The notes beneath the pieces are model-generated. The model did not search any database. It worked only from the letters and a program-made list of their open reading frames with translations, and was not told the DNA's origin. DNA of 64,000 nucleotides from a virus. Each line of letters starts with the position of its first letter. Within the stretch, counting starts at the first letter, position 1. Shown here piece after piece: positions 1-64,000 of this stretch. The DNA lies in the IMG/VR virus record IMGVR_UViG_3300032164_000009, positions 1 to 64,000 of that record; one strand, 5' to 3'. Position numbers and translations under genes: made by a program.

Positions 1-2
1 GG

Positions 3-3000
3 ATACGACTCAGAAATCTCCCGAGCATCGGTAATTCCCCTTCAGTGAGGCTTTCCTGCGACGCGCTTCTTACGGAGGGCATGTACACGCTCTCATTCGC
101 CGGGAGCATGGGTGGACGGCCCTGGCCGTTGATTACGGCAACACCCCACCTAACTCAAAGTTCTGCTACGGGTCTTGTGGCCGATACACTTACCCAGGGA
201 GTGGAGGGCGTTCACGCCGAGATAACGGCCGCGATCACCGGGGCCTCGTCGGGGCAGGTGGACGTGCGACGGGCGGTCGGCGGTGTTCCCTACGGTGACA
301 CCTACACGATTCTGTACAACGACACCGCGGCCAATTGCCGCACGATGGTCAACGCCATTTATGATCCTATCACCTGGACCGCGGAAGGTGGGCCTCTCAA
401 TACGGCCCCGGTGGTGTTGACGGCAGATGAAGTTGGGGTCGTCCTGACGATCGAGGAGATGCTGAGTGGAGGTCTGGTATGGGTAGATGATAACATCGTT
501 GGCGGCGATGGCTACGCTCAGACGACCGAAAACGGCACGGCGGATGTCAACGAAGTCCAGACGCTCACCTGGACGACCGCCCCGAATACGGGCAGCTTTA
601 CTCTCTGCTTCAGCCTCGGCGGCAACCAATTGACGGCCCCCCTGTACCACAACGTAAAGGCAGCGCAAATCAAAGCGGCCCTAGAGGCCCTGAGCAACAT
701 CGAAGCCGGGGACATCACGGTCACCGGCTGGAGCGGCAACTGGATCGTGACCTTCGGCGGCACGCTTGCCGCAACCCCCGTTCCCGAACTCAGCATCGGA
801 AGCGCCACAACGCTCGCCTACACGATCAGCGCTGGAACGATCACGATCGAGGAGACTACTGAAGGCGGCGGAATTAACGAGGTGCAACTAGTCAAGTCCG
901 CTGGCGAGCCTTATGTCGGCACGTTTTCCTTGACCTTCGGCGGCTCGACTACCAGCGACCTGGAGTGGAATTGCAACGTCGCGCAAGTGCAAACCGAATT
1001 GGACGGACTCCCGACGATTGGAACCGGAAACGCCGTGGTCTCAGGGCCTGGTACAATCTTCCACGGATTCCAGATTACATTCACGGCAAACGAAGGAAAT
1101 CAGGCGCAGGCCGACCTCGTAGCGAACGCTTCCATGGCCGGCCTCTTGTCGATCGCCACAACCACGGAGGTCAGGGGAATTTCCGGTCGCAACACCAAAC
1201 AGACCGTGACTCGCCCGACCGCCGCTACCGGTGGCACCTATCAGTTGGTGGTGATGGTGAATGCGGCCTTCTACACCACCGCTCCGATTGGCTGGCACGC
1301 CAGCGCTACTGAGGTGCAAGCAGCGCTCAACGCTCTTCCAGTATTTACTGCGAATGACGTGTTGGTCACGTCGCCCAACAGCCGTTCATGGGCCGTTGAC
1401 TTTGGCGGTGTGCTCTCGGGGCTCAACGTCCCTGAGATGACGGCCCTTAACGGACTGACTGGCGAGGCGAACCTTTGCACTGTCGCGCAAGTTGTGTTCG
1501 GTGTTGACGGCGTAGACGAACAGCAGACGATTTGGGTACTCAACGCCACGGCCGGAAACTGGTTTCTCCGAATGGACGGCGTAGGCACACCAGGCGGAAC
1601 CGATTGGAACAATAACATCCCGCTGGCTTACAATGCTTCGGCCGCAGACATTGAAGCGAGAATTGCCGCGTTTCCAATGTCCAGAACTGCCACTGTCACG
1701 AAAATTGTTTCAGGTCTCAGCACGGCGTATGTCTGTCGATTCACCGGGAAAGACGCCCGAAAGCTCCAACCTTTGCTGACAGCATGGGATTATCTTGGGC
1801 ATCTCTATTACTATCCCACGGCACAGTACCCGCCGCTGAGCAACGTCGCCGGTGGTGTTGTCACTCGCATCACTCAGGGAGGTCCGGCGACAGACGATCA
1901 GCAAGTGATGATGGTCACCGCCGCCGGTGGGACCTACAGTCTTGTATTTGGTGGCGGGACCGGGAGTATTTACTACACCGCGACGAGCATCGCCTACAAC
2001 GCAAATGCGGCCACTATCCGCACGGAATTGGCGGCGCTCACGAACATCGCCGGAACGGGCAACGTGCAGGTGGCTGACTACCCGACGTACATCTGGTACA
2101 TCGACAACGCTCCAGGTGGAACCGGGGGCCTCATTTCCCGCCCGGGAGACAGCGGGTTTCTCATCACGTTTCAAGGCACGCTCGCCGGGATTGACCAGCC
2201 CGACTTGCAGCACATTGATACTGATCTACAGGCTCCCGTGATTGAAATTCGTCCTTCAATCACGCGCGTTGGCGTACCCGGCAGCGATACGACTCACGAA
2301 GTAAATATCGTTGAATTTCGTTACGGCAACGGTATGCTCACGTATATGCCTTATCAGGGTGACTTGGAGGGGCATCCTCCCATCGGTAATCTTGTGAACT
2401 CGCTTGCTGTTTATTTTCTGGACACCGCAGAAATACTCCAGACACGGATTAACGAAGACCCCGATGCCGTTGGTAATGTGATTATAAGCGGGGGGCCTGC
2501 TGGCGTATCTCCACTCTACTTCAGGTTTCAAAATCTATACGGTAATTGGTACTGGACCGCAGGTGTATGGGCTCCGACCTTCTATTGGCAAGGCGGATGG
2601 TATTGGTTTCCGACGCTGTGGAGCGGCGCAGGGGCGTCGTCTGTACAGGTAAGCTTAGCTCTTCGCGGCTCCGCGACGATCACTCAGCAGCAGACCCTCA
2701 TCTTCTCCGAACGCCCCTCCTATACCACGCCGACGGCCGGCACGTACACATTATCGTTCAACGACCGCACCACACCGGGTCTGAATTGGAACGCCAGTTC
2801 TGGTCAGATTCAGACGATGTTAGAGCAACTCGCGTCGGTCGGCGGCGGCAACGTGACCGTGGTTGGAAACGCCGCGTATCAGGACCCCCTTGTGGAATTC
2901 AATGCAGACCACCTGGGCATTCCGATACAATCAATCCCGCTCATTCAGGCCCACAGCTATCTGCCCTCGACTACCGTGGTTCCCAGGATTACAATCGCTG

Positions 3001-5132
3001 AACTTGTGAAAGGAGCGGCAATACGTACTGAAGTGCAAACGCTTGCGCTGTCTTCCGGATGTAGCGGAGCGTTCAAGCTCGTGCCGGAAGGCAATATTGC
3101 CAATATGATCCCGGGCAACGCTGGAGGAATTGCGGCTCCCTATCAAGCGGGCGATATTCAGGACATACTGGAAATCTACTACACGGGTTCCAATGGAAGG
3201 GCCGACATCGCTTCAGTGACCGGCGACAACGGCGGGCCGTTCACAATCACATGGGACGCCGGGTCTGTGGTTGCGCCGTTGGGATTCAATCACTACGGTT
3301 TCTCGGCTCCCCAGCCCACGCTAAATGTAGCGCTGGACGCCAGAGGGTCCAAGGGGACAAATTCGTCTCAATCGGTGACTCTCGCCGCTGAGGCTACGGG
3401 CGGAACGTGGACGATTACGGTATTGGGGGCAACGACTTCGGGGCTTGCCTGCAATGCCTCGGCTGCGAGCGTGCAAGACGCGCTGGCCGTTCTTACGCCG
3501 GTTGGGTCCACCGGGACGCTCGTGGCGCTTTCTGGCAGAACGTACACGATCACTTTCGTGGGCATCTTGGCCTCAAGGGCACTCGCTCCAATCACCGCGA
3601 GTAGTAGAGGTCTCGTGACCGCGGCTTATGCGCCCTTGGTCGCCGTGACTCAGACGGGAATGACGGCCAACAATGAGCAGCAGTTGCTCACGCCGACCCC
3701 AAACATGACCAGCGGCACTTGGACCATCGAGTTCGACGGACAGACCACAGACACTCTTGATTTTGACGCCAGCAATGCGGAGATTCGGTCGGCCCTCGCC
3801 CTGTCCCACGGCTTCGGTAACTTTGCGGTTTCTCGCGGCCCGCTCCCCGGAAGCGCTGTTGCCCTTGAGTTCACGGGTGCCTACGCCAAGGCGAACCAGG
3901 CGGAGGTTGTGGTTGTCTCCGACGTGTTAGGCATGTTGCCGGTAACGTCGATCGCGGTCGCGCCCACTCGCCTGGGCGAGGTGGCTGGCAATGAGGTCCA
4001 GACCTTCACGGCTCCAGTGGGGATTCTCGGCGGTGCGTTTCAACTGTACTTTGCCGACACAGATTCCGTCTATCTGCCGTGGAACGCCACGGCGGCACAA
4101 TTACAAGAGGCGATGGTTACGATCATCGGAACGGGGAATTTTGTGGCAGTTGGCGGGCCGCTAAATGTCGCGCCGATCACGGGCACTTTCACGGGGGCGT
4201 ATGGAAATCAGGGCCAAGCCTACATTATCGCGCTTGGCGAGGTAGGGGTCCGGCAATCCACGGCGATCACCATTACGCAGACGGCGATTGGAGACGGCGG
4301 CACGACGATCGTGTTCGAGACGGCCGTTGAGAACCAGGGGCCAAACGACTGGATCGATGGTCTCAACTGGTCGCTTGGTCGCGCGCCCCAGGCCGCCGAC
4401 GATCTGGAATTTTGGCAGACGACAGCACATCTCCGCTGGAACTTGCCCCAGGACAACACCCGCTTCGGCACGATCACCCAATGGAAGTCTGCCACCGGCG
4501 ACATCGGGCTGCCGGATATTGACCGGACCAGGTTCGAGTCTTACGCCCAATACCGCGACACAGTATTGCGAATCTCGGCAGATGAGTGGAGATTTGGCGT
4601 CGGCGAAGGGCGGGGCTCGCAGTTCATGCGGATCGACATTGGCGATTCTCCATTGGTGGTTGTGGAAGGCACAGGCTTGCCGCAGGCAAATCTGCGAGCC
4701 CTGATGCTATCCGGCGGCGATGATACGGTGGTTCGCTTGGACGGCGGTTCGGTGGGACTCGCGATGCACTCCGAAGAGTTGATGTCGCTCGCCGCGCTCT
4801 ACACGAGTGGCAACGTGAATCTCTACGTTGGCGACGGCGCGGCTCTTGGCAGCGTGGTACTCAACGGCGGCACCGCGCATTTCTATGCCGGCTACACCTC
4901 GATGATCGTCTGGTCGGGGGTGATCTATCAGTACGACGGCGCGCCCGGCGACGTGACACTGAAATCCAGGACCTATTTCTATTACCTCACCCCAGAGAAC
5001 GGCGGCGACTTCGTGGTTGACCCCAAAGCAAAATTCGATTTCCGGCGCGGCACCGAGGCGGTGACGATCGACAGCCTGACAGGCGGGGGCGTCAAGATCG
5101 ACCCGCTGGGGCGATGCACGGTGGGGACTTGA
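3..5132 (+). CDS. Giant repeat-containing structural protein (fibre/tail type), 5'-truncated by the window edge
   Basis: The frame is open from the first bases, and its first residues (LRNLPSIG) already fit the internal repeat, so the gene starts upstream of the window; the GTG at 45 is unlikely to be the start. About 1700 residues are visible. A unit of roughly 95-110 residues recurs about eleven times: a beta-rich half, a helix-like core such as WNATAAQLQEAM or YNANAATIRTEL, then a G-N-V-x-V stretch. The last 250 residues (from NWSLGRAPQAADD) are different and adhesin-like. The same unit occurs twice in the protein at 40824-43136. There is no enzymatic motif. I infer a virion appendage or host-contact protein. 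Confidence 0.85.
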   Translation: MRLRNLPSIGNSPSVRLSCDALLTEGMYTLSFAGSMGGRPWPLITATPHLTQSSATGLVADTLTQGVEGVHAEITAAITGASSGQVDVRRAVGGVPYGDTYTILYNDTAANCRTMVNAIYDPITWTAEGGPLNTAPVVLTADEVGVVLTIEEMLSGGLVWVDDNIVGGDGYAQTTENGTADVNEVQTLTWTTAPNTGSFTLCFSLGGNQLTAPLYHNVKAAQIKAALEALSNIEAGDITVTGWSGNWIVTFGGTLAATPVPELSIGSATTLAYTISAGTITIEETTEGGGINEVQLVKSAGEPYVGTFSLTFGGSTTSDLEWNCNVAQVQTELDGLPTIGTGNAVVSGPGTIFHGFQITFTANEGNQAQADLVANASMAGLLSIATTTEVRGISGRNTKQTVTRPTAATGGTYQLVVMVNAAFYTTAPIGWHASATEVQAALNALPVFTANDVLVTSPNSRSWAVDFGGVLSGLNVPEMTALNGLTGEANLCTVAQVVFGVDGVDEQQTIWVLNATAGNWFLRMDGVGTPGGTDWNNNIPLAYNASAADIEARIAAFPMSRTATVTKIVSGLSTAYVCRFTGKDARKLQPLLTAWDYLGHLYYYPTAQYPPLSNVAGGVVTRITQGGPATDDQQVMMVTAAGGTYSLVFGGGTGSIYYTATSIAYNANAATIRTELAALTNIAGTGNVQVADYPTYIWYIDNAPGGTGGLISRPGDSGFLITFQGTLAGIDQPDLQHIDTDLQAPVIEIRPSITRVGVPGSDTTHEVNIVEFRYGNGMLTYMPYQGDLEGHPPIGNLVNSLAVYFLDTAEILQTRINEDPDAVGNVIISGGPAGVSPLYFRFQNLYGNWYWTAGVWAPTFYWQGGWYWFPTLWSGAGASSVQVSLALRGSATITQQQTLIFSERPSYTTPTAGTYTLSFNDRTTPGLNWNASSGQIQTMLEQLASVGGGNVTVVGNAAYQDPLVEFNADHLGIPIQSIPLIQAHSYLPSTTVVPRITIAELVKGAAIRTEVQTLALSSGCSGAFKLVPEGNIANMIPGNAGGIAAPYQAGDIQDILEIYYTGSNGRADIASVTGDNGGPFTITWDAGSVVAPLGFNHYGFSAPQPTLNVALDARGSKGTNSSQSVTLAAEATGGTWTITVLGATTSGLACNASAASVQDALAVLTPVGSTGTLVALSGRTYTITFVGILASRALAPITASSRGLVTAAYAPLVAVTQTGMTANNEQQLLTPTPNMTSGTWTIEFDGQTTDTLDFDASNAEIRSALALSHGFGNFAVSRGPLPGSAVALEFTGAYAKANQAEVVVVSDVLGMLPVTSIAVAPTRLGEVAGNEVQTFTAPVGILGGAFQLYFADTDSVYLPWNATAAQLQEAMVTIIGTGNFVAVGGPLNVAPITGTFTGAYGNQGQAYIIALGEVGVRQSTAITITQTAIGDGGTTIVFETAVENQGPNDWIDGLNWSLGRAPQAADDLEFWQTTAHLRWNLPQDNTRFGTITQWKSATGDIGLPDIDRTRFESYAQYRDTVLRISADEWRFGVGEGRGSQFMRIDIGDSPLVVVEGTGLPQANLRALMLSGGDDTVVRLDGGSVGLAMHSEELMSLAALYTSGNVNLYVGDGAALGSVVLNGGTAHFYAGYTSMIVWSGVIYQYDGAPGDVTLKSRTYFYYLTPENGGDFVVDPKAKFDFRRGTEAVTIDSLTGGGVKIDPLGRCTVGT

Positions 5133-5149
5133 GGACCGGTCGGGCGCGT

Positions 5150-5929
5150 TTACTCCTTTAATTCTACCGTGCAACTCGGCGCGGTCCCCTTCTCCGTAGA
5201 CCACTCCCGACCATCGACCCGTTTTGTCCGCGTGATAGTTATCTTGGCCCTTGCGGTCGTGTCTTGGACGTAAAGGGGCCAGCGTTGAATTAAGGTATCC
5301 CCGGGCTTGATGGTTTCCTGCGAAATACCACCGATGGTTGACCGACCGATGCCGAGGGCCCGTACCGGATCGTTAAATCGATTAAAGCATTTTGCATCGA
5401 TCTGAAATGCAACGACCGGCACCGAACATCGGTTTTTGACCTCAATCACAATTTCCGGAGTCCCAATAATCCCCTTAAGAAGGCCGGCCCTCACGATTCG
5501 GAGCGGACAAGCAGCCTCGGCTTTGACCTTTACGTCGCTTCGCCTTTCTGGAACCACGTTGATGGTTTTGGTCTTCCAGACTGAGTTTCCCTTTGGACCT
5601 TCTGAGAGGCGGCGAACCCAAATCGCATAGAGTTCGCCAACCTGAAGGGAGCGGAGTACGCGGCCGAATTTGGGGCCGGTATCGATGGTGTCAGTTCCGA
5701 TCCGGTAAATGATGTCTCCCAATTCGAGCCCGGCCTGTTCGGCCGGACCACCCGGCACTAGATCCACAATTACAACCCCGGTGCGTTTGGGAGGAGGGAC
5801 TGAGGAAAATGCGGCAAACTTCGCAACTGTCGCCACTTCAGCCACCGTGGCACCGATCGATGGATCATCGGGGGCGTCTGACTTGGCAGGTTGCGCCAGT
5901 AAGGCCAAAAATAGCGCGAGAATTTTCAT
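5150..5929 (-). CDS. Secreted PDZ-domain protein, the only minus-strand gene
   Basis: 259 residues, read from 5929 to 5150, with a purine-rich Shine-Dalgarno on the minus strand just before the ATG. The N terminus (MKILALFLALLAQPAKS) is a short signal peptide. Residues about 45-120 form a PDZ-like domain: GVVIVDLVPGGPAEQAGLELGD is the usual ligand loop and helix region. The C-terminal 130 residues are beta-rich with four cysteines and no catalytic motif, so this is not a complete HtrA protease. It is convergent with the giant structural gene (17-bp gap) and divergent from the gene at 6140. Orientation and secretion suggest a separately regulated accessory (moron) gene; that role is inferred. 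Confidence 0.85.
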   Translation of the reverse strand: MKILALFLALLAQPAKSDAPDDPSIGATVAEVATVAKFAAFSSVPPPKRTGVVIVDLVPGGPAEQAGLELGDIIYRIGTDTIDTGPKFGRVLRSLQVGELYAIWVRRLSEGPKGNSVWKTKTINVVPERRSDVKVKAEAACPLRIVRAGLLKGIIGTPEIVIEVKNRCSVPVVAFQIDAKCFNRFNDPVRALGIGRSTIGGISQETIKPGDTLIQRWPLYVQDTTARAKITITRTKRVDGREWSTEKGTAPSCTVELKE

Positions 5930-6104
5930 GGTCGATCCCTCCTCCACCTGCCACCCTACCCCCTGCCCCGCTCCGCCGTCAAGGGCCCGCCACGTCGCCG
6001 CTGACGGCCGTTTCGCCGGACCTCCGATCATACCACCCTGCCCGCGCCGTGCCCGCCACGGGCCTCCTGGTGCGTCGGTTTCGGGGGGAGGGCAGAAAAA
6101 CCGC

Positions 6105-6133
6105 TTGATTCTCGCCCCGAGACAATATACTAT
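6105..6133 (+). promoter_or_regulatory. Sigma70-type promoter for a near-leaderless gene
   Basis: TTGATT (6105-6110), 17-base spacer, TACTAT (6128-6133). The expected start of transcription is within a base or two of the ATG at 6140, and no Shine-Dalgarno is visible, so the mRNA is probably leaderless. Confidence 0.55.
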
Positions 6134-6139
6134 TACTGC

Positions 6140-6376
6140 ATGGGAAGCAAAGCCCCCCCTATTAGCGATTGGTTCACGCCGACCGAAGCGGCCGAACGGC
6201 TCGGCATTTCCCGCCCGCGGGTATGGCAGCTCATTAAGGCCGGCCGGCTCCCGTGCGCCCGGGCATGGGGGGCTGCCCTGATCCCCCGTGCCGCCATAGA
6301 GCAATTCCAGCGGCGATCTACGGGCCGCCCACGCTCCGAGTCCCCTAACGGCAGGGGGAAATCAAGTTCGCCGTAA
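6140..6376 (+). CDS. Small helix-turn-helix DNA-binding protein (excisionase/MerR type)
   Basis: 78 residues. Residues 10-55 (FTPTEAAERLGISRPRVWQL then IKAGRLPCARAWGAALIPR) match the helix-turn-helix and wing of excisionase/DUF-type 'helix_turn_helix_17' proteins: S-x-x-E-A-A-x-x-L-G-I-S-R-x-x-V-x-x-L-I-x-x-G-x-L. The basic C-terminal tail (residues 56-78) has no obvious fold. It is preceded by a promoter and followed by inverted repeats, so autoregulation is plausible. Without an integrase in view, a regulatory role is at least as likely as excision. Confidence 0.85.
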   Translation: MGSKAPPISDWFTPTEAAERLGISRPRVWQLIKAGRLPCARAWGAALIPRAAIEQFQRRSTGRPRSESPNGRGKSSSP

Positions 6377-6420
6377 CTAACTACACCGTAAGGCTTTAGC
6401 TTACTGGACAGTTAGTATTT
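6377..6420 (+). terminator. Nested inverted repeats, weak terminator or operator
   Basis: ACTAAC and GTTAGT (ending at 6416) bracket a perfect GTAAG-gctttag-CTTAC hairpin and are followed by TATTTTCC. It lies directly after the small HTH gene. It could be its terminator or an operator. Confidence 0.35.
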
Positions 6421-6481
6421 TCCGCCCCGGGAAAATCAGAAAGACTTAACCTCAATAGGCGCAATGACTTAGGAAATCTGC

Positions 6482-6509
6482 TTGCAAATGCTTACCCGAG
6501 CGGTATAAT
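6482..6509 (+). promoter_or_regulatory. Strong sigma70-type promoter of the early small-gene operon
   Basis: TTGCAA (6482-6487), 16-base spacer, perfect TATAAT (6504-6509). Transcription would start near 6516 and read into the gene at 6563 and probably on through the run of small genes to 9297. Confidence 0.75.
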
Positions 6510-6562
6510 AAGGGTATGAGAGGGAAAGAAAACACCAACCCCCTACCCCAACGAGGTGAAAG

Positions 6563-6730
6563 ATGAACGAGACGAAACAAACCGAATGCCTGTATTGTGG
6601 CGTAATGGTCCGCGCCATGAGCGAGGAAGAGCGACCGCCCGCCATCAATGACGACAGCGCGTGGGAGGCACTTGCAGCCGACCATGCCCCCGATTGCGAC
6701 TGGGTTCGGACACGAGCGCACCGCATCTGA
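6563..6730 (+). CDS. 55-residue Cys/His protein
   Basis: First gene after the strong promoter. ATG preceded by GAGGTGAAAG. The leader CCCCAACGAGGTGAAAG closely resembles that of the next gene (CCCAATGAGGTGATGAG), suggesting leader duplication. The protein begins MNETKQTECLYCGVMV and ends with HAPDCDW; C-x-x-C plus H-x(3)-C could bind one zinc ion. It is a common type of small phage protein of unknown role. Confidence 0.7.
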   Translation: MNETKQTECLYCGVMVRAMSEEERPPAINDDSAWEALAADHAPDCDWVRTRAHRI

Positions 6731-6821
6731 CGACCCCTCCCCGCGGCCCCTGGTGTGAGCAGGGGCGCACGGGAGCGGCCGACTACCGGACGCCAAACCC
6801 CTAGCCCAATGAGGTGATGAG

Positions 6822-7259
6822 ATGTCCGCTTTTATCGTGTCCCCCGAGACTATGCAGCGCTGTGTTTCGGCCCTGCACCACCGCCACGACCCATGCGCTC
6901 AGGCCGATCAGCTCGGCCGGGAACTGTTCAAGTTGAACGCGCAGGCCGTCGCCCACCGCTATGGCAAATGCGACGAGATTCCCGAGGAGTCGGATTGGAC
7001 CTGGCGAGTGGACTGCCCATCGCTTTACTACGACTGCCCCGACGATCTGGGCATCGCGTGTGACCAACTCAAGGCCCTCCACTGCCTTCGCTACCAACTC
7101 ACTGAGGGCGATGAGGTGCCAGCCACAAGTCTTTATGGCCAGATCAAGCGCCGCATCCAAGAACTTGAGGGGCACATCGTCACCCGTCTGCCCGAGTACA
7201 AGGCCGCCGCCTGGGATTCCCAGACTCCGCCGTGCGTCGAAGCCAACGCGACAAGATAG
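6822..7259 (+). CDS. Conserved phage hypothetical protein
   Basis: 145 residues, ATG with GAGGTGATGAG upstream. The N-terminal stretch (SPETMQRCVSALHHRH, then DQLGRELFKLNAQAVAHRYG) is a helical motif I recognise from uncharacterised proteins of many phages. Residues 60-75 are Cys/Tyr-rich (DCPSLYYDCPDD) and the C-terminal half is predicted helical. No catalytic motif is visible. Confidence 0.85.
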   Translation: MSAFIVSPETMQRCVSALHHRHDPCAQADQLGRELFKLNAQAVAHRYGKCDEIPEESDWTWRVDCPSLYYDCPDDLGIACDQLKALHCLRYQLTEGDEVPATSLYGQIKRRIQELEGHIVTRLPEYKAAAWDSQTPPCVEANATR

Positions 7260-7387
7260 CCGGCCTAGGCTACGGGGGTAGCCGATCGGGGCGGGCGAGG
7301 CATCACCTCCTCAGCCCGCCTCTGGCCGGCCCCTGGACCAGACCACCAATTACCCGCCGCCCCAGGCGGCACAACAAGGAGAAAATC

Positions 7388-7666
7388 ATGAGAACCGATG
7401 AATTGGCGAGTACAGCATTGATCGATGAAGCCCAGCGAAGATTGCCACCGGCAGTCGCCGCCTCGCTGTTTGGCGATGGGGCCGCCTCCACCGAAGAGGA
7501 GGCCAACGCCGAAATCAGCGAAGAATTGTGCGGCCCCGGCAAATTTGGAGTGCATCCCAAGTCAGATGCCGGCTGGGCGGTCGTCAACCTGGAGTCGGGG
7601 CGTGTCTGGGCTGAGTTTGCGGAATGCGGTGAGGCCGTGGATGCCGCGCGCAAACTGAATCAGTAG
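7388..7666 (+). CDS. Small hypothetical protein
   Basis: 92 residues from the ATG at 7388 (AAGGAGAAAATC upstream); the frame is open further upstream but without a ribosome site. The N-terminal 45 residues are acidic and helical, followed by a beta-like half (HPKSDAGWAVVNLESGRVWA). No recognised family. It sits mid-operon between small genes with similar purine-rich leaders. Confidence 0.75.
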   Translation: MRTDELASTALIDEAQRRLPPAVAASLFGDGAASTEEEANAEISEELCGPGKFGVHPKSDAGWAVVNLESGRVWAEFAECGEAVDAARKLNQ

Positions 7667-7714
7667 CCGCCCCCAGGCGGCATACAGGCCCGCGAGGGCC
7701 GAGGAGAAAATGAA

Positions 7715-7909
7715 ATGTCCGCGCCAATGACGCTATCGCAAATTGCCGATAGCTACTTAACACTGATCCCAACAAATTTCGAGGCCATGCTGCGGCGGCA
7801 CGAGGCCACGGACAAAAATTGCAGCCTTGTCCTCTCAGCACTGCTCGCCGGAACACTGAAGGAGGACTGGGCGCGCGATCATGCCACCCCAGAAGTGCTG
7901 ACGCACTAA
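7715..7909 (+). CDS. 64-residue hypothetical protein
   Basis: Starts MSAPMTLSQIADSYLTLIP and is mainly helical, with one cysteine. The start is set by GAGGAGAAAATGAA directly upstream. It resembles no family I can name; placement in the early operon is the only clue. Confidence 0.65.
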   Translation: MSAPMTLSQIADSYLTLIPTNFEAMLRRHEATDKNCSLVLSALLAGTLKEDWARDHATPEVLTH

Positions 7910-8000
7910 CACCCGCCGCCCCCGGCCGGTTGCCGGCAGTGATCCGGCCCAGCGATAGGCACACCGAGCCGGGCGGCGGAGAAAAACAGGAGGCGGCCCA

Positions 8001-8141
8001 ATGGGTATAAATCGCCAGAAGGTTTTGGAACCGAGACGGACATTGTTTTGGTGCGAACATTGCGATCGTGCTCGGGTGGCTCCCGGTGGTAGGTGCCCGG
8101 TCTGTCGCCAGCGCGCGAGTAAACGAAGACTGCGGAAATAG
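8001..8141 (+). CDS. 46-residue zinc-ribbon protein
   Basis: A clear AGGAGG-spaced ATG at 8001. Two C-x-x-C knuckles (CEHC at 18-21, CPVC at 32-35) separated by ten residues form a minimal zinc ribbon, and the tail (RQRASKRRLRK) is very basic. The architecture fits a nucleic-acid or RNA-polymerase-binding mini-protein; that is inferred. Confidence 0.65.
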   Translation: MGINRQKVLEPRRTLFWCEHCDRARVAPGGRCPVCRQRASKRRLRK

Positions 8142-8168
8142 ATAACAGGAGGCGGCTGAAGGGCCGAC

Positions 8169-8672
8169 GTGACGATGGGATTCGAGCGAACAATCGACTT
8201 TATGCCAGCGTTCGATGGTCGGCCCGGCGGGCCACCCGAATGGCGCAGGCCAAACATGAAACCGGACGACGGCACACCACATACTGATTACGGCATTGGT
8301 GGCGTCTCGATTCGGTTTTCCCTCCGCGGACCACTGGGGGGCGTCACGTTTTCCCTCCTGACCGATTGGTATCCGCCCCACGTCCAACGCAATGGGAGCC
8401 ACCATGAGGACGTGCGCCCGACAGGTGCGGGAGTAGAATACCATTCTCCAGTGCCACACTTCGAGGGACAGGAAGCGCGCCGGGGGCCCGGTAAGTGCGA
8501 CATGGTTCCCGCCGGTCAATCGTGTTTTTCCGACGGATCGACGTTGCTGGCCGATGAATGGGTCACAAACATCCTGTTGCCGCGTGGGTCTGCCGGTGTT
8601 TGGGCGGAAATGGAAAAGTGGTATCACAAGCAATTTCAACCCGAGGAGGCGGCCACGGCCGCGAAGAAATGA
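8169..8672 (+). CDS. Conserved hypothetical protein of unknown function
   Basis: 167 residues from GTG 8169; an in-frame ATG at 8175 is the alternative start. The central part (DYGIGGVSIRFSLRGPLGG, then SLLTDWYPPH) is a conserved-looking beta-rich domain with Gly/Pro turns; the C terminus (WAEMEKWYHKQFQPEEAATA) is helical. No catalytic motif. Its stop overlaps the next ATG (ATGA), indicating translational coupling. Confidence 0.75.
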   Translation: MTMGFERTIDFMPAFDGRPGGPPEWRRPNMKPDDGTPHTDYGIGGVSIRFSLRGPLGGVTFSLLTDWYPPHVQRNGSHHEDVRPTGAGVEYHSPVPHFEGQEARRGPGKCDMVPAGQSCFSDGSTLLADEWVTNILLPRGSAGVWAEMEKWYHKQFQPEEAATAAKK

Positions 8673-8953
8673 GCCACAGGCCGACACCGTGGGAAACGGG
8701 GCACACGCATGGCGGTGCTCTCGGAATTTGGTCCGCTGGCTGCAAGGCAGACGAACCGGATATCTGTCGGATCGCATCGGTGGCGTCAGGGATCCACGAG
8801 GCGAACGCCGCTCTGATCGTCCGCGCCGTCAACTCTCACGCGCTCCTGGTCGAGGCGTGCCAGACGGTCCTTGATCTGCTCGACAACCGCGGCCCCGTGG
8901 CGGTGGTATTACTGGAGGCCCTTGGCGCGGCCGGCGAGACGAAAGGAACCTGA
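8669..8953 (+). CDS. Conserved phage hypothetical protein
   Basis: 94 residues, coupled to the preceding gene by ATGA. The core HEANAALIVRAVNSHALLVE followed by a helical ACQTVLDLL stretch is a motif I recognise from uncharacterised early proteins of many phages (N-A-x-x-I-V-x-A-x-N-x-H). An N-terminal H-T-H-G-G stretch precedes it. Function unknown. Confidence 0.8.
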   Translation: MSHRPTPWETGHTHGGALGIWSAGCKADEPDICRIASVASGIHEANAALIVRAVNSHALLVEACQTVLDLLDNRGPVAVVLLEALGAAGETKGT

Positions 8954-8955
8954 AT

Positions 8956-9297
8956 ATGGAACGACCCGAGAGGTGCGCTAGGTGCAAGTGGTGGGTGCGC
9001 GAATCAGATCTTGGCCTCGCTCCAGACTGGGGTGAGTGCAAGCGCCACGCCCCCGCTCCACGGATGGCGTATATTTTCCGCGATCCGGATGCTGGCGTTG
9101 ATTATTCCGTCGCGTGGCCCGAATTGCATGGCACCGACTTCTGCGGCGAGTTCACACCGATGGACTCCCCCGTGCCTCTGGTTCCGCCAGGCTGCCCGCT
9201 CGGGGAACTCTTGGGCGGCCGTCCGATCGTCAGTGAGCGCGGTCCGTTTGACCTTGAGTTCCGACCCGATGGGGCGGGCGGGGCGACCACGGCCTGA
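8956..9297 (+). CDS. Cys-rich zinc-binding hypothetical protein
   Basis: 113 residues. CARCKWWV (residues 7-14), GECKRHAPAP and DFCGEF give four spaced cysteines, a pattern seen in small phage and bacterial proteins of unknown role that end the motif in W-x(n)-C-G-E-F. The C-terminal 50 residues are Pro/Gly-rich and probably disordered. It is the last gene before the 1.1-kb non-coding block. Confidence 0.8.
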   Translation: MERPERCARCKWWVRESDLGLAPDWGECKRHAPAPRMAYIFRDPDAGVDYSVAWPELHGTDFCGEFTPMDSPVPLVPPGCPLGELLGGRPIVSERGPFDLEFRPDGAGGATTA

Positions 9298-9351
9298 CGA
9301 CGCCCTCCCCTCCGTGTAGTTTCGTGTACAAGGCCCGCTCCGGCGGGATTA

Positions 9352-9380
9352 TTGACAACCGCAGTTGACAAAAATAGAAT
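9352..9380 (+). promoter_or_regulatory. Near-consensus sigma70 promoter
   Basis: TTGACA (9352-9357), exactly 17 bases, TAGAAT (9375-9380). A second TTGACA overlaps at 9365. No gene follows for a kilobase, so its product is presumably non-coding RNA or a long leader. Confidence 0.7.
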
Positions 9381-9388
9381 GACCTCGG

Positions 9389-9448
9389 CCCGCCGCCCTT
9401 GGGTGTTTCCTGTCAAGGTCCGCTCGGGGGCGCGCGGGTCTTTTTTTT
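9389..9448 (+). terminator. Probable rho-independent terminator
   Basis: CCCGC-C-GCCC (9389-9398) can pair with GGGC-GC-GCGGG (9428-9438), followed by GTC and eight T (9441-9448). It lies shortly after the promoter at 9352, so the intervening transcript would be very short. Confidence 0.45.
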
Positions 9449-9603
9449 CCTCCGGGAACGTGGTACAATGCCAACAGCCGGAGCGGTCGTCGCTCCGACA
9501 GACCTTGACAATGGTCGCCGGCCTCTGCCGGCAACGGGTTATGACGCGCCGACCTTTCTCCCGTGAAACGAAAAAGGCCGTAGGGCCGCGCCCTTACAAA
9601 GTC

Positions 9604-9884
9604 GGGCGTCGGCGAGGTCCAGCGGAAACAGTGCCGCTCTCAAGAGCGATCCGGGCAACGGCGAACTGGTTGATGTTCGATTACTCCCGACGCCCCGGTC
9701 CACACGGCAGACGAAACAGCGCTGGTATAAAGCGGACTGCCTGCCAAGCAGTCCAGGACCTCGCCCAAGGCTTGCTCGCTTCGGCGGGCTAGACCATTGC
9801 CTATCGTGCTCTCACTAGAGCAAAGGGGCCAGCAAGCCCTTATGCCAAGGGACGGGAGTTCACACTCCGCCCCGCTCTGGCGGG
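9604..9884 (+). ncRNA. tRNA-like structured segment (three degenerate elements)
   Basis: Element one: GGGCGTCGG (9604-9612) pairs perfectly with CCGACGCCC (9687-9695), and TTCGATT sits where a T loop would, but the T stem does not pair. Element two: a perfect GACTGC-CTGCCAA-GCAGTC arm (about 9734-9752) looks like a tRNA-Gly(GCC) anticodon arm, preceded by a D-arm-like CGCT-GGTATAA-AGCG, but no T arm follows. Element three: GGGGC/GCCCC closing two hairpins, one with a TTCACA loop. None folds into a standard cloverleaf by hand, so I do not call tRNAs. A weak CCCGC/GCGGG terminator-like hairpin closes the segment (9871-9884). Confidence 0.35.
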
Positions 9885-9962
9885 CCTTCTCTTTGCGCCC
9901 TCTGCGCGCCGGTATTACATCTTCCGACTTTCGTAACACTTCGGATTCCGTAAACTTTGCTG

Positions 9963-9990
9963 TTGACACCGGCCGGGCGGCTGGTAAATT
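9963..9990 (+). promoter_or_regulatory. Sigma70-type promoter of a structured leader or small RNA
   Basis: TTGACA (9963-9968), 16-base spacer, TAAATT (9985-9990). The predicted transcript opens with the paired element at 10004-10140. Confidence 0.6.
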
Positions 9991-10003
9991 GACGCGTGAA
10001 CGT

Positions 10004-10147
10004 ACCGAAGTGACCCCGGAATCAGCCGGGGCGGGAGCCAAGGAACGGATATGGCACCGCGAAACTCCAACGATGAAAATCCCCGCCGCGCCCGTCTCGG
10101 GCCCTCTGAGTCACTTCGGTCGCTCGGGGCGGCCGGCGGGATTTTTC
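10004..10147 (+). ncRNA. Structured RNA or attenuator upstream of the ParB-like gene
   Basis: An 11-base stem, ACCGAAGTGAC (10004-10014) with GTCACTTCGGT (10110-10120), encloses a CCCCGG-aatcag-CCGGGG hairpin. CCCGCCG (10082-10088), inside the closed region, can instead pair with CGGCGGG (10134-10140), which is followed by ATTTTTCTT. The two pairings cross, so they form a pseudoknot or exclude each other, as in riboswitches and attenuators. A promoter lies 14 bases upstream. Confidence 0.5.
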
Positions 10148-10374
10148 TTACACTCCCCTTTCATGTACCACCCCTACGGATAATGTTTCTTATGTTCGGT
10201 CGGCGTGGGGGTTTTTGCTGGGAAAAGGCCGATTTTCGAGCGCGGCGCGCAGAAAAGGTACACGATTCGTCCCGCATCGCGCCCGCGCTTCTCCGCCGAC
10301 CGGCAGCTGCGGCTGCCGATCTGACGCTCTCGCGGCACGCTCTCAACGCCCGTCGGATGGTACCACTGCGGTTT

Positions 10375-10399
10375 CCGCCGCAGGTCCGGCGGGCTTTTT
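10375..10399 (+). terminator. Intrinsic terminator just before the ParB-like gene
   Basis: CCGCCG-CAGGTC-CGGCGG (10375-10392), then GCTTTTT. It lies only a few bases before the GGAGG ribosome site of the gene at 10416, so it probably attenuates that gene unless read through. Confidence 0.65.
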
Positions 10400-10415
10400 A
10401 CTTGGAGGATATGTG

Positions 10416-11420
10416 ATGGCCGTTAATTGGGTTCCGTCCGCTGATCAGGAACGGTTTATGGAGGAGATTGGGATAACATGGGAACTTGTCGAGGCCCCGA
10501 TTTCCGCGTTCGACTTAGTGTTGTCACGTCACAACAAGGCCCGTCCGGTTGAGCCGAAACTTCCCGACGTTGTTGCTGGCCTCAGGGAAGACATGGATGC
10601 TGGTTATCCCATTCCGAGAATAATTACCTATCGCTCTCCGACTGGCTACGCGATTGCCGATGGAAACCAGCGTATCTACGCATTCGAGGAGCGTATTGCC
10701 GATGGCATCGAGCAACCGAACGCAGTAATCGGCATGTACCTAATGACCGGAGAGGACCGCGTTGCACGCGACTATGCGACTCTATTTGCAAACTGCCGGC
10801 ATGGCGGAAGGAATCCCACTGAGGAAAAGATTTTGCTTGCAATGCGAGCCGTTAAGGAAATGGGCGAAACGGTTAAGCGGGCTTCCCGTCTGGCCGGTAT
10901 CTCGGAATCTACACTCCGGGATCGTCTTGTTGCAGAGGAGGAATATAAAAAACTCTGCCGTGCTGGCCACAAAGCGACCGCCGACGTGCTTAAGCCAGCC
11001 GTCCTGGTTCAGCTTCGCAAAGTAAACCAAAACGATCACGCACGGGAAGCTCTGGCGGGGATTGCGGCACAGCACAATCTTCCGGCGGTTGCCGTGTCGG
11101 AACTAGCCGCGAGGGTAAAAAAAGCGGGGAGCGACAGGGATCGGCTCAAGATACTAGCGGACGAGCGTGAACGATTGATCGGTATAGCGAATGGAAGGAC
11201 TACCAAAACACGCACTACCAGCAAAGTGCCGACACGAGGATACCGCGATAGGATTTTGCGGCTATCCGGAGCACTCCTGCATTTTCTCAATTCCGGCCGA
11301 GGAGGCGAGGCTTTCAGGTCACTGGATGACTTTGGGGTGTCAGTATCCGACAGAAAAGCGACGGCCAACCAACTGAAGGAACTGTTGAGAATCCTTTCAT
11401 GTATCACAAAAAAAGAATAG
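10416..11420 (+). CDS. ParB/RepB-like nuclease-domain DNA-binding protein
   Basis: 334 residues; the ATG at 10416 follows TTGGAGGATATGTG, while upstream in-frame starts run through a terminator. Residues 40-110 contain IPRIITYRSPTGYAIADGNQ, equivalent to the ParB N-terminal box (x-x-x-D-G-x-x-R). Residues about 150-175 (KRASRLAGISESTLRDRLV) are a helix-turn-helix. The C-terminal third is helical. ParB-family proteins bind DNA and hydrolyse CTP; in phages they act in partition, regulation or as nicking enzymes. No ParA partner is visible, so a regulatory role is more likely than partition. Expression is probably attenuated by the upstream terminator. Confidence 0.85.
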   Translation: MAVNWVPSADQERFMEEIGITWELVEAPISAFDLVLSRHNKARPVEPKLPDVVAGLREDMDAGYPIPRIITYRSPTGYAIADGNQRIYAFEERIADGIEQPNAVIGMYLMTGEDRVARDYATLFANCRHGGRNPTEEKILLAMRAVKEMGETVKRASRLAGISESTLRDRLVAEEEYKKLCRAGHKATADVLKPAVLVQLRKVNQNDHAREALAGIAAQHNLPAVAVSELAARVKKAGSDRDRLKILADERERLIGIANGRTTKTRTTSKVPTRGYRDRILRLSGALLHFLNSGRGGEAFRSLDDFGVSVSDRKATANQLKELLRILSCITKKE

Positions 11421-11785
11421 ATCACGCAGCGTATGCGCCAGGATATTTTCGCCGTGGCCTATCAAGAGCACAGGTGCGTCACGAAATGCTAGACCTCAAA
11501 TGGCATACGGTTCATGAGCTTGCGTGTCGCCTTGACGATGTGATTCCAGCCGAATGCAAGTTGCGGATCGAGAGTTATGATCGAAAGAGTGGCTGGTGCC
11601 GCCCATCCGACATCATGCACGTTCGATTATTTAACGGAACCTGCCGCATCATCTTGCTTCTGTTATCAGTGTTGTTTCGGGATGGGTCCGTTGAAAAGAA
11701 GGCGGCCGGTGATCTGATCGTATATCGCCTAAAAGGGCAAGGTGTTGACCGCGACGGAAACCTTGTGCGAAAGGCCAAAACGTGA
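11399..11785 (+). CDS. Small basic protein, possible winged helix
   Basis: 128 residues, overlapping the ParB-like gene by 22 bases. The segment WHTVHELACRLDDVIPAE then LRIES fits helices 1-2 of a winged-helix domain, and DGNLVRKAKT ends a basic beta-rich tail. I infer DNA binding and co-regulation with the upstream gene. It could be a divergent relative of the 50057-50551 protein, but the match is only structural in character. Confidence 0.65.
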   Translation: MYHKKRIDHAAYAPGYFRRGLSRAQVRHEMLDLKWHTVHELACRLDDVIPAECKLRIESYDRKSGWCRPSDIMHVRLFNGTCRIILLLLSVLFRDGSVEKKAAGDLIVYRLKGQGVDRDGNLVRKAKT

Positions 11786-12510
11786 CTTCCTCCTTCCCCG
11801 CCACCCTTCCCGGCTTCCCGCTGTGCTGGCCTGGCGAAACAGCGACACGGAGCGGCGGCGGGCTTTTTTCTGCCCCGCCCGCACTTCTCCGCCGACCGGC
11901 AGAGGAGGCCGTCGCATGACCCCCCTGCCCTCTTCGCATCGACACGAGCGATTGAACACGGCGGCGGCGGCTCCGGTGTGGTCCAAACGATCCCACGCCG
12001 AAGGTCGCAAGACAGGCGCGTCGCCGCTGCTTCTCCAATCCGAGTCGCTCCACCGCCTTGAGCACCTCCTCGTGCCGCCGGTCTGGGTCACGGTCCGGCG
12101 GTGTCGAGCGACTCGTTACGCCCGCTCCCCGCCGAACTGGCGCGGGGCGGGCTGTGCGCATTGCTGGGGCGGCGGGGACAGCGACCCGCGGAATGCAAGG
12201 GGCGACCGAGAAACGCATTATGCAATGCAGAAGCGTACTGCTCAGGACCCGTTCGCTGGACCAATCGCCCGTGGTCCAAGTCGGTGCAATTCCGACCCCC
12301 AGCGACTTGCAGCACTTCGGCAAATGGCGGCCGTTCAGCGGTTGCAACGCCAGTGGTGCTGTTCGGACGGCTTGTGCCGTCGGGCGGCGGCGACCTGCTG
12401 GGTCCATGTTCGATGCCCGACTACGCCTGGCTCGCGCGCGCAGCGGGTCAGCTCTGTCAGAATGTCGGGGCCGCCGCTTTTTTTCACTTCACATTCAAGG
12501 AGGAAACACA
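11786..12510 (+). other. 725-bp non-coding structured leader upstream of csrA
   Basis: No gene is credible here. It contains a copy of the 27-base sequence also found near 10280, a CGAC-C-GGC/GGCCGTCG hairpin (about 11895-11916) with a GGA-containing loop, a compact three-way junction (12253-12305), GACGGC-ttgt-GCCGTC (about 12366-12381), and a long-range GGCGGC/GCCGCC pairing ending in seven T near 12478-12484. This organisation suggests a long regulated leader or a separate small RNA. Confidence 0.5.
12253..12305 (+). ncRNA. Compact three-way junction with T-arm-like hairpin
   Basis: TCGCTGG (12253-12259) pairs with CCAGCGA (12299-12305). Inside are ACCA-atcgcccg-TGGT (12260-12275) and GTCGG-TGCAATT-CCGAC (12280-12296), which has the shape of a tRNA T arm with one substitution. 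All three stems are perfect. This is tRNA-like but too short for a tRNA. Confidence 0.4.
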
Positions 12511-12693
12511 ATGTTGCTGCTCACCAGGATGCGAGCGGAAGGGATCACGATCGATCACCCCGCTGGACTGATCCACGTTGTCGTCGTTGAAATCCGTGGC
12601 AAGACGGTTCGACTGGGGATCACGGCGCCTCGGGAGGTTGTGGTGGACCGCGACGAGGTAGCCCAACGGAGAAAAATGAACAAGGAGAGCTGA
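12511..12693 (+). CDS. csrA: CsrA-type RNA-binding translational regulator
   Basis: 60 residues from an ATG with AAGGAGGAAACACA upstream. MLLLTRMRAEGITIDHPAGL, IHVVVVEIRGKTVRLGITAP and REVVVDRDEV follow the CsrA order of five beta strands plus a helix, including the R-G-E/A-x-I N-terminal strand and the G-x-x-A-P-x-x-V-x-V-x-R-x-E/D-V RNA-binding region. CsrA homodimers bind GGA in hairpin loops over ribosome sites. The AAGGAGGA of its own leader fits autoregulation. It may redirect host or phage translation. Confidence 0.93.
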   Translation: MLLLTRMRAEGITIDHPAGLIHVVVVEIRGKTVRLGITAPREVVVDRDEVAQRRKMNKES

Positions 12694-12705
12694 GGAGAAT
12701 AAGCC

Positions 12706-12933
12706 ATGACCGAATCGGGCCAAGAGCAGAGCGCAAGCACCCCCGCCGACCGCGTGGGCGATGGGATCGAACGGGAAATCGACGTACAGGAACTCAATAG
12801 ACTCCTAGCAAATGCGCGAATCGCACTTGACGAGAGATACAGTCAGGCCCTCCAAGCGCTTCGGGTAGTCGAACGCTACTTGCGATCATCTTACTTTATC
12901 AAGGGCGACGGCGCGCCGGAGGGGAAGCAATGA
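12706..12933 (+). CDS. 75-residue hypothetical protein
   Basis: Starts at ATG 12706 shortly after csrA. The N terminus is Ser/Thr/Pro-rich; residues 25-62 (VQELNRLLANARIALDERYS, then LQALRVVERYL) form a probable coiled-coil helix. The next ATG overlaps its stop. No family recognised; it is likely co-expressed with csrA. Confidence 0.7.
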   Translation: MTESGQEQSASTPADRVGDGIEREIDVQELNRLLANARIALDERYSQALQALRVVERYLRSSYFIKGDGAPEGKQ

Positions 12934-13211
12934 AGTGCTGCGGACAAGAGCGAACGACGCGGTTCTGCCCGGAGTGCGGAACGCGGGTACAAGAAACGCA
13001 CGACCTATATGGCCTGCTTGGCTATTGTCGAGGAAAGGCAAGCGGCGCCAACAAGTCAGCAGAGACGAATCGCATGCAGGGAGGGTATGGAGCTCCAGAC
13101 ATCGAATACCAAGAGCGGCAAGAACGCATTGCCAAAAAGTGGACGACGTGGGCGGACGAATTGGAACGGCTGATGAATCAAGCTAAGGGCGACGGCACGC
13201 CGGACACTTGA
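12930..13211 (+). CDS. Small zinc-ribbon protein
   Basis: 93 residues, start overlapping the preceding stop. The N terminus MKCCGQERTTRFCPECGTRV has a CC and a C-P-x-C knuckle typical of a short zinc ribbon. The rest is helical and charged (EYQERQERIAKKWTTWADEL). Probable nucleic-acid or protein adaptor; function unknown. Confidence 0.75.
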   Translation: MKCCGQERTTRFCPECGTRVQETHDLYGLLGYCRGKASGANKSAETNRMQGGYGAPDIEYQERQERIAKKWTTWADELERLMNQAKGDGTPDT

Positions 13212-13282
13212 GCACGATGCAACCGCCCGGCTGATGCAGGAGCGGAGGCCGGGCATAACACTTTGACACGAGGAGAAAACCA

Positions 13283-13738
13283 GTGGGCGACAAGATGCGA
13301 TGGCTTTGGGGCGACACCAATCCGGTGCTTGCGGCCGTGGATAGCGAAACGGTGATCGAGATCGGCGACCTGCTATTCCAGGATACCGACGACGCGAAGC
13401 CGGCCTCGGAGGCGGCCAACCAGGAGCGGTTTGCCGACGCCTTCTTAGGCGTGGCGATGCAACGGAGCCGGGCGGGCGATACCGACCCGATCCGCGTGGC
13501 GACCACCGGCGTTTTTGAGTTCGACTGCCGGGCGGGCACGTTCGAGCTGGGCGACCTGGTGGGCGGCGACGACAACGGCGCGGGAAGCGACTTGCTGAAC
13601 CAGTGGGTGGCCCAAGTCCCCCGCGCAGAGCCGCTCGCCGCCTGTGCGATCGGCCGGGTGGCCCGCCGCGAGCCGCTCGCCACTACGACCGTGCTGGTGG
13701 ACATCCGCTCGCGGGTGATGACGAACGGCGTATTGTAG
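13283..13738 (+). CDS. Beta-rich protein resembling capsid decoration (DUF2190-like) proteins
   Basis: 151 residues from GTG 13283, with GAGGAGAAAACCA upstream. The order DSETVIEIGDLLFQDTDD, FLGVAMQRSRAGDTDPIRVA, GVFEFDC, FELGDLVG and AIGRVA matches the beta-barrel layout of DUF2190/head-decoration proteins. It sits among early genes, far from the head module that carries its own DUF2190 protein (55166). It could be a second structural protein or a repurposed barrel; confidence in function is low. Confidence 0.75.
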   Translation: MGDKMRWLWGDTNPVLAAVDSETVIEIGDLLFQDTDDAKPASEAANQERFADAFLGVAMQRSRAGDTDPIRVATTGVFEFDCRAGTFELGDLVGGDDNGAGSDLLNQWVAQVPRAEPLAACAIGRVARREPLATTTVLVDIRSRVMTNGVL

Positions 13739-13785
13739 GCAAGGGAGGCCGGGCAATAACAATCCCTAAACGAGGAGAGTGAGAA

Positions 13786-14139
13786 ATGGCTACTGTAACC
13801 GAAAAGCAGGTGGGTGCAAGCCCCGCCGACACGGCCGACGAGGCCGCGATTGTCCAACACATGAGAGAAAGCGGAACCTTGCCCCAGTGGGAACAGGAGG
13901 TGAACCCTCCCCCGCTCGAACCGCCCCCACGGAAAGCCCGGCTACGCCTCCCGTGCGGGGCCGTGATCTGGGCCGAGCGGAGTCCCGGGGGCTATTTCTA
14001 CCACGGGGTCAACCTGCTCAAGATCGACTACCCGCGCGGCTTCGACTTCGGCGACGCGCTCCGACGCTTGCCGGCCCAGACGCTGGCCGCGCTCGAAGCG
14101 GCCGTGGCCGACCTCCGACAGATCGTGGGCATCCCCTAG
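13786..14139 (+). CDS. Hypothetical protein
   Basis: 117 residues, start fixed by GAGGAGAGTGAGAA. The N-terminal half is Pro-rich (NPPPLEPPPRKARLR) and probably a linker. Residues 62-105 (GAVIWAERSPGGYFYHGVNL onward) form a small alpha-beta unit ending in a helix with repeated Ala/Leu. No family recognised. Confidence 0.75.
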   Translation: MATVTEKQVGASPADTADEAAIVQHMRESGTLPQWEQEVNPPPLEPPPRKARLRLPCGAVIWAERSPGGYFYHGVNLLKIDYPRGFDFGDALRRLPAQTLAALEAAVADLRQIVGIP

Positions 14140-14214
14140 ACAGTCTCTCCTCCGCCGGCCCGGTGCGTGTGGGTAGCCGCCCGGGCTGGCGCGAGGGGCT
14201 GACGGAAAAAGATC

Positions 14215-14463
14215 ATGCCACTTTGCTATCACGGCCACGGCCCCCACCACGGCGAAGAATGCCCTCGATGCCTCACCGACCTGGCTGGACAAACCGAGAC
14301 GGCCCAACGGCTACGCGGTGTGGCGGGGGACGTGGAAAACGCAATCCTGGCGATCGAGGAAATGCCAATGGACGCCGGGCGACGGGCACATATTGTCGCA
14401 TTACTCGCCGACAGACAGCGGAGTATTGAGCAGGCCGCCGGCTTGCTCGGAGGAATGCAGTAA
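14215..14463 (+). CDS. 82-residue His/Cys-containing protein
   Basis: Begins MPLCYHGHGPHHGEECPRCL, a dense Cys/His cluster that may bind metal, followed by a predicted helix-turn-helix hairpin (residues 25-80, GQTETAQRLRGVAGDVENAI). The start lacks a strong ribosome site but follows closely on the previous gene. Unknown function. Confidence 0.7.
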   Translation: MPLCYHGHGPHHGEECPRCLTDLAGQTETAQRLRGVAGDVENAILAIEEMPMDAGRRAHIVALLADRQRSIEQAAGLLGGMQ

Positions 14464-14486
14464 CCTTTTTTTCGAGGAGAGTGAAC

Positions 14487-14666
14487 ATGGACATTTTGTG
14501 CAGGAGAGGCAAGATCACAGTCAAATGGTCCCAAGGCGATCACAACGCGTTGGAGGGAATTATCTCGATCTGTCGGGACCTGGGGAAGCGGGCCGACGAT
14601 GATAAGGCCGCGGCCCTGGTCGCGCCGCTGGAGGAATTGCGAGAGCGGTCCTTCCCGACCAAGTGA
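14487..14666 (+). CDS. 59-residue hypothetical protein
   Basis: ATG 14487 follows CGAGGAGAGTGAAC, the same leader type as the gene at 13786. MDILCRRGKITVKWSQGDHN looks like a beta strand pair, then an alpha helix. A T-rich stretch (CCTTTTTTT) precedes the ribosome site. Unknown function. Confidence 0.65.
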   Translation: MDILCRRGKITVKWSQGDHNALEGIISICRDLGKRADDDKAAALVAPLEELRERSFPTK

Positions 14667-14726
14667 CACACACGACGCGGCCGGCGGCGGGAGGTCCGCT
14701 GTTGGCGGTCGATAAGGAGAATTGTG

Positions 14727-15806
14727 ATGCTGACTTTTGGCACGGGCCAAGGCTATCTCAAGGCGGGATTCCTTGGGTTCAACAAGTCCGGCAAAACGCA
14801 CACGGCGATGCTGCTGGCGCTGGAGTTGCGGAAGCGCCTGTCGATCACAACACCCATCGCTATTTTCGACACGGAGGCGGGCGGCGAGGCGATCGCTTCG
14901 CGAGTGCGGAAAGAAACCGGGATGCCATTGATTGGCGAGAAGTCCCGCTCGATGGCAGACCTACTCAAACTCGCCCGCGAGTGCGAGGCGGGGGCCGCCG
15001 AGATTCTCATTGTCGATTCGATCACGCATCCCTGGCGCGAGTTGTGCCAAGCCTACCTTGCCCAAGTGAACAAGGCGCGGGAAGCGATGGGGCGCGCAAA
15101 ACGTACCCGCCTGGAGTTTCAGGATTGGGCCGCGATCAAGGAACGCTGGAGCGAGTGGACCGACTTCTACCTGAACAGTAAGCTCCATATCATTATCTGC
15201 GGACGTGCCGGCTTCGAGTGGGACTTTGAGGAGACGGAAAACGCCGATGGCACGACGCGAAAAGAACTCGTCAAGACTGGCATCAAGATGAAGGTCGAAA
15301 GTGAGTTCGGTTTTGAGCCGTCGCTACTGGTCGAAATGGAACGGCTTCAAGTTCCCGACTCTTCGCAACCGACGCGGTTCCGAATCGTTCATCGGGCGAC
15401 GGTGCTGGGCGACCGCTTCGACGTGATGGACGGCAAGACCATCGACAACCCGACCGGCGAATGGTTCGCCCCGCACCTGGATATGCTCACGCCCGGGGCC
15501 ACCAACATCGTTGACGTGGCGGCCAAGACGGATATGCATGTTGACGAGGCCGGCGATGCCGCGTTCCAACGCGAGCGTCGGGACCGAACGAAACTTTGCG
15601 AAGAGATTCAAGGCGAGATCGTCAAGGCATATCCCGGCCAGTCCGCCGTCGAGAAGCGGGCCAAGATGGAACTGCTCGAAAAGTGCTGCGGTACGAAAAG
15701 CTGGACGGCGGTTGAAGGCTTTGGCATCGAGCGGCTGCGCGCTGCCCTTGCCGATGTTCGGGCGTATCTCAAGACGGCTACCGTTGCGGCTGGCAAGGAG
15801 GAGTAG
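14727..15806 (+). CDS. RecA/Sak4-like P-loop ATPase (recombination)
   Basis: 359 residues. Walker A GFNKSGKT at 17-24 and a Walker B-like EILIVDS ending at Asp97 define a RecA-fold ATPase of the phage Sak4/AAA_24 type. Such proteins load onto single strands and work with an SSB in single-strand annealing and replication. The next gene encodes the expected SSB-like partner, which supports the call. The C-terminal 120 residues (after IVDVAAKTDMHVDE) are helical and may contact the partner. The ATG follows AAGGAGAATTGTG. Confidence 0.88.
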   Translation: MLTFGTGQGYLKAGFLGFNKSGKTHTAMLLALELRKRLSITTPIAIFDTEAGGEAIASRVRKETGMPLIGEKSRSMADLLKLARECEAGAAEILIVDSITHPWRELCQAYLAQVNKAREAMGRAKRTRLEFQDWAAIKERWSEWTDFYLNSKLHIIICGRAGFEWDFEETENADGTTRKELVKTGIKMKVESEFGFEPSLLVEMERLQVPDSSQPTRFRIVHRATVLGDRFDVMDGKTIDNPTGEWFAPHLDMLTPGATNIVDVAAKTDMHVDEAGDAAFQRERRDRTKLCEEIQGEIVKAYPGQSAVEKRAKMELLEKCCGTKSWTAVEGFGIERLRAALADVRAYLKTATVAAGKEE

Positions 15807-15809
15807 CCC

Positions 15810-16331
15810 ATGCTCACCGCCGGAAAATTCAAGGGCCGAGTCGTCTGGCATGGCTGGGTAACGTCTCAGGCCGGAACACCGGGCCTCGCTGTTCGCGTCG
15901 GCATCATGGACGACTTCGCCGGCGCGGAAGAGGAAATCACCGGCACGATCTGGCTCTCACTCAAGGCGATGGGCATGGCCCGGGGACAACTCAAGGCACT
16001 TGGCTTCGATTGCGACACGCAAGAGCTTTCCGAGATTGGGGTCTCGGTTTCCTTCATCGACCGCGAGTGCGACGTGACGCTGAAGGAGGAGGAATACAAA
16101 GGCAAGGTCAGCATCAAGGTGGATCGGTTCGGGGCCGGGGCACCGCCGCCGACAAAGGACGCCCTGGTGAAGGCCCAGGCTGGGCTTCGCGGCGCGAAGA
16201 AAGCCAGGCCCCCCTACCCCGACCCGAACGCGATGCCGCCGGATGCTGGAGCCGACCTGCCGTTGGAACCGCCAAAGCGACCGCTGCGCGAGGAAGTGAC
16301 CCCGCCAGCGGAAGGGGATATTCCGTTCTGA
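15810..16331 (+). CDS. SSB-like single-strand DNA-binding protein
   Basis: 173 residues, 3 bases after the RecA-like gene. Residues 1-110 have an OB-fold-like strand pattern (GKFKGRVVWHGWVTS, then VSVSFIDRECDVTLKEEEYK). The Pro-rich linker ends in GDIPF, the hallmark acidic tip by which SSB proteins recruit partners. Related phage proteins are annotated DUF669 or SSB-like. I infer it coats single strands for the upstream ATPase and for replication. Confidence 0.82.
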   Translation: MLTAGKFKGRVVWHGWVTSQAGTPGLAVRVGIMDDFAGAEEEITGTIWLSLKAMGMARGQLKALGFDCDTQELSEIGVSVSFIDRECDVTLKEEEYKGKVSIKVDRFGAGAPPPTKDALVKAQAGLRGAKKARPPYPDPNAMPPDAGADLPLEPPKRPLREEVTPPAEGDIPF

Positions 16332-16343
16332 GGAAGAGCCGCA

Positions 16344-17216
16344 ATGGCCAGGCCAGGGCTTAGAAATCACCCTAAATTTTTGCGGCTGGTACACATGCTG
16401 CCAACCGAGGTGGCTCCCCACGTTTATGGGCATCTCGAATACCTCTGGAGCACGGCATACGAAACGGGAAATCCAGTGATCGGCGATGCGACAAATGTAG
16501 AGCTGGCGGCGCACTGGGAAGGTGAAGCAAACGCATTTTGCTTCGCTTTGCTTCACTGCGGAGGCGATGACAAACCGGGATTTATTGAAGCAAAACCAGA
16601 TGAGCCTAACATTTTCATGGTACACGACCTCTACGATCATGCCCCCGAATATGTCCGGCGTCGGATGGAGCGTGAGGATGCCAGAAGTGCAAGCGGCAAA
16701 ACACTTTCCGAATTGAGAGCAGAGGCTGGTCGGGTGGGCGGTAAAGCAAATAAAAGCAAACGAAAGTCACTTGCTTTAAGCAAACGGAAGCAACTGACTA
16801 GCAAACGGAAGCAAACGGCGGCGCGCGAGGTAGCAAACGGCGCAACTCCCGCACCCGCACCCGCACCCGCACCCGCACCCGCACCCGCACCCGCACCCGC
16901 ACCCAAAGAAAGAGCGCCGGCTATCGCCGTCACGATTCCCCCGGGGATCGACACGGAACTTTTTCGAGCCACCTGGCAGGAATGGCTCGCCTACCGACGC
17001 GAGCGGAATTTACCAATGACGCCGAGATCCCTCAATGCCCAACTCACGGACTGCCTTGAATGGGGGGAACAAAAGGCAATCGAGGCGATCAAGACGGCGA
17101 TCAAGTCAACCTGGAAAGGACTCTTTGAGCCAAAGGAACGTGAACATGGACGAACCACAAAGCCTTGCGGGCCCGGTCAGCGACATCCTGCGGACGCTCA
17201 GCGAACCGCCTTCTGA
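16344..17216 (+). CDS. Phage replication initiator/replisome-organiser-like protein
   Basis: 290 residues. The N-terminal 130 residues (LRNHPKFLRLVHMLPTEV onward) are a winged-helix-like domain found in phage replication proteins. A basic linker (KSKRKSLALSKRKQ) and nine Pro-Ala pairs follow, and the C-terminal domain (FRATWQEWLAYRRERNLPM, then STWKGLFEPK) matches the helicase-loader-binding end of replisome organisers. The DnaC-like gene overlaps its 3' end. The Pro-Ala run comes from a perfect hexamer repeat that can change length without a frameshift. Confidence 0.8.
   Translation: MARPGLRNHPKFLRLVHMLPTEVAPHVYGHLEYLWSTAYETGNPVIGDATNVELAAHWEGEANAFCFALLHCGGDDKPGFIEAKPDEPNIFMVHDLYDHAPEYVRRRMEREDARSASGKTLSELRAEAGRVGGKANKSKRKSLALSKRKQLTSKRKQTAAREVANGATPAPAPAPAPAPAPAPAPAPKERAPAIAVTIPPGIDTELFRATWQEWLAYRRERNLPMTPRSLNAQLTDCLEWGEQKAIEAIKTAIKSTWKGLFEPKEREHGRTTKPCGPGQRHPADAQRTAF
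16851..16904 (+). repeat. (GCACCC)9 in-frame microsatellite
   Basis: Nine perfect tandem copies of GCACCC encode a Pro-Ala linker in the replication protein. The hexamer unit preserves the frame, so slippage would change only linker length. Confidence 0.95.
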
Positions 17217-17970
17217 CGAGCCGTCTCTGGAACAAGACCAGCGGGACTGGGAACTCCGGCATGGTTGGCGATACCAGCATCCATGCGAGGGCCGTGACCC
17301 GACCGCCGAAGAGTTGGAGAGTTATCGGCAAGACGTAGCCGAGCAAGCCCGCCAGCATCGACAGCGGCAATGCGCCGCCAAACTGGAACGATTCATTGCC
17401 AGCGTGGGCGAGCGATACGATGGCGTGAGTCTAGCAAGCTTTCAGATCGAGCACCCAGGCCAGCAAGCCGTTGTCGATGCCGTCAACGACTACCGCAAAA
17501 ACGGTCGGGAGAACATCCAAGCCGGGCGCGGGATCGTCCTTTACGGGCCGAGCGGGACCGGCAAGGATCACCTATTGATCGCTCTTGGAATTGGGGCCAT
17601 CAACGCCGGGTTCGACGTGGTGGCCACGTCAGGGCCGAAACTCGCGTCGGAACTGCGGGACCTAATCGACACGCGGGAGCCCGAAGAGGATTTTTTTCGC
17701 CGGTACACCAAGCCGAGCATTTTGCTTTTGTCGGACCCTCTCCCGCCGGGCGGCATGTTGACCAATTTTCAGGCAGAGGGCCTCTACCAAATCGTCGATG
17801 AGCGCTACCGCCGACGCAAGACCACTTGGGTGAGCCTGAACGTCGCCAGCGGCTCGGAGGCAGACCAACGGCTCGGCTCGCCCATCGTCGATCGACTGCG
17901 AGACGGGGCGCTCTGTCTCAAGTGCGAGTGGCCGAGTTTTCGGAAGGCATGGGACCCAGAGGCGAAGTAA
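17146..17970 (+). CDS. DnaC/IstB-like helicase loader ATPase
   Basis: 274 residues from ATG 17146, overlapping the previous gene by 71 bases. Walker A GPSGTGKD ends at Lys140-Asp141 (Asp replacing the usual Thr/Ser), Walker B is ILLLSDP near 192-198, and a sensor/arginine region follows (SPIVDRLRDGALCLKCEW). This is the DnaC/IstB architecture: an N-terminal helical region that binds helicase or initiator, then an AAA+ domain that loads DnaB. It pairs with the upstream replisome-organiser-like protein. Confidence 0.85.
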   Translation: MDEPQSLAGPVSDILRTLSEPPSDEPSLEQDQRDWELRHGWRYQHPCEGRDPTAEELESYRQDVAEQARQHRQRQCAAKLERFIASVGERYDGVSLASFQIEHPGQQAVVDAVNDYRKNGRENIQAGRGIVLYGPSGTGKDHLLIALGIGAINAGFDVVATSGPKLASELRDLIDTREPEEDFFRRYTKPSILLLSDPLPPGGMLTNFQAEGLYQIVDERYRRRKTTWVSLNVASGSEADQRLGSPIVDRLRDGALCLKCEWPSFRKAWDPEAK

Positions 17971-18022
17971 CGCACGCCCCGCGCACAACGCCCGGGGGTG
18001 AATTTTGACGGAGGTACGAGCG

Positions 18023-18445
18023 ATGGGAAAGGACAGACAAATGGAACTGCTGACTGAGGCCGACGAGCTGCTGACCAAGATCGAAGAGGTCGAGCAGCGA
18101 TGCCAATCGTCCGCGGCTGATGTTCAGCTTCGCCAAGAGGAGCTGAAAACGGCCAGGGAGGTTTACGCCGGAGCGGTGGCGGAACTGCGGGCGTTGGCTC
18201 GGGTGCGAAAAGAGGAGCACCCGCTGTTCGATGCGGTGGCCGCTGCGGCATCGCAGGTCCCCGCACGAGGCACGGTAGAACGCCCTGATTTTGAAACCGA
18301 GCAAGAGCCCTCAGCCGACGGCGAGGCCCTGACCAAGAAGATTCGCAAGATGAAGCGCGATGAGCCGAAATGGACCCAGGAGGCCCTTGCGGCGACACTG
18401 GGAATTTCCCGACGGCAAGTGCGGAAGGCGCTTGAGGCGGAGTGA
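18023..18445 (+). CDS. Coiled-coil protein with C-terminal helix-turn-helix
   Basis: 140 residues; ATG 18023 has GGAGGTACGAGCG upstream. Residues 5-65 are a coiled coil (LTEADELLTKIEEVEQRC). Residues 110-138 (EPKWTQEALAATLGISRRQV) are a helix-turn-helix. I infer a dimeric DNA-binding regulator or replication accessory protein. No family name can be given. Confidence 0.78.
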   Translation: MGKDRQMELLTEADELLTKIEEVEQRCQSSAADVQLRQEELKTAREVYAGAVAELRALARVRKEEHPLFDAVAAAASQVPARGTVERPDFETEQEPSADGEALTKKIRKMKRDEPKWTQEALAATLGISRRQVRKALEAE

Positions 18446-18458
18446 CTCCGAGAAAACG

Positions 18459-18704
18459 ATGCCGACCCAAGCCGCAAAGCGCGAAGCCCTGAAGATCGCC
18501 CGCGAGGAATGCGCCCGATGCCATGGCCGCGAGTGCGGGGATTGCTCGGACGAGTGCGGCTACTTTCGACGCACTGCGAGCAAGGCAGAGATTGAAGAGG
18601 CGGCGCGAATCGACGCGGACTGCACGAGAAGGGCTGGCGACTATAAACGCCGGCTGCCGAGGAACCACCACGACGACTTCGACACTGGAGAGGACGCCGC
18701 ATGA
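18459..18704 (+). CDS. Cys-rich small protein
   Basis: 81 residues. CARCHGRECGDCSDECGYF (residues 18-36) holds six cysteines in close spacing, likely one or two zinc sites. The C terminus is charged and helical. It is translationally coupled to the HNH gene by ATGA. Unknown function. Confidence 0.65.
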   Translation: MPTQAAKREALKIAREECARCHGRECGDCSDECGYFRRTASKAEIEEAARIDADCTRRAGDYKRRLPRNHHDDFDTGEDAA

Positions 18705-19126
18705 AGCGCACTAGACTCCGCCACCAATCCGCCAAGCACCGGCAGCGAGCCGACGAGTGCCGAGACATACGGGCCATCTTGATTGCGAAACACGGCAAGT
18801 GCATGATCTGCGGGCACGATCCGTTTCACCCGCGACTCGACATTCCAGTTATCTGCTGGAAACTCGATGCGCACGAAATCGCCCGGGGAAAGAACAGATC
18901 AAAGGCACTCGGCAAGCCGTTTGCCACACTGATCGTCTGCCGGCTGTGCCATGAGGAGGAGTTATCGTCGGCCGCCAAATGGCCGGAGGCAAGACAACTC
19001 GCGCTCCTGAAGCTGCAGGCGCCGGAAGATTACGACCTGGCAGCCTACAACGCCTTAGTGAACCCGAAGGCACTAAACCGAATCACTGAAGCCGAAGTTG
19101 ACGCTGAACTGGAGGGACTGAAATGA
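18701..19126 (+). CDS. HNH-type endonuclease-like protein
   Basis: 141 residues. CMICGHDPFHPRLD, then WKLDAHEIARGKNRSKAL and CRLCHEEE give the C-x-x-C ... H-E ... C-x-x-C-H order of zinc-stabilised HNH nucleases, with His/Glu in place for the first catalytic pair. The final H-N-H Asn is not clear. It lies between replication and DUF5131/RusA genes, where phage HNH proteins of recombination or packaging are common. Activity is uncertain. Confidence 0.75.
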   Translation: MKRTRLRHQSAKHRQRADECRDIRAILIAKHGKCMICGHDPFHPRLDIPVICWKLDAHEIARGKNRSKALGKPFATLIVCRLCHEEELSSAAKWPEARQLALLKLQAPEDYDLAAYNALVNPKALNRITEAEVDAELEGLK

Positions 19127-19536
19127 GCGACGACAGGTGCCCAAAGTGCGGAGCGTCGGCATGGAAAATCGTCGAACTGCGCAATCCGCCCTATCATTAT
19201 TTCAACTGCGGATCGAGAGGAGACGCGACGACATTTGGCCAGTCGGCGGTATGTCGTGCCGTCGAACTGGAGCAGGAACTTGCCCGCCGCCGCACCAACA
19301 CCCTCCTCGGCCTTCGCGGCATCGAGGCACTGGAAGATGACCCCGATCCGGAGTTTCGCCTTGCCCTGCTGGCCGGCGGGTTGAAGGTGGAGGTCGAGCG
19401 GCTGCGGGCACTGCTCCATGAAGCGTGGGTGGCCGCCGACAAGGGCGAGATCGACGGCGTTGACCTGGGGTGGATGGCCAAGTGCGACAAACTTTTTACG
19501 AGTGCGGCGAGCGAACCGAAGGAGCCGACGCCATGA
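19123..19536 (+). CDS. Zinc-ribbon/coiled-coil hypothetical protein
   Basis: 137 residues, ATGA overlap on both sides. MSDDRCPKCGASAWKIVE opens a C-x-x-C ... C-G-S zinc ribbon (residues 6-30). Residues 40-100 are a helical coiled coil. A short acidic-aromatic stretch follows. No family recognised. Confidence 0.75.
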   Translation: MSDDRCPKCGASAWKIVELRNPPYHYFNCGSRGDATTFGQSAVCRAVELEQELARRRTNTLLGLRGIEALEDDPDPEFRLALLAGGLKVEVERLRALLHEAWVAADKGEIDGVDLGWMAKCDKLFTSAASEPKEPTP

Positions 19537-19733
19537 AAAACCGAATAGCCGACCGTTGGCCCCGCGACCCGCTGAAGCGATGGAAGCGGGCAAACACCGA
19601 CAAGGATTTTGTGGCCGTGGTGGTGGAAATCATGGGTGCGGACCTGCCGCTTGAGGAGGCGATCATTTTGGATTCGATCTACGGCCGTGCGGTGGCGAAG
19701 GGAACCGAGGCAAGGAACGAAATGAGGAATTGA
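19533..19733 (+). CDS. 66-residue hypothetical protein
   Basis: MKNRIADRWPRDPLKRWKR is strongly basic, followed by a helical acidic half ending KGTEARNEMRN. The start overlaps the preceding stop (ATGA). It is conserved in position next to the DUF5131 gene. Unknown function. Confidence 0.65.
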   Translation: MKNRIADRWPRDPLKRWKRANTDKDFVAVVVEIMGADLPLEEAIILDSIYGRAVAKGTEARNEMRN

Positions 19734-19736
19734 GCG

Positions 19737-20618
19737 ATGGCTGAGACAAAAATCGAATGGACGGACTTTTCCTGGAACCCAGTCACGGGATGCGAGCCGG
19801 TATCGGCCGGCTGCCAGCACTGCTACGCCGCGCGCATGGCGAAGCGATTAGCAGGCCGCAATGGCTATCCGGCCGACGATCCGTTTCGAGTGATCGTCCA
19901 TGCGGACAGGTTGAACGAACCGTGCCACTGGAAGAAGCCGCGGCGGATATTCGTTTGCTCGATGGGCGATCTGTTTCACGAGGATGTCACCGCGCAGGTG
20001 CTTGAGCGAGTATTTGCGACGATGGCCTTTTGCCTCCAGCACACATTTATAGTGCTGACGAAGCGGCCGGAGCGGCTGGCGAAGGCACTACAAATGGTCG
20101 ACGCGGTTGGTCACCGACGCGACCACGTCTGGCTGGGCGTGTCGGTTGAGAACCAAGTCACGGCCGACGAGCGGATTCCGTGGCTTCTGAAGTGCCCGGC
20201 GGCGGTGCGTTTCCTCAGCCTGGAGCCGCTGCTGGGGCCGGTGGATCTGAGCGTGTGCCCCAACTGCAAAGGAATGAAAACGGTGAACGAGTCCGGGAAG
20301 CCGGACGGATCACTGGAAAAAATTTGCGGTATGTGTCTCGGCCGTGGCCGGTGGGAATTCGCCCGCGGAATTCACTGGGTCATCGTGGGCGGCGAGAGCG
20401 GCCCGGGTGCGCGGCCGATGCACCCGGATTGGGTTCGCACGATTCGTGACCAGTGCCAGCAGGCGGGCGTGCCCTGGTTTTTCAAGCAGTGGGGAGACGC
20501 CAAGCCGGACGTGATGGAGGTGAGGGCATGGGAGCGGGCAGGCTGCGACTTCAGGGAGAAGAAGGGCGGCCGCCTGCTCGACGGCCGGGAGTGGAACGAG
20601 TTTCCGGAGGTGAAGTGA
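19737..20618 (+). CDS. Phage Gp37/Gp68-family protein (DUF5131)
   Basis: 293 residues. The N terminus KIEWTDFSWNPVTGCEPVS then GCQHCYAARMAKRL is the DUF5131/Gp37-Gp68 signature (T-W-N-P-x-x-G-C-x-x-x-S-x-G-C-x-x-C-Y-A). The C-x(n)-C-x-x-C spacing recalls radical-SAM cluster ligands, which is the leading idea for this family. Later motifs (VLTKRPERL, WLGVSVENQ, GGESGPGARPMHPDWVR, WFFKQWG) are all present, so the protein is intact. An extra zinc-finger-like insertion (VCPNCKGMK ... CGMCLGRG) lies near residues 175-205. Substrate is unknown. Confidence 0.92.
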   Translation: MAETKIEWTDFSWNPVTGCEPVSAGCQHCYAARMAKRLAGRNGYPADDPFRVIVHADRLNEPCHWKKPRRIFVCSMGDLFHEDVTAQVLERVFATMAFCLQHTFIVLTKRPERLAKALQMVDAVGHRRDHVWLGVSVENQVTADERIPWLLKCPAAVRFLSLEPLLGPVDLSVCPNCKGMKTVNESGKPDGSLEKICGMCLGRGRWEFARGIHWVIVGGESGPGARPMHPDWVRTIRDQCQQAGVPWFFKQWGDAKPDVMEVRAWERAGCDFREKKGGRLLDGREWNEFPEVK

Positions 20619-21073
20619 TGGGTCTACCCCCGAACCTGCGATTGATAACCAACGTCGGCCCTCCCGGCTCGCTGCAAAAGTTCCCGCCGCTCTCGCACGG
20701 CAAGAAAGGCGTGCTACGAATCATACTGCCGCTGCCGCCGACGATGAACAACTACCGGGCGTGCGTGCTGCTCGGTGGAAAGCCGCGCCTGATTACAAGC
20801 AAAGCCGGCCGTGACTATCACCAAGCCGTCAAGAGCGCCGTCTATGACCAACTTCCAACACAGGCTCCACTGAGCGGGCGCCTGTGCGTGTGGATTCTGT
20901 GCTCGATGGCTCGGAACGGAAAGAGCGACCTCGACAACCGCGTCAAGCCGGCGCTCGATGCGCTGACCGCGGCTGGTGTGTGGCGCGACGATTCGCAGAT
21001 AGATATTTTGCATGTAATGCGGGGCCCAGTCGAGGCACCTGGACGCTTGGACGTGAGAATCGAGGAAACCTAA
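20618..21073 (+). CDS. rusA: RusA-like Holliday junction resolvase
   Basis: 151 residues, its ATG overlapping the previous stop (TGATG). LPLPPTMNNYRACVLLGGK, D-L-D-N-R-V-K-P-A-L-D-A-L and GVWRDDSQIDIL give the RusA core with the catalytic aspartates (D-x-D-N and D-D). RusA enzymes cut Holliday junctions during phage recombination and packaging. The N-terminal 30 residues are extra and probably disordered. Confidence 0.92.
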   Translation: MGLPPNLRLITNVGPPGSLQKFPPLSHGKKGVLRIILPLPPTMNNYRACVLLGGKPRLITSKAGRDYHQAVKSAVYDQLPTQAPLSGRLCVWILCSMARNGKSDLDNRVKPALDALTAAGVWRDDSQIDILHVMRGPVEAPGRLDVRIEET

Positions 21074-21100
21074 CCGGCCCACGGGCCGGAGGATGAAGCG

Positions 21101-21631
21101 ATGGTAGACCTGAACGTATTCTGCGATCCGATGACTGACAGACCGGAAAGCCGGTATGACTTATCGACCCCATGGGTGTACGACGGCTGGCGGTACGCAA
21201 CCGACGGCAGGATCTGCGTGAGGGAATTGGCGCCGGGCGAGCCCTCGTCGCCAGACGTGAGGGCCGTTGGCAAAGGCAAGCGCCCGCGAGCGCATGATTA
21301 CTTCGCGGCATTCCCCAAGAACGGGTTCACTGGGGACTGGCCGGCAGCGGAATATGGCGAGGAGCCGTGTACGGCCTGCGGCGGCGAGGATAAATGCGAA
21401 TGCTCGGGCTGCGGCGCATTGCACGAATGCGAAAAGTGCCACGGCCGGAAGCGCGAGTACAAGGCGTCAATGATCGCCGGCCGGCAAATCGCAGGAAGGC
21501 TCGTGGCCCGAATCGGGCTACTGAATGGCGTGAAGTTCCGGGCTGCCGGGGATGCGGAGGACGCGATTTGCTTTATCGACGCCCACGGGCGCCAGGGGAA
21601 AGTCATGCCGATGGTTCCCATTGACAAGTAG
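21101..21631 (+). CDS. DnaJ-type zinc-finger hypothetical protein
   Basis: 176 residues. Residues 1-75 include a beta-rich WRYATDGRICVREL region. Residues 88-115 (EPCTACGGEDKCECSGCG then HECEKCHGRK) are a C-x-x-C-x-G-x repeat cluster like the DnaJ central zinc domain. The C terminus is beta-alpha-beta. I recognise this combination from planctomycete-type phages without a known function. Confidence 0.78.
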   Translation: MVDLNVFCDPMTDRPESRYDLSTPWVYDGWRYATDGRICVRELAPGEPSSPDVRAVGKGKRPRAHDYFAAFPKNGFTGDWPAAEYGEEPCTACGGEDKCECSGCGALHECEKCHGRKREYKASMIAGRQIAGRLVARIGLLNGVKFRAAGDAEDAICFIDAHGRQGKVMPMVPIDK

Positions 21632-21645
21632 AGAGGAGAAAAAAA

Positions 21646-21900
21646 ATGACTCAACTTCCGTTGACTCCAGAACTCTCCGCCAAAGTCCGGCCGGAAGCGC
21701 CCCCCTGCCCTCCTCTGTTTTTTGTCCAGGCATATTCGCGCGCGTGCATGTGCTGGAAACTGATACCATCGACCGGACTTGGTTTTTTAAGCCAGAGAAT
21801 GGCGGAGAATAAACAACTGCGACTCGGAACAAATTGGCTCGGTGCCCGCGTGGTGCGGATACCCGGGGACGCGGCGACGGCCGCAGAAAAAAAGGTGTGA
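21646..21900 (+). CDS. 84-residue hypothetical protein
   Basis: ATG with GAGGAGAAAAAAA upstream. MTQLPLTPELSAKVRPEAPP is followed by an aromatic/cysteine core (VQAYSRACMCWKL) and a basic tail. Nothing identifies a family. Confidence 0.65.
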   Translation: MTQLPLTPELSAKVRPEAPPCPPLFFVQAYSRACMCWKLIPSTGLGFLSQRMAENKQLRLGTNWLGARVVRIPGDAATAAEKKV

Positions 21901-21901
21901 C

Positions 21902-22417
21902 GTGACCCATTACGACGGAATGCGAGAGGCCCACGCGAACGCCAACGCTGAAAGGCACAAGGCCGAAAATCGAATCGTGACGGCTCCATGCGGCTGTAGT
22001 TGGACTTTACCTATGGGGCAAGTTCAATCGCGATGTGCGGAGCATCAAAAACCGTCGCAGCCGTCGCAGCCCGCGTTCGACGCAGAAGCGGCTCGTGGAC
22101 GATTCGTCGGACTGATGCAGTGCCTGGCAACCGGCGGAATCCTGCCTTACACGATAGACACACTTTTGGCGCTGTATGACGCTGCCCTTGATCATATCGC
22201 CACTCAGGCCGCCCTGATCGAACGGCTCGAAGAGCGCACATGGACACGCCCGAACGTGGAATTGGAGGCCGCTATAGTTATTCAACAAGCCGCCGAAATC
22301 GAGCGGCTGACTGACGAAAACAAACTGCTACGCTCAGCGCCGGAACAAGCAACCTGGATCGGGGCGGCTGGGGCGGAACTGAAACGGCAATTGACGAATC
22401 CGGGAAACTGTCGGTGA
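21902..22417 (+). CDS. Coiled-coil hypothetical protein
   Basis: 171 residues; GTG 21902 directly follows the preceding stop and is preferred over an upstream frame start with no ribosome site. CGCSWTLPMGQVQSRCAEH (about residues 32-50) may bind metal. The remainder is largely helical with a heptad region (AAEIERLTDENKLLRSAPEQ). A terminator-like hairpin follows. Unknown function. Confidence 0.7.
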   Translation: MTHYDGMREAHANANAERHKAENRIVTAPCGCSWTLPMGQVQSRCAEHQKPSQPSQPAFDAEAARGRFVGLMQCLATGGILPYTIDTLLALYDAALDHIATQAALIERLEERTWTRPNVELEAAIVIQQAAEIERLTDENKLLRSAPEQATWIGAAGAELKRQLTNPGNCR

Positions 22418-22469
22418 CCACATGATTGAGGGTCGGAAGAACCGGCGAGGATCGAGGCGACCTATCCAG

Positions 22470-22493
22470 GCGAGGCTACTCGCGTTTTTCTTT
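22470..22493 (+). terminator. Short intrinsic terminator
   Basis: GCGAG-gcta-CTCGC (22470-22483) followed by GTTTTTCTTT. It sits in the 186-bp gap between genes at 21902 and 22604; I see no other feature there. Confidence 0.5.
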
Positions 22494-22603
22494 CGCCCCT
22501 GGGTTCAGAGCGCTTGGGGCCGGAGGGAAAAGAGCACGAGCCGACACCGTCGGGGGCTGCGGCCCATGCACTCGCCGGACCTGTCGGGCTGGAGGATACG
22601 CAG

Positions 22604-22822
22604 ATGAGACCATTCGACCGCGAACATAACCAGCGAGCCCGCCAATCGCTTGCCGAACACGGCATTGAGATGACCCCCGACCAATTGATCGCGGAGCGAA
22701 AGGCCGCGTATGCGGCGATCCGGCATGGATTGCAGGCCAAAGGGTTCCGGGTTCCGGACAGCGACGAGGAATTATTTCTCTTGATCCAAAAGGTCCTAAA
22801 AGAGCGGGGAGAAAAGCGATGA
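22604..22822 (+). CDS. 72-residue helical protein
   Basis: ATG 22604 follows GGAGGATACGCAG. The frame is also open upstream from a TTG at 22514, giving a Pro/Ala-rich extension I consider unlikely. RPFDREHNQRARQSLAEHGI and the remainder are helical and basic-acidic mixed. Coupled to the next gene by ATGA. Confidence 0.65.
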   Translation: MRPFDREHNQRARQSLAEHGIEMTPDQLIAERKAAYAAIRHGLQAKGFRVPDSDEELFLLIQKVLKERGEKR

Positions 22823-23181
22823 TGCCTGACGCCCTCGCCAGCCCTCGTCACCCGCAACTGCAAGCCTACGCCGAGGCCCACGCCCGCTGGATGGCCGAAC
22901 ACGAGCGCCAATCGCATGACGAGGGGCAGCGGAGAAGGTGGGGTACGCGATTCCAGGAGATCATGAAAACCACGGGCTTCATGCCCCGCGAGATACTGGC
23001 CGAGTCCTGGGAGTGGCAGCGGGATTACTCCGAGGCTGAGTTGTGGGCGGAGGCGATGAAGTGCTGGGAGCAGAGCAAGGGTCACTGGGCTATCGCGTCG
23101 GTCGCACACCGCTGGGCTGGGGCGGCGCTGGCGAAGAGTGAGCGGGGGATCTGGTACTTTGCGGTGATCGTGGCGGATTGA
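22819..23181 (+). CDS. Hypothetical protein with helical N-terminal half
   Basis: 120 residues, starting ATGATG at 22819 in overlap with the previous stop. Rich in Trp and Glu (ARWMAEHERQSHDEGQRRRW; LAESWEWQRDYSEAELWAEA), mostly helical, ending in a hydrophobic strand (GIWYFAVIVAD). No motif recognised. Confidence 0.7.
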   Translation: MMPDALASPRHPQLQAYAEAHARWMAEHERQSHDEGQRRRWGTRFQEIMKTTGFMPREILAESWEWQRDYSEAELWAEAMKCWEQSKGHWAIASVAHRWAGAALAKSERGIWYFAVIVAD

Positions 23182-23195
23182 AAGGGAGAAGTGAA

Positions 23196-23348
23196 GTGGG
23201 GAAGTCCGACGACTTGCCGTTGAAGCCGTGGCGCTTCCTCTGCAACCGCTGCAATGCAGAGTACCACCAAGACGTTATCCCGCCGCGCTGTGCCCGTTGC
23301 GGCCACCCGGAATTTCGGATCGAACACGCCGAGAGGAAGCAAGGATGA
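23196..23348 (+). CDS. 50-residue zinc-ribbon protein
   Basis: GTG 23196 after AAGGGAGAAGTGAA. CNRC (16-19) and CARC (32-35) form a two-knuckle zinc ribbon (FLCNRCNAEY ... PPRCARCGHPEF). Its TGA overlaps the ATG of the methyltransferase, so the two are probably co-translated. Confidence 0.7.
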   Translation: MGKSDDLPLKPWRFLCNRCNAEYHQDVIPPRCARCGHPEFRIEHAERKQG

Positions 23349-24943
23349 ATATGGAAGCGAAGTTGCCGCCCTGCTACCGCTGCGGCAAACAGCCGTGCGC
23401 GTGCCGAGATGCGATGAGCCTTTACTGCGGCAAGTGCGAACTGATTCTGCCTTCTCTTGACGCCGACAGCATCGACGCCGTGGTGACGGACCCACCGGCT
23501 GGGATCGGCTTCATGGGCAAACACTGGGACAGCAACAAGGGCGGGCGAGATGCTTGGATTGACTGGATGGCCGGGATAGCCGCCGAGTGTCTGCGGGTCT
23601 GCAAACCGGGGGCGCATGCGCTGGTGTGGTCGCTTCCGCGCACGAGCCACTGGACCGCTACGGCGTGGGAGAACGCGGGCTGGCAACCGAGGGATCGGAT
23701 CGTGCATTGCTTTGGGTCGGGTTTCCCGAAGTCGCTGGACGTATCGAAGGCCATCGACAAGGCGGCGGGGGCGGAGAGGGAAGTGGTGGGTGCGATGGAA
23801 TACAGCGCACCGGACATTCGCGGAAACGCTTCAAATGGTCGCGGTATTTCCAGCCAAGCAAGCAAGCAAGCAGACCGCCTTAACGTCGCCATTACCGCCC
23901 CTGCGACCGACGCCGCGAAGAAATGGGACGGCTGGGGCAGTGCGCTGAAGCCGGCCGTAGAACAGTGGACTAAATTTCAGAAACCATTGACAGCCGTACC
24001 CCTTTCTGCTACGGTAGAAGAGTCAACCATTTTTTTGGAGGCTCTTTTATGGTTACTGTCACCTGCGAAGTTTGCGGAAAGTGTTTTTCAGTCAAGCCAA
24101 AACGGCTCCGTCGGGGCGTGCGGTTCTGTTCGGTGGATTGCCGCCGTGTGGTGTATTCCAAAGTGCGGAGATCAATTCGGGCTGATGGATACGTTCAATT
24201 CACCGGAGGAGGCAAGAACGTTTTGGAGCATCGCGTCGTTATGGAAAGGCATTTGGGACGCCGTTTGCGACGGAGCGAGCACGTACACCACCGAAACGGC
24301 GACAAGGCTGATAACCGCATTGAGAATCTTGAACTCATTTCTATCGGCAGCCATACCAGAATCCATCATCCTGGTCGCGTTCCGTCAAAATGGGTTACGG
24401 TTCAGTGCGATGCCTGCGGAAAACAATTCCCCAAGCGACGGCTTGCCGCCGAACAACACCCACACCATTTCTGCTCTACGGTCTGTTACGCTCGCCGTGC
24501 TCAGTACACTTGTGAGCGCTGCGGAAAGCGTTTCACTTTCTACCGTTCTAAGCCACGGCGTTATTGTTCCCGCCGATGCTATAACGGTGCCGCAGATTGA
24601 GGATTGGTGGCTGTTGCGCAAGCCGCTCTGCGGAACGGTTGCCGAGAACGTCCAGCGGTACGGGACCGGGGCCTTGAACATCGAGGGGTGCAGGGTCGAA
24701 CACATTACAGTGAAGGGCGGAAATCTCGCCGACAATTCGCATCTCCGGTCGTCAATCAAAGGACAGATGGGCGTTTTTAAACGTGATGGAACCGAACGCT
24801 TTGGGGCAATGAGTCCTTCCGGCCGCTGGCCCGCGAACCTGATCCTTTCATATCCAGAGGACGAATACGAATTGCGCGACGACGTGACGCCGGAGCAACT
24901 ACGGCAACTTGCGGAGTGGATGGATGCGAACGCAAGAGTCTAG
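23345..24943 (+). CDS. DNA methyltransferase, N-terminal part, interrupted by an HNH insertion
   Basis: The first about 210 residues are a beta-class DNA methyltransferase: the zinc-knuckle tag CYRCGKQPCACRD (10-22), motif IV TDPPAGIG (DPPA instead of DPPY), then GNASNGRG and GWGSALKPAVEQW. Homologous sequence resumes at WWLLRKPLCGTVAENVQRYG, so about 620 bases (roughly 23970-24600), holding an HNH gene in another frame, separate KPAVE from WWLLRKP. The methyltransferase frame stays open through the insert. It then ends in TAG at 24941, inside the second insertion region, before the C-terminal catalytic motif, which lies at 25528-25983. As read, the protein lacks motif I. Confidence 0.8.
   Translation: MNMEAKLPPCYRCGKQPCACRDAMSLYCGKCELILPSLDADSIDAVVTDPPAGIGFMGKHWDSNKGGRDAWIDWMAGIAAECLRVCKPGAHALVWSLPRTSHWTATAWENAGWQPRDRIVHCFGSGFPKSLDVSKAIDKAAGAEREVVGAMEYSAPDIRGNASNGRGISSQASKQADRLNVAITAPATDAAKKWDGWGSALKPAVEQWTKFQKPLTAVPLSATVEESTIFLEALLWLLSPAKFAESVFQSSQNGSVGACGSVRWIAAVWCIPKCGDQFGLMDTFNSPEEARTFWSIASLWKGIWDAVCDGASTYTTETATRLITALRILNSFLSAAIPESIILVAFRQNGLRFSAMPAENNSPSDGLPPNNTHTISALRSVTLAVLSTLVSAAESVSLSTVLSHGVIVPADAITVPQIEDWWLLRKPLCGTVAENVQRYGTGALNIEGCRVEHITVKGGNLADNSHLRSSIKGQMGVFKRDGTERFGAMSPSGRWPANLILSYPEDEYELRDDVTPEQLRQLAEWMDANARV
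23987..24026 (+). promoter_or_regulatory. Promoter-like hexamers within nested inverted repeats, upstream of HNH gene 1
   Basis: TTGACA (23987-23992), 17 bases, TACGGT (24010-24015). The same bases form nested repeats TTGAC/GTCAA and CCGTA/TACGG. It lies 23 bases before the HNH start with a GGAG ribosome site, suggesting independent expression or a boundary structure. Confidence 0.4.
24049..24600 (+). CDS. HNH homing-type endonuclease inserted in the methyltransferase gene
   Basis: 183 residues with its own TTGGAG ribosome site. Zinc knuckle CEVCGKCFSVKPKRLRRG, a central HNH core (LEHRVVMERHLGRRL ... HVHHRNGDKADNRIENLEL), then two more Cys knuckles (CDACGKQFPKRR; CERCGKRF). H-x-x-N-G-x-x-x-D-N-R-x-x-N-L-E is the classic phage HNH homing signature. 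It ends exactly where the host methyltransferase coding sequence resumes. Expected role: cutting intact alleles to spread itself. Confidence 0.9.
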   Translation: MVTVTCEVCGKCFSVKPKRLRRGVRFCSVDCRRVVYSKVRRSIRADGYVQFTGGGKNVLEHRVVMERHLGRRLRRSEHVHHRNGDKADNRIENLELISIGSHTRIHHPGRVPSKWVTVQCDACGKQFPKRRLAAEQHPHHFCSTVCYARRAQYTCERCGKRFTFYRSKPRRYCSRRCYNGAAD

Positions 24944-25523
24944 ACAAAAAACGTCAGCGGCACTGAGGGCATGGTGCCTTGCCAACCCCGACAAGGTGCG
25001 GGCGCGTGGCGCAAAGAACAGCGGTCCGAACAATTACCGCTGGAAGGGAGGATCGTCGCGACTGAATTTCGCTGTGCGGAGATTGACGGAACATCGTAAG
25101 TGGATGGACGCTGTTGTTCGGCGGGACGGGACCTGTGTTCGCTGTGGAGCAACAACAGACCTAGAGGCACACCACAAGACGCCGTTGGCAAAGTTGATTG
25201 CGTTGCACGGAATAACGACCCGCGAGCAAGCCCGAAATTGTGCTCCGCTCTGGGACTTGAACAACGGGGAAACCCTTTGCGAGCGGTGCCACTGTGAGCA
25301 TCACGGCAGGAAGTATACGCCAACCGGGAAAGGGCGGCGCAAAAAGCCTTGCAAGGTTCGCAGGTCAATGGCTGGGTCGGCAAACCCAAAGTGGAAAGGA
25401 GGTCTTGTCGAGATGCGTTGCCCGGTATGCGACGGGGCGTTTTACGTCAAGCCGGTGGAAGTTACCAAGAAAAAGTGCTGTAGCAGGAGGTGCCTCGGTG
25501 AGAGTCAGCGAAAGCGTGTTTAA
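24924..25523 (+). CDS. Second HNH endonuclease in the same methyltransferase gene
   Basis: 199 residues from ATG 24924, which overlaps the end of the methyltransferase frame. Residues 1-60 contain a NUMOD-like, DNA-binding stretch (GAKNSGPNNYRWKGGSS). The HNH core reads CVRCGATTDLEAHHKTPLAK ... LWDLNNGETLCERCHCEHHG. A second PKWKGG motif and Cys knuckles (CPVCDGAFYVKP; CCSRRCLGES) follow. The architecture matches phage homing endonucleases. It separates the N-terminal and C-terminal parts of the methyltransferase and puts them in different frames. Confidence 0.88.
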   Translation: MRTQESRQKTSAALRAWCLANPDKVRARGAKNSGPNNYRWKGGSSRLNFAVRRLTEHRKWMDAVVRRDGTCVRCGATTDLEAHHKTPLAKLIALHGITTREQARNCAPLWDLNNGETLCERCHCEHHGRKYTPTGKGRRKKPCKVRRSMAGSANPKWKGGLVEMRCPVCDGAFYVKPVEVTKKKCCSRRCLGESQRKRV

Positions 25524-25527
25524 GAAA

Positions 25528-25983
25528 ATGCCCGCCGGGTTGCAGGCCATGTTTTGCAAGCTACCGAATCCCGGCAGCGAGGAAGTGCTGGGGATGTTCC
25601 CGGAGACAGAGACGAACCCGGGACAATATCGGAATGACGGGACTGCCGGCTGTTTTGGCTCCACACGCACGGCGGGAACTCGCGTAAGTGACGGCGACAC
25701 CGGCTCGGCCGCGCGCTTTTTCTACTGCGCCAAGGCCGGCCGGGCCGAGCGCGGCGAGGGCAACCATCATCCTACGGTCAAACCGCTGGCCTTGATGGAG
25801 TACCTTTGCCGCCTACTCTCTCAGCCGGGACACAAGGGCGTATTGCTGGACCCGTTCGCCGGCAGTGGGAGCACCCTGCTCTGCGCGTCCAAGTGGTTTG
25901 AGCGGGCCATCGGAATCGAACAAGACGAGGCGTCGTGCGTCATCGCCGCTTCCCGCCTGCGCCAGGAGGTGCTGCCGATATGA
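25528..25983 (+). pseudogene. C-terminal part of the interrupted DNA methyltransferase
   Basis: 152 codons from ATG 25528 (an in-frame GTG lies at 25498). It contains the end of a beta-class methyltransferase: NHHPTVKPLALMEYLCRLLS, LLDPFAGSGSTLLCA (motif I) and the tag CVIAASRLRQEVLPI. The N-terminal half is at 23345-24943 in another frame. It could be rejoined by splicing if the HNH insertions are introns, be translated as a separate subunit, or be dead. Intron signatures were not recognised, so I label it a fragment. Confidence 0.7.
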
Positions 25984-26093
25984 CCCTTCGCAACAACGAG
26001 CCGATCAAGGACCACGCCGCATCCCTGCCCACCTGCCACCGCTGCGGCAAGCAGCCGTGCGAGTGCCGAGACCACGGCATCGAGGAGGACTGA
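25980..26093 (+). CDS. Orphan N-terminal zinc-knuckle tag (37 residues)
   Basis: ATGA overlap with the methyltransferase fragment. It reads MTLRNNEPIKDHAASL, then CHRCGKQPCECRDHG, then stops. The same MTLRNNEP plus C-x-R-C-G-K-Q-P-C-x-C-R begins the two methyltransferases at 26797 and 27540. This looks like the start of a lost cassette gene, or a free zinc peptide; its stop overlaps the next ATG. Confidence 0.55.
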   Translation: MTLRNNEPIKDHAASLPTCHRCGKQPCECRDHGIEED

Positions 26094-26800
26094 TGGCAGC
26101 CACACGCGAGCGACCAATTCTTTTCAGCGGACCAATGGTCCGCGCGATCCTCGACAACCGCAAGACGCAGACGAGGCGGGTGGTGAAGCCGCCAAAGGAC
26201 CATTGCGACGATGGCCGACCCATGCTTTACGATCTGAGCCGAGCTTTTGCAGACAACGGCTATCTCCACGTCCCGTTTGCTCACCCCGGCGACGGATGGC
26301 AGAAGCAACCGATAGACGACACGCGGATTCGGCACTACGCGCCGTGGGACGAAGGTGATTTGCTCTGGGTGCGAGAGACGTGGGCCACCAGCGAAGACAT
26401 CGACGGCCGCCCCGTGATGGTTTACAGAGCCGGTGGGACGCGGCTCATAGGCCCAGACGGAGAATCGGTGCATCACGGCGAGCACCGTTGCACGGCCCTG
26501 GTTACGACGTGGCGGCCCTCGATCTACATGCCGCGTTGGGCCTCGCGTCTGACGTTGGAGATCACCGCCGTGCGCGTCGAGCGGCTAAAAGAGATCAGCG
26601 AAGCGGACGCGATCGCAGAAGGAATCGTGGTCTCGGACAAATACGCATACTCACCGTCGGGCGTTGCGCGTTTCCGCGACTACGACGGCGCTCGCGTATC
26701 CTTCGCCGAATTGTGGAACGCCATCTATGCAAAGGCTGACCGGGGCTGGGACGCGAATCCATGGGTCTGGGTCTTGGCGTTTCGGAGAATCAAGCCATGA
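26093..26800 (+). CDS. ASCH-domain-like phage protein (often annotated morphogenetic protein)
   Basis: 235 residues. RPILFSGPMVRAILDNRKTQ followed by TRRVVKPP is the N-terminal signature of ASCH-like phage proteins; later parts (DLLWVRETWA; RWASRLTLEITAVRVERL; EISEADAIAEGI; FAELWNAIYAK) are also typical, so it is complete. ASCH domains belong to the PUA-like fold and bind RNA or modified bases; an exact phage role is not established. Being inside a methyltransferase island suggests a link to modified nucleotides. Confidence 0.85.
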   Translation: MAATRERPILFSGPMVRAILDNRKTQTRRVVKPPKDHCDDGRPMLYDLSRAFADNGYLHVPFAHPGDGWQKQPIDDTRIRHYAPWDEGDLLWVRETWATSEDIDGRPVMVYRAGGTRLIGPDGESVHHGEHRCTALVTTWRPSIYMPRWASRLTLEITAVRVERLKEISEADAIAEGIVVSDKYAYSPSGVARFRDYDGARVSFAELWNAIYAKADRGWDANPWVWVLAFRRIKP

Positions 26801-27543
26801 CCCTCCGCAACAACGAGCCGACCTGCTACCGTTGCGGCAAGCAGCCGTGCGAGTGCCGCGATGGTATCTGCTTGATTCACGCCGACTGCCGTTCAATCCT
26901 CCCGCTGCTGGAGCCGGGGAGCGTCGATTGCGTGGTGACGGACCCGCCGTATGGGATCTCGTATGAGAGCGGAATGACCGGGCACCATGGCGGGACCGCA
27001 TTGCCGGGCATCGTTGGGGATGACGACACCACGCTACGAGATTTCGTTTTAGCGTGGTGCCGCTCGCTCCCTGCAATAGTGTTTGGGACGTGGCGGGTAG
27101 CGCGCCCCGCTGGCTGCAAGGTTCTCTTGACGTGGGAAAAGGGCGACCATGTAGGCATGGGTGATCTTGCTATGCCGTGGAAGCCGAACACCGAAGAGAT
27201 TTACGTTATCGGTTCTGGATTCGCTGGCCATCGAGGAAGTTCCGTACTGCGCATAAATGCGCCGGTGACGTGGAACTCCACTGGGTTTGGCAGAAAGCAC
27301 CCCCATGAAAAGCCTGTCGAATTGATGGCGGACTTGATCGCCAAGTGCCCTCCGGGAACCATCCTCGACCCCTTCGCGGGATCGGGCACGACGCTCCGCG
27401 CCGCGAAGGACTTGGGACGCCGCGCCATCGGGATCGAGATCGAAGAGCGTTACTGTGCCATTGCCGCTCGTCGCCTGGAGCAAGAATGCCTACCGTTCGG
27501 CCCACCGGACGCACCGACCGAGACGCAGAGGACGATGCTATGA
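26797..27543 (+). CDS. DNA adenine/cytosine-N4 methyltransferase (DPPY type)
   Basis: 248 residues, ATGA-coupled. Tag CYRCGKQPCECRDG (10-23), motif IV TDPPYGISYE (DPPY at 49-52), motif I LDPFAGSGTT (FAGSGTT at 193-199), and a C-terminal tag variant (IAARRLEQECLPFG). Motif order IV-then-I defines the beta class. No target-recognition domain is obvious beyond residues 60-160. Probably protects phage DNA from host restriction. It appears intact. Confidence 0.9.
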   Translation: MTLRNNEPTCYRCGKQPCECRDGICLIHADCRSILPLLEPGSVDCVVTDPPYGISYESGMTGHHGGTALPGIVGDDDTTLRDFVLAWCRSLPAIVFGTWRVARPAGCKVLLTWEKGDHVGMGDLAMPWKPNTEEIYVIGSGFAGHRGSSVLRINAPVTWNSTGFGRKHPHEKPVELMADLIAKCPPGTILDPFAGSGTTLRAAKDLGRRAIGIEIEERYCAIAARRLEQECLPFGPPDAPTETQRTML

Positions 27544-29150
27544 CCCTCCGCAACAACGAGCCGACCTGCTACCGTTGCGGCAAGCAGCCCTGCGTGTGCC
27601 GAGACCGCGGCACGCTCTACCACGGCGATGCGCTCCAAGTGCTGCGAGGGCTGCCGGCGGGGATTATCCAGTGCTGCGTTACGTCACCGCCCTACTTCGC
27701 GCTACGCTCTTACCTGGCCAAAGACGATCCCCTGAAGCCGCTTGAGATCGGGTCGGAGCCGACGGTCGAGGCGTTTATTCAGGTGATGGTGGAGGTGTTT
27801 CGAGAAGTCAAGCGGGTGCTACGCGATGATGGGACCTTGTTCTTGAATCTCGGCGACAGTTACGATGCGGGAACATCGAGTAAACGGAAGCCGGGGTACG
27901 GCAAGCACGGCTACTGGAACAATGAGAACATCGACCAGCGCGTCACCGCCGGCCTTCCCCCCGGCAACCTCTTGAACATCCCCCACCGCGTCGCCGAGGC
28001 CCTCCGCGCCGACGGCTGGGTCTGGCGGCAGACGATAATTTTCGCCAAGAAATCACCGATGCCAGAAAGCGTGAGCGGGTGGAGGTGGGTGCGGTGTAGG
28101 GTGAAGGTGAATAATGGCGGTGGGGATTTGACTCCAAAGGAAACCGAATTACAGGCTATTGGACTGCATGGAATTGGGAGTGGGCTACATCAACCCGGCT
28201 GGCGAGAGGGCGCATCGTCGAAAAGTGTATTTATCCCCTGCCCCGGCTGCCCGAAGTGCGAGCCCTACAGTGGCTACGTGCTGAGGCGGGGCGCGGGGCG
28301 ATGCACGACGGCGCATGAATATGTCTTCGTGTTCGCCAAGTCGGGGAAATATTTTTGGGATGGGGAGGCCAGTAAGGAGAAGGCGCGGTACGGTCGCATG
28401 GAGTGGAAAGGCAATAAATACCAGTGTGTGCGGGAGGCTGATCCGAGGGATAAACGCGGCATTGTAGGTCAGCGTAGCACTGGGACAAAGCACGACCCAT
28501 CTGCCGGTCGCAACCCTCGCAATTTTTGGCTTTTGAGTAGCGAGCCAACTTCCGTCCGCCATTTCGCAACCTTCCCGTCCGAGTTGGTCCGTCGCTGTCT
28601 CGTTGCCGGCTGCTCTGCGAGCGGCTGCTGCCCGACGTGCAGGGCGCCGTGGGCCCCGGTGGTGGAGAGCGTCGATACGGGATTGACGCAAAAGATGGCC
28701 GACGGCTGGGATACCGGCGACGGTGGCCATGGGACCATCCATCGCGCTGGCCGAGAGAAAGGCAAGGCTGGCCTGCCTATCATGGCCACCAAGACGCTCG
28801 GCTACCGCCCGACCTGCTGCTGCTACACTTGGCATGATGGCACGATCCTCGATCCGAAGACGCTCCAGCCGGCGGGCACCCAGCCGGTGCTGGTCCGCGG
28901 CGAATACGGCGAGCCGGCCCAGCAACTCGTCCTTGACCCCTTCTGCGGCATCGGTACCACCGGCCAGACGGCCCTTCATCTGGGACACGCCTTCATCGGG
29001 ATTGATCTGAACAGCCGCTACCTGGACGTGGCAGCTACGCGCATCGCCGAGACGCCACGCTGGCGACTGCGGCAACTGATACGCGAAGGAAAAAAGGCGA
29101 GTGCGATTCCCGCCGCGAACCGCCTGCGCCAGGGGGTGCTGCCGATATGA
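27540..29150 (+). CDS. DNA N4-cytosine-type methyltransferase (SPPY) with large insertion
   Basis: 536 residues, ATGA-coupled; the first 50 bases are identical to the start of the gene at 26797. Tag CYRCGKQPCVCRDRG (10-24), motif IV TSPPYFALRSY (SPPY at 49-52, typical of N4-cytosine enzymes), then LFLNLGDSYD and WRQTIIFAKKSPMPES. A Cys-rich stretch (CPGCPKC; CSASGCCPTC) lies around residues 240 and 360, and motif I DPFCGIGTTG near 470. It ends with the common tag (NRLRQGVLPI). Intact by inspection. Confidence 0.9.
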   Translation: MTLRNNEPTCYRCGKQPCVCRDRGTLYHGDALQVLRGLPAGIIQCCVTSPPYFALRSYLAKDDPLKPLEIGSEPTVEAFIQVMVEVFREVKRVLRDDGTLFLNLGDSYDAGTSSKRKPGYGKHGYWNNENIDQRVTAGLPPGNLLNIPHRVAEALRADGWVWRQTIIFAKKSPMPESVSGWRWVRCRVKVNNGGGDLTPKETELQAIGLHGIGSGLHQPGWREGASSKSVFIPCPGCPKCEPYSGYVLRRGAGRCTTAHEYVFVFAKSGKYFWDGEASKEKARYGRMEWKGNKYQCVREADPRDKRGIVGQRSTGTKHDPSAGRNPRNFWLLSSEPTSVRHFATFPSELVRRCLVAGCSASGCCPTCRAPWAPVVESVDTGLTQKMADGWDTGDGGHGTIHRAGREKGKAGLPIMATKTLGYRPTCCCYTWHDGTILDPKTLQPAGTQPVLVRGEYGEPAQQLVLDPFCGIGTTGQTALHLGHAFIGIDLNSRYLDVAATRIAETPRWRLRQLIREGKKASAIPAANRLRQGVLPI

Positions 29151-29395
29151 CCGTCACAGGCAACGCCCCGCCCCCGTACCATTTGCAAGGCTTGCGCCAC
29201 TGCTTGGAGCGCATCCGCGCGGCGGCCGATGCGGGAAGGGTGATCTGCTGGGAGCGCGGCTGGCGTTGGACGGGCCTCGTTTTGGCGGTGATCGGGTGGG
29301 CGGCGGAAAGGTGCGAGAGACAATGGAAACTTTCAGAACCAATCGAACACGAGGAGGAAGATCATGGGCATGAAGATTCCGAAACAACAGCGTGA
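29147..29395 (+). CDS. Small single-span membrane protein
   Basis: 82 residues, coupled to the methyltransferase stop by ATGA. WRWTGLVLAVIGWAAERC (about residues 39-56) is a plausible transmembrane segment. The acidic C terminus (EHEEEDHGHEDSETTA) overlaps the leader of the next gene. The coding sequence for VLAVIGWAA is duplicated 306 bases downstream. Confidence 0.55.
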   Translation: MTVTGNAPPPYHLQGLRHCLERIRAAADAGRVICWERGWRWTGLVLAVIGWAAERCERQWKLSEPIEHEEEDHGHEDSETTA

Positions 29396-29573
29396 GACGC
29401 GGCAAGTGGAAATGGTCGAGACCTACAACCTGGCACGTAGCCTGAGTCGGGTTGGTGGAGGGTGGGGCGAGCGGCCTCGGATGAAACGCGCATTATACCA
29501 CGCACTCGCGATGACCGGGGCGCTCACTGAAACCGAACTTAAGGGCGTGCGCGAAGTAATGGGGCTGGCGTGA
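29364..29573 (+). CDS. 69-residue hypothetical protein
   Basis: ATG 29364 follows a clear GAGGAGGAAGATC, with a second ATG two codons on. Basic and helical (KIPKQQRETRQVEMVETYNL; RMKRALYHALAMTGALTE). It is flanked by two copies of a 31-base sequence (29275 and 29581), as if inserted into the small membrane-protein gene. Confidence 0.6.
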   Translation: MGMKIPKQQRETRQVEMVETYNLARSLSRVGGGWGERPRMKRALYHALAMTGALTETELKGVREVMGLA

Positions 29574-29644
29574 CCGGTGCCCTCGTCCTAGCGGTGATCG
29601 GGTGGGCGGCGAGAACAGCCGCCAATAACGACGGCAAGGAGTGA
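29570..29644 (+). pseudogene. Duplicated end of the small membrane-protein gene
   Basis: GTG 29570 overlaps the preceding stop and reads MTGALVLAVIGWAARTAAN to a stop after 24 codons. It repeats VLAVIGWAA of the gene at 29147 with 28 of 31 bases the same. Probably the original 3' end left after an insertion, or a tiny membrane peptide. Confidence 0.4.
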
Positions 29645-29648
29645 ACCG

Positions 29649-30080
29649 ATGGGCAGGCCGGCGCTAAGCGCTGAAGAGCAGAAGATCATCAGGGCGTTCC
29701 TCGCACAGGGAATCTCGATCGACGAAATCTGCGATGAGCGATACCACCTCTGGTCTACGGTGTCGGATGTGAAGGAGGGGCGGTGCCCCATAGCAGCCCA
29801 GCCGGTCGAATGGCAGCCTCCCAGCCGCCAGCCCGACCCCGCCGGGCCTGAAATCACGGTGGAGCAGCAGGTAGCCGTTGACCAGGCGGCCCGGGAGATT
29901 CGCCCCGCTCCCGGCCGCCGGACCGGCTGCTTCAACCGACTCCGGCAAATCGCAGACCTGGCCAAGACAGACCTCGCGACCGTCTGCCGGCTGCTCGGCC
30001 ACCATTTGCCCGGCCCGATTCCCATCATCGGCAAGGACGGCGACCGGCACTTGTTCTATGCCGACGGGGCGACAATATGA
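29649..30080 (+). CDS. Helix-turn-helix-containing hypothetical protein
   Basis: 143 residues. MGRPALSAEEQKIIRAFLAQ then GISIDEICDE resembles a resolvase-type or sigma-like helix-turn-helix. A Pro-rich linker (QPPSRQPDPAGPE) joins a second helical domain (RLRQIADLAKTDLATVCRLL). Its stop overlaps the PAPS-reductase-like start. Probable DNA-binding protein of the modification island. Confidence 0.7.
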   Translation: MGRPALSAEEQKIIRAFLAQGISIDEICDERYHLWSTVSDVKEGRCPIAAQPVEWQPPSRQPDPAGPEITVEQQVAVDQAAREIRPAPGRRTGCFNRLRQIADLAKTDLATVCRLLGHHLPGPIPIIGKDGDRHLFYADGATI

Positions 30081-30952
30081 CCTCTGCATCCCTACCGAAC
30101 TGCTTTCGTTGCGGCAAGCAGCCGTGCGAGTGCCGACAACAAATACTCCCCGGCGTTGACCTTTCGCTCGATGCCTACGTAGCCGACGCGGTGAAGCTGT
30201 TGCGGCAGATGCAGCCGATCGACCAGCCTTACTACGGCTGTTTCAGCGGCGGGAAGGATTCGTGCGTCATCAAGGAGTTGGGCCGGCTGGCCGAAGTCAA
30301 CGTGACCTGGCATTACAACGTGACGACCATCGACCCGCCGGAGTTGGTGCGGTTCATACGGAAGGAACATGCAGACGTAGTTTGGCACCGCCCCGAATGC
30401 AACTTCTTTACCTATGCGATCCGGTACAAAAAAGGATTCCCTACACGCAGAATGCGGTGGTGTTGTGAAAAGTTTAAGGAACAACGGTCGCCAAAAGGGT
30501 CGCGACTAATTCTCGGCGTTCGTGCTGAAGAGTCGCCGAGACGCGCGGCCAACTGGAGGGAAGTGACGTGGCACCACCAGACTGGCGAGTACGCGGTGTG
30601 CCCCATCGTCAAATGGACCAAAGAGCACGTCTGGGCCTTTATTGGCGGAGTTGGCTTACCCTACTGTTCACTCTATGACGAAGGTTTCGACCGACTCGGT
30701 TGTATTGGCTGCCCGATAGCGAGAACGGCCAACAGACTCAAGGAGTTTGTCCGCTGGCCCGGATATGAGCGAAAGTGGAAGCAACTGTTTCGAGATACGT
30801 GGGACATGAGGACGGGAAAACCACAACGAAACGGCAAGCAGTGGTTTGGGGATCGGTTTTTTGCCAACTGGGAAGCAATGTGGGAGTGGTGGCTCTCCGA
30901 CGAGCCGCTTCCCACCGACAAGTGCCAGGGACTCGTGGAGTTATTTTCGTGA
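30077..30952 (+). CDS. PAPS reductase/adenine-nucleotide alpha-hydrolase family protein
   Basis: 291 residues. The N-terminal tag (CFRCGKQPCECRQQ) is the one carried by the methyltransferases. FSGGKDSCVIKEL (residues 56-68; SGGKDS P-loop) defines the PAPS-reductase/ATP-pyrophosphatase fold. WCCEKFKEQR and LGVRAEESPRRA are the usual later motifs. Phage members are linked to DNA phosphorothioation (DndC-like) or to nucleotide modification. No other dnd gene is in the window, so the substrate is unknown. The last codons overlap an orphan methyltransferase tail. Confidence 0.88.
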   Translation: MTSASLPNCFRCGKQPCECRQQILPGVDLSLDAYVADAVKLLRQMQPIDQPYYGCFSGGKDSCVIKELGRLAEVNVTWHYNVTTIDPPELVRFIRKEHADVVWHRPECNFFTYAIRYKKGFPTRRMRWCCEKFKEQRSPKGSRLILGVRAEESPRRAANWREVTWHHQTGEYAVCPIVKWTKEHVWAFIGGVGLPYCSLYDEGFDRLGCIGCPIARTANRLKEFVRWPGYERKWKQLFRDTWDMRTGKPQRNGKQWFGDRFFANWEAMWEWWLSDEPLPTDKCQGLVELFS

Positions 30953-30993
30953 TCGCCGCCGCCCGCCTGCGCCAGGGGGTGCTGCCGATATAG
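30949..30993 (+). pseudogene. Orphan C-terminal tag of a methyltransferase
   Basis: GTG at 30949 overlaps the previous stop and reads VIAAARLRQGVLPI then TAG. The same tag ends the methyltransferases at 25983 and 29150. The rest of that methyltransferase is gone, replaced by the PAPS-reductase-like gene. Confidence 0.7.
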
Positions 30994-31012
30994 GGCAGAA
31001 CTTACCCTAAAC

Positions 31013-31075
31013 CCCGCAGATTGCCGGCTACGATTTCGCTATTGACAATCCGGCAGCCGAGGTCAAAACTGCGGG
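31013..31075 (+). promoter_or_regulatory. Nested-stem intergenic element
   Basis: CCCGCAG (31013-31019) pairs with CTGCGGG (31069-31075) and encloses TGCCGG (31022-31027) with CCGGCA (31050-31055). A TTGACA lies in the inner loop. It occupies the 142-bp gap after the modification island; it may be an mRNA-processing or regulatory structure. Confidence 0.4.
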
Positions 31076-31135
31076 AGAAGGCCCTGGCAAGGTACTGAAT
31101 TACTTGACTCACCGTAAACCTGAAAGGAACGAGTT

Positions 31136-31384
31136 ATGCACTACCGAAATGGACGTCCCGCAGCCAACGGGGACAAGGTCGTCCAGCTCAGCACCGAGGG
31201 CGGCAAGATCGTGAGCGTCGGCATCTTGCACGACGCCGTTGCCGGCAATGACTACTGCAACGGCAGCATCGCGCCGATCAGTACGACCCTCGCCGGAGCG
31301 TGCATCTGCGATTGCCTCCACATGGACGATGTGGCGGCCATGCTCAAGGAAAAAGGGTTTGATAGGCGACCGACTGGCAAATAG
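31136..31384 (+). CDS. Conserved small phage protein
   Basis: 82 residues; ATG follows GAAAGGAACGAGTT. The middle part (VSVGILHDAVAGNDYCNGSI) and the CLHMDDV near residue 60 are well conserved in proteins I recall from planctomycete-type phages. A small beta-barrel is likely. Function unknown. Confidence 0.8.
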   Translation: MHYRNGRPAANGDKVVQLSTEGGKIVSVGILHDAVAGNDYCNGSIAPISTTLAGACICDCLHMDDVAAMLKEKGFDRRPTGK

Positions 31385-31459
31385 CCCCCACGCTGGTGAG
31401 CCAAGTAAGTTAGTGCCCCCCGGAAAGGGCGTAACCCGAACCTGAACAAGGAGATTCCA

Positions 31460-31735
31460 ATGGACAAGGCAGAAATCCGCAATCGTTTGGATGCAGTGGC
31501 CGCCCAAGCTGCGGCGGCCGGATTCACGATCGACTGGGCGAAGTTCATCCAGGCGATCATGCTCCTCATCGAGGCGTTCAAGCCGACACCGACGCCCGGC
31601 CCGGTTGTGGTCGCGTCGGCCGAATACGCCGCGGAGGTCCTCTTCGCGCAGGTCGATGCCGGCAAAATAAATTGGGCAAAGCTCTTCGAGTTCATCGAGA
31701 AGATTCTGCCTTTGATTCTCCCGATCTTCATCTGA
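31460..31735 (+). CDS. Small hydrophobic-tailed protein
   Basis: 91 residues; ATG follows AACAAGGAGATTCCA. N-terminal amphipathic helix, then a hydrophobic helix (AKFIQAIMLLIEAF), a Pro-Thr hinge and a very hydrophobic C terminus (FEFIEKILPLILPIFI). It could be membrane-associated and lysis-related, but no holin family matches. Confidence 0.75.
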   Translation: MDKAEIRNRLDAVAAQAAAAGFTIDWAKFIQAIMLLIEAFKPTPTPGPVVVASAEYAAEVLFAQVDAGKINWAKLFEFIEKILPLILPIFI

Positions 31736-31782
31736 GCCGCGGCACCCTCCCCTTTCCACAACGAAATTCTCGGAGGCTCGCC

Positions 31783-32487
31783 ATGAAGCGACTCATCGCC
31801 GCCGCTCTCCTGTTGGGTGGTAGCCTCGGCCTGGCCCTGGGCCTCGTAGGACCATCACGCGAGGCCCAGGCTGCCAAGCCGCCGGTGTTGGTGCCCGATC
31901 CGAAGCAGGCCCCTGCCCTGCCCCTCACTGTGGTCACGGCCCCCAACCTCAAGATCGCTATCGAGGGGAAGAAGCTCGCCCTCACTCCGCAGTTTGCTAC
32001 TGCGACCCCTCACCGCTGGCGTGCCCCGGTTGTCGTTGTCGATGGTAAGGCGCTGGCCACCCTCGACTACTTGGCGGCAGGTGAGATCGAATCGGCGACC
32101 TACACGATCACCATCAGCGGAGGCGTCGAGCCCATCCCTCCGCCCCCGCCGCCTCCGCCTCCGCCTCCGCCGCCTCCGCCCGAAAACCTCTGGGGCGTGG
32201 TGATCTACGAGAGTAGCCAGCAGACGCCGCAACAGGCGATCATCATGCTGAGCGGGAAGGTCCGGGGTCTTTTCCCCAATGAGCAATTTCGTTGCATCGA
32301 CCAATCGCCCGAGACCAAGCCCGCCCCGGATTGGAAGCCCTACGTCGATGCTGCCAAAGGAAAACCGTTGCCTTACCTGTTCATCGTTGACCAGGCGGGC
32401 ACGACTTACCACGAGGCACCATTGCCGGCGACGGTTGACGCGACTGTGGCGGTCATCAAACAGTTTGTGAAAGGCGGTGGACGATGA
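31783..32487 (+). CDS. Secreted protein with polyproline hinge
   Basis: 234 residues. A signal peptide (MKRLIAAALLLGGSLGLALG, cleavage near AQA) is followed by a beta-rich domain, a run of about 15 prolines near residue 120, and a C-terminal domain (LWGVVIYESSQQTPQQAIIM; GKPLPYLFIVDQAGTTYHEA) with a thioredoxin-like strand order but no C-x-x-C. Its stop overlaps the papain-like gene. Probably exported and acting at the cell envelope. Confidence 0.82.
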   Translation: MKRLIAAALLLGGSLGLALGLVGPSREAQAAKPPVLVPDPKQAPALPLTVVTAPNLKIAIEGKKLALTPQFATATPHRWRAPVVVVDGKALATLDYLAAGEIESATYTITISGGVEPIPPPPPPPPPPPPPPPENLWGVVIYESSQQTPQQAIIMLSGKVRGLFPNEQFRCIDQSPETKPAPDWKPYVDAAKGKPLPYLFIVDQAGTTYHEAPLPATVDATVAVIKQFVKGGGR

Positions 32488-33200
32488 CGAATCTACTTTT
32501 CCCCAACACTGCCCTCGTTCTCCCGTCCGACCGGCCTTCATGGGGCTGCTTGCCGCGTGCATCGAAGCCCGGCCAATGGTGTCCAATGGCCTCGGAGCAT
32601 ATCAAGCTGGTGCCCCGCAACCAATGGGATGAATTGGCCGACCAGATCAGTACCCGCCCAATGGTCAAGAGTATGCTTGACCAAGATTCGGTGGGCAGTT
32701 GTGCTACTGAGAGCACGACGCAGGGCGTAATGATGGGCCGTGCATTTGCCGGTCTACCTCACGTCCTGCTCAACCCGTGGTTCATCTACCACACAACCTC
32801 GCACGGGCGCGACCAGGGCTCCAGCATCGACGAAAATCTTGCCTTCGCCCGTGACAAGGGCATCGCCCCCATGTCCATCTGGCCACGTTCCAAGGGGTGG
32901 GAGGCGGAACCCTCGGAGGAGGCGAAAGAGGCCGCCAAGGCGTTTAAGATCGTCGAGTTTTTTGACGTGGCGAACATCGACGAAATGGTGTCCTGCTTGC
33001 TCACCGGCTGGCCGGTGGTCTACGGTGCCAAAGGGCACAGCGTCATCAAAGTCCAGCACCTCAATGATCGGGAGGGGCTCGACTGCAACTCCTGGGGCGA
33101 AGATTGGAGCGACTCTGGTTTTGGTGTATGGGCCAGATACAATCAGATTGACTTCGGCTACGGTATGTTCGCCGTGCGGACCACGACGGAGACACGGTAA
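32484..33200 (+). CDS. Papain-like (C1-type) cysteine peptidase
   Basis: 238 residues, ATGA-coupled. Residues QDSVGSCATES carry Gln67 and Cys73 (Q-x-x-x-G-x-C), GHSVIKV carries His185, and CNSWGEDWSDSGFGVW carries Asn202 in the N-S-W-G-x-x-W-G/S-x-x-G-x-x-x box. All catalytic residues of the papain family are present. No signal peptide is seen. It may cut host surface or virion proteins, or help lysis; the neighbouring secreted and membrane genes favour an envelope role. No glycosidase-type endolysin was recognised in the window. Confidence 0.88.
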   Translation: MTNLLFPNTALVLPSDRPSWGCLPRASKPGQWCPMASEHIKLVPRNQWDELADQISTRPMVKSMLDQDSVGSCATESTTQGVMMGRAFAGLPHVLLNPWFIYHTTSHGRDQGSSIDENLAFARDKGIAPMSIWPRSKGWEAEPSEEAKEAAKAFKIVEFFDVANIDEMVSCLLTGWPVVYGAKGHSVIKVQHLNDREGLDCNSWGEDWSDSGFGVWARYNQIDFGYGMFAVRTTTETR

Positions 33201-33667
33201 TGGGGTTCACAGCGATCCTGGCAGCCGCCCTTGCCCTCCCGCCTCCCCATGCGGCAAAGTCTCTACCGGCACTCCGAAGGCTACCGCCCGCCGTGGTGGC
33301 CCACCTGGAGCCCGTCTTGCCCATGACCGCCGCCGAAGCCAAGGCCATCGACCGGCGATTCTGGCAGGCGAATCGCTGGCGGCTCTGCCCGGCCTCCTGC
33401 GGCATGATCTGCGCCAAACATGGAAGCGAGTGGCTGCTGGAGCGGGGTGAAGCGGACCCCGATGACTCCAACCAGCGACCGGCCGAGCCGACTGAGATCA
33501 AGCCGGCAGAGGCTGAATCTAGTACCAGGGCGGCCAGCGGCCACTGGGAGCGGCAATGCGGCCCTGCTGGCTGCTCGCAGGTGTGGATAAACGCACCCCC
33601 TGAACGGGAGGATGCGTCAGCCGACAATTCGAGTTCCCAGCCTCGATTCCGGCTCAGACGTCGATGA
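33200..33667 (+). CDS. Hypothetical protein with N-terminal signal-like segment
   Basis: 155 residues. MGFTAILAAALALPPPHAAK looks like a weak signal peptide. A Cys-containing middle part (RLCPASCGMICAKHGSEW; CGPAGCSQVW) suggests disulfides or metal binding. The C terminus is Ser/Arg-rich and overlaps the next gene. No known family. Confidence 0.7.
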   Translation: MGFTAILAAALALPPPHAAKSLPALRRLPPAVVAHLEPVLPMTAAEAKAIDRRFWQANRWRLCPASCGMICAKHGSEWLLERGEADPDDSNQRPAEPTEIKPAEAESSTRAASGHWERQCGPAGCSQVWINAPPEREDASADNSSSQPRFRLRRR

Positions 33668-33894
33668 CTATGAGAACGGACGCCTTCCTAATTTCTGCGA
33701 GCGAAATGAAACGCCATGGGAACGGCAATTTTTACCCCGCGACCATCAGTTGTGGGGTGGTGGCGACGAGTATCGAGGATGCCATTGCGACGTTTAAGGC
33801 CGAGCATCCCGACGCCACACTTTGGACGGTGAGCCACCGTGGAAAGATCGAGATCATTACGCCAAGTGCTGTTTCACGTTTCGGTTCTGTTTGA
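33664..33894 (+). CDS. 76-residue hypothetical protein
   Basis: Overlaps the preceding stop (ATGA). NFYPATISCGVVATSIEDAI and ATLWTVSHRGKIEIIT suggest a compact beta-alpha-beta fold. No motif recognised. Confidence 0.65.
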   Translation: MTMRTDAFLISASEMKRHGNGNFYPATISCGVVATSIEDAIATFKAEHPDATLWTVSHRGKIEIITPSAVSRFGSV

Positions 33895-33905
33895 GGAGAT
33901 CCCTG

Positions 33906-34088
33906 ATGAGATTGTTCGCTGTTGTCGCCCTGATCCTATCACTGTTCGCGTGCGTGCCCGCCCAAGCCGGCCCGGTCCGCGGTGCCGTCAAGCTGGCGGC
34001 CAAGAGCGCGAAGGTCGCCAAGGTGGTGAAGGTGGTCCGGCCGCTGAAGCTGGTGGGCAAAGTCCTACCGCCGTTTCGAGGCAAATAG
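33906..34088 (+). CDS. Small secreted basic peptide
   Basis: 60 residues; ATG with GAGGAGATCCCTG upstream. A signal peptide (MRLFAVVALILSLFACVPAQ, cleaved near AQA) is followed by a Lys/Val/Ala-rich mature part (KLAAKSAKVAKVVKVVRPLK) that is strongly cationic and amphipathic. This composition resembles membrane-active peptides, so a lysis or envelope role is possible. Confidence 0.7.
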   Translation: MRLFAVVALILSLFACVPAQAGPVRGAVKLAAKSAKVAKVVKVVRPLKLVGKVLPPFRGK

Positions 34089-34089
34089 C

Positions 34090-34317
34090 GTGTCCATGTT
34101 CAACCGTGTCACCGCGCCACCGCCGACCAATACGCAATGGGAGGGCGCCGAAAAAGAGCATCCTGCCATCGTCGCCGAAGGCTACGCGGCATGGAACCAA
34201 TGGGAGGCCGACGGCGAGGCAACGTGCCAGTATCGGGGCGACAAGCGGGTGGCGTGGCTGATTGGCTTCTACAACGCGCGGACCGCAAGCCGCGGATATA
34301 TGGCGAGTGAAACTTGA
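34090..34317 (+). CDS. 75-residue hypothetical protein
   Basis: GTG 34090, with an in-frame ATG two codons later. Middle part helical with Trp residues (AEGYAAWNQWEADG; RGDKRVAWLIGFYNARTASR). Unknown function. Confidence 0.65.
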   Translation: MSMFNRVTAPPPTNTQWEGAEKEHPAIVAEGYAAWNQWEADGEATCQYRGDKRVAWLIGFYNARTASRGYMASET

Positions 34318-34386
34318 GCATCGCCCGGGCGTTGGCGCGTCATCCCGCCCGCGCCCGGGCCGGGTGGGAAAATCAGGAGACGAGAG

Positions 34387-34683
34387 ATGAGCCCGTTAGA
34401 TCACATAAAGAACCATTCCTGGGCCGACACGATCCAGAAATTCGGGGTCGCGGGCCTCGCCTGTCTGGTCCTGTATTGGGTCGGCGTCTCGATTCTCAAG
34501 CCGATGTCTGACGATGCGATGGAAACGCAGAAGGTCTTGCGGACCGAGATTCCCAAGCAGACGGAAGTCTCCCGGCAGGTGCTCGAAATTCTCAACCGCT
34601 TCAGCGGCGAGAGCAAGGCCGACCACAAGGCCGCCGCAGAGAAACTCGACGGGATAGACAGGAAGCTGCCGGCGAAACCGTAG
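34387..34683 (+). CDS. Single-span membrane protein, holin-like
   Basis: 98 residues; ATG after AATCAGGAGACGAG. Residues 18-36 (FGVAGLACLVLYWVGVSIL) are a transmembrane segment, followed by a long charged helix (RTEIPKQTEVSRQVLEILN). Size and shape fit class III-type holins or spanin-like accessory proteins. Its position among secreted proteins supports a lysis role, but no signature proves it. Confidence 0.75.
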   Translation: MSPLDHIKNHSWADTIQKFGVAGLACLVLYWVGVSILKPMSDDAMETQKVLRTEIPKQTEVSRQVLEILNRFSGESKADHKAAAEKLDGIDRKLPAKP

Positions 34684-34693
34684 GAGGCGATTC

Positions 34694-34855
34694 GTGCCCC
34701 AGGAACGCAACGATCTCCGAACTCTCCGCAAACTAGCTCGCCAGCAGCGGAGGGAGATCGAACTGCTGTTGCGGGCCCTTGACAACGAGCGATTACTGGC
34801 GGCGAGGCAGGAGGATCGGGCGAGGTGGATGATGTACGCGAGAAGCGAGAACTGA
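34694..34855 (+). CDS. 53-residue basic coiled-coil protein
   Basis: GTG 34694 follows TAGGAGGCGATTC. Entirely helical (RNDLRTLRKLARQQRREIEL; RWMMYARSEN), like the small coiled-coil proteins beside phage holins. It precedes the first nested-stem RNA element. Confidence 0.6.
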   Translation: MPQERNDLRTLRKLARQQRREIELLLRALDNERLLAARQEDRARWMMYARSEN

Positions 34856-34890
34856 GAGCAGGAACCAAGTGCGACTTTGACACAACTCGA

Positions 34891-34990
34891 CCGGGCGACG
34901 TTCTGGCGTAATTAACCGGAGCGAAACCAGCGCAACTAAAGGCGATGTGGCAGCCACAGCTACATCGCCTTTTTTGTTGCGCTCGCCCGG
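34891..34990 (+). ncRNA. Nested-stem RNA element, copy 1
   Basis: Outer stem CCGGGCGA (34891-34898) with TCGCCCGG (34983-34990). Hairpin CGTTCTGG/CCGGAGCG follows the 5' strand (eight pairs, three of them G-T). Clamp stem GCGCAAC (34930-34936) with GTTGCGC (34976-34982). Inside the clamp: terminator hairpin GGCGATGT/ACATCGCC and six T. It lies 27 bases before the small gene at 35018. Copies at 50689 and 51100 keep the pairing with different bases. Confidence 0.75.
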
Positions 34991-35017
34991 AAACGAGATT
35001 TTGCAGGAGCTACGACG

Positions 35018-35086
35018 ATGGCGGGCGGGACAATCGCCCTGGTTTCGGCCGCCGCCGGGGCGGTCGCATCCTGGCTAGCGAAGTGA
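35018..35086 (+). CDS. 22-residue peptide downstream of the RNA element
   Basis: ATG with GCAGGAGCTACGACG upstream; the peptide MAGGTIALVSAAAGAVASWL then AK is a single hydrophobic helix. Short, but it has a proper ribosome site and fills the space between the RNA element and the next gene. Confidence 0.4.
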   Translation: MAGGTIALVSAAAGAVASWLAK

Positions 35087-35098
35087 AGGGCGTAACGC

Positions 35099-35431
35099 AT
35101 GAAAATCCTTCTCCAATCCCAAACCGGCGACGGCTACGACGTGATCGTCCAACAATCCGACGGGAGCACTCGCACACTACATTTTGCCACTTGCCCGAAG
35201 GACGTGCAGAAGTCGGTCGATGCCGCAACGGTTGATTGGAAGATCGTCGATCCGAACGACCCGCTTGTCATCGCTCAGGCCAAAAAGACAGCGGAGCTGG
35301 ACGCGGCGGCGGACGTTGTTCGCGGGGCATATCAAAGCGCGAAGGACGCGGTGGCGAAGGCGGTCACGGTGAAGGATGTTGAGGGTGTGGTTTCGCCCGT
35401 GACTGTGGCTGCAACGGCGGGGGTGAAGTAA
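35099..35431 (+). CDS. Hypothetical protein
   Basis: 110 residues. N-terminal beta-rich half (MKILLQSQTGDGYDVIVQQS), C-terminal Ala/Val-rich helix (AYQSAKDAVAKAVTVKD). Its stop overlaps the next ATG. Possibly a virion or fibre accessory, judged only by position. Confidence 0.7.
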   Translation: MKILLQSQTGDGYDVIVQQSDGSTRTLHFATCPKDVQKSVDAATVDWKIVDPNDPLVIAQAKKTAELDAAADVVRGAYQSAKDAVAKAVTVKDVEGVVSPVTVAATAGVK

Positions 35432-35745
35432 TGTCCCATCTAAGCCCTAGAGATCACCAGTGTATCAAGATTGCCAAGCAATACAGGCTCTATTGCCATT
35501 GTCTGCTCTGTGCCAACAACGGGGAAGAGACGCCAATCAAAGGTGATGTTGACAGCTTCGTAGCTGCCCGGGCCGCAGTGAGGACTGGCGTTGCCACCAT
35601 CCGTTGGCACGTCCCATGTGGGGAAAGCGACCCCGGGGCAGTCTACGACTTGAACACTGCCGAGGCGGTTCTGCGGGGTCTGATTCATCCGAACGCAGCG
35701 AAGGCTCACGGTGATGCTTACGCCTCCACTGCGGAGGTGAAGTAA
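35431..35745 (+). CDS. Cys/His-rich hypothetical protein
   Basis: 104 residues, overlapping the preceding stop by one base. YCHCLLCANNGEETPIKGD and WHVPCGESDP give four cysteines. The next gene starts immediately after its stop. Function unknown. Confidence 0.7.
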   Translation: MSHLSPRDHQCIKIAKQYRLYCHCLLCANNGEETPIKGDVDSFVAARAAVRTGVATIRWHVPCGESDPGAVYDLNTAEAVLRGLIHPNAAKAHGDAYASTAEVK

Positions 35746-38700
35746 ATGCCTACATGCACAACAAACGCCTCCGGGTTATGGTCGGCCGATGCCATTTGGT
35801 CAGTCACCGGGGCCGGCACGACGATGGGCGGGACCGATGGCGTGCTGGTTGATGGCACGTTGACGCCTACAGTTTCCCCGGTATGGACGGTATCTGCTCT
35901 GGTTGGACGGAGAATGAAATTAGGCAGTACCTGGTATTCCATTTCTGCCAACACTGCCACGGCGGCGACGATTACCAGTCCTCCCGCCAATGCCACATAC
36001 ACCTATCTGGTCGGCGGTCCCCCGATCGACAATGACGCGGTTGTTCTTGCCGCCCAATTTTCCATTACGATGGACGTGTCGCACTCGGGATGGACCAATG
36101 GAATGGCCGGGGTGGTTATAACGGGCCACGCCACAACTCCCGCGATGCTTGAATTCCATGCCGCAACGACTGGTTATCTATTACTGAAGACCGGGACGAC
36201 GTTATCGGGGACGACGGTCACGAATCGCGGCCGGCTCTGGGCAAGTTCTGTTGGGTTGTGGATCGCGCCGGCGGATCGGTCTGGCGCGGCGAGTGCGGTT
36301 AGCGCGGGCGGGGTTTTCACCCCCGGCACCGCTCCAGCGTGGGGAGCGGGAAGCCTGGTCGGATCGTCGATCACGATAGCGGCGGGCACCTACGTTATCC
36401 TCACTCACGACGCCACGAGCGTGCTGACGTGGACCGGCACTGTTCCCTCGGAGAACGCCACGGCGGGGGCATGGACGCTGAACGTGTTGCCGCTCCCGTT
36501 TGCCGATAAGGCGACGTTGGAATTCGCGGGTACGGCGGGCACTGCGAAGCTCCTCGCGAGCGACCTCGACATCGCTCTGTACTGCACGCAGCCGACGCTC
36601 GGGTCCGTGCGGACCTACGGCACGACCTTTTCGTTTACGACAAATTATGCGGTCGATAACAACCTCACGACCCCCGTGGCTCACGGTTGGGCGACTAACG
36701 GAAACAAACCCGTCCGAGTTTCGACTTCGGGTACGCTTCCTGCTGGGCTGACGGCAGGGACGCAGTATTATGTCCGCACGGTGGGATCGACAACGACTCT
36801 ATTGCTGTCAACAACGGCCTCGGATGTTGGGCTCGTAACGCTCACCGGCAACGGCACGGGCACGCATTACATTACCGAGGGGAGAATCAACGTCAGCAGT
36901 ATCGCCACCAACACGATCACCCTGGCCGCCACTCACGGATGGGCGAACGCCACGGCGATCATGTTCACGTCGAGCGGTACATACCCTACCGGCATCGTCG
37001 CCAATACGATGTACTGGGTCATCGGGGCCAGCGGTGCCACGTTGCAGTTGGCTGCTTATTCCGGCGGAACGGCGTTGACGCTAGGCACGTCATGGACCGG
37101 CACCCTGGAAGCCTACATTGGTGGGGCAACCGCAAACGCTACAGCCGTATTAGCCGTGCTGGATGATGTATTCACCGCTGAACCAACGTGGGTGACGACG
37201 GCTGGACACAACCGCGTGGTCTTGGCCGATGCGGGGCCGGCTGATTATGACCAGCAACGGTTGACGTTGGCGACGATTACGGCGACCACGATTACACTTT
37301 CGGCTAACGTGCTTTTGGCTAAATACCCGAATGCTCGAATTTATCTGGTCGCCCGCAACATCCTCATCAAGAGCAACACGACTGCCGCGACCAATATCAT
37401 CGACTGGGTGTCCTCGACGTTCACGGGGTCGGTGTTGCAGTGTGAGATTTGGTCGGCCGCAGGAGCTGGAGTTGGCGTTACTACGTTCTACGGCTATGGC
37501 ACCGGGGCCGGCACGTCGCACACGATCTCGGGCACGATCAGCGGGTGCAGCAGCGGCGTCAACGCCGGCACGTCGCACACGATCTCGGGCACGATCAGCG
37601 GGTGCAGCAGCGGCATCCGCGACAGCACGTCGAACACGTTATCCGGCACGATCAGCGGGTGCACCTACGGCGTCAGCTACGGCACGTCGCACACGGTCTC
37701 TGGCACGATCAGCGGGTGCACCTACGGCATCCGCGACAGCACGTCGAACACGTTATCCGGCACGATCAGCGGGTGCAACAACGGCACCAACGCCGGCACG
37801 TCGCACACGGTCTCTGGCACGATCAGCGGGTGCTACAACGGCATCAGCGCCGGCACGTCGCACACGGTCTCTGGCACGATCAGCGGGTGCAACAACGGCA
37901 TCAGCGGCGGCACGTCGCACACGATCTCCGGCACGATCAGCGGGTGCAGCTACGGCATCTACGCCGGCACTGGCTGCCTCAAGGGCTGCCAGTTCACCGG
38001 CAACACACAGGACATTTACCTCAACGGCGGTTGCTGGGAGGGTTGGGGCGCTGGGCTGCGGTCAACGACGCAAGTTGCCTATTACAAGCACTCCGATCTA
38101 GCCGTGGCCGACCTTCCGATCTACGTTGGAATCACGGACATCTGCGACGCGGCCGGCGCAATTCAGCTCGGCTACGTCGGCTGGTGGTGCCCTGGAGGCT
38201 ATACGAAGACGACGGCCTGGGTTTCTGGCACGCATGGTACACCGCCGATTACGCTTGCCGCTGTCCACGTCTCGACCGCCGAAGACTCCGACCGGGATTT
38301 CTGGGTCGAATTCCCGATTCTCGGCAAGTCGGGCTCCCCGATCACGGTCACGGTCTACCACAAGACCCACAACTACGTGTTTACCGTTACGGCCGCCACC
38401 GCTGCCGTAGGGGACACGTACACAAACAACGGTCAGACGTTTACGGTGTTTGCCGCAATAGCAGGCGGCACGACGTTATTGATGGCGGGCACAGGGGCTC
38501 CCGCTGCGAGTGGAAACTTGGTAAGAGTTACCGGCTCTGGTACAAATCCTATTGTATTTTCTGCTGCTTACTTAGCTTGGACGACGGCCCCGCTGATTGA
38601 GATTTGCGATCCGAACAAGGCGTGGAAGGCCAGCGGCGAAGTGCTTGCCTCCAGTTCGGCGTTCTCCGTGGCCGATACCGATTGGCACACCGACACGGCC

Positions 38701-39243
38701 ACCTACACGCCGACCTACGACCGACCGATAACGGTGCGCGTGCGGGGGTGCGGTGGTGTAGCTGCGGGGAGTGGCACGGGGCAAATGTATTGGTGGCAGG
38801 TGATAGAGGTCGGCATGGTTCCTGGGGCTACGACCGGCCCAGCGGTGTTGCTCAAGACGACTGGGGCCGCCGCTCGTGGTGGGTCGGGGACGTGTGCCAA
38901 GTTGACGCCGACTTCGGCGATCAATTATGGCTACTGGGATTTCTACATTCCCGTTACCGCCGCCGGGACCACGATGACGTTCTACTGGGCGAAGTCCGCT
39001 GCCGGGTTTGACGGCCTGCTGAAAGTCTCGGTGTGGGACAGCGACGATCCGTTCAACGCTACACCCGGACTGATCGCAAGCGAAGCTGTGGACATCACGG
39101 CGGCCGACACCACCTACCACGCGGCGGCGATTGATTTTGCCGCCCCAGCGGCGGATGGACTCTGCCGAGTGCGAATCGAATTGAAGGACGGGGCGACTTC
39201 GGGCTTCCTTTACATCGACGATGTTTCTGTGGTTTTGACATGA
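35746..39243 (+). CDS. Large tail fibre/spike-like protein with beta-solenoid repeats
   Basis: 1165 residues. Residues about 589-740 carry eight tandem 19-residue units of the type GTSHTISGTISGCSSGVNA, which predict a right-handed beta-helix. Upstream are beta-rich Thr/Gly/Ala domains (ATTITLSANVLLAKYPNARI style), downstream a jelly-roll-like C-terminal half (RITVRVRGCGG; DGLCRVRIELKDGA). Ser/Thr/Gly richness and absence of enzymatic motifs fit a receptor-binding fibre. Coupled to the next gene by ATGA. Confidence 0.85.
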   Translation: MPTCTTNASGLWSADAIWSVTGAGTTMGGTDGVLVDGTLTPTVSPVWTVSALVGRRMKLGSTWYSISANTATAATITSPPANATYTYLVGGPPIDNDAVVLAAQFSITMDVSHSGWTNGMAGVVITGHATTPAMLEFHAATTGYLLLKTGTTLSGTTVTNRGRLWASSVGLWIAPADRSGAASAVSAGGVFTPGTAPAWGAGSLVGSSITIAAGTYVILTHDATSVLTWTGTVPSENATAGAWTLNVLPLPFADKATLEFAGTAGTAKLLASDLDIALYCTQPTLGSVRTYGTTFSFTTNYAVDNNLTTPVAHGWATNGNKPVRVSTSGTLPAGLTAGTQYYVRTVGSTTTLLLSTTASDVGLVTLTGNGTGTHYITEGRINVSSIATNTITLAATHGWANATAIMFTSSGTYPTGIVANTMYWVIGASGATLQLAAYSGGTALTLGTSWTGTLEAYIGGATANATAVLAVLDDVFTAEPTWVTTAGHNRVVLADAGPADYDQQRLTLATITATTITLSANVLLAKYPNARIYLVARNILIKSNTTAATNIIDWVSSTFTGSVLQCEIWSAAGAGVGVTTFYGYGTGAGTSHTISGTISGCSSGVNAGTSHTISGTISGCSSGIRDSTSNTLSGTISGCTYGVSYGTSHTVSGTISGCTYGIRDSTSNTLSGTISGCNNGTNAGTSHTVSGTISGCYNGISAGTSHTVSGTISGCNNGISGGTSHTISGTISGCSYGIYAGTGCLKGCQFTGNTQDIYLNGGCWEGWGAGLRSTTQVAYYKHSDLAVADLPIYVGITDICDAAGAIQLGYVGWWCPGGYTKTTAWVSGTHGTPPITLAAVHVSTAEDSDRDFWVEFPILGKSGSPITVTVYHKTHNYVFTVTAATAAVGDTYTNNGQTFTVFAAIAGGTTLLMAGTGAPAASGNLVRVTGSGTNPIVFSAAYLAWTTAPLIEICDPNKAWKASGEVLASSSAFSVADTDWHTDTATYTPTYDRPITVRVRGCGGVAAGSGTGQMYWWQVIEVGMVPGATTGPAVLLKTTGAAARGGSGTCAKLTPTSAINYGYWDFYIPVTAAGTTMTFYWAKSAAGFDGLLKVSVWDSDDPFNATPGLIASEAVDITAADTTYHAAAIDFAAPAADGLCRVRIELKDGATSGFLYIDDVSVVLT
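37510..37965 (+). repeat. Eight tandem 57-base repeats (19 codons each)
   Basis: Units share GGCACGTCGCACACG and GGCACGATCAGCGGGTGC; two of the eight carry AGCACGTCGAACACG instead. Variable positions are concentrated in the last six codons, at loop sites of the predicted beta-helix. Confidence 0.9.
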
Positions 39244-40415
39244 GCCTAGGTACGCTGGACAACTGGGTATCCACGGCCATCGGCCCGCCGGTTATCGGTG
39301 AGACGATTGATCTGGATTCATGGGTGTCGAGTGCCATCAGCGCTGGACTGGTGGCGGTGAGTGGGGCCGCATCACTAATCGTTCAGAATTCGGCGTGTCT
39401 TGTCGAATCCGGAAACGTCGCACTCACCCAACATCAGGTCCTCGCAGTTCAGGCATCCAACTGCCTCATCACTTCGGGCAACGTCGTACTGGCTCAACAC
39501 TACGGGCCACTGACCGTTCAGGCCTCGGAGTGCGTAGTCGAGTCGGGCAATGTCGCCCTGGTTCAGCATCAAGCCATTGCCGTTCAGGCCTCGGAGTGCG
39601 TAGTCGAGTCGGGCAATGTCGCCCTGGTTCAGCATCAAGCGCTCGCTGTCGCGGGTGCGGAATCTGTTGTCGAATCGGAGAATGTCGGACTCATTCAGCA
39701 TCAGGTCTTGGCGGTTGGCGATGCGGACTCGGCCGTCGAATCCGGTGCTCCTGTCCTTGTGCAACACTACGGGCCGTTGAGCGTCGGGGGCTGCGAATGC
39801 CTTGTCGAGTCGGGCGGTGTCATCCTGACCCAGCACCAGACTCTTTCCGCCGACAATGCGGAATCCATCTGCGAATCGCAGGGTGTCGCCCTGACACAAC
39901 ACCAGGCGCTCGTCATCGGTGGCGCGGAAATCGTCGTCGCCTCCAGTGCCTGCGAGTTGACCCAACACCAGACGTTGAGCGTCGATGATTCGGCTGCTGT
40001 GGTCGAGTCAGAGAGTCCCGCCTTGACGCAGCATCAGGTTTTGGCAGCGACCGATTCAGAGTCGGTTATCGAGTCAGAGTCTCCGGCGCTCACGCAACAC
40101 CAGCTATTGGCGGTTGCTGATTCAGAATCCGGCGTCGAATCTGGCGAAGCGGCCCTGATCCAGCACCATGCGCTCGCGGTTCAGAATAGCGCGGTGGTTG
40201 TCGAGTCGGGCGACATTGCGCTCGTCTATCATCCAGTCTCTCTCAGCGTGCAGAATTGCCAGTGCGGCATAACTTCGGATTTAATCGCGCTGGTGCAGCA
40301 TCAATCGTTGACGGTTTCAGATGCGGACTGCCTCGTCACTTCAGGCAACGTCGTGCTTGGATTCGGCGGGCAAGGTATTGTGTTTCAACATCAATCACTT
40401 TTACTTGCGATTTAG
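39240..40415 (+). CDS. Repeat-rich structural protein with 22-residue QHQ units
   Basis: 391 residues, ATGA-coupled to the fibre gene. After a 50-residue head (LDNWVSTAIGPPVIGETIDL) there are about 15 units such as VQASECVVESGNVALVQHQA. The pattern (A/S)-x-x-C/S-x-V-x-S-x-x-x-x-L-x-Q-H resembles repeat proteins with H-x(n)-ADN-V-x-L motifs in phage virions. A fibrous, beta-structured shaft is likely. The last residues (GIVFQHQSLLLAI) are a degraded unit. Confidence 0.85.
   Translation: MSLGTLDNWVSTAIGPPVIGETIDLDSWVSSAISAGLVAVSGAASLIVQNSACLVESGNVALTQHQVLAVQASNCLITSGNVVLAQHYGPLTVQASECVVESGNVALVQHQAIAVQASECVVESGNVALVQHQALAVAGAESVVESENVGLIQHQVLAVGDADSAVESGAPVLVQHYGPLSVGGCECLVESGGVILTQHQTLSADNAESICESQGVALTQHQALVIGGAEIVVASSACELTQHQTLSVDDSAAVVESESPALTQHQVLAATDSESVIESESPALTQHQLLAVADSESGVESGEAALIQHHALAVQNSAVVVESGDIALVYHPVSLSVQNCQCGITSDLIALVQHQSLTVSDADCLVTSGNVVLGFGGQGIVFQHQSLLLAI
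39519..39650 (+). repeat. Near-exact 66-base tandem duplication
   Basis: Two neighbouring 22-codon units are identical over about 58 bases, while other units are only 40-60 percent alike. A recent duplication. Confidence 0.85.
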
Positions 40416-40424
40416 GAGTATACC

Positions 40425-40811
40425 ATGGCACAAGCACGATGGGCGACCGCTGACGTTCTGGACGATGGACTCGATGCGATGGATGCGGCGGTTGACGTAA
40501 TGATCGTCTGTTCGGGTGCAAGCCCGCCAGCAGACTATGCCGCCGCGGCGGCTGCGGCACTGGCGACGAAGACAAGTCCGACCCTGACTGTGGCGGCGTC
40601 GGGAACTGATCGTAAATGCACGATCAGCGAAGCCTTGGGCCTCACGATTGATGCCGGTGGGGATGCGACGCATATCGCCTTGGCGAAGTCAACCGCGACT
40701 ACCAAACTCTGGTTCGTCACGACCTGCACCCAACAGACGTTGGTTCTCGGCGGGACCGTCGATGTTCCCGAGTGGGTCATTACCGTCAAGCAGCCGACGG
40801 CCCCTGCGTAA
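40425..40811 (+). CDS. Small structural-type protein
   Basis: 128 residues; ATG after AGGAGTATACC. MAQARWATADVLDDGLDAMD then LVICSG-like and TSPTLTVAASGTDRKCTISE; beta-rich second half. I recognise similar proteins beside fibre genes in other phages, without a known function. Confidence 0.75.
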   Translation: MAQARWATADVLDDGLDAMDAAVDVMIVCSGASPPADYAAAAAAALATKTSPTLTVAASGTDRKCTISEALGLTIDAGGDATHIALAKSTATTKLWFVTTCTQQTLVLGGTVDVPEWVITVKQPTAPA

Positions 40812-40823
40812 CGGAGAGACGCC

Positions 40824-43136
40824 ATGCAGATCGTGGCTGGGACAACCGATATTTCGATTGCGATCTACGCCAGAGCGACGAGCGGGACGGCGCTGACCGG
40901 GAAAACGTCGGGCGATTTCGTCCTCACCTATCGCCGGGCCGGTGCGAACGTGCCGATCTCACTCTCGGACTTGGCGGAGTTGACGACGCCTCACGCCGAT
41001 GGGGGAATCAAGGAGGTGGGCAACGGGGAATATCGACTCGACTTGCCCGACGCCGCATGTGCGGCCGGGGCAAGCCAAGTCACCGTCGGGGGCACCGTTG
41101 ACGGCGGTGTAGTGATCGGGTATCCGGTTAGCCTAATTGGCGTGCTCCCGGCCGACGTGCAGAAATACCTCGGCGAGACGGCCCCGAGCCTCAAAAACGA
41201 CGCCTACCCCGCGATACTGGTGGAAGGTGGTCCGCCGACCAGCGGCTCTTGGACGATCACCTACAATGGCACCGAAACGACATCCGGCCTGAACTGGAAC
41301 GCCACCGCGGCCGAAGTTCAGACGGCCTTGCGTGCCCTGGCCTCGCTGACTCCCGACAAGGTGGCGGTGACCGGCGACACGTGGCCGGTGAATGGCGGGG
41401 TGTTCACACTGACCTATACGGACCTCGGCAGTGACCCGCCGGAAGTGACGATCAACAGCTATCTGACGGGCGGCGATCCGACGATCACACCGGACACGAC
41501 GCAAGAGTGGGTTGCTGCCATTGTAGGCCAGAAAGAGATCGTGGTTGTCAGTTCGGGTGGGGCGACGGAAGGGGCGTTCTGTCTAAACGGGTACGGTGCT
41601 TATCCGATTGGGTGGAATGCTAGCGCTAGTGAAGTGGCACAAGTCATTACAAACGTGTGCTGGCCGTCCAATACAGGTGAGGGTGGACCACTGGACGAGG
41701 GCGCCGTGACCGTCACGGCCTCTTATGACGGTGCCCAGGACGACACTTATGTCGTGACGAACAACACGACCGGTGTCAATCCCACCGTGACCGTTCAACA
41801 GCAGGGCATTACTGCCGCCGCCTTCACCCCTGAGGTCCAGACGATCACGCTCGGCTACTACACGCTGAACACGGCGATTCTCATTCTCCAAACCGTCGAG
41901 GCTCTCAGCCAGATTCTCACATCCGCCCGCGGCGGCTACATCGACAATCTCGCCGCCGGACCAGTGGCCCTTGCCTCGGTTTGGACGCCAACGATCGGCG
42001 CTTACTTGGACGCCGCGGTTTCGAGCAGAGCGGCCAAGACCGACTGGAGCACGACGCGCGGCGGCTACATCGACAATCTGAATGTCGGCGGGACGGTGCC
42101 GACGCTGGCACAATTCAACGCCCGTTCACTGCCGACCGCCGACTACGCGACGGCTGGCACGCAATCTCAGATTCTCGGAGCCATCAGCGCGAATGCCGCG
42201 AACAATGCCGGGATCGCACAGGCGCTCGAGGATATTGAGACTCTCGCGGGCGACGTGGCGGTGATCCCGACGCAACCGGCCCTGGCCAGCAACACGCCGA
42301 CGATGGGAGCCTTGGTCGCTCAATTTGGTTCCCCGATGCAGTCCACTTACAACGTGGCGACGGGAACTCAGGGTGCCTCGATTCTGACAGCTATCGGCAC
42401 GCCAGCGCAAGCCTCGGTTCTTGCCAATGCGAACACACATATCGGGCAGGTCAAAACGGTTGTAGATAGCATCGGGACTGTTGCGAATAAGCAGGACACG
42501 ACCCTAGAGGCCGACGGTGAGGATTGGAAGTTTACCGCGGCGGCCTTGATCGAATCGCCGGTTGGCACGGGTGGCTTCACGAGCGAAGATCGGACGCTGC
42601 TTGAGACGGCGGCAGAAGGCGGAACTGGCTTGACCGCCCAAGAGACGCGCGATGCCATGAAGCTCGCTCCATCAAGGGGGACGCCGGCCGCCGGGTCGCT
42701 TGACAAGCAGGTTGACGATATTCAAACCAAGACGGACTCAATAACGGCGGGCAAGGTCACCGTCTATTCTGTATTGACAGCAACCGGGGAGATCAAAACT
42801 CTTGTCGTCGGAGATGCTTTTGACGCCACCAATTCTCGGGCGATTCTATTCGTAGACGAGGGGGATGACTGGCCGACACTCTCCGGTACGGTTCATTTTT
42901 CAATCGCGAAAGTTGCCCCCAATGTCGCCGATAGCCTTGAATTGACCATCGCGGGAACAATTACGACTTCAGCCGGGCACGTCGCCGTGTTGGTCCCGCT
43001 AATCGGAACTGATACTTCCGGCCTGACATCCGGACAGCACGTCTATGATCTGCGACACAAACGGGCGGACGGGGAATGGGAAACGCTCGTGAGTAGAACG
43101 CATTGCGGGATCGTCTTGCCGGTGACGCCGACTTGA
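40824..43136 (+). CDS. Large baseplate/fibre-type protein with two giant-protein repeat units
   Basis: 770 residues; ATG after GGAGAGACGCC. Residues 1-110 form a domain (MQIVAGTTDISIAIYARATS) common at the front of phage appendage proteins. Residues about 130-340 hold two copies of the WNATAAEVQTALRAL-type unit of the protein at 3-5132. A long helical, Ala-rich central part follows, then a beta-rich end (GQHVYDLRHKRADGEWETLV). Structural role inferred. Confidence 0.82.
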   Translation: MQIVAGTTDISIAIYARATSGTALTGKTSGDFVLTYRRAGANVPISLSDLAELTTPHADGGIKEVGNGEYRLDLPDAACAAGASQVTVGGTVDGGVVIGYPVSLIGVLPADVQKYLGETAPSLKNDAYPAILVEGGPPTSGSWTITYNGTETTSGLNWNATAAEVQTALRALASLTPDKVAVTGDTWPVNGGVFTLTYTDLGSDPPEVTINSYLTGGDPTITPDTTQEWVAAIVGQKEIVVVSSGGATEGAFCLNGYGAYPIGWNASASEVAQVITNVCWPSNTGEGGPLDEGAVTVTASYDGAQDDTYVVTNNTTGVNPTVTVQQQGITAAAFTPEVQTITLGYYTLNTAILILQTVEALSQILTSARGGYIDNLAAGPVALASVWTPTIGAYLDAAVSSRAAKTDWSTTRGGYIDNLNVGGTVPTLAQFNARSLPTADYATAGTQSQILGAISANAANNAGIAQALEDIETLAGDVAVIPTQPALASNTPTMGALVAQFGSPMQSTYNVATGTQGASILTAIGTPAQASVLANANTHIGQVKTVVDSIGTVANKQDTTLEADGEDWKFTAAALIESPVGTGGFTSEDRTLLETAAEGGTGLTAQETRDAMKLAPSRGTPAAGSLDKQVDDIQTKTDSITAGKVTVYSVLTATGEIKTLVVGDAFDATNSRAILFVDEGDDWPTLSGTVHFSIAKVAPNVADSLELTIAGTITTSAGHVAVLVPLIGTDTSGLTSGQHVYDLRHKRADGEWETLVSRTHCGIVLPVTPT

Positions 43137-43181
43137 TTAGGACGGCGTCATGCGATTGACGCCGATAAGGGGGTGCAGACC

Positions 43182-43754
43182 ATGCGAGTTAATTTCTCAA
43201 TTCGATTGCAAGCCGTTCCCGGAAGCGATGTCCGCGAGGCAATTTTAGACGCGAAAAGAATTGCCGGGCTTCTCGCCGCAGACGTTTGTTTCGACTGCAA
43301 TGGAATTCACGTTTATGTCAAACCCGGGAGCGACGTTCAAACGGTGCTGGATATGTATCTCTCAGCGTTAGCGCGGGGATTGATTGCGCCAACACCGCCC
43401 GTGCTCGTCGAGGACGAATTGAAAGAGGCCGCAAGGGTCTACGTCAACCAGAATCCGTCCCACGATCTGATCTGCCGTGCCGAGGCCGAACTTCGGCGGC
43501 TACGGAAGGAAGTTTCCGTTCAGGAAAGTCGAGCGGACAGTTGGCGAGAAGATTGCCGCAGGACTTCCAATGAATGCACTCGTCTCAAGGCCGAGATCGA
43601 GGAGAAGGTGCGGACGTTTATGGACGGTCCACCGCCGAAGCCGCGGAAGGTACGGATATTTTGGAAAGCCGGGGACATTCACAAATTCTTTGATGTTCCG
43701 ACTAAGAGGGAGATGTCGATGGTTGACGCCACAATCGAAGAAATAGGGGACTAG
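43182..43754 (+). CDS. Hypothetical protein with central coiled coil
   Basis: 190 residues; ATG 43182 follows AAGGGGGTGCAGACC (an upstream GTG at 43173 is less likely). N-terminal alpha-beta domain (VNFSIRLQAVPGSDVREAIL), coiled coil near 105-145 (AELRRLRKEVSVQESRADSW), then a small C-terminal domain. A hairpin (CGGCGTC/GACGCCG) precedes it. Unknown function. Confidence 0.75.
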   Translation: MRVNFSIRLQAVPGSDVREAILDAKRIAGLLAADVCFDCNGIHVYVKPGSDVQTVLDMYLSALARGLIAPTPPVLVEDELKEAARVYVNQNPSHDLICRAEAELRRLRKEVSVQESRADSWREDCRRTSNECTRLKAEIEEKVRTFMDGPPPKPRKVRIFWKAGDIHKFFDVPTKREMSMVDATIEEIGD

Positions 43755-43758
43755 GGCG

Positions 43759-44064
43759 ATGTTCTACGTACTCAACGCTCTCTGCCTCTTCATCCTCTCC
43801 GGCTGGATCGCCGGGGCAGGATGGTTCGCCGTGGCGTGGCAGGAACACCTGAAGCCGCGTAGCTGGTCTCAGATCATCTACGTCGCCCTGGCTGCCCTGC
43901 TGTGGCCATGGTGGCTGCCAGCGGCTACGGCGTGGAAGGCGGTGGTAGGTGAGCGTAGGAGACGTGAGGCATGGGAGAAAACGATGCGGGCATTCAGGGG
44001 CAAGACCAATGGATCAACGAAGGCGGGGGCAGAAAAAGGCACGACAGAGGAGCAAGGGAAGTGA
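43759..44064 (+). CDS. Two-span membrane protein
   Basis: 101 residues; two hydrophobic segments (LNALCLFILSGWIAGAGWF and IIYVALAALLWPWWLPAATA) followed by a basic tail (GERRRREAWEKTMRAFRG). The topology suits a holin or an inner-membrane accessory protein. It sits directly before the terminase. Confidence 0.78.
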   Translation: MFYVLNALCLFILSGWIAGAGWFAVAWQEHLKPRSWSQIIYVALAALLWPWWLPAATAWKAVVGERRRREAWEKTMRAFRGKTNGSTKAGAEKGTTEEQGK

Positions 44065-44331
44065 GGTTGAGCGGTGGCCCCCCCAGCGGCGGGTCCTTCC
44101 AGGACGTTGGCGCGCCGGTAGGGCGGTGGGAACTCTCCCCCCAGTTTACTTACTTACTACCAGAGTGATCCACTGAGCGACCAGCACGAATATGACCGGG
44201 AACGCTCGCGCCGGAGACAGCAGGAATCGTCAACAAGCGGTCGAGATATCGGCCCCACGCCCCCGATTGCCGATGTTCGCCGTCGCAACCGATGCCGGCG
44301 GCTGGCCGTTTTCTGCACGACCTACAACCCG

Positions 44332-46278
44332 GTGGCGTTCTATTGGCATTGGAGCAATGAGCATCGCCGGGTGATTGCGGCTATCGAGCGGAGCGTCAAG
44401 GAGGGTTTGATTTTGGCGTTTGCGATGCCTAGGGGAAGCGGGAAAACGGCGATCTGCCGAATGGCGGTATTGTGGGCCGCGTCGTGGGGCCTGAGTTACT
44501 ACGTCTACCTGATCGGTGCGAATGAACCGGCCGCCTTAAAAAACCTCGAAGCCGTCAAGGGCTGGATGCGAGCCCTCCATCCCTACGTCGATGACTTTCC
44601 AGAGATTTCTTGTGCGGTGGTGAAGCTCGGCAAGATCGCGCAGCGCGCCGCTGGCCAGCTTCAGAACGGCCAGCCGACCGACATTGTTTGGGAGACGAAC
44701 CGAATCGTCCTGCCCCGTGTCCAGGCCCCGCCCAATCTTCCAAAATGCGATCAGCGACCCGATGGAATGGCCGCGAGTTCGCAGGTAGTTATTGCCGTAT
44801 CTGGTCTCACCGGGGAGGGCATCCGCGGCAGTTTATTTGCCGATTCGATTACAGGGGCCCTGCGGCGGCCAGACCTTATCCTGCTCGACGATCCGCAGAC
44901 CGATGAGTCGGCTAAATCGCTCCAACAGAATGCGGACCGCGAAGAGTTGATTGCGGGAGCCGTGCTCGGATTGGCTAATCCTGATAGACCGTCGGCCGTG
45001 GTGATGCCTTGCACGGTCATTCGGCGAGGCGATATGGTTGATCGGATTCTCGATCGAAAGCGCAACCCGACGTGGCGTGGAATCCGGACGGCTTTTTTCA
45101 AGTCCATGCCTACCGACAAGGCAGCGTGGGAAGCGTATGAAGCCGAGTACCGGGAGGCCCTGGGACAGGACGTACCGGATCGGGCCCGGCTGAACCGCTA
45201 CTACCGAGAGCATCGGGCGGAACTGGATAAGGGGGCCGAAGTCTCATGGATTCAGCGCAAGACGTGGGAAGTGTCGGGGGTTCAGCATGGGATGCACCTC
45301 TTTTTTCAGAAGCGCTCGACATTTTTTGCGGAGTACCAGAACGATCCGCAAGAAGAGCGGAGCCCCCATTCCGTTTTGACGGCTGCTATCGTAATGAGTA
45401 AGGCGGCTGGATTGCCGTGCGGTACTATGCCACTCAATTGCGAGCACGTCGCGGCTTATTGTGACGTTCACGGGCGAGTACTCTACTGGCTGGTATCGGC
45501 GTGGTCGCAAAATTTTGGCGGTGGAGTGATCGACTACGGCACCTGGCCGCGACAGAACCGTGCATACTTTTCCCAGGAGTCGGCCCCGGTCGTCTTGGAA
45601 GACATCTATCCCGGTTTAGTCGATGATGCCCGAATCACGGCTGGCCTTCAGGCCGTGGCAGACGTATTGCTGGCGCGAAAGTTCACTCGTGAAGATGGGG
45701 CGGAATTCAAGATTGGAAAACTTTTGTTTGATGCCAAGTGGGGCGAGAAAAATGCCCTGGTCAAAGCATTCTGTCGGCGGCACCCCGCCTATCCGGAAAT
45801 AGTTTTCCCCGCGCAGGGCTTAGGGATTGGGGCAAGCTCGAAGCCTTTCAATGAATACCGGCCGGAGCATGGGGCACGGATTGGCGAGCATTGGCGTATC
45901 CCGCCAGCAGTGAAGGGCGACCGTTGGGTGACCATTGACACGAATTGGTGGAAGAGTATCGCCGCGAGCCGGTTAGCGATGGCCATCGGCACGCCCGGCG
46001 GCTGGCAACTGTTCGGGCGAGACCCGCAAGAACACGAACTATTCGCGGACCATTGCATCGCTGAGGAGCCTGTCGAAACTACGGCAAAGGGCCGGACTGT
46101 TGACGAATGGAAGTGGAAACCGGGGCGGCCGGACAATCATTGGTGGGACTGTTTAGTGGGGTCTGCGGTGGCTGGGTCGATGCTTGGCGTGCCGATGGCC
46201 GGGGGGAAGGTACGGAAGGCCATAGCCGATCCGATGCAGCGACCTTCGGCGGCGGACGTGGCGAGAGGGGGAAAGTGA
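44332..46278 (+). CDS. terL: Terminase large subunit
   Basis: 648 residues from GTG 44332. Walker A PRGSGKT (33-39), Walker B LILLDDP near 185, and a C-terminal nuclease half (YCDVHGRVLYWLVSAWSQ; WDCLVG) identify a lambda GpA-like packaging ATPase/nuclease. The matching reading frame is open upstream to about 44122 and encodes plausible N-terminal sequence (SDPLSDQHEYDRERSRRRQQ; AVFCTTYNPVAF), yet contains no ATG, GTG or TTG. A GTG at 44074 would reach it only through the TAG at 44119. The true start is therefore unresolved. Confidence 0.92.
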   Translation: MAFYWHWSNEHRRVIAAIERSVKEGLILAFAMPRGSGKTAICRMAVLWAASWGLSYYVYLIGANEPAALKNLEAVKGWMRALHPYVDDFPEISCAVVKLGKIAQRAAGQLQNGQPTDIVWETNRIVLPRVQAPPNLPKCDQRPDGMAASSQVVIAVSGLTGEGIRGSLFADSITGALRRPDLILLDDPQTDESAKSLQQNADREELIAGAVLGLANPDRPSAVVMPCTVIRRGDMVDRILDRKRNPTWRGIRTAFFKSMPTDKAAWEAYEAEYREALGQDVPDRARLNRYYREHRAELDKGAEVSWIQRKTWEVSGVQHGMHLFFQKRSTFFAEYQNDPQEERSPHSVLTAAIVMSKAAGLPCGTMPLNCEHVAAYCDVHGRVLYWLVSAWSQNFGGGVIDYGTWPRQNRAYFSQESAPVVLEDIYPGLVDDARITAGLQAVADVLLARKFTREDGAEFKIGKLLFDAKWGEKNALVKAFCRRHPAYPEIVFPAQGLGIGASSKPFNEYRPEHGARIGEHWRIPPAVKGDRWVTIDTNWWKSIAASRLAMAIGTPGGWQLFGRDPQEHELFADHCIAEEPVETTAKGRTVDEWKWKPGRPDNHWWDCLVGSAVAGSMLGVPMAGGKVRKAIADPMQRPSAADVARGGK

Positions 46279-46300
46279 GTTGAAGAAAGGCGGTGAAGAA

Positions 46301-46771
46301 ATGGCGGGAGGCGAAACCGTGGTGATTGTTGGCGGTGGAGAGGCAATAGGTTGCTGCACGATCAGGCGAGAGAAGGTGAACTATGGCCCTTGCTCACTGT
46401 GCGAGCAGGACATCATCGGTGATCCGTTGACGGAAATGCCGTTTACCATTGGCTTCGCATCAGGTGAGCGGATCAAGATGCACCCCGCGTGCATCGACCG
46501 GGCGGCGATGATCCTACTCAGTATGGTTAAGGCACAAGTCAAGGCAGAGGGAGCGCAGACGGTCACGCCGCCGAAACGGAGGGCTTACCTCACAACCGGA
46601 ACTCTCCTCTACTACCACGATGATGGAAATGTGTACTGCCCTGGGTGCGGGGCGGTTATGGACGTGAAGAACACAGGTACGTTTATGCTGGTGCGGTGTG
46701 ATGCCTGCGATACCCGCGATAAGAAACCGGGGGTTGCGAAAGAGGCGGAAGGGGCAAGGGTGACCCGGTGA
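46301..46771 (+). CDS. Zinc-binding hypothetical protein
   Basis: 156 residues; ATG 46301 with AAGGCGGTGAAGAA upstream. CSLCEQDIIG and CPGCGAVMDVKN ... CDACDTRDKK form two zinc knuckles around a helical middle (SMVKAQVKAEGAQ). Its stop overlaps the next start. Unknown function. Confidence 0.72.
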   Translation: MAGGETVVIVGGGEAIGCCTIRREKVNYGPCSLCEQDIIGDPLTEMPFTIGFASGERIKMHPACIDRAAMILLSMVKAQVKAEGAQTVTPPKRRAYLTTGTLLYYHDDGNVYCPGCGAVMDVKNTGTFMLVRCDACDTRDKKPGVAKEAEGARVTR

Positions 46772-47670
46772 TTGTCAACATCGACACGCGAAATCACCCC
46801 TGTGCCGGCTATGTAGGCGACTACGTTATCCTTCTAAAGCTACTGGTCGAGGCGGCGGGGCATCAGGTGGGCAGTGCCGAGACAAGTAGTTGTCATGTTT
46901 TCATCGAAGGATTCGGTTCGGGCTTCGGTGACAAGATGAAGGCGATCAAGGGCCGGGGAGACGTGATCCTGGTGACCTCGGAGATCGTGACCGGCGGCAC
47001 GTTCAACGGCTTCCCCGACTACACCCACGCAACCGGCCAGAACTGGCAGAGGCGCTTCGATAACTTCAGGGCGTGTGCCAAACACGCCCGGGCGGTGTGG
47101 TGTGGCGTTGACGACCCGGAACAGATCGGGGCCTATCAGGCGATCGTTGACTGTCCGGTGATACCGCTGCCGTTCTTTTACTTCCCGGCGTATCCTCGAT
47201 TCGCCCACGTGCCAAACCAAAACGTCGATGTGTTTTTCTGGGGCCAGCACGTTCCGTATCGCGACAAGTTGATCTCGGGACTGAGGCATGATCTGAAGGG
47301 GTCCACCATTGAGTATCCATCGTTTATGCCCGGCAAGGAGCGGGACGAACTGGCGGCGCGGAGCAAGATCGCGCTGAACCTGAAGCAAAGCGCCCAGTGG
47401 GCTTATCCGTCAATCGTGCGGTATTGGTATCACCTCAGCAACGCTTCGTTCATCTTGGGCGAGGAATGCGAGAAGCGATGCAAGCTGAACGACTATGTGC
47501 TCGCGGTGCCTTCCGAGCAACTGGGCGAGACGTGCGTGGAACTGCTTGGCAGCGGTCGATGGAAGCGATTGGCGACTGACTCATACGAACGTTTTGCGGC
47601 CGAGTTGCCGGGCGGGCTGGCGGCGGAGGAATTGTTTGATCGGAGTTTCAGCGGAGTGCCCAAACTATGA
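46768..47670 (+). CDS. Glycosyltransferase-like protein (GT4-type C-terminal half)
   Basis: 300 residues from GTG 46768. The second half has the GT-B layout: VDVFFWGQHVPYRDKLISGL, then LAARSKIALNLKQSAQWAYP and NYVLAVPSEQLGE-like ends, reminiscent of the sugar-nucleotide side of family GT4. The N-terminal half begins like GT4 (CAGYVGDYVILLKLLVEAAG) but is short. It may glycosylate phage DNA, virion or host surface; no acceptor is evident. Confidence 0.7.
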   Translation: MIVNIDTRNHPCAGYVGDYVILLKLLVEAAGHQVGSAETSSCHVFIEGFGSGFGDKMKAIKGRGDVILVTSEIVTGGTFNGFPDYTHATGQNWQRRFDNFRACAKHARAVWCGVDDPEQIGAYQAIVDCPVIPLPFFYFPAYPRFAHVPNQNVDVFFWGQHVPYRDKLISGLRHDLKGSTIEYPSFMPGKERDELAARSKIALNLKQSAQWAYPSIVRYWYHLSNASFILGEECEKRCKLNDYVLAVPSEQLGETCVELLGSGRWKRLATDSYERFAAELPGGLAAEELFDRSFSGVPKL

Positions 47671-47930
47671 CAGAAACGGGAACGATCAAGACAGTGGAGG
47701 AGATTCTCGGTGAATCGCAAACGCCCGATGTGCTGAACCTATATCAGGCGATTGGAGACGCTGGTTTCGGTCTGGAGTTGAGCCCGGATCGGACCAACCC
47801 CAAACTCTGGTCCGGACACTTCTGGTTCGACGGGACGCCTCGCGTGATTGCGGCAGACACGCCCGCCGCAGTTATTATGAGGGTATCTCAAGCGATCATC
47901 GAAGGGCGATTAGTAAAGAAGAAGCCATGA
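47667..47930 (+). CDS. 87-residue hypothetical protein
   Basis: ATGA-coupled to the glycosyltransferase-like gene. Alpha-beta fold likely (LYQAIGDAGFGLELSPDRTN; HFWFDGTPRVIAADTPAAVI). No family recognised. Confidence 0.68.
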   Translation: MTETGTIKTVEEILGESQTPDVLNLYQAIGDAGFGLELSPDRTNPKLWSGHFWFDGTPRVIAADTPAAVIMRVSQAIIEGRLVKKKP

Positions 47931-48109
47931 AGTGTGAAATTTGCGGCGGGCGGTGTGTCCTTGATGCCCACACGGCGGATTGTACGGCGTGTGGTCAGCA
48001 CTATGAGCAGCCGGGATCATTTGTCTATCGGATTGTCCTGACCAATGAGCAGCGGGCCTTGCTCCAAAAGGCAGCGCGGCCGAGCGAAGCAAAGGAGATC
48101 AAGACATGA
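47927..48109 (+). CDS. 60-residue zinc-ribbon protein
   Basis: MKCEICGGRCVLDAHTADCT then ACGQHY gives C-x-x-C and C-x-x-C knuckles; the helical tail (TNEQRALLQKAARP) is basic. Overlaps genes on both sides by ATGA. Confidence 0.68.
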   Translation: MKCEICGGRCVLDAHTADCTACGQHYEQPGSFVYRIVLTNEQRALLQKAARPSEAKEIKT

Positions 48110-48567
48110 CAGACGGGCGAGAACCGGAGACTCCGATTGATCCAATAGAGAAGGCTTTCTTCAGGTGTATCAACTGCGGTCTTGAACGGTCCACGATTGA
48201 AGAGTTCACATATAGGTGGGACAGTACGCTTGGCACCCGGGATTGCCGAGAGCGTTTGGCCCAGGATGACGTGGGCGAATATCGTCCTTCGCCGTGCGGA
48301 GCGGAACCGGCTCATGTGATACTACTAGACGATTCCAATCCTTCTCGGTACTTAGTCGCCTTCATCGACTACCGACCCTTCACCATCAATACAGATGCGC
48401 TTGCAGTCAAGGGACTGCCAGAAATCGGTGCTAGTCGGAAGTCGGGAGGCGGAGTTGAACTGCTCAGTCTCCGTGCGCCTATACTCATTTCCCGCCAGAT
48501 GTCTGAAGTAAGGTGCTATTGGGAAAGCATAACAAGGAGCGCAACAAATTGTGCCCTGGGTAGGTGA
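48106..48567 (+). CDS. Cys-containing hypothetical protein
   Basis: 153 residues. CINCGLERSTIEEFTYRWDS and CRERLAQDD ... SPCGAEPAHV may bind metal. The C-terminal half (VAFIDYRPFTINTDALAVKG) is beta-rich. It ends just before the pentamer-repeat locus. Confidence 0.68.
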   Translation: MTDGREPETPIDPIEKAFFRCINCGLERSTIEEFTYRWDSTLGTRDCRERLAQDDVGEYRPSPCGAEPAHVILLDDSNPSRYLVAFIDYRPFTINTDALAVKGLPEIGASRKSGGGVELLSLRAPILISRQMSEVRCYWESITRSATNCALGR

Positions 48568-48655
48568 CTACGTGAATGATGCCGTCGCGGTTGGTTTTGC
48601 CGGGGCGGATCGAGGCGGTGTGTGAAGTGTTTCTAACCTAAAGGAGTGCAGTCTA

Positions 48656-49306
48656 ATGATGTACGAAGCGAAGTTTTCCCTGACCGGCGACATGCCCCTC
48701 ATTATGCACCAGGACGATGTTGAGGCGTCCGATACCTTAATGGCCTGGCGCAAGGCCCCCGAGAACAAAAACCTGAGCGTGGCTGGCGATGATCGCAGCC
48801 CGCCCTGGACGTGGCAGACCTACCTCTATTCGGACGGAGAGAACGTCACGATCCCCGCCCAAAATCTTATGGTTGCCATCCGGCAGGCCGGCACTCAGAT
48901 TATCCTGAAGAAACAGAAGACCTACAAGGAGATCAGCCAGAGTGGGTTGTTGATTCCGACTGAGTATCTGGACTTCAGCACGGCCGGGCGGAAGGTCGAG
49001 ATTGGCGAGATTGAGGCGGTGCGAGATTTGCCGTTTCAAGAGCAATCGGAGGCGGCCCGCAAACTCGGCTTTCGACTATTCATCAAGCGCGCCGTCATCG
49101 GCAAGGCCAAGCACGTTCGGGTCCGGCCCCGCTTCGATGTGTGGGAACTGGCTGGCACGATTCGCGTTTTGGTCCCTGAGATCACTTGGGACGTGCTTGG
49201 CAAGTTGTTTGAACTGGCCGGGCGGGTCGGGCTTTGCGACTGGCGGCCGGGGTGTAAGACGCCGGGGCCCTACGGGATGTTCACGGCGAAAGTGACAAAA
49301 TGCTAG
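48656..49306 (+). CDS. RAMP/Cas7-like protein next to the pentamer arrays
   Basis: 216 residues; ATG after CTAAAGGAGTGCAGTCTA. The order of motifs resembles RAMP-fold proteins by eye: an N-terminal strand plus MPLIMHQDDVEASD, a ligand-type IPAQNLMVAIRQAG (like the I-P-G-S-S-x-x-G-x-x-R of Cas7/Csm3), a KRAVIGKAKHVRVRPRF strand pair and a C-terminal glycine loop (GRVGLCDWRPGCKTPGPYGM). Related uncharacterised proteins occur in many phages. The first array begins at the base after its stop codon. RNA binding is an inference; no nuclease motif is seen. Confidence 0.85.
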   Translation: MMYEAKFSLTGDMPLIMHQDDVEASDTLMAWRKAPENKNLSVAGDDRSPPWTWQTYLYSDGENVTIPAQNLMVAIRQAGTQIILKKQKTYKEISQSGLLIPTEYLDFSTAGRKVEIGEIEAVRDLPFQEQSEAARKLGFRLFIKRAVIGKAKHVRVRPRFDVWELAGTIRVLVPEITWDVLGKLFELAGRVGLCDWRPGCKTPGPYGMFTAKVTKC

Positions 49307-49434
49307 GGTTCGGCATTGTTGGGTCAGGTACGGCCCGGTATGGCTCGGTAGAGCAAGGTCCGGTCTGGCAAGGCTGGGCACGGCCCGGCAGAGCGTGGTG
49401 AGGTAAGGTTCGGCGTGGCAAGGGCGCAGAGCGC
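49307..49434 (+). repeat. GGYNN pentamer array 1 (24 units) with hairpin
   Basis: Starts at the base after the upstream stop codon. 24 consecutive 5-base units from GGTTC to GGGCG with no insertion or deletion. It ends in GCGC-AGA-GCGC (49424-49434). The two AGCNN units follow units ending in AG. Confidence 0.93.
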
Positions 49435-49462
49435 AGGGAATAGGGAGAATTAAACCAATCTC

Positions 49463-49575
49463 GGCTCGGTAGGGCAAGGCGTGGCGTTGTCAGGCAAGGC
49501 ATGGTCGGGCTTGGTAGTGTGCGGCCGGGTCCGGCGCGGTCCGGTCGGGCGCGGCAAGGCGAGGGCGCAGAGCAC
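49463..49575 (+). repeat. GGYNN pentamer array 2 (21 units) with hairpin
   Basis: 21 units, 49463-49567, ending GGCGA-GGGCG, then GCGC-AGA-GCAC (one mismatched pair). The A-rich spacer GGAACGAGAAACGAAATAAG follows. Confidence 0.93.
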
Positions 49576-49600
49576 ACGGAACGAGAAACGAAATAAGTTA

Positions 49601-49748
49601 TGTACGGTGCGGTTCGGTCCGGCGTGGTCTGGCAGAGCACGGTGCGGTGCGGCCGGGTGGGGTTCGGCACGGCAGAGCCTGGTGAGGTCCGGCAAGCCTC
49701 GGCTGAGCTAGGCATGGCCGGGCCAGGCAAGGCAAGGGCACAGAGTGC
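49601..49748 (+). repeat. GGYNN pentamer array 3 (28 units) with hairpin
   Basis: 28 units, 49601-49740, beginning with the variant TGTAC and ending GGCAA-GGGCA, then GCAC-AGA-GTGC (49738-49748). Longest array. Confidence 0.93.
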
Positions 49749-49775
49749 AAGGAGCGGAGAAAACGAAACAACTAT

Positions 49776-49898
49776 GGTTCGGTACGGTTCGGCCTGGCTG
49801 GCCTCGGCATGGCATGGTGGGGTCCGGTTCGGTAGGGTCCGGCTTGGCAGAGCAAGGCGCGGCACGGCACGGCAAGGCGGGGCGAGGGTGCAGAGCAC
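49776..49898 (+). repeat. GGYNN pentamer array 4 (23 units) with hairpin
   Basis: 23 units, 49776-49890, ending GGCGA-GGGTG, then GTGC-AGA-GCAC (49888-49898). The spacer after it is nearly the same as that after array 2. Confidence 0.93.
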
Positions 49899-49924
49899 AC
49901 GGAACGAGAAACCAAATAAGCTAA

Positions 49925-50027
49925 GGTCGGGCAGGGCTTGGTCCGGCTTGGTCCGGCAAGGTTAGGCATGGCATGGTCGAGCGCGGTGCGGCGCGGCAGA
50001 GCATGGTTTGGCGAGGGTACTGAGTAC
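49925..50027 (+). repeat. GGYNN pentamer array 5 (19 units) with hairpin
   Basis: 19 units, 49925-50019, ending GGCGA-GGGTA, then GTAC-TGA-GTAC (50017-50027). The loop is TGA instead of AGA. The next gene starts 30 bases on. Confidence 0.93.
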
Positions 50028-50056
50028 AAAACTTTAACCAGTGCAGAGGAGTGAAA

Positions 50057-50551
50057 ATGTTCAAGTCAGATTCGGAAAGCAGAGCGGCGGGCGAGCGACT
50101 TTGGCGGACGTTCGGCGACAAGTCGCGGGGCGAGACGATCACTTGGTCGAACCTTGAGGCGGTCATGGGCCGGACCCGGATTGAACCGGGCGGTTGGCAT
50201 ATCATCCGGCGTTTTCGTAAGCGGCTTCTCCGAGAGCGCCGGATTGTCACGCTTCCGGCCGATACCGTGGGCTTGCGCTTGTTGACTCACCAGGAGACAG
50301 CCCGAGAGGTGCCGGCGTTGCGACAACGGCGGGCATATCGACAGATCAACCGATGCCTAAAGGAAACCGCAACCGTCGATGGAACCGGCTTGACGGATCA
50401 CGAGCGGAAGGTACTGGCGGTGCAACGGCACAATCTCGCCTTTCAGCGGCTTCAGATCGGGCGGTCGCGCCGGCAGTTGGTGCAGGGGACGAAGAAAACC
50501 GAGGTCAATCCGTTACGGAAAGAGAAGGCCGCCGAATTAGTGGGAGCATAA
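50057..50551 (+). CDS. Small basic protein with possible winged helix, between arrays 5 and 6
   Basis: 164 residues; ATG 50057 after GCAGAGGAGTGAAA. N-terminal half LWRTFGDKSRGETITWSNLE then HIIRRFRKRLLRERRIV is a probable winged helix. The C-terminal half is basic and helical (LRQRRAYRQINRCLKETATV; LAVQRHNLAFQRLQIGRSRR). I recall similar proteins in unrelated phages. Position between arrays suggests it acts with them or with their RNA. Confidence 0.8.
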   Translation: MFKSDSESRAAGERLWRTFGDKSRGETITWSNLEAVMGRTRIEPGGWHIIRRFRKRLLRERRIVTLPADTVGLRLLTHQETAREVPALRQRRAYRQINRCLKETATVDGTGLTDHERKVLAVQRHNLAFQRLQIGRSRRQLVQGTKKTEVNPLRKEKAAELVGA

Positions 50552-50560
50552 CTGCGATTG

Positions 50561-50663
50561 GGCTGGGCAAGGCTAGGCGCGGCAGGGCCCGGCTTGGCAG
50601 AGCGTGGCAGGGTTCGGCGGGGCCGGGTGCGGTTCGGCTACGCATGGCAAGGGGACTGAGTCC
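50561..50663 (+). repeat. GGYNN pentamer array 6 (19 units) with hairpin
   Basis: 19 units, 50561-50655, ending GGCAA-GGGGA, then GGAC-TGA-GTCC (50653-50663). It is separated from the other five by the 50057 gene and is followed 25 bases later by the second nested-stem RNA element. Confidence 0.93.
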
Positions 50664-50688
50664 ATGGTGACTTGATATTGAAAACAAT

Positions 50689-50797
50689 CTGACCAGCAAC
50701 ACACCTGGGGTCCGCGAGCCCTGGGACCGTGGGGCGTAACGGAGCGGCGCGTCGGAGCCGACACCGACGCGCCGTTTTTGTTGCGCCTGCTGGTCGG
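50689..50797 (+). ncRNA. Nested-stem RNA element, copy 2
   Basis: Outer stem CTGACCAGCA (50689-50698) with TGCTGGTCGG (50788-50797). Clamp GGCGTAAC (50733-50740) with GTTGCGCC (50780-50787). Terminator hairpin CGGCGCGTCGG (50745-50755) with CCGACGCGCCG (50764-50774), then five T. The outer stem differs completely in sequence from copies 1 and 3. The next gene starts 17 bases after it. Confidence 0.78.
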
Positions 50798-50813
50798 TCT
50801 TGAGAAACGAAAC

Positions 50814-51062
50814 ATGAAACCCGAAGACCGCCCATCGGCGAGCGAAGTGGCAGGCCCGGCTCAGCGGGGCATCCGCTGCCCGGAGTGCCATGCCGCCGGG
50901 GAGTGGTCCGTCAATTACGGTCGCCACATTCCAGGGGGCTATCGGCGGGTACGGGTTTGCCGCAAGTGCGGCCACCGAACAGTCACGCTTGAGCGGCTCG
51001 CGGGGGATCGGTCCACCGGTGGAACTTCCCCGCCGGTAAGCGGTGATTCGGCATTGGAATGA
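50814..51062 (+). CDS. NrdR-type zinc-ribbon protein
   Basis: 82 residues. CPECHAAGEWSVNYGRHIPG then YRRVRVCRKCGHRTVTLE matches the zinc ribbon of NrdR repressors (C-P-x-C ... R-x-R-x-C-x-x-C-x-x-R-x-x-T-x-E), but the ATP-cone domain is missing. Small zinc-ribbon proteins of this type occur in many phages. DNA or RNA binding is likely; the target is unknown. Confidence 0.75.
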   Translation: MKPEDRPSASEVAGPAQRGIRCPECHAAGEWSVNYGRHIPGGYRRVRVCRKCGHRTVTLERLAGDRSTGGTSPPVSGDSALE

Positions 51063-51099
51063 CCGGAGAGTAGCCCTATCCTGAAATAGACAACCCAAC

Positions 51100-51198
51100 C
51101 GGGCGACGCTCCGGGCCGATCCCCCAGAGCGAACCTAGCGCAGCACAAGGCTGTATGGAGCCATACCTCCATGCGGCCTTTTTTGTTGCGCTCGCCCG
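51100..51198 (+). ncRNA. Nested-stem RNA element, copy 3
   Basis: Outer stem CGGGCGA (51100-51106) with TCGCCCG (51192-51198). Hairpin CGCTC/GAGCG comes next. Clamp GCGCAGC with GTTGCGC (one G-T pair). Terminator stem AAGGCTGTATGGAG/CTCCATGCGGCCTT, about 14 pairs, then TTTT. It lies 24 bases before the gene at 51222. Confidence 0.76.
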
Positions 51199-51221
51199 AG
51201 TTGTGGCTGTCGGGAGCAGCC

Positions 51222-51419
51222 ATGGCAGATGACCTCTCCGACCTGATTGAAACCGCCGTCGAGGCCCCGCAGTCCGTGACTGTGGCCGGCGGCAGCGTTG
51301 CATCTCGCCCCCTCCCCGAGTTGATCGAGGCGGATAAGTATCTGGCTGCCAAGCGGGCCCGCACCAAGAACCACTGCGGCCTCATCTTCCGCACCCTTGA
51401 ACCCGGAGGTTGCGGGTGA
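51222..51419 (+). CDS. gpW-like small head-tail joining protein
   Basis: 65 residues. MADDLSDLIETAVEAPQSVT then RPLPELIEADKYLAAKRARTK has the size, helix-hairpin layout and position (between terminase region and portal) of lambda gpW-type joining proteins. Its 3' end overlaps the portal start. It is preceded by the third nested-stem RNA element. Confidence 0.75.
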   Translation: MADDLSDLIETAVEAPQSVTVAGGSVASRPLPELIEADKYLAAKRARTKNHCGLIFRTLEPGGCG

Positions 51420-52948
51420 ACCTGTTTGGTCGAATTCGCCGTGCATTCTCCCGGGCCCCGGCAGTCCGTCCCTCGCCTGAGATAGGCCGCCCCGTTCGCG
51501 GACGCTATGACGCCGCGGGCTATGGGACCGAGACCAAGAATATCTGGCTCAACGCGGACGCCCTCGATGCTGACGCCGCGAATTCTCTGGCCGTGCGAAA
51601 GAACCTTCGCCAGCGCTCACGATACGAGCGGACCAACAACGGGCACGCATCGGGGATTGTCGGGACGCAGGCAAACTACGTCATCGGAACCGGGCCGAAG
51701 TTGCGGATGCAGACCGGTTCAACCGGGTTCAATCGGATGATTGAGGCGAGGTGGGGCAGTTGGTGTGCGGCCACCCACTTCATGCGGAAACTCCGCACTC
51801 TCAATAAGGCCAAGACCGGCGACGGCGAAGCGTTTGGTCATTTTCGCACCAACCCTGGTCTAGCCGATCCGGTGAAGTTGGATCTCCGCACCTTGGAGTG
51901 CGACCAGATTACGGCACCGGCGTTGACCGCGATCAACGATGAAAACTACATCGACGGTATCCGCTTCGATGAATGGGGCAACGTCATCAGTTATGAGGTG
52001 CTCGACTGCCATCCTGGGGCCCTCTGGTCTTGGATCGGGGCCCGCGACGGATACCAGACGATCCCCGCCAAGTTCATGGCCCATTGGTTCAACGAAGATC
52101 GCAGCGGGCAGCATCGCGGGGTTCCTGAGATCACGCCGACTCTGAATTTGTTCGGCACGGGTCGGCGATACCGCGAAGCGGTTGTTGCGGCGGCTGAGAC
52201 GGCGGCCGACTTCTCGGCGATTGTCAACATGGGCTCGCCGGATGATACCGGCCCTGATCAACTCCGACCATTCAGTACCTTTCCAATCGACAAGCGGACG
52301 TTGATGGTCAGTCCGGCCGGATCGACCACCACTCAACTCAAGCCCGAGCAGCCGGCGACTAGCTACGTTGACTTCACACGCTCGATGCTTTGCGAAGAGG
52401 CCCGACCGCTGAACATGCCGTACAACATCGCGGCGTGCGATTCCAGCGACTACAGCTTCAGCGGCGGGCGGCTGGATCACCTGACCTATTACGTGAGCGT
52501 GGGCGTCGAGCGACAAGATTGCGAAACCCTCGTCTTGGAGAAAGCCTTCGCGCTCTGGTTTGCCGAGGCAATTCTCCGCTACGGCTGGACAGTTCCGGCC
52601 GAACCCGCCCCCCGGCACTCATGGGGCTGGCCGGCAATGCCGCAGATCGACCAGGAAAAGACGGCGAACGCTCGCAAGACCTCTATGGGCCTGGGCATTC
52701 AATCTCCCAGCCGCGTTGGCGACGAAGACGGCTACGACGATGAGGACGAGTTGGAAGTGCTGGCCACGGATCATGGCGTAACCGTCGAGGAGATGCGGGA
52801 GATTCGCCGCGAGTCGATCTTCGCCCAGTCCGCGGCCCCTCCGGTCAAGACGAATACCGACGGAGATCAACCCGCCTCAGACAAGAGCCTGCCGCCGTCC
52901 AAGGTCGCACCCAAACGCAATGGTGCCACACGAGGAGCGTTCGTATGA
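51416..52948 (+). CDS. Portal protein (lambda GpB family)
   Basis: 510 residues from GTG 51416 (CCGGAGGTTGCGG upstream). RYDAAGYGTETKNIWLNADA, then NNGHASGIVGTQANYVIGTG and LDCHPGALW and MAHWFNEDRSGQHRGVPEIT are the lambda-type portal motifs. It forms the dodecameric entry at one capsid vertex. The acidic C-terminal region (DEDGYDDEDELEVLATDHGV) is typical. ATGA-coupled to the protease-capsid gene. Confidence 0.93.
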   Translation: MNLFGRIRRAFSRAPAVRPSPEIGRPVRGRYDAAGYGTETKNIWLNADALDADAANSLAVRKNLRQRSRYERTNNGHASGIVGTQANYVIGTGPKLRMQTGSTGFNRMIEARWGSWCAATHFMRKLRTLNKAKTGDGEAFGHFRTNPGLADPVKLDLRTLECDQITAPALTAINDENYIDGIRFDEWGNVISYEVLDCHPGALWSWIGARDGYQTIPAKFMAHWFNEDRSGQHRGVPEITPTLNLFGTGRRYREAVVAAAETAADFSAIVNMGSPDDTGPDQLRPFSTFPIDKRTLMVSPAGSTTTQLKPEQPATSYVDFTRSMLCEEARPLNMPYNIAACDSSDYSFSGGRLDHLTYYVSVGVERQDCETLVLEKAFALWFAEAILRYGWTVPAEPAPRHSWGWPAMPQIDQEKTANARKTSMGLGIQSPSRVGDEDGYDDEDELEVLATDHGVTVEEMREIRRESIFAQSAAPPVKTNTDGDQPASDKSLPPSKVAPKRNGATRGAFV

Positions 52949-55104
52949 AAAAGCACGCGGCACGCCACGTCAAGGCCCGCATGATTCGAGCCGCCCAAAA
53001 ATGCGGAATGATCCAGGCCGAAGCCGTCGCCGTCGAGTGGATTCAAGCCGCCGAAGGCGAATCCGCCGACAAGCCGATTCGCTTCACCATGACGGCCTAC
53101 ACCGGCGGGCCGATGCGAGTGGACGGTTACTACGATCCGGTCGTTATCGATCTGGAAGGTCTGGAAGCCAAGCCGCCTTTCCCGAGTCTTCGTGACCATG
53201 ACATGGGGCAGATCGTCGGGCACATCGACGAGGCCGAGATCGGGTCGGTGGTCAAGGTTGGCGGCATCATCTCCGGGGCCAATGAATTCGCCGCTCAGGT
53301 TGTGAGCAGTTCCAAAGCCGGCTTCCCCTGGAAAGCCTCGATCGGCGCGATGCCCGCCGCGAACGGGTTGGAGTTCATCGGCGACGGTATCAGTACGAAA
53401 GTCAATGGCAAGTCGTTTAAGGGACCGCTCATCATCGCCCGCAAGGCCACGGTGCGTGAAGTCTCATTTGTGGCGATTGGTGCAGACGCCAAAACCTCAG
53501 TCAAAGTTGCGGCGTCCGCCGCGAATTCCAAGGAGATCGAAAACATGAAACCCGAACTGCAAACGTACATCGAGGCGATGGGACTGGTCGTGAGCGAACT
53601 TCGCGACGACACGATCGCCAAGATCAAGACCAAGTACGATGCCGACCTGAAGGCCGCAACGGAGGCCGCCGCAATCAAGGCGAAGGCCACGGAAAAGCCG
53701 CCGGAGGCGGTCAAGGTCGAACCCCCGGCGTTCGATCTGCGATCGACGATCCTCTGCTACGAGAAGCACGTCGCCATCATCCAGGCCAAGGCCGCCGAGT
53801 ATGCCGGCAAGATCGACGCCGCCGCGCTGGCTCCGGTCATGGCCAAGGCCCAACAGGACGCGGCGCAGTTGAAACTCCAGGCGCTCAAGGAAGAGTGGTC
53901 GCCGGTCAAACTCGAAGCGGCTTACGTCATGCCCGCGGCGATCTTCGCTGCGGACCTGATGGGCCTGGAGCGACCCAAGGGTCCGGCCATTCACGGGAGT
54001 CCGCGGGACTTGCAACCGCAGGTTATCGAGGCGGCCTTTGCTCAGTCCTGCGGACTCAAGCAACCCGAAAAGCATTACAAGCCGGAGATTCTCGAAGCGG
54101 CTGACAAGCACTTCCGCAACATCGGCATCCAAGAGGTGCTCCTGATCCACGCCCAGGCCGCCGGCTATGCAGGCCGCCAGAAGATCACCGTCGGCAATCT
54201 CCGCGAGGTTATGAATGCCGCCTTTTCGACACACACCCTCACCACGCTGCTGACGACTACGGGCAACAAGATTCTGCTCGAAGGGTTCAACCAGATCCCG
54301 CAGTCATGGCGGGAGATTGCCGAGATCGGAAACGTCGTGGATTTCAAGACCGTGACGCGCTTCCGCCTGACGGCCGACATGCAATACGAAGAGGTTGGCG
54401 CGGCTGGCGAACTCAAGCACGGCACGGTCGGCCAAGAGACCTACACGATGGCCGCGAAGACCTACGGCAAGATGGCGGCCTTCACTCGCCAAGACATTAT
54501 CAACGATGACTTGGGTGCGCTGAACGCGGTCCGAAGCCGTCTTGGTCTCGGCGGTGCGATCAAGTTGCAGAATGTCTTCTGGACGGTCTGGATCGATAAC
54601 ACCGCCTTCTTTACTGGAGCCCGGGCGAATCTCGTTACGGGAAGCACCCTGGGCGACACGGGACTCGCAACCGCCATCGCAGCCTTCCGCAACATGGCGG
54701 GACCGGATGGGAACAAGTTGAACCTGGAGCCGGCCGTCTTGCTCGTTCCGCCTTCCTTGGAAGCCACGGCCCGGAAGTTCTACGTCAGCCAGGAACTCCG
54801 CGACACGAGCGCAAGCACGCGACTGGCGACGGCGAACATCTACTACAACCGCTTCCGCCCGGTCGTGGTGCCTGAGTTGGAAACAGCGTCCTTCGGCGGT
54901 GCCTACAGCGCCTCGACCTGGTATCTGCTCGCCGCTCCGACGGTTCTTGCGACCGCCGTGATGTGCTTCCTCGACGGCCAACAGGCTCCGACGATCGAGA
55001 GCAGTGACGCGGACTTCGATACGCTCGGAATCCAGTTCCGGGCGTATCACGACTTCGGGGCGGCGTTCTCCGAGTATCGTGCCGGCGTCAAGGCGACGGC
55101 ATGA
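52945..55104 (+). CDS. Fused prohead protease, scaffold and major capsid protein
   Basis: 719 residues in one frame. Residues 1-195 are a prohead serine protease of the S78 type (SLRDHDMGQIVGHIDEAEIG with His85; FPWKASIGAMP with Ser132). Residues about 200-290 are Lys/Glu/Ala-rich coiled coil, scaffold-like. Residues about 380-719 are a major capsid protein of the gpT/HK97 fold (FNQIPQSWREIAEIGNVVDF; STRLATANIYYNRFRPVVVP; FDTLGIQFRAYHDFGAAFSE). Most phages encode these separately. Self-cleavage during maturation is expected. Confidence 0.92.
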   Translation: MKKHAARHVKARMIRAAQKCGMIQAEAVAVEWIQAAEGESADKPIRFTMTAYTGGPMRVDGYYDPVVIDLEGLEAKPPFPSLRDHDMGQIVGHIDEAEIGSVVKVGGIISGANEFAAQVVSSSKAGFPWKASIGAMPAANGLEFIGDGISTKVNGKSFKGPLIIARKATVREVSFVAIGADAKTSVKVAASAANSKEIENMKPELQTYIEAMGLVVSELRDDTIAKIKTKYDADLKAATEAAAIKAKATEKPPEAVKVEPPAFDLRSTILCYEKHVAIIQAKAAEYAGKIDAAALAPVMAKAQQDAAQLKLQALKEEWSPVKLEAAYVMPAAIFAADLMGLERPKGPAIHGSPRDLQPQVIEAAFAQSCGLKQPEKHYKPEILEAADKHFRNIGIQEVLLIHAQAAGYAGRQKITVGNLREVMNAAFSTHTLTTLLTTTGNKILLEGFNQIPQSWREIAEIGNVVDFKTVTRFRLTADMQYEEVGAAGELKHGTVGQETYTMAAKTYGKMAAFTRQDIINDDLGALNAVRSRLGLGGAIKLQNVFWTVWIDNTAFFTGARANLVTGSTLGDTGLATAIAAFRNMAGPDGNKLNLEPAVLLVPPSLEATARKFYVSQELRDTSASTRLATANIYYNRFRPVVVPELETASFGGAYSASTWYLLAAPTVLATAVMCFLDGQQAPTIESSDADFDTLGIQFRAYHDFGAAFSEYRAGVKATA

Positions 55105-55165
55105 CCATAGGCGGGCCAGATGCCCGAAACATTACCCGCAACTAGTTTTTTGAGGAGACTTGAAA

Positions 55166-56563
55166 ATGGCTCAGACCCCTTGCCTTTTCTTCGCAAAAGG
55201 TCACGTGATCGACTACACGCCCGACGCGGCTGTTGCCGCGGGGGCCGTAGTGTTGCTTGGCACCAGCCCCCTGATCGCGCCCTCGGCGATTCCGGCCGCC
55301 ACAAAGGGCGTCCTTAGTTGCTCCGGCATTTGGAAAGTGCCGCAGGTGAACGCGGTTTTCACGGCCGGTGATGCGGTGTACTGGGACGTGGACGGCTCGC
55401 CTTATGGCGGGACGGCCCTTTCCGGTGCCGCGACTGGCACGTCCAGCGCTGGCTACTTGTTGGGTCGGGTGGTCTTCACCACAACCGCAACCGACACCTA
55501 TGTCTATGTCCAACTGACGGCGATCAAGCTGACTGCCACGACTGCCGGGGCTGTGGACGCTACCGATATTACGGGCTCCGATTCGTCCCTCGGCATCAAC
55601 GGAAAGGCCGGAACCAGCGGGGCCGGCGGTGATGTTGTAATGACCGGTGGCGCCGCGGCGACCGGAGGCGGTGGCGTACTCACTTTCGCCGGTGGTGCCG
55701 GTGCGGCTGGAGTCGGCGGAGCCATCAGCGCGACCGGAGGTGCTGGAAACGGTGCCTATGCCGGCGGTGCCTTTACGGTGGTCGCTGGGGCCGGTGGAGC
55801 GGCCGGGGCCGGCGGTGCCGTTAGCCTGACCGGTGGCGCACCCGCGAGCGGGAACGCTGTTGGCGGCAACTCCAGCATCATCGCTGGCCGCGGAAGCGGG
55901 AACGCCGTCGGTGGGTCCGTGATCTGCACCGGTGGAGCCGGTGGGGCCTCTGGGACCGGGGCCGGTGGGCCGGTGAACGTCACCGGCGGAGTCGGTGGAA
56001 CGAGTGGAACCGGGGCCGGCGGGGCGATTGCGATCGCCGCTGGCGCTGGTGGTGGTGGAACCGCCAACGGCGGAGCCCTCACGATCTATTCGGGTGCGCC
56101 CTACAGCACGGGGACGGCCGGAGACGTGACGATCGACACCGGAAATCAGGGCTCGGGTACTGCTGGCGCGTTGTCGATCGGTGCCGCCTATGCCGGGTCG
56201 ATGACCATCGGTCGCACGGCAGCGGCTATCGCCGTTGCGGGCCGTCCGACCTTTGCCCTGATGCCCCGCTTGACGCCGGCAACCGTTGCCGCCGCCAACT
56301 CGGCCCAGAACAACGGGGGCCTGATACTGGAAGGGTTCACGCTCGTGACGGCGGCCGATGGGACGAAGGCCGTTGTGCTCCCGTCCGCTGTGGCCGGGAT
56401 GTGCGTCATTCTCCACAACGTCGTTGACAATATCCTCAAGGTGTTCCCGGCGGCTAGCGACAAGATCAACGGTGCCGCCGCCAACGCGGTCTTCAATCAG
56501 ACGAATCTGACGTTGCGGAGTTATTACGCATACGACGCTACCGACTGGTATGTCAGTCCTTGA
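55166..56563 (+). CDS. DUF2190-type decoration protein with glycine-rich extension
   Basis: 465 residues; ATG 55166 after TTGAGGAGACTTGAAA. Residues 1-115 (MAQTPCLFFAKGHVIDYTPD; AGYLLGRVVFTTTATDTYVY) are a DUF2190 barrel, which decorates capsids. Residues about 150-330 are a low-complexity GAGGAVSLTGGAP-type stretch, beta-solenoid or collagen-like. The end (LILEGFTLVTAADGTKAVVL; TNLTLRSYYAYDATDWYVSP) is a small beta domain seen on virion fibres. Probably a capsid-attached fibre. Confidence 0.87.
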   Translation: MAQTPCLFFAKGHVIDYTPDAAVAAGAVVLLGTSPLIAPSAIPAATKGVLSCSGIWKVPQVNAVFTAGDAVYWDVDGSPYGGTALSGAATGTSSAGYLLGRVVFTTTATDTYVYVQLTAIKLTATTAGAVDATDITGSDSSLGINGKAGTSGAGGDVVMTGGAAATGGGGVLTFAGGAGAAGVGGAISATGGAGNGAYAGGAFTVVAGAGGAAGAGGAVSLTGGAPASGNAVGGNSSIIAGRGSGNAVGGSVICTGGAGGASGTGAGGPVNVTGGVGGTSGTGAGGAIAIAAGAGGGGTANGGALTIYSGAPYSTGTAGDVTIDTGNQGSGTAGALSIGAAYAGSMTIGRTAAAIAVAGRPTFALMPRLTPATVAAANSAQNNGGLILEGFTLVTAADGTKAVVLPSAVAGMCVILHNVVDNILKVFPAASDKINGAAANAVFNQTNLTLRSYYAYDATDWYVSP

Positions 56564-56578
56564 CCTTCCTCCTTGCTA

Positions 56579-56625
56579 CCGGGGGCGGGTTTTGCTTCCA
56601 ACCCGCCCCCGGCCGCTCTTTTTTT
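56579..56625 (+). terminator. Strong rho-independent terminator in the head operon
   Basis: CCGGGGGCGGGTT (56579-56591) pairs perfectly, over 13 bases, with AACCCGCCCCCGG (56600-56612) and is followed by a T run (56619-56625). It separates the decoration-protein gene from the methyltransferase-glycosyltransferase gene. Confidence 0.85.
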
Positions 56626-56634
56626 GGAAACAAC

Positions 56635-57942
56635 ATGGCAACCGCTACGATTGACGTGCAGGCTATCCGCGGCTGGCTCTCTGAAGAGGAGGCGGTCGAG
56701 TTGGGCCGTCTCGCCACTGGCGAAAAGGTCCTGGAGGTTGGGTCATATTGCGGACGATCCACCGCAATCATGGCGAAGGTTGCCCGCCATGTAATCGCCA
56801 TCGACGATTTCCGCGGCCTCACGTCCGACGATTCTCCGGATGACCTACGGGAGGAATTCTTCCGTAACCTCACCGCCGCCGGGGTCCAGTCCAAGGTGAC
56901 GGTGCTTATCGGCTCGCTCCAGGAGATTCTTCCGACGCAAAGCCTTTCTTCGATTAGCATGGTCTTCTATGATGCAGACCATTCTTTCGCCTCTACGCTG
57001 TGCGGGTTGCGATCACTGATCGCCGCGGGACTTTCGCCGTCTGCAAGGATTGTCTGCCACGACTACGCGGAGGTGGACCACGGCGTTATCGAGGCCGTGG
57101 ATGCGTTTGCCCGCGAAACCGGCCGGACCTTCCGGTGCGTCGATTCGCTGGCAATCTTCGATCCGGCCGAAACCCTTTCTGCCCCGCCTTCTTATCGGGT
57201 CATGCTCGGGGCACCAGGGCCGACGATTTCCTGGGGCACCGTCTGCGGGATGCTCCTGCTGGCCGAGAGTCATCACGAGATTCAAGTCACCAACTCGGAT
57301 AACGGCTGGGATGACTTCAATGAGGTCTGGTGCCGAGCCCTGAACGCGGCAAGGGAAGGCAAGGCCACGCATTTCGTCCAGTGTCATTCCGACATAACGC
57401 CGCAAGGCCCGTGGCTTGATACGCTGATTGGCGAACTGGACGCCCACGATCTGGATTTCGTGTCGGCGGTCTGTCCGATCAAAGATGGCCGCGGCGTGAC
57501 ATCGAGCGGTATCGGCGATCCGGGCAATCGCTGGCAGCCTTGGCGGCGTTTCACGATGCAGGAGGTCTGCGGATTCCCGGAGACGTTCACTGCGGCCGAT
57601 GTCGGCTATGCAAACTGGCCCTTGCTCCACAATACCGGCTGCTGGGCCGCCGACCTGCGGAAGCCGGTTTTCTTCGAGACCGATTGCGGCGATACGCTCA
57701 AGGCTTTTTTCCAATTCGACACGCGAATCTATCGCGCGGCCGACGGTTCGTGGAAGACGGCCCGCGAATCGGAAGACTGGTACTTCTCGCGATGCCTTTG
57801 GCAACTCGGCGCAAAGACGGCTATTACCCGCAAGGTCCGTCTGAGTCACCGTGGCGTGATGGAATACAACAACTATGAGCCTTGGGGCAAGTATCGCGAC
57901 GGCGACCAAGACACGAAACACAAGTGGGGCCGCAAGGAATGA
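56635..57942 (+). CDS. Fusion of class I methyltransferase and glycosyltransferase-like domains
   Basis: 435 residues; ATG 56635 lies past the terminator. Residues 1-190 are a SAM-dependent methyltransferase of the Methyltransf_24 type (VLEVGSYCGRSTAIMAKVAR motif I; VFYDADHSFAST; IVCHDYAEVDHGV). Residues about 200-435 resemble GT2-like glycosyltransferases used on phage surfaces (LLAESHHEIQVTNSDNGWDD; HFVQCHSDITPQGPW; LHNTGCWAADLR; EDWYFSRCLWQLG). The domain order suggests a sugar-modifying enzyme acting on capsid proteins or DNA. Confidence 0.85.
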   Translation: MATATIDVQAIRGWLSEEEAVELGRLATGEKVLEVGSYCGRSTAIMAKVARHVIAIDDFRGLTSDDSPDDLREEFFRNLTAAGVQSKVTVLIGSLQEILPTQSLSSISMVFYDADHSFASTLCGLRSLIAAGLSPSARIVCHDYAEVDHGVIEAVDAFARETGRTFRCVDSLAIFDPAETLSAPPSYRVMLGAPGPTISWGTVCGMLLLAESHHEIQVTNSDNGWDDFNEVWCRALNAAREGKATHFVQCHSDITPQGPWLDTLIGELDAHDLDFVSAVCPIKDGRGVTSSGIGDPGNRWQPWRRFTMQEVCGFPETFTAADVGYANWPLLHNTGCWAADLRKPVFFETDCGDTLKAFFQFDTRIYRAADGSWKTARESEDWYFSRCLWQLGAKTAITRKVRLSHRGVMEYNNYEPWGKYRDGDQDTKHKWGRKE

Positions 57943-58313
57943 CCACGCTTCTTCAATCCGGTGCCGCATGGCTGGCGGGTCAACTGAAGACCCACGCCGC
58001 GATTGACGTTTCGTATGAGCGAAGCGGCGACGTGTGCGAGGTGTCGGCCGTTCAGGGCTCGACGCCGTGGGACGTGATTGATTCGGGCGGTGCCGCAGTG
58101 CGATTCGTTTCCTGCGATTGGCGACTGACCGCGGCGGACCTCGTTTTGGCCGGATTGATCGCGACTCCCGAGGCCGGGGATAAGATCGTTGACCGGAACG
58201 GCGAGCAAGTTTTGACCTACGAGGTCTTGCCTCCCGACGGAAAGAATTGCTTCGAGCGACTGCCGCAAGGTGTCGAGTTGATCGTCTACAGCAAACTAAT
58301 TTCGTCCGAATGA
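57939..58313 (+). CDS. Head-tail joining (stopper-like) protein
   Basis: 124 residues, ATGA-coupled. AAIDVSYERSGDVCEVSAVQ, then FVSCDWRLTAADLVLAGLIA and GDKIVDRNGEQVLTYEVLPP is the layout of phage head-closure/stopper proteins. Position and size agree. Confidence 0.72.
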   Translation: MTTLLQSGAAWLAGQLKTHAAIDVSYERSGDVCEVSAVQGSTPWDVIDSGGAAVRFVSCDWRLTAADLVLAGLIATPEAGDKIVDRNGEQVLTYEVLPPDGKNCFERLPQGVELIVYSKLISSE

Positions 58314-58326
58314 ACGAGGAAAACCC

Positions 58327-58710
58327 ATGCCGACCTACAACCTAATCCGCGGAGTGAGAATCGGGAGCGAGACCTTTACGCACAGGGAGCCGGTGACCGA
58401 AGAGGAGGAAGTGAAACTTGACGTGGAGCTGGCGGAATCCGCGGCTCTCGAAGAGCACATCATTCAGCTTGACATCAGCGAAATGAAGGCCCTCTACTGC
58501 GGGGTCGATCAACTCGGCTTGCTTCGGATCAATTCCAACGTGGCCGAGCCGATCGCACTCAACCCGGAGTTGCCGCTCATCTGGTCCGACGGAAGCGGCG
58601 AAGACAACCCGCTCGGTGTTGCGGACCTGACTTCGATCTTCATTACCAACTCGTCAAGCTCTGGTGCAATGATCCTACATTTTCGGGCCCTGCTCAACTC
58701 GGAAGCGTAA
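58327..58710 (+). CDS. Hypothetical head/tail protein
   Basis: 127 residues; ATG after GAATGAACGAGGAAAACCC. MPTYNLIRGVRIGSETFTHR opens a beta-sandwich-like protein. Not assignable to a family; likely a neck or tail accessory by position. Confidence 0.75.
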   Translation: MPTYNLIRGVRIGSETFTHREPVTEEEEVKLDVELAESAALEEHIIQLDISEMKALYCGVDQLGLLRINSNVAEPIALNPELPLIWSDGSGEDNPLGVADLTSIFITNSSSSGAMILHFRALLNSEA

Positions 58711-58716
58711 CCGCCC

Positions 58717-59166
58717 ATGAGCCTGATAACCGACATCGCCGACGCCATTGTTGCTGACCTGAATCTCCAGACCTTCAGCAAGGCGTTGGTGGCAGTGCGC
58801 CTTTACGATCCGGAGGTCGGGCTAGAGGAATTGGTTGGCGGCCGTGTCGTGGTCGTGCCAAAGGATAAGGTGCGGACGGCTACCGTGACTCGGAGTCTTG
58901 ACCAGCGGGATTCGTCAATTGACGTTGCGGTGCAGGCTAAGATCGTGGCGAGGCCCGGCGAGGACACGGCTGAGATCGACGGCTGGATGGATTATACCGA
59001 CGAAATCGAGGACTTCTTGGTGCGACTCAAGCCGAGCCAGATGCCGGACGTGCTGGTGACCGGAGTTCAGAACTCGCCCGTGTTCTCCTGGGACCACCTG
59101 CACAAGTTGCGGGTCTTTACATCGCTGCTCACCGTCACCGTCGCGGTGGCCTGGAGGCGCGAATGA
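58717..59166 (+). CDS. Tail terminator/minor tail-type protein
   Basis: 149 residues. MSLITDIADAIVADLNLQTF, then DVAVQAKIVARPGEDTAEID and HKLRVFTSLLTVTVAVAWRR follow the alpha-beta-beta layout of tail terminator proteins. It overlaps the following gene by ATGA. Confidence 0.72.
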   Translation: MSLITDIADAIVADLNLQTFSKALVAVRLYDPEVGLEELVGGRVVVVPKDKVRTATVTRSLDQRDSSIDVAVQAKIVARPGEDTAEIDGWMDYTDEIEDFLVRLKPSQMPDVLVTGVQNSPVFSWDHLHKLRVFTSLLTVTVAVAWRRE

Positions 59167-59609
59167 TCGGAGTCAAGTTTCTCGGCTCGATGTTTGACGC
59201 CAAAGCCATTTTGGCCGCGGTCGATAAGGCCGAACGGACCGTCTTGAAGATATTCGGCTTCAATGTCCGCAAGGAGGCGATGGGGTCGATCAAGGAGACC
59301 CCGGAAGGCGTCGCGGCACCGGCTGGAGGTCCCCCGCATGCGCACGTGCGAGCAACGAAGAAGGCTGCAAAAAAGGGCGGGAAAAAATACGGCGGGCCGC
59401 CGGGTGGGCTCCGCTTCATCCAATACTTCGTTGAGGGTTCGCGCTCGGTCATCATCGGCCCGGCATCGAATCGCACCCGCTCCATCACGATCCCCGAGAT
59501 TCTTGAAGAGGGGAAACTCCGCGTACCCCAGCACCCCTTCATGGGCCCCGCGTTCCAGCGAACCTTACCGCGATTGCCCGCGATGTGGGCCGGCTCAGTG
59601 AAACGATAA
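59163..59609 (+). CDS. HK97 gp10-like tail completion protein
   Basis: 148 residues. SMFDAKAILAAVDKAERTVL is the helical front and ASNRTRSITIPEILEEGKLR then HPFMGPAFQRTLPRLPAMW the typical conserved end of gp10-type proteins. A Lys/Ala-rich loop (ATKKAAKKGGKKYGG) lies between. Confidence 0.78.
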   Translation: MIGVKFLGSMFDAKAILAAVDKAERTVLKIFGFNVRKEAMGSIKETPEGVAAPAGGPPHAHVRATKKAAKKGGKKYGGPPGGLRFIQYFVEGSRSVIIGPASNRTRSITIPEILEEGKLRVPQHPFMGPAFQRTLPRLPAMWAGSVKR

Positions 59610-59643
59610 CGCGGCCCGCGAGCCGCATGACCACAACTTGAAA

Positions 59644-59741
59644 CTGGCATCTGGCGAAGGGCGGCCACCCGATGCCAGCTATGGGCCGCAAACGACAGCC
59701 GTGCAGGGCTGCACCCTTGCACGGCTTGTTTTTTGCGGCCC
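59644..59741 (+). ncRNA. Possible fourth nested-stem RNA element / terminator
   Basis: Hairpin CTGGCATC (59644-59651) with GATGCCAG (59671-59678), then clamp GGGCCGCAAA (59683-59692) with TTTGCGGCCC (59732-59741) enclosing AGCCGTGCA/TGCACGGCT and six T. The order matches the other elements, but no outer stem is found. It lies just before the tail-tube gene. Confidence 0.55.
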
Positions 59742-59769
59742 GCCTTTTTGACAAGGGAGAAAGAAAACC

Positions 59770-60192
59770 ATGCCCACTGAAAAAATCCAACTCGGGGCCG
59801 ATGCTGTACTGAAGATCGACGGGACCGAGGTCGATGACGCCACCGATGTGAACGTGAACATCGGCGGATCGATGCTGAAACTTCCGACGCGCAAGACTGC
59901 GAAGCACGGCTTTTCATCGAGTTCTCCCGGCCTATCGGAACTCAGCATCGACTTCACCTTGCTGAAGCGCGAAGGCTCGACGATGCCCGACATATTGCGG
60001 GCGGCCAAGACAGAGAGAACCATCCTGGAAGTGGAGGCCCTTGATTGCGAGGGCGGCGAGGGCCCGTCGGGTGACTTCTACGTCGCCGAGTTTGGACGAG
60101 GTGAGCCGCTCCAGGACGGCATCGCCTTCAAGGTCAAACTCGAATGGACCTCCGACGGCGGCCAAGAGCAGCCGGAATGGTCCGGCGCATAA
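59770..60192 (+). CDS. Major tail tube protein
   Basis: 140 residues; ATG after GGGAGAAAGAAAACC. Beta-barrel layout typical of tail tubes (LKIDGTEVDDATDVNVNIG; PGLSELSIDFTLLKREGS; AFKVKLEWTSDGG). Position between tail terminator and chaperone genes agrees. Confidence 0.8.
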   Translation: MPTEKIQLGADAVLKIDGTEVDDATDVNVNIGGSMLKLPTRKTAKHGFSSSSPGLSELSIDFTLLKREGSTMPDILRAAKTERTILEVEALDCEGGEGPSGDFYVAEFGRGEPLQDGIAFKVKLEWTSDGGQEQPEWSGA

Positions 60193-60239
60193 ACCCAATC
60201 CAGTACGGCTTTTCATTCACCATTCAATAGGGTGCAGCC

Positions 60240-60773
60240 ATGCGAGCATTCAAGGATTCGGCGGGCAGGGAGTGGGAAATCTCAATTACCGTTAGTTCAC
60301 TCCGTCGCGTTCGCGACAATCTGAAGATCGACTTGCTCGACCCGATGAGCGGCGAGTCACCCCTCCTGACGCAACTCTTCCTCGACGTGATTCTGCTGGG
60401 CGATGTACTTTACTGGCTGTGCTATCCGCAGATTCAGTCGCGGGACCTGAACCCCGATAGCTTTGGAGAGAAAATCGGAGGCGGGGAAGGCCGGCTGGCA
60501 TATGAAGCCTTCTTTGAGGAGCTAAAGGATTTTTTCCGCTTGCGCGGTCGCTCGGAACTAGTCCGAGTGATCGACGCAAATCTCGGCATGGTCCGAAAGG
60601 GGATCGAGGCGGCCTCCAGGATGATGGAAAGCAGGCTGGAGCCAGAGATCGACCGGCTGTTGGCGGAGGCGGTGGCGAAGATGGAAGGCGACCTATCGGC
60701 CCTATCAATCGGTGGACCTGGGACGACATCGACGAACTCGCCGGCATCGTCGGAATCGACCCCGCCCCGTTGA
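60240..60773 (+). CDS. Tail assembly chaperone (upstream frame)
   Basis: 177 residues. MRAFKDSAGREWEISITVSS, then VRDNLKIDLLDPMSGESPLL and YEAFFEELKDFF resemble the first chaperone ORF of sipho-type phages. The -1 frame is open alongside its end (RWTWDDIDELAGIVGIDPAP) and continues into the gene at 60770, which suggests a programmed frameshift product; no clear slippery heptamer was found. Confidence 0.8.
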   Translation: MRAFKDSAGREWEISITVSSLRRVRDNLKIDLLDPMSGESPLLTQLFLDVILLGDVLYWLCYPQIQSRDLNPDSFGEKIGGGEGRLAYEAFFEELKDFFRLRGRSELVRVIDANLGMVRKGIEAASRMMESRLEPEIDRLLAEAVAKMEGDLSALSIGGPGTTSTNSPASSESTPPR

Positions 60774-60976
60774 CGCTCCGATCGTTGGTCGTGATGGTCA
60801 GAGCAAAGCAACGGGAGGAATGGAATCGCCTGCGGATTTTGCTGGTCAAAATTCACAACTGCCATTGCACAGAGCCGATCGGCCTGAGTGACATCCCGAA
60901 TCCCTTTGACGTAGAGAAGGAAGTAGGCGACATCCGAACCATCAAACACTACTTCAGGTCGAAAAAGAGCGATTGA
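60770..60976 (+). CDS. Tail assembly chaperone (downstream frame)
   Basis: 68 residues from TTG 60770, overlapping the previous stop. Coding-like sequence in this frame extends upstream to about 60680, so the natural product may be a -1 frameshift fusion with the upstream ORF, as with lambda gpG/gpGT. Later part (WNRLRILLVKIHNCHCTEPI) is helical with a Cys pair. Confidence 0.7.
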   Translation: MTLRSLVVMVRAKQREEWNRLRILLVKIHNCHCTEPIGLSDIPNPFDVEKEVGDIRTIKHYFRSKKSD

Positions 60977-60980
60977 AGAA

Positions 60981-63002
60981 ATGAGCGCTGGAGCAATCAA
61001 AGCCGGCCGAGCCTTCGTTGAACTCTTTCTCAACGACGGCCTGCTTATCAAGGGACTTGCAAGGGCCCAAGCGTTGGTGGCTGCCTTCGGCAAGAAAATC
61101 TCTTCGATGGGGGCCGCGTTCGGATCGTGGGGAAGCGCGATTAGCGGATTCGGGACGAAACTTGCCGCGATTGGGACGGCCGCGCTCGGCGGGCTGTTCG
61201 CCGCCTCCAAAGTCTTTGCCGACATGAGCGGTAGTCTCACTGATATGGCGGCGCGCACTGGATTGGGCGTTGAGGCGATCCAGGAACTCGGCTACGCGGC
61301 CAAAATGGTTGGAGTATCAATCGAAGATTTGGAATTGGGCATCAAACGGATGCAAAGGAAACTCTTTGAGGGAGCCGACGGGTCGAAGAGTGCGAACGAA
61401 GCGTTAGCACTTCTAGGTTTGACTATTGAACAACTTGCCGGAATGAACCCCGAACAGCAGTTTACGGCCATTGGTGATGCCCTATCGAAGATCGGCGATC
61501 CAGATATGAGGGCGGGAATTGCTATCGAAATCTTCGGCAAATCGGGAACTAAAATGTTGGGGATGTTTGCCCGCGGGGCGGCCGGCATGGAGGAGTTTCG
61601 GAAGAAGGCCCGGGAGCTGGGAATCGTGTTATCGGCTGAAGATGTGGCCGCCGGAGACAAGTTCGGCGATACGCTCGATACGCTTTGGCAATCGATCAAG
61701 GTTGGCATCGCCCGGCTTGGCGCTGGACTCGCGCCGGCCCTGACAGAACTCTCAATCAAGGTAATGTCCTACATCAAGATCGCGAGCGACTGGATCTCTA
61801 AAAATAGCGGGCTGGTCGTTTCCATCGCTCAACTTGCGGTCGGAATTACCGCCGGTGGGTTCGCTTTGCTTGCTTTAGGCAAGGGACTCGCCGTCGGCGG
61901 CGGCGGACTGAGCGCTATCGGGGCCATTGTCTCAGCAGCAGCCACGGGTTTCGGCGTGATTCTTTCTCTTGCCGGTGCCCTGCTTTCGCCTATTGGTCTG
62001 GTGGTCGGGGCAATCATCGCCGGTGCTGGCGCGTTTCTGTATTTTTCCGGTATCGGTGGCCAAGTCATCAACTGGCTGATGGGTGCATTTAACACGCTCA
62101 AAAAGGACGCCATCGAATCATTTGGGGCCATCGGCAAGGCCCTTGCTGCCGGTGATCTGGCCGCTGCCGCCAAGGTGGTTTGGGCCCTTATCAAAATGGA
62201 GTGGGTTCGCGGCGTCGGGTTCATTATGGAAAAGTGGGCCGAGGCGAAAGAGGGTTTTCTGAATCTCTGGGCCGATGCGTCGATGGGAATGGCTCGGATG
62301 ATGATTAAGAGTTGGGCACTTGCTCAATCCGCTTGGATCAGTACAACCGCCGCAATGAGCGAAGCATGGACGATCTTCACGTCATGGGTTGGCGACACCT
62401 GGGACAGTCTAGCGGGGTGGGTGCAAAAACGCTGGATCGATATTAAGGGCCTTGTAGACGAATCGATTGACACGGCCTCGGAGAAAGCCAAGATCGATGT
62501 CAAGACCGGAGAAAGCAAACAGAAGCGAGAAGAGGCGACCGGCAAGGCCCTAGCCGAGACTGAGACTCAGGCCAGGGCCCAAGAGGAAACGGTTGGCAAG
62601 GCCGAGCGAGAAATGCTTGGTGGAATCGACGAGGAGCAAGCCCGCCAGAGGAAAAAACGGGCAACTGCAAGGGAAGCCGAAATCGCATCGGCGAAAGCTG
62701 ATGCGGAGGCGGCTAAAAAGGAGTGGGTCGCCGCAGTGGACGCCGCCGGAAAAGCGTCATCGAAAGGGCCGGCTGGGCTTGCCGCTTTCACACCGGAAGG
62801 AATAGCGCCCGGTGGCGGACTTGATCTGACCGGAGCGGCAAAACAGGCTACAACCGTTGCCGGCACATTCTCCGGCTACGGTGCCCGTGGTCTCGGAGCG
62901 GGCGGCCCTATGGCTGAAATTGCACTCTCGACCAAGGAGTCTGCTCGTATTCTCGGATTGATCGAACGAAAGAATCTCGTCTGGGGGGGAGCGGGTGACT
63001 GA
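60981..63002 (+). CDS. Tail tape measure protein
   Basis: 673 residues; the ATG lies 4 bases after the chaperone stop. N-terminal FVELFLNDGLLIKGLARAQA is the usual phage tape-measure front. Gly/Ala-rich segments near 50-85 and 285-360 are hydrophobic. A long Lys/Glu/Ala coiled coil (ATGKALAETETQARAQEETV) lies near 510-590. The size corresponds to a tail of roughly 100 nm by the usual 1.5 angstrom per residue. Confidence 0.9.
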   Translation: MSAGAIKAGRAFVELFLNDGLLIKGLARAQALVAAFGKKISSMGAAFGSWGSAISGFGTKLAAIGTAALGGLFAASKVFADMSGSLTDMAARTGLGVEAIQELGYAAKMVGVSIEDLELGIKRMQRKLFEGADGSKSANEALALLGLTIEQLAGMNPEQQFTAIGDALSKIGDPDMRAGIAIEIFGKSGTKMLGMFARGAAGMEEFRKKARELGIVLSAEDVAAGDKFGDTLDTLWQSIKVGIARLGAGLAPALTELSIKVMSYIKIASDWISKNSGLVVSIAQLAVGITAGGFALLALGKGLAVGGGGLSAIGAIVSAAATGFGVILSLAGALLSPIGLVVGAIIAGAGAFLYFSGIGGQVINWLMGAFNTLKKDAIESFGAIGKALAAGDLAAAAKVVWALIKMEWVRGVGFIMEKWAEAKEGFLNLWADASMGMARMMIKSWALAQSAWISTTAAMSEAWTIFTSWVGDTWDSLAGWVQKRWIDIKGLVDESIDTASEKAKIDVKTGESKQKREEATGKALAETETQARAQEETVGKAEREMLGGIDEEQARQRKKRATAREAEIASAKADAEAAKKEWVAAVDAAGKASSKGPAGLAAFTPEGIAPGGGLDLTGAAKQATTVAGTFSGYGARGLGAGGPMAEIALSTKESARILGLIERKNLVWGGAGD

Positions 63003-63811
63003 TGCCTCCGCCAATCTGTGAAGAGCAGTTTGAGTCGCGTGATCGGACCGAGGGGGCGAACCCGACCGCCACGCTCCGCTACTGGGCGAAGTTCTATGAG
63101 GATGACACCGACGCCCTGGCAGCGGTCATCGCAGAGAGCCCAACTGAACACGACGGTCTGCTACGCCGCGAAGTCGGGCTCAAGATCGTTGGGCCGGACA
63201 TCTGGTCTGGCGATGTGTCCTATGGAAAAGCCTCTTTAGAAGAGGGTTCGTGGGATTTCACCTTTGATGGATCGGGCGGGACGCAAAAGTTTACGCAATC
63301 ACTCCGAACGCGATCCAGGACAGCGATTTTTGGTGAGGCCATAGACTTTGAGGGTGCGATTGGAGTTACGGATTCCGGCCCCCAGGGCTGCGACATTCCG
63401 ATTCCGAAGTATTCCTTCACCATCGCCTATCGTTTCCCCAGTCGTTTCGTGAATCGGGCCTACGGTGTTGTCTGCGGTAGTTTGGTCGGGATGACGAACG
63501 CCCAACCCTTCTGGGGCTACGCGGCGAATACGCTACTCTACATGGGTCCGACCGGAAAGTTTTCGGGATCGATGAGCGCTGGCAGTCGCCCCATGGCCGT
63601 GGAGATTGGCCACCGATTTGACTTTTCACGGCACATGCAGGTCACGGTCGCAGGGAAGACCGTGACGAAATACGGCTGGGATTATCTCTGGGTCCACTCC
63701 ATCGAAAAAAAGGACCCGTCGGGCAAATCGCGGGGCCCAAGGCCCCAGGCGATCTACTGCGAACAGCTTTGCGAGGAAACTAACTTCGCAGCCCTTGGAA
63801 TAGGGGTCTAG
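63002..63811 (+). CDS. Distal tail / minor tail protein
   Basis: 269 residues, TGATG overlap with the tape measure. Beta-rich (YWAKFYEDDTDALAAVIAES; EIGHRFDFSRHMQVTVAGKT). Located where the distal-tail or baseplate hub gene normally follows. Not assignable in detail. Confidence 0.78.
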   Translation: MPPPICEEQFESRDRTEGANPTATLRYWAKFYEDDTDALAAVIAESPTEHDGLLRREVGLKIVGPDIWSGDVSYGKASLEEGSWDFTFDGSGGTQKFTQSLRTRSRTAIFGEAIDFEGAIGVTDSGPQGCDIPIPKYSFTIAYRFPSRFVNRAYGVVCGSLVGMTNAQPFWGYAANTLLYMGPTGKFSGSMSAGSRPMAVEIGHRFDFSRHMQVTVAGKTVTKYGWDYLWVHSIEKKDPSGKSRGPRPQAIYCEQLCEETNFAALGIGV

Positions 63812-63813
63812 CC

Positions 63814-64000
63814 ATGCCCGATTCCGAAAAGGTCTACCCCGGTGACCCCATCCGATACGATGCCCATCAGCATAACCGGGCCGTCGATGCTGTGCGGGCG
63901 GGGCTCCGGCACGAGCACGATCTTTCCGCACAGCCGGGTCGATACGGCCGGAAGTGCTCCGGCACGATCCCCGTCTTGAACAGCACCGGCAAGGCGCTTG
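63814..64000 (+). CDS. Tail-associated protein, 3'-truncated by the window end
   Basis: ATG 63814; 62 codons visible (MPDSEKVYPGDPIRYDAHQH, then HDLSAQPGRYGRKCSGTIPV). The frame is open to the edge. The start of a tail or appendage protein is likely. Its continuation is outside the window. Confidence 0.7.
   Translation, partial: MPDSEKVYPGDPIRYDAHQHNRAVDAVRAGLRHEHDLSAQPGRYGRKCSGTIPVLNSTGKAL

Follow-up and report, generated by a model that had tools for sequence, protein, structure and literature searches.

A terminator-bearing leader RNA, probably an attenuator, upstream of late genes in phages of Planctomycetota

Phage gene control in Planctomycetota has, to our knowledge, been little studied, and we introduce the RNA element described here through the systems that it resembles. 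HK022 put is a phage RNA that acts in cis near promoters and consists of two hairpins that suppress downstream terminators, with no terminator of its own; our element is likewise phage-borne, and promoter-proximal in some copies, but it carries a terminator hairpin and a T-run. The boxA-boxB arrangement of lambda nut resembles the 5' end shared among the element's copies, where a single-stranded ACAAY-type motif is followed by a hairpin, but this motif looks better explained as a transcription start. With attenuator leaders the element shares an intrinsic terminator before the start codon, a promoter-proximal position in some copies, and an alternative partner for the terminator's 5' strand, but it differs in that this partner (X' below) is the terminator's own loop, nested and self-complementary, and in that no ribosome, tRNA or ligand sensor was recognised in it.

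The symmetric kissing loops L9.3 of OLE and L21a of GOLLD are reported to carry tetranucleotide palindromes that switch from GGCC to GAUC or AGCU, which is taken there as evidence of intermolecular pairing (PMC12286853). The loop of the element's side hairpin (P2) likewise exchanges palindrome only for palindrome, among the five tetramers AAUU, AGCU, GAUC, GGCC and CGCG, so that the self-complementary loop with palindrome-to-palindrome covariation that marks kissing-loop RNAs is found here as well, whereas OLE and GOLLD are large non-coding RNAs and our element is a ~110-nt mRNA leader that holds a terminator and whose dimer is only predicted. The Rhodopirellula-1 motif, a candidate cis-regulatory RNA from Planctomycetes and Proteobacteria, is listed with no Rfam accession (PMC2864571).

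Copies of the element in the phage window

The window analysed here is the whole stretch of 64,000 nt at positions 1-64,000 of virus record IMGVR_UViG_3300032164_000009, and all coordinates refer to it. It holds four copies of one folded RNA element, each just upstream of a gene. Three had been proposed by a sequence-only reading, and we confirmed them at 34891-34990, 50689-50797 and 51100-51198 along with their shared plan of outer stem (P1), side hairpin (P2) and a clamp enclosing a terminator, with the T-run placed before the clamp's 3' half. Copies 1, 2 and 3 do fold in this way (MFE z-scores -9.0, -7.1 and -8.7, with 0 of 200 shuffles as stable for each copy), and the ten-pair outer stem claimed for copy 2 is real. 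The clamps are also present, although the proposed type GCGYAAC/GTTGCGC needs a small correction for copy 3, whose clamp 5' strand is GCGCAGC with one G-U pair. The terminator is tripartite, X-DG-X'-X'', and X has two possible partners in it: X', which is its own loop, and X'', which is the 3' strand. This arrangement, the fourth copy (folding z -7.0), the palindromic P2 loop, the ACAAY 5' end and the promoter of copy 3 go beyond that reading. The features are as follows.

34882..34990, + strand: copy 1, with ACAAC start motif at 34882-34886
34891-34897/34984-34990, + strand: copy 1 outer stem P1
34899-34906/34916-34923, + strand: copy 1 side hairpin P2, 9-nt loop CG-TAATTA-A
34929-34936/34976-34983, + strand: copy 1 clamp
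34938-34972, + strand: copy 1 terminator hairpin, T-run 34970-34975
35018..35086, + strand: 22-codon ORF directly after copy 1, AGGAG 8 nt before its ATG
from 35099: 110-aa ORF after the 22-codon ORF
50684..50797, + strand: copy 2, with P1 at 50689-50698/50788-50797
50700-50731, + strand: copy 2 P2, loop CCGCGA
50733-50740/50780-50787, + strand: copy 2 clamp
50751-50770, + strand: copy 2 terminator, X GTCGG, AG, X' CCGAC, X'' CCGACGC
50775-50779, + strand: copy 2 T-run
50814..51062, + strand: gene following copy 2, encodes a small zinc-ribbon protein that is NrdR-like (match below the Pfam cut-off)
51054..51082, + strand: putative promoter of copy 3, sigma70-like, TTGGAA 51054-51059, 17 nt, TATCCT 51077-51082
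51090..51198, + strand: copy 3, with P1 at 51100-51105/51193-51198
51107-51114/51124-51131, + strand: copy 3 P2, loop GCC-GATC-CC
51137-51144/51185-51192, + strand: copy 3 clamp
51147-51180, + strand: copy 3 terminator, X GTATGG, AG, X' CCATAC, X'' CTCCATG
51179-51184, + strand: copy 3 T-run
51222..51419, + strand: gene following copy 3, small (65 aa), of the head region
51410-52948: portal gene, after the 65-aa gene of copy 3
59632..59747, + strand: copy 4 (new), start ACAACTTG, element at about 59640-59747, outer stem doubtful
59644-59651/59671-59678, + strand: copy 4 P2, inner GGG-CGGCCA-CCC 59659-59670
59683-59693, + strand: copy 4 clamp 5' strand GGGCCGCAAAC, the 3' half following the T-run
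59701-59706, + strand: copy 4 terminator X GTGCAG, followed by GG, X' CTGCAC, X'' TTGCAC
59729-59734, + strand: copy 4 T-run
59770..60192, + strand: gene following copy 4, encodes 140 aa and weakly matches a major tail protein family (phrog_1407, E 0.0075)

Copies 1 and 3 (c1 and c3) were training members of covariance model R1, which recovered the untrained copies 2 and 4 (c2 and c4) at E 8.6e-6 and E 5.6e-5, respectively. When a descriptor scan was run independently over the window plus 18 other loci, 50689-50797 ranked first and 34891-34990 second, with 51100-51198 within the best six rows. A simple terminator scan picked up the hairpin in copy 1 and in copy 3, and missed the one in copy 2.

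Relatives and evidence for RNA structure

The covariance models matched relatives both in further virus contigs and in genomes of Planctomycetota, with 9 of 392 of the latter having a match at E<=1e-5 (one of them doubtful); the phylum range reflects the scope of the R2 genome searches, which covered Planctomycetota and ten further records only. By blastn, copies 1 and 2 had no relatives in 50,697 phage records. A single-protein query found no portal relatives in viral contigs and genome contigs, and the portal alignment A4 as query then did find them. Among the matches listed, the window's portal was <30% identical to those of named phages, and the terminase of G004 had matches in 5 records at about 22% identity.

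The first pattern scan yielded at least 118 stretches, most of them rejected as chance or protein-coding, and among the best 45 distinct rows (two window copies included) only L061, L064, L068, L076, L026 and L082 possessed the full plan, the sequence of L120 being identical to that of L082. We left out L013/L152 and L114, which by eye had no full plan (L152 reaching R2 E 0.017), and did not count L144:11700-11830, which has a similar outline (z -6.5) but an R2 E of only 0.049. Also dropped were L158 and L159 as duplicates of L157 (equal R1 score and match length), L162 and L175 as the same contigs as L148 and L149, and antisense model matches. L217, L207, L209 and L210 (42.3, 27.6, 27.7 and 27.3 bits) were dropped for lacking, by eye, both the P2 palindrome and X:X' pairing, although L217 outscores several members; L211 (26.6 bits) and L206 (the same as L195b; 30.6 bits) were retained for having both features, which makes the counts of 27 of 27 given below partly selected. 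A less biased count, of matches at E<=2e-8, finds both features in 21/21, or in 21/22 with L217, whose source had been left out of that search and which would have passed.

In an alignment of 21 copies, two-sided compensatory change was seen at 34 of the 35 base pairs, and 93.0% of 688 cells were paired as compared to 70.2% after shuffling and 37-44% in slid controls. This alignment was fitted to the model and so favours structure, with 15 of its 21 rows coming from R2 training. The G-U share of non-Watson-Crick cells was 0.55 vs 0.29 in shuffled alignments (maximum 0.32 of 300), which argues for selection at the RNA level. P1, P2, the clamp and the terminator are shown in this way, as far as comparison of sequences can show it, to be RNA-level structures under selection. 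The search for further homologues with compensatory changes, whose absence would have counted against the initial claim, came out in its favour. Two relatives, L153 and L157, are missing the 3' strands of the clamp and outer stem, such that these stems are evidently not an essential part and appear to be usual but dispensable.

No description of the element was found in searches of open papers. In Rfam 15, no family matched the window at gathering, and the sole match in an Rfam search of 8 loci at E<=5 was mir-194 (E 3.1, below its gathering score). We therefore regard the element as an undescribed RNA family, meaning absent from Rfam 15 and from the results of those searches. The family shows strong covariation and is attached to head and packaging genes of Planctomycetota phages.

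Downstream genes, promoters and rival readings

Start codons lie up to about 40 nt 3' of the element on the same strand, mostly those of head, packaging or tail genes. The element precedes, by eye, the same 65-aa gene in G002 and G003 as in copy 3, is kept at the same place in relatives whose portals are only 40-45% identical, and adjoins genes for terminase and portal in genomes of Planctomycetota; the late transcription units that it leads seem to be mainly those of head, packaging and tail genes. Upstream, a sigma70-like promoter score of >=7 was reached in 8 of 26 copies vs 0.9% of random positions, the end of the promoter lying 8-11 nt ahead of the modelled 5' end (the putative promoter of copy 3 scores 7.4, and 0.35% of random positions reach 7.3). 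The other 18, including c1, c2 and c4, had no convincing promoter, and such copies may be plain internal terminators within operons.

Covariation, position, orientation and the promoters of 8 of 26 copies support both the suggestion of a new structured RNA that precedes genes and that of an attenuator. The attenuator's mark of a GC-rich hairpin and T-run that lie before a gene and point in its direction is found here. We consider the element to be probably a promoter-proximal conditional intrinsic terminator (attenuator) in the 5' leader of late units of Planctomycetota phages and prophages, as judged from sequence comparison. Plain operon terminators, each ending an upstream unit and lowering downstream expression by a fixed amount with no switching, are an unlikely reading of the family: the strong hairpin and T-run suit them, as does the stop of an upstream ORF 3-137 nt ahead of most copies among the ten read, but they would need neither a conserved P2 with palindromic loop nor the X:X' pairing that all 27 of 27 copies allow, nor a nearby start codon behind the element and a promoter ahead of it, as some copies have.

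The long, nearly continuous helix of clamp and terminator could also be cut by RNase III in the read-through transcript and protect the mRNA 5' end, yet the clamp is missing in L153 and L157 and this leaves the T-run, the promoter position and the self-complementary loops unexplained, so that we think it quite improbable. The same two relatives weigh against the earlier suggestion of a put-like RNA, in which the read-through fold would act in cis to make polymerase ignore later terminators; the element is phage-borne, promoter-proximal in some copies and a compact three-way fold, but its conserved core is a terminator and the stems formed only after read-through can be missing, making this very improbable. 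An element acting as DNA (cruciform, recombination or protein-binding inverted repeats) is hardly credible, for although inverted repeats are many and the model scores antisense strands weakly too, the T-run points towards the downstream gene in every copy counted, G-U pairs are enriched and the palindromes possess no common core sequence. Restriction sites were also considered as an explanation of the palindromes and put aside.

Competing pairings and a possible dimer

Contiguous X:X' pairs numbered 5-7 in 27 of 27 examined copies (a partly selected count), with a mean of 5.8 vs 2.8 in shuffled loops (maximum of 500: 3.3), and such pairing occurred in 8 of 312 background hairpins, among which element copies outside the window were left unmasked. 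Mutually exclusive pairing of the terminator strand is possible in all 27, and X' and X'' presumably compete for X. In 13 copies computed, the predicted X:X' hairpin (-2.6 to -6.3 kcal/mol) is weak beside the terminator (-17.6 to -38.0), and alone it would have to act kinetically, whereas a predicted X-DG-X' homoduplex between two RNAs reaches -17 to -28 kcal/mol.

Under the attenuator reading, RNA polymerase would start at ACAAY and make P2 and then X-DG-X'. Pairing of X with X'' would let the terminator form and release the RNA at the T-run, whereas X held by X', either as a weak hairpin within one RNA or as a stable duplex between two, would delay or prevent the terminator and let polymerase enter the gene, after which clamp and outer stem would close behind it. 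The least certain step is that two leader RNAs would meet by a kissing loop and bias this choice, as suggested by the P2 loop, which holds a tetranucleotide palindrome in 27 of 27 examined copies (again partly selected, and with the G002 palindrome taken from alignment A7).

From these predicted pairings, we tentatively entertain a self-counting attenuator, possible but on the doubtful side, in which P2 loops kiss, X-DG-X' pairs across two RNAs, X'' is freed and termination is prevented. Were this so, more promoter firing and a higher copy number of the phage genome would bring more read-through, late genes would get a threshold without any protein, and the element would be a cis-regulatory mRNA leader sensing its own abundance. 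We know of no such mRNA leader, and searches of the open literature found none. The four window copies carry four different palindromes (UAAUUA, CGCG, GAUC and GGCC), which is suggestive only, given that a chance draw could give that; a different palindrome per copy is what own-kind-only recognition between leaders would need.

Element copies in the window and elsewhere

The element occurs in the window at these positions:
c1: 34882-34990, + strand, previously reported copy
c2: 50684-50797, + strand, previously reported copy
c3: 51090-51198, + strand, previously reported copy
c4: 59632-59747, + strand, further copy

The window belongs to a 67,003-base virus record with genes that include a terminase, a lambda-family portal and a head protease/capsid. 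The sequence-only reading had described three copies, and c1, c2 and c3 were indeed found where it had placed them, each with the plan of an outer stem (P1), a side hairpin (P2) and a clamp helix around a terminator hairpin and T-run (P3), and with fold z-scores against shuffled sequence of -9.0, -7.1 and -8.7 (0/200 shuffles as low). Across the whole record there are three exact occurrences of TTTTTGTTGCGC, one per reported copy. A descriptor scan of the window and 18 other loci (pattern: hairpin, T-run, clamp, outer stem) also flagged the c4 region at 59656-59748, where 59640-59765 has a fold z-score of -7.0. Separately, G-rich blocks in which GG[CT]NN recurs every 5 bases lie at 49300-50010 and 50550-50657, and two of the blocks finish in conserved sequence, at 49533-49607 and at 49856-49930 (80% alike).

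Relatives were sought with a covariance model, R1, trained on c1, c3 and three close copies that a pattern search had picked out in other contigs, five in all, and run over 658 kb from 59 sources; handles in G and L denote other contigs or loci. Outside the training set it matched L195, a contig labelled as a Phycisphaerae MAG (E 7e-20), L189 (4e-15), L154 (3e-9) and L155 (3e-8), in the window c2 (9e-6) and c4 (6e-5), and also G006 (6e-6), L153 (6e-5), L196 (7e-5), L157 (1e-4, duplicated as L158 and L159) and G005 (4e-4). G004, weak under R1 (E 0.09), reached 2e-5 under R2, a model built from 15 matches that also found a second copy in L195 (E 1.6e-5). Among 392 genomes of the phylum of L195, taken from that label as Planctomycetota, nine had R2 matches at E<=1e-5, eight of which fit the element; the remaining one, L217, resembles an ordinary terminator, adjoins an ORF of host-like appearance and was left out of the counts. 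Thirty-six virus contigs carry a related portal gene; R1 matched 6 of the 34 scanned at E<=1e-3 and the other two are contigs of training members, so the element is present in 8/36.

Two loci, L153:4722-4808 and L157:4636-4721, hold a minimal element with P2 and the tripartite terminator, and with neither clamp nor outer stem. On phage contig G001, L144:11700-11830 is a three-stem terminator of similar outline and unrelated sequence, on the strand opposite that contig's element (z -6.5, R2 E 0.049).

The sequence-only reading had called for homologues with compensatory changes, and the search yielded both. In alignments that favour the model because they were fitted to it, paired cells made up 94.0% of 482 (15 copies; 72.4% shuffled) and 93.0% of 688 (21 copies; 70.2% shuffled, 37.2-43.5% in slid controls), with two-sided change in 32/35 and 34/35 pairs, respectively. 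The 21-copy covariation score was 0.577 versus 0.196 shuffled (0/500 shuffles as high), and all four helices are individually supported. G-U accounted for 55% of non-Watson-Crick cells versus 29% in column shuffles (maximum 32%, n=300), which indicates selection on RNA rather than DNA.

A terminator strand with two partners and a palindromic loop

Two features absent from the earlier description recur in 27/27 copies examined, a partly selected set for which the less selected count is 21/22 for both. In one, the terminator's 5' apical strand, X, which pairs with the 3' strand X'' to form the terminator, also pairs with the terminator's own loop, X', through 5-7 contiguous Watson-Crick pairs (mean 2.8 after loop shuffling) across a spacer of two or three nucleotides, usually DG. 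Because X pairs with X', X-DG-X' is self-complementary. Within one RNA the X:X' hairpin is weak (predicted -2.6 to -6.3 kcal/mol, 13 copies), with the terminator at -17.6 to -38.0 and the homoduplex of the same letters at -16.9 to -27.8 kcal/mol, values that are not strictly comparable since the duplex figure covers two strands.

In the other, the central tetramer of the P2 loop is palindromic (GAUC 8, GGCC 8, AGCU 7, AAUU 3, CGCG 1), versus 13% with a central and 36% with any palindromic tetramer in 312 background hairpins of the same contigs. Close relatives typically have NN-UAAUUA-N, NN-UAGCUA-N or NN-UGAUCA-N, at times shorter or with one flank altered, and the remaining copies CGGCCA, UGGCCA, UGGCCG or CCGCGA; the UAGCUA of G002 was taken by eye from the alignment A7, the automatic fold having picked another loop. 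The two middle bases of each palindrome are direct neighbours, unable to pair together within one chain. The replacement of palindrome by palindrome (GGCC, GAUC, AGCU) is of the kind seen in OLE and GOLLD loops, where PMC12286853 takes it as evidence for inter-chain pairing.

Neighbouring genes and promoters

Downstream of the element lie:
c1: 22-codon ORF, then 110-aa ORF without a match
c2: zinc ribbon
c4: weak tail-protein match
G001: head-protease-like gene
G004, G005, L206: terminase (G005 and G004 82% identical)
L216 (scanned as L224:4423-5826): portal

By eye, c3, G002 and G003 share one small gene of 65-67 aa between element and portal, with the G002 and G003 portals only 45 and 40% identical to that of the window; L215, L218, L219, L220 and L221 have ORFs of 71-95 aa at its place. 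L222 has terminase, element and portal genes in that order, L223 and L227 a portal 3' of the element and L226 a terminase 5' of it, and the 266-aa protein downstream in G006 gave no match. The start codon, where read, is mostly 10-40 nt 3' of the element; in L153 and L157, which are missing the 3' strands of clamp and outer stem, an ATG lies at the T-run or within 1-2 bases of it. Upstream of the element of G002, the ORF at L148:8265-10004, zinc metallopeptidase-like in a motif judged by eye, is perhaps a host gene at a prophage edge.

Using simple ad hoc sigma70 weights, we found scores >=7 in 8/26 copies (c3, G002, G003, L189, L153, L157, L215 and L218; upstream sequence was missing for one of the 27) versus 0.9% of random positions, with c1, c2, c4 and 15 others below 7. 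In all eight the -10 hexamer lies 8-11 nt 5' of the modelled start, and the predicted transcription start is therefore the shared ACAAY-type motif.

A candidate attenuator

The element has a conserved structure, position and orientation, and an X strand with two alternative partners. Transcription would start at ACAAY, X:X'' pairing would terminate it, X:X' pairing would counteract that termination, and after read-through the clamp and outer stem would close. Attenuation is a known kind of regulation, and we consider the element a candidate attenuator, probably correctly so. The P2 loops may also kiss, and a putative homodimer switch, in keeping with the palindromes and the self-complementary X-DG-X', is a tentative reading that we think rather unlikely.

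No Rfam family matches the element. Rhodopirellula-1 left aside, we know of no terminator with a loop repeating the competed-for strand behind a palindromic kissing-type loop. PMC2864571 lists this candidate cis-regulatory RNA for Planctomycetes and Proteobacteria, there without an Rfam accession.

Related phages carry a different leader-terminator (L165:371-505, L169:3034-3168, L170:4557-4691, L196:4606-4740; also L190:11034 and L191:5629), laid out as ATACRTCGAGCC or a near variant, a GGGG..CCCC hairpin and a T-run. In L165, L169 and L170 it stands directly 5' of an ATG that itself precedes the portal gene, and in L165 and L169 GGCTCG, 3' of the T-run, is complementary to CGAGCC.
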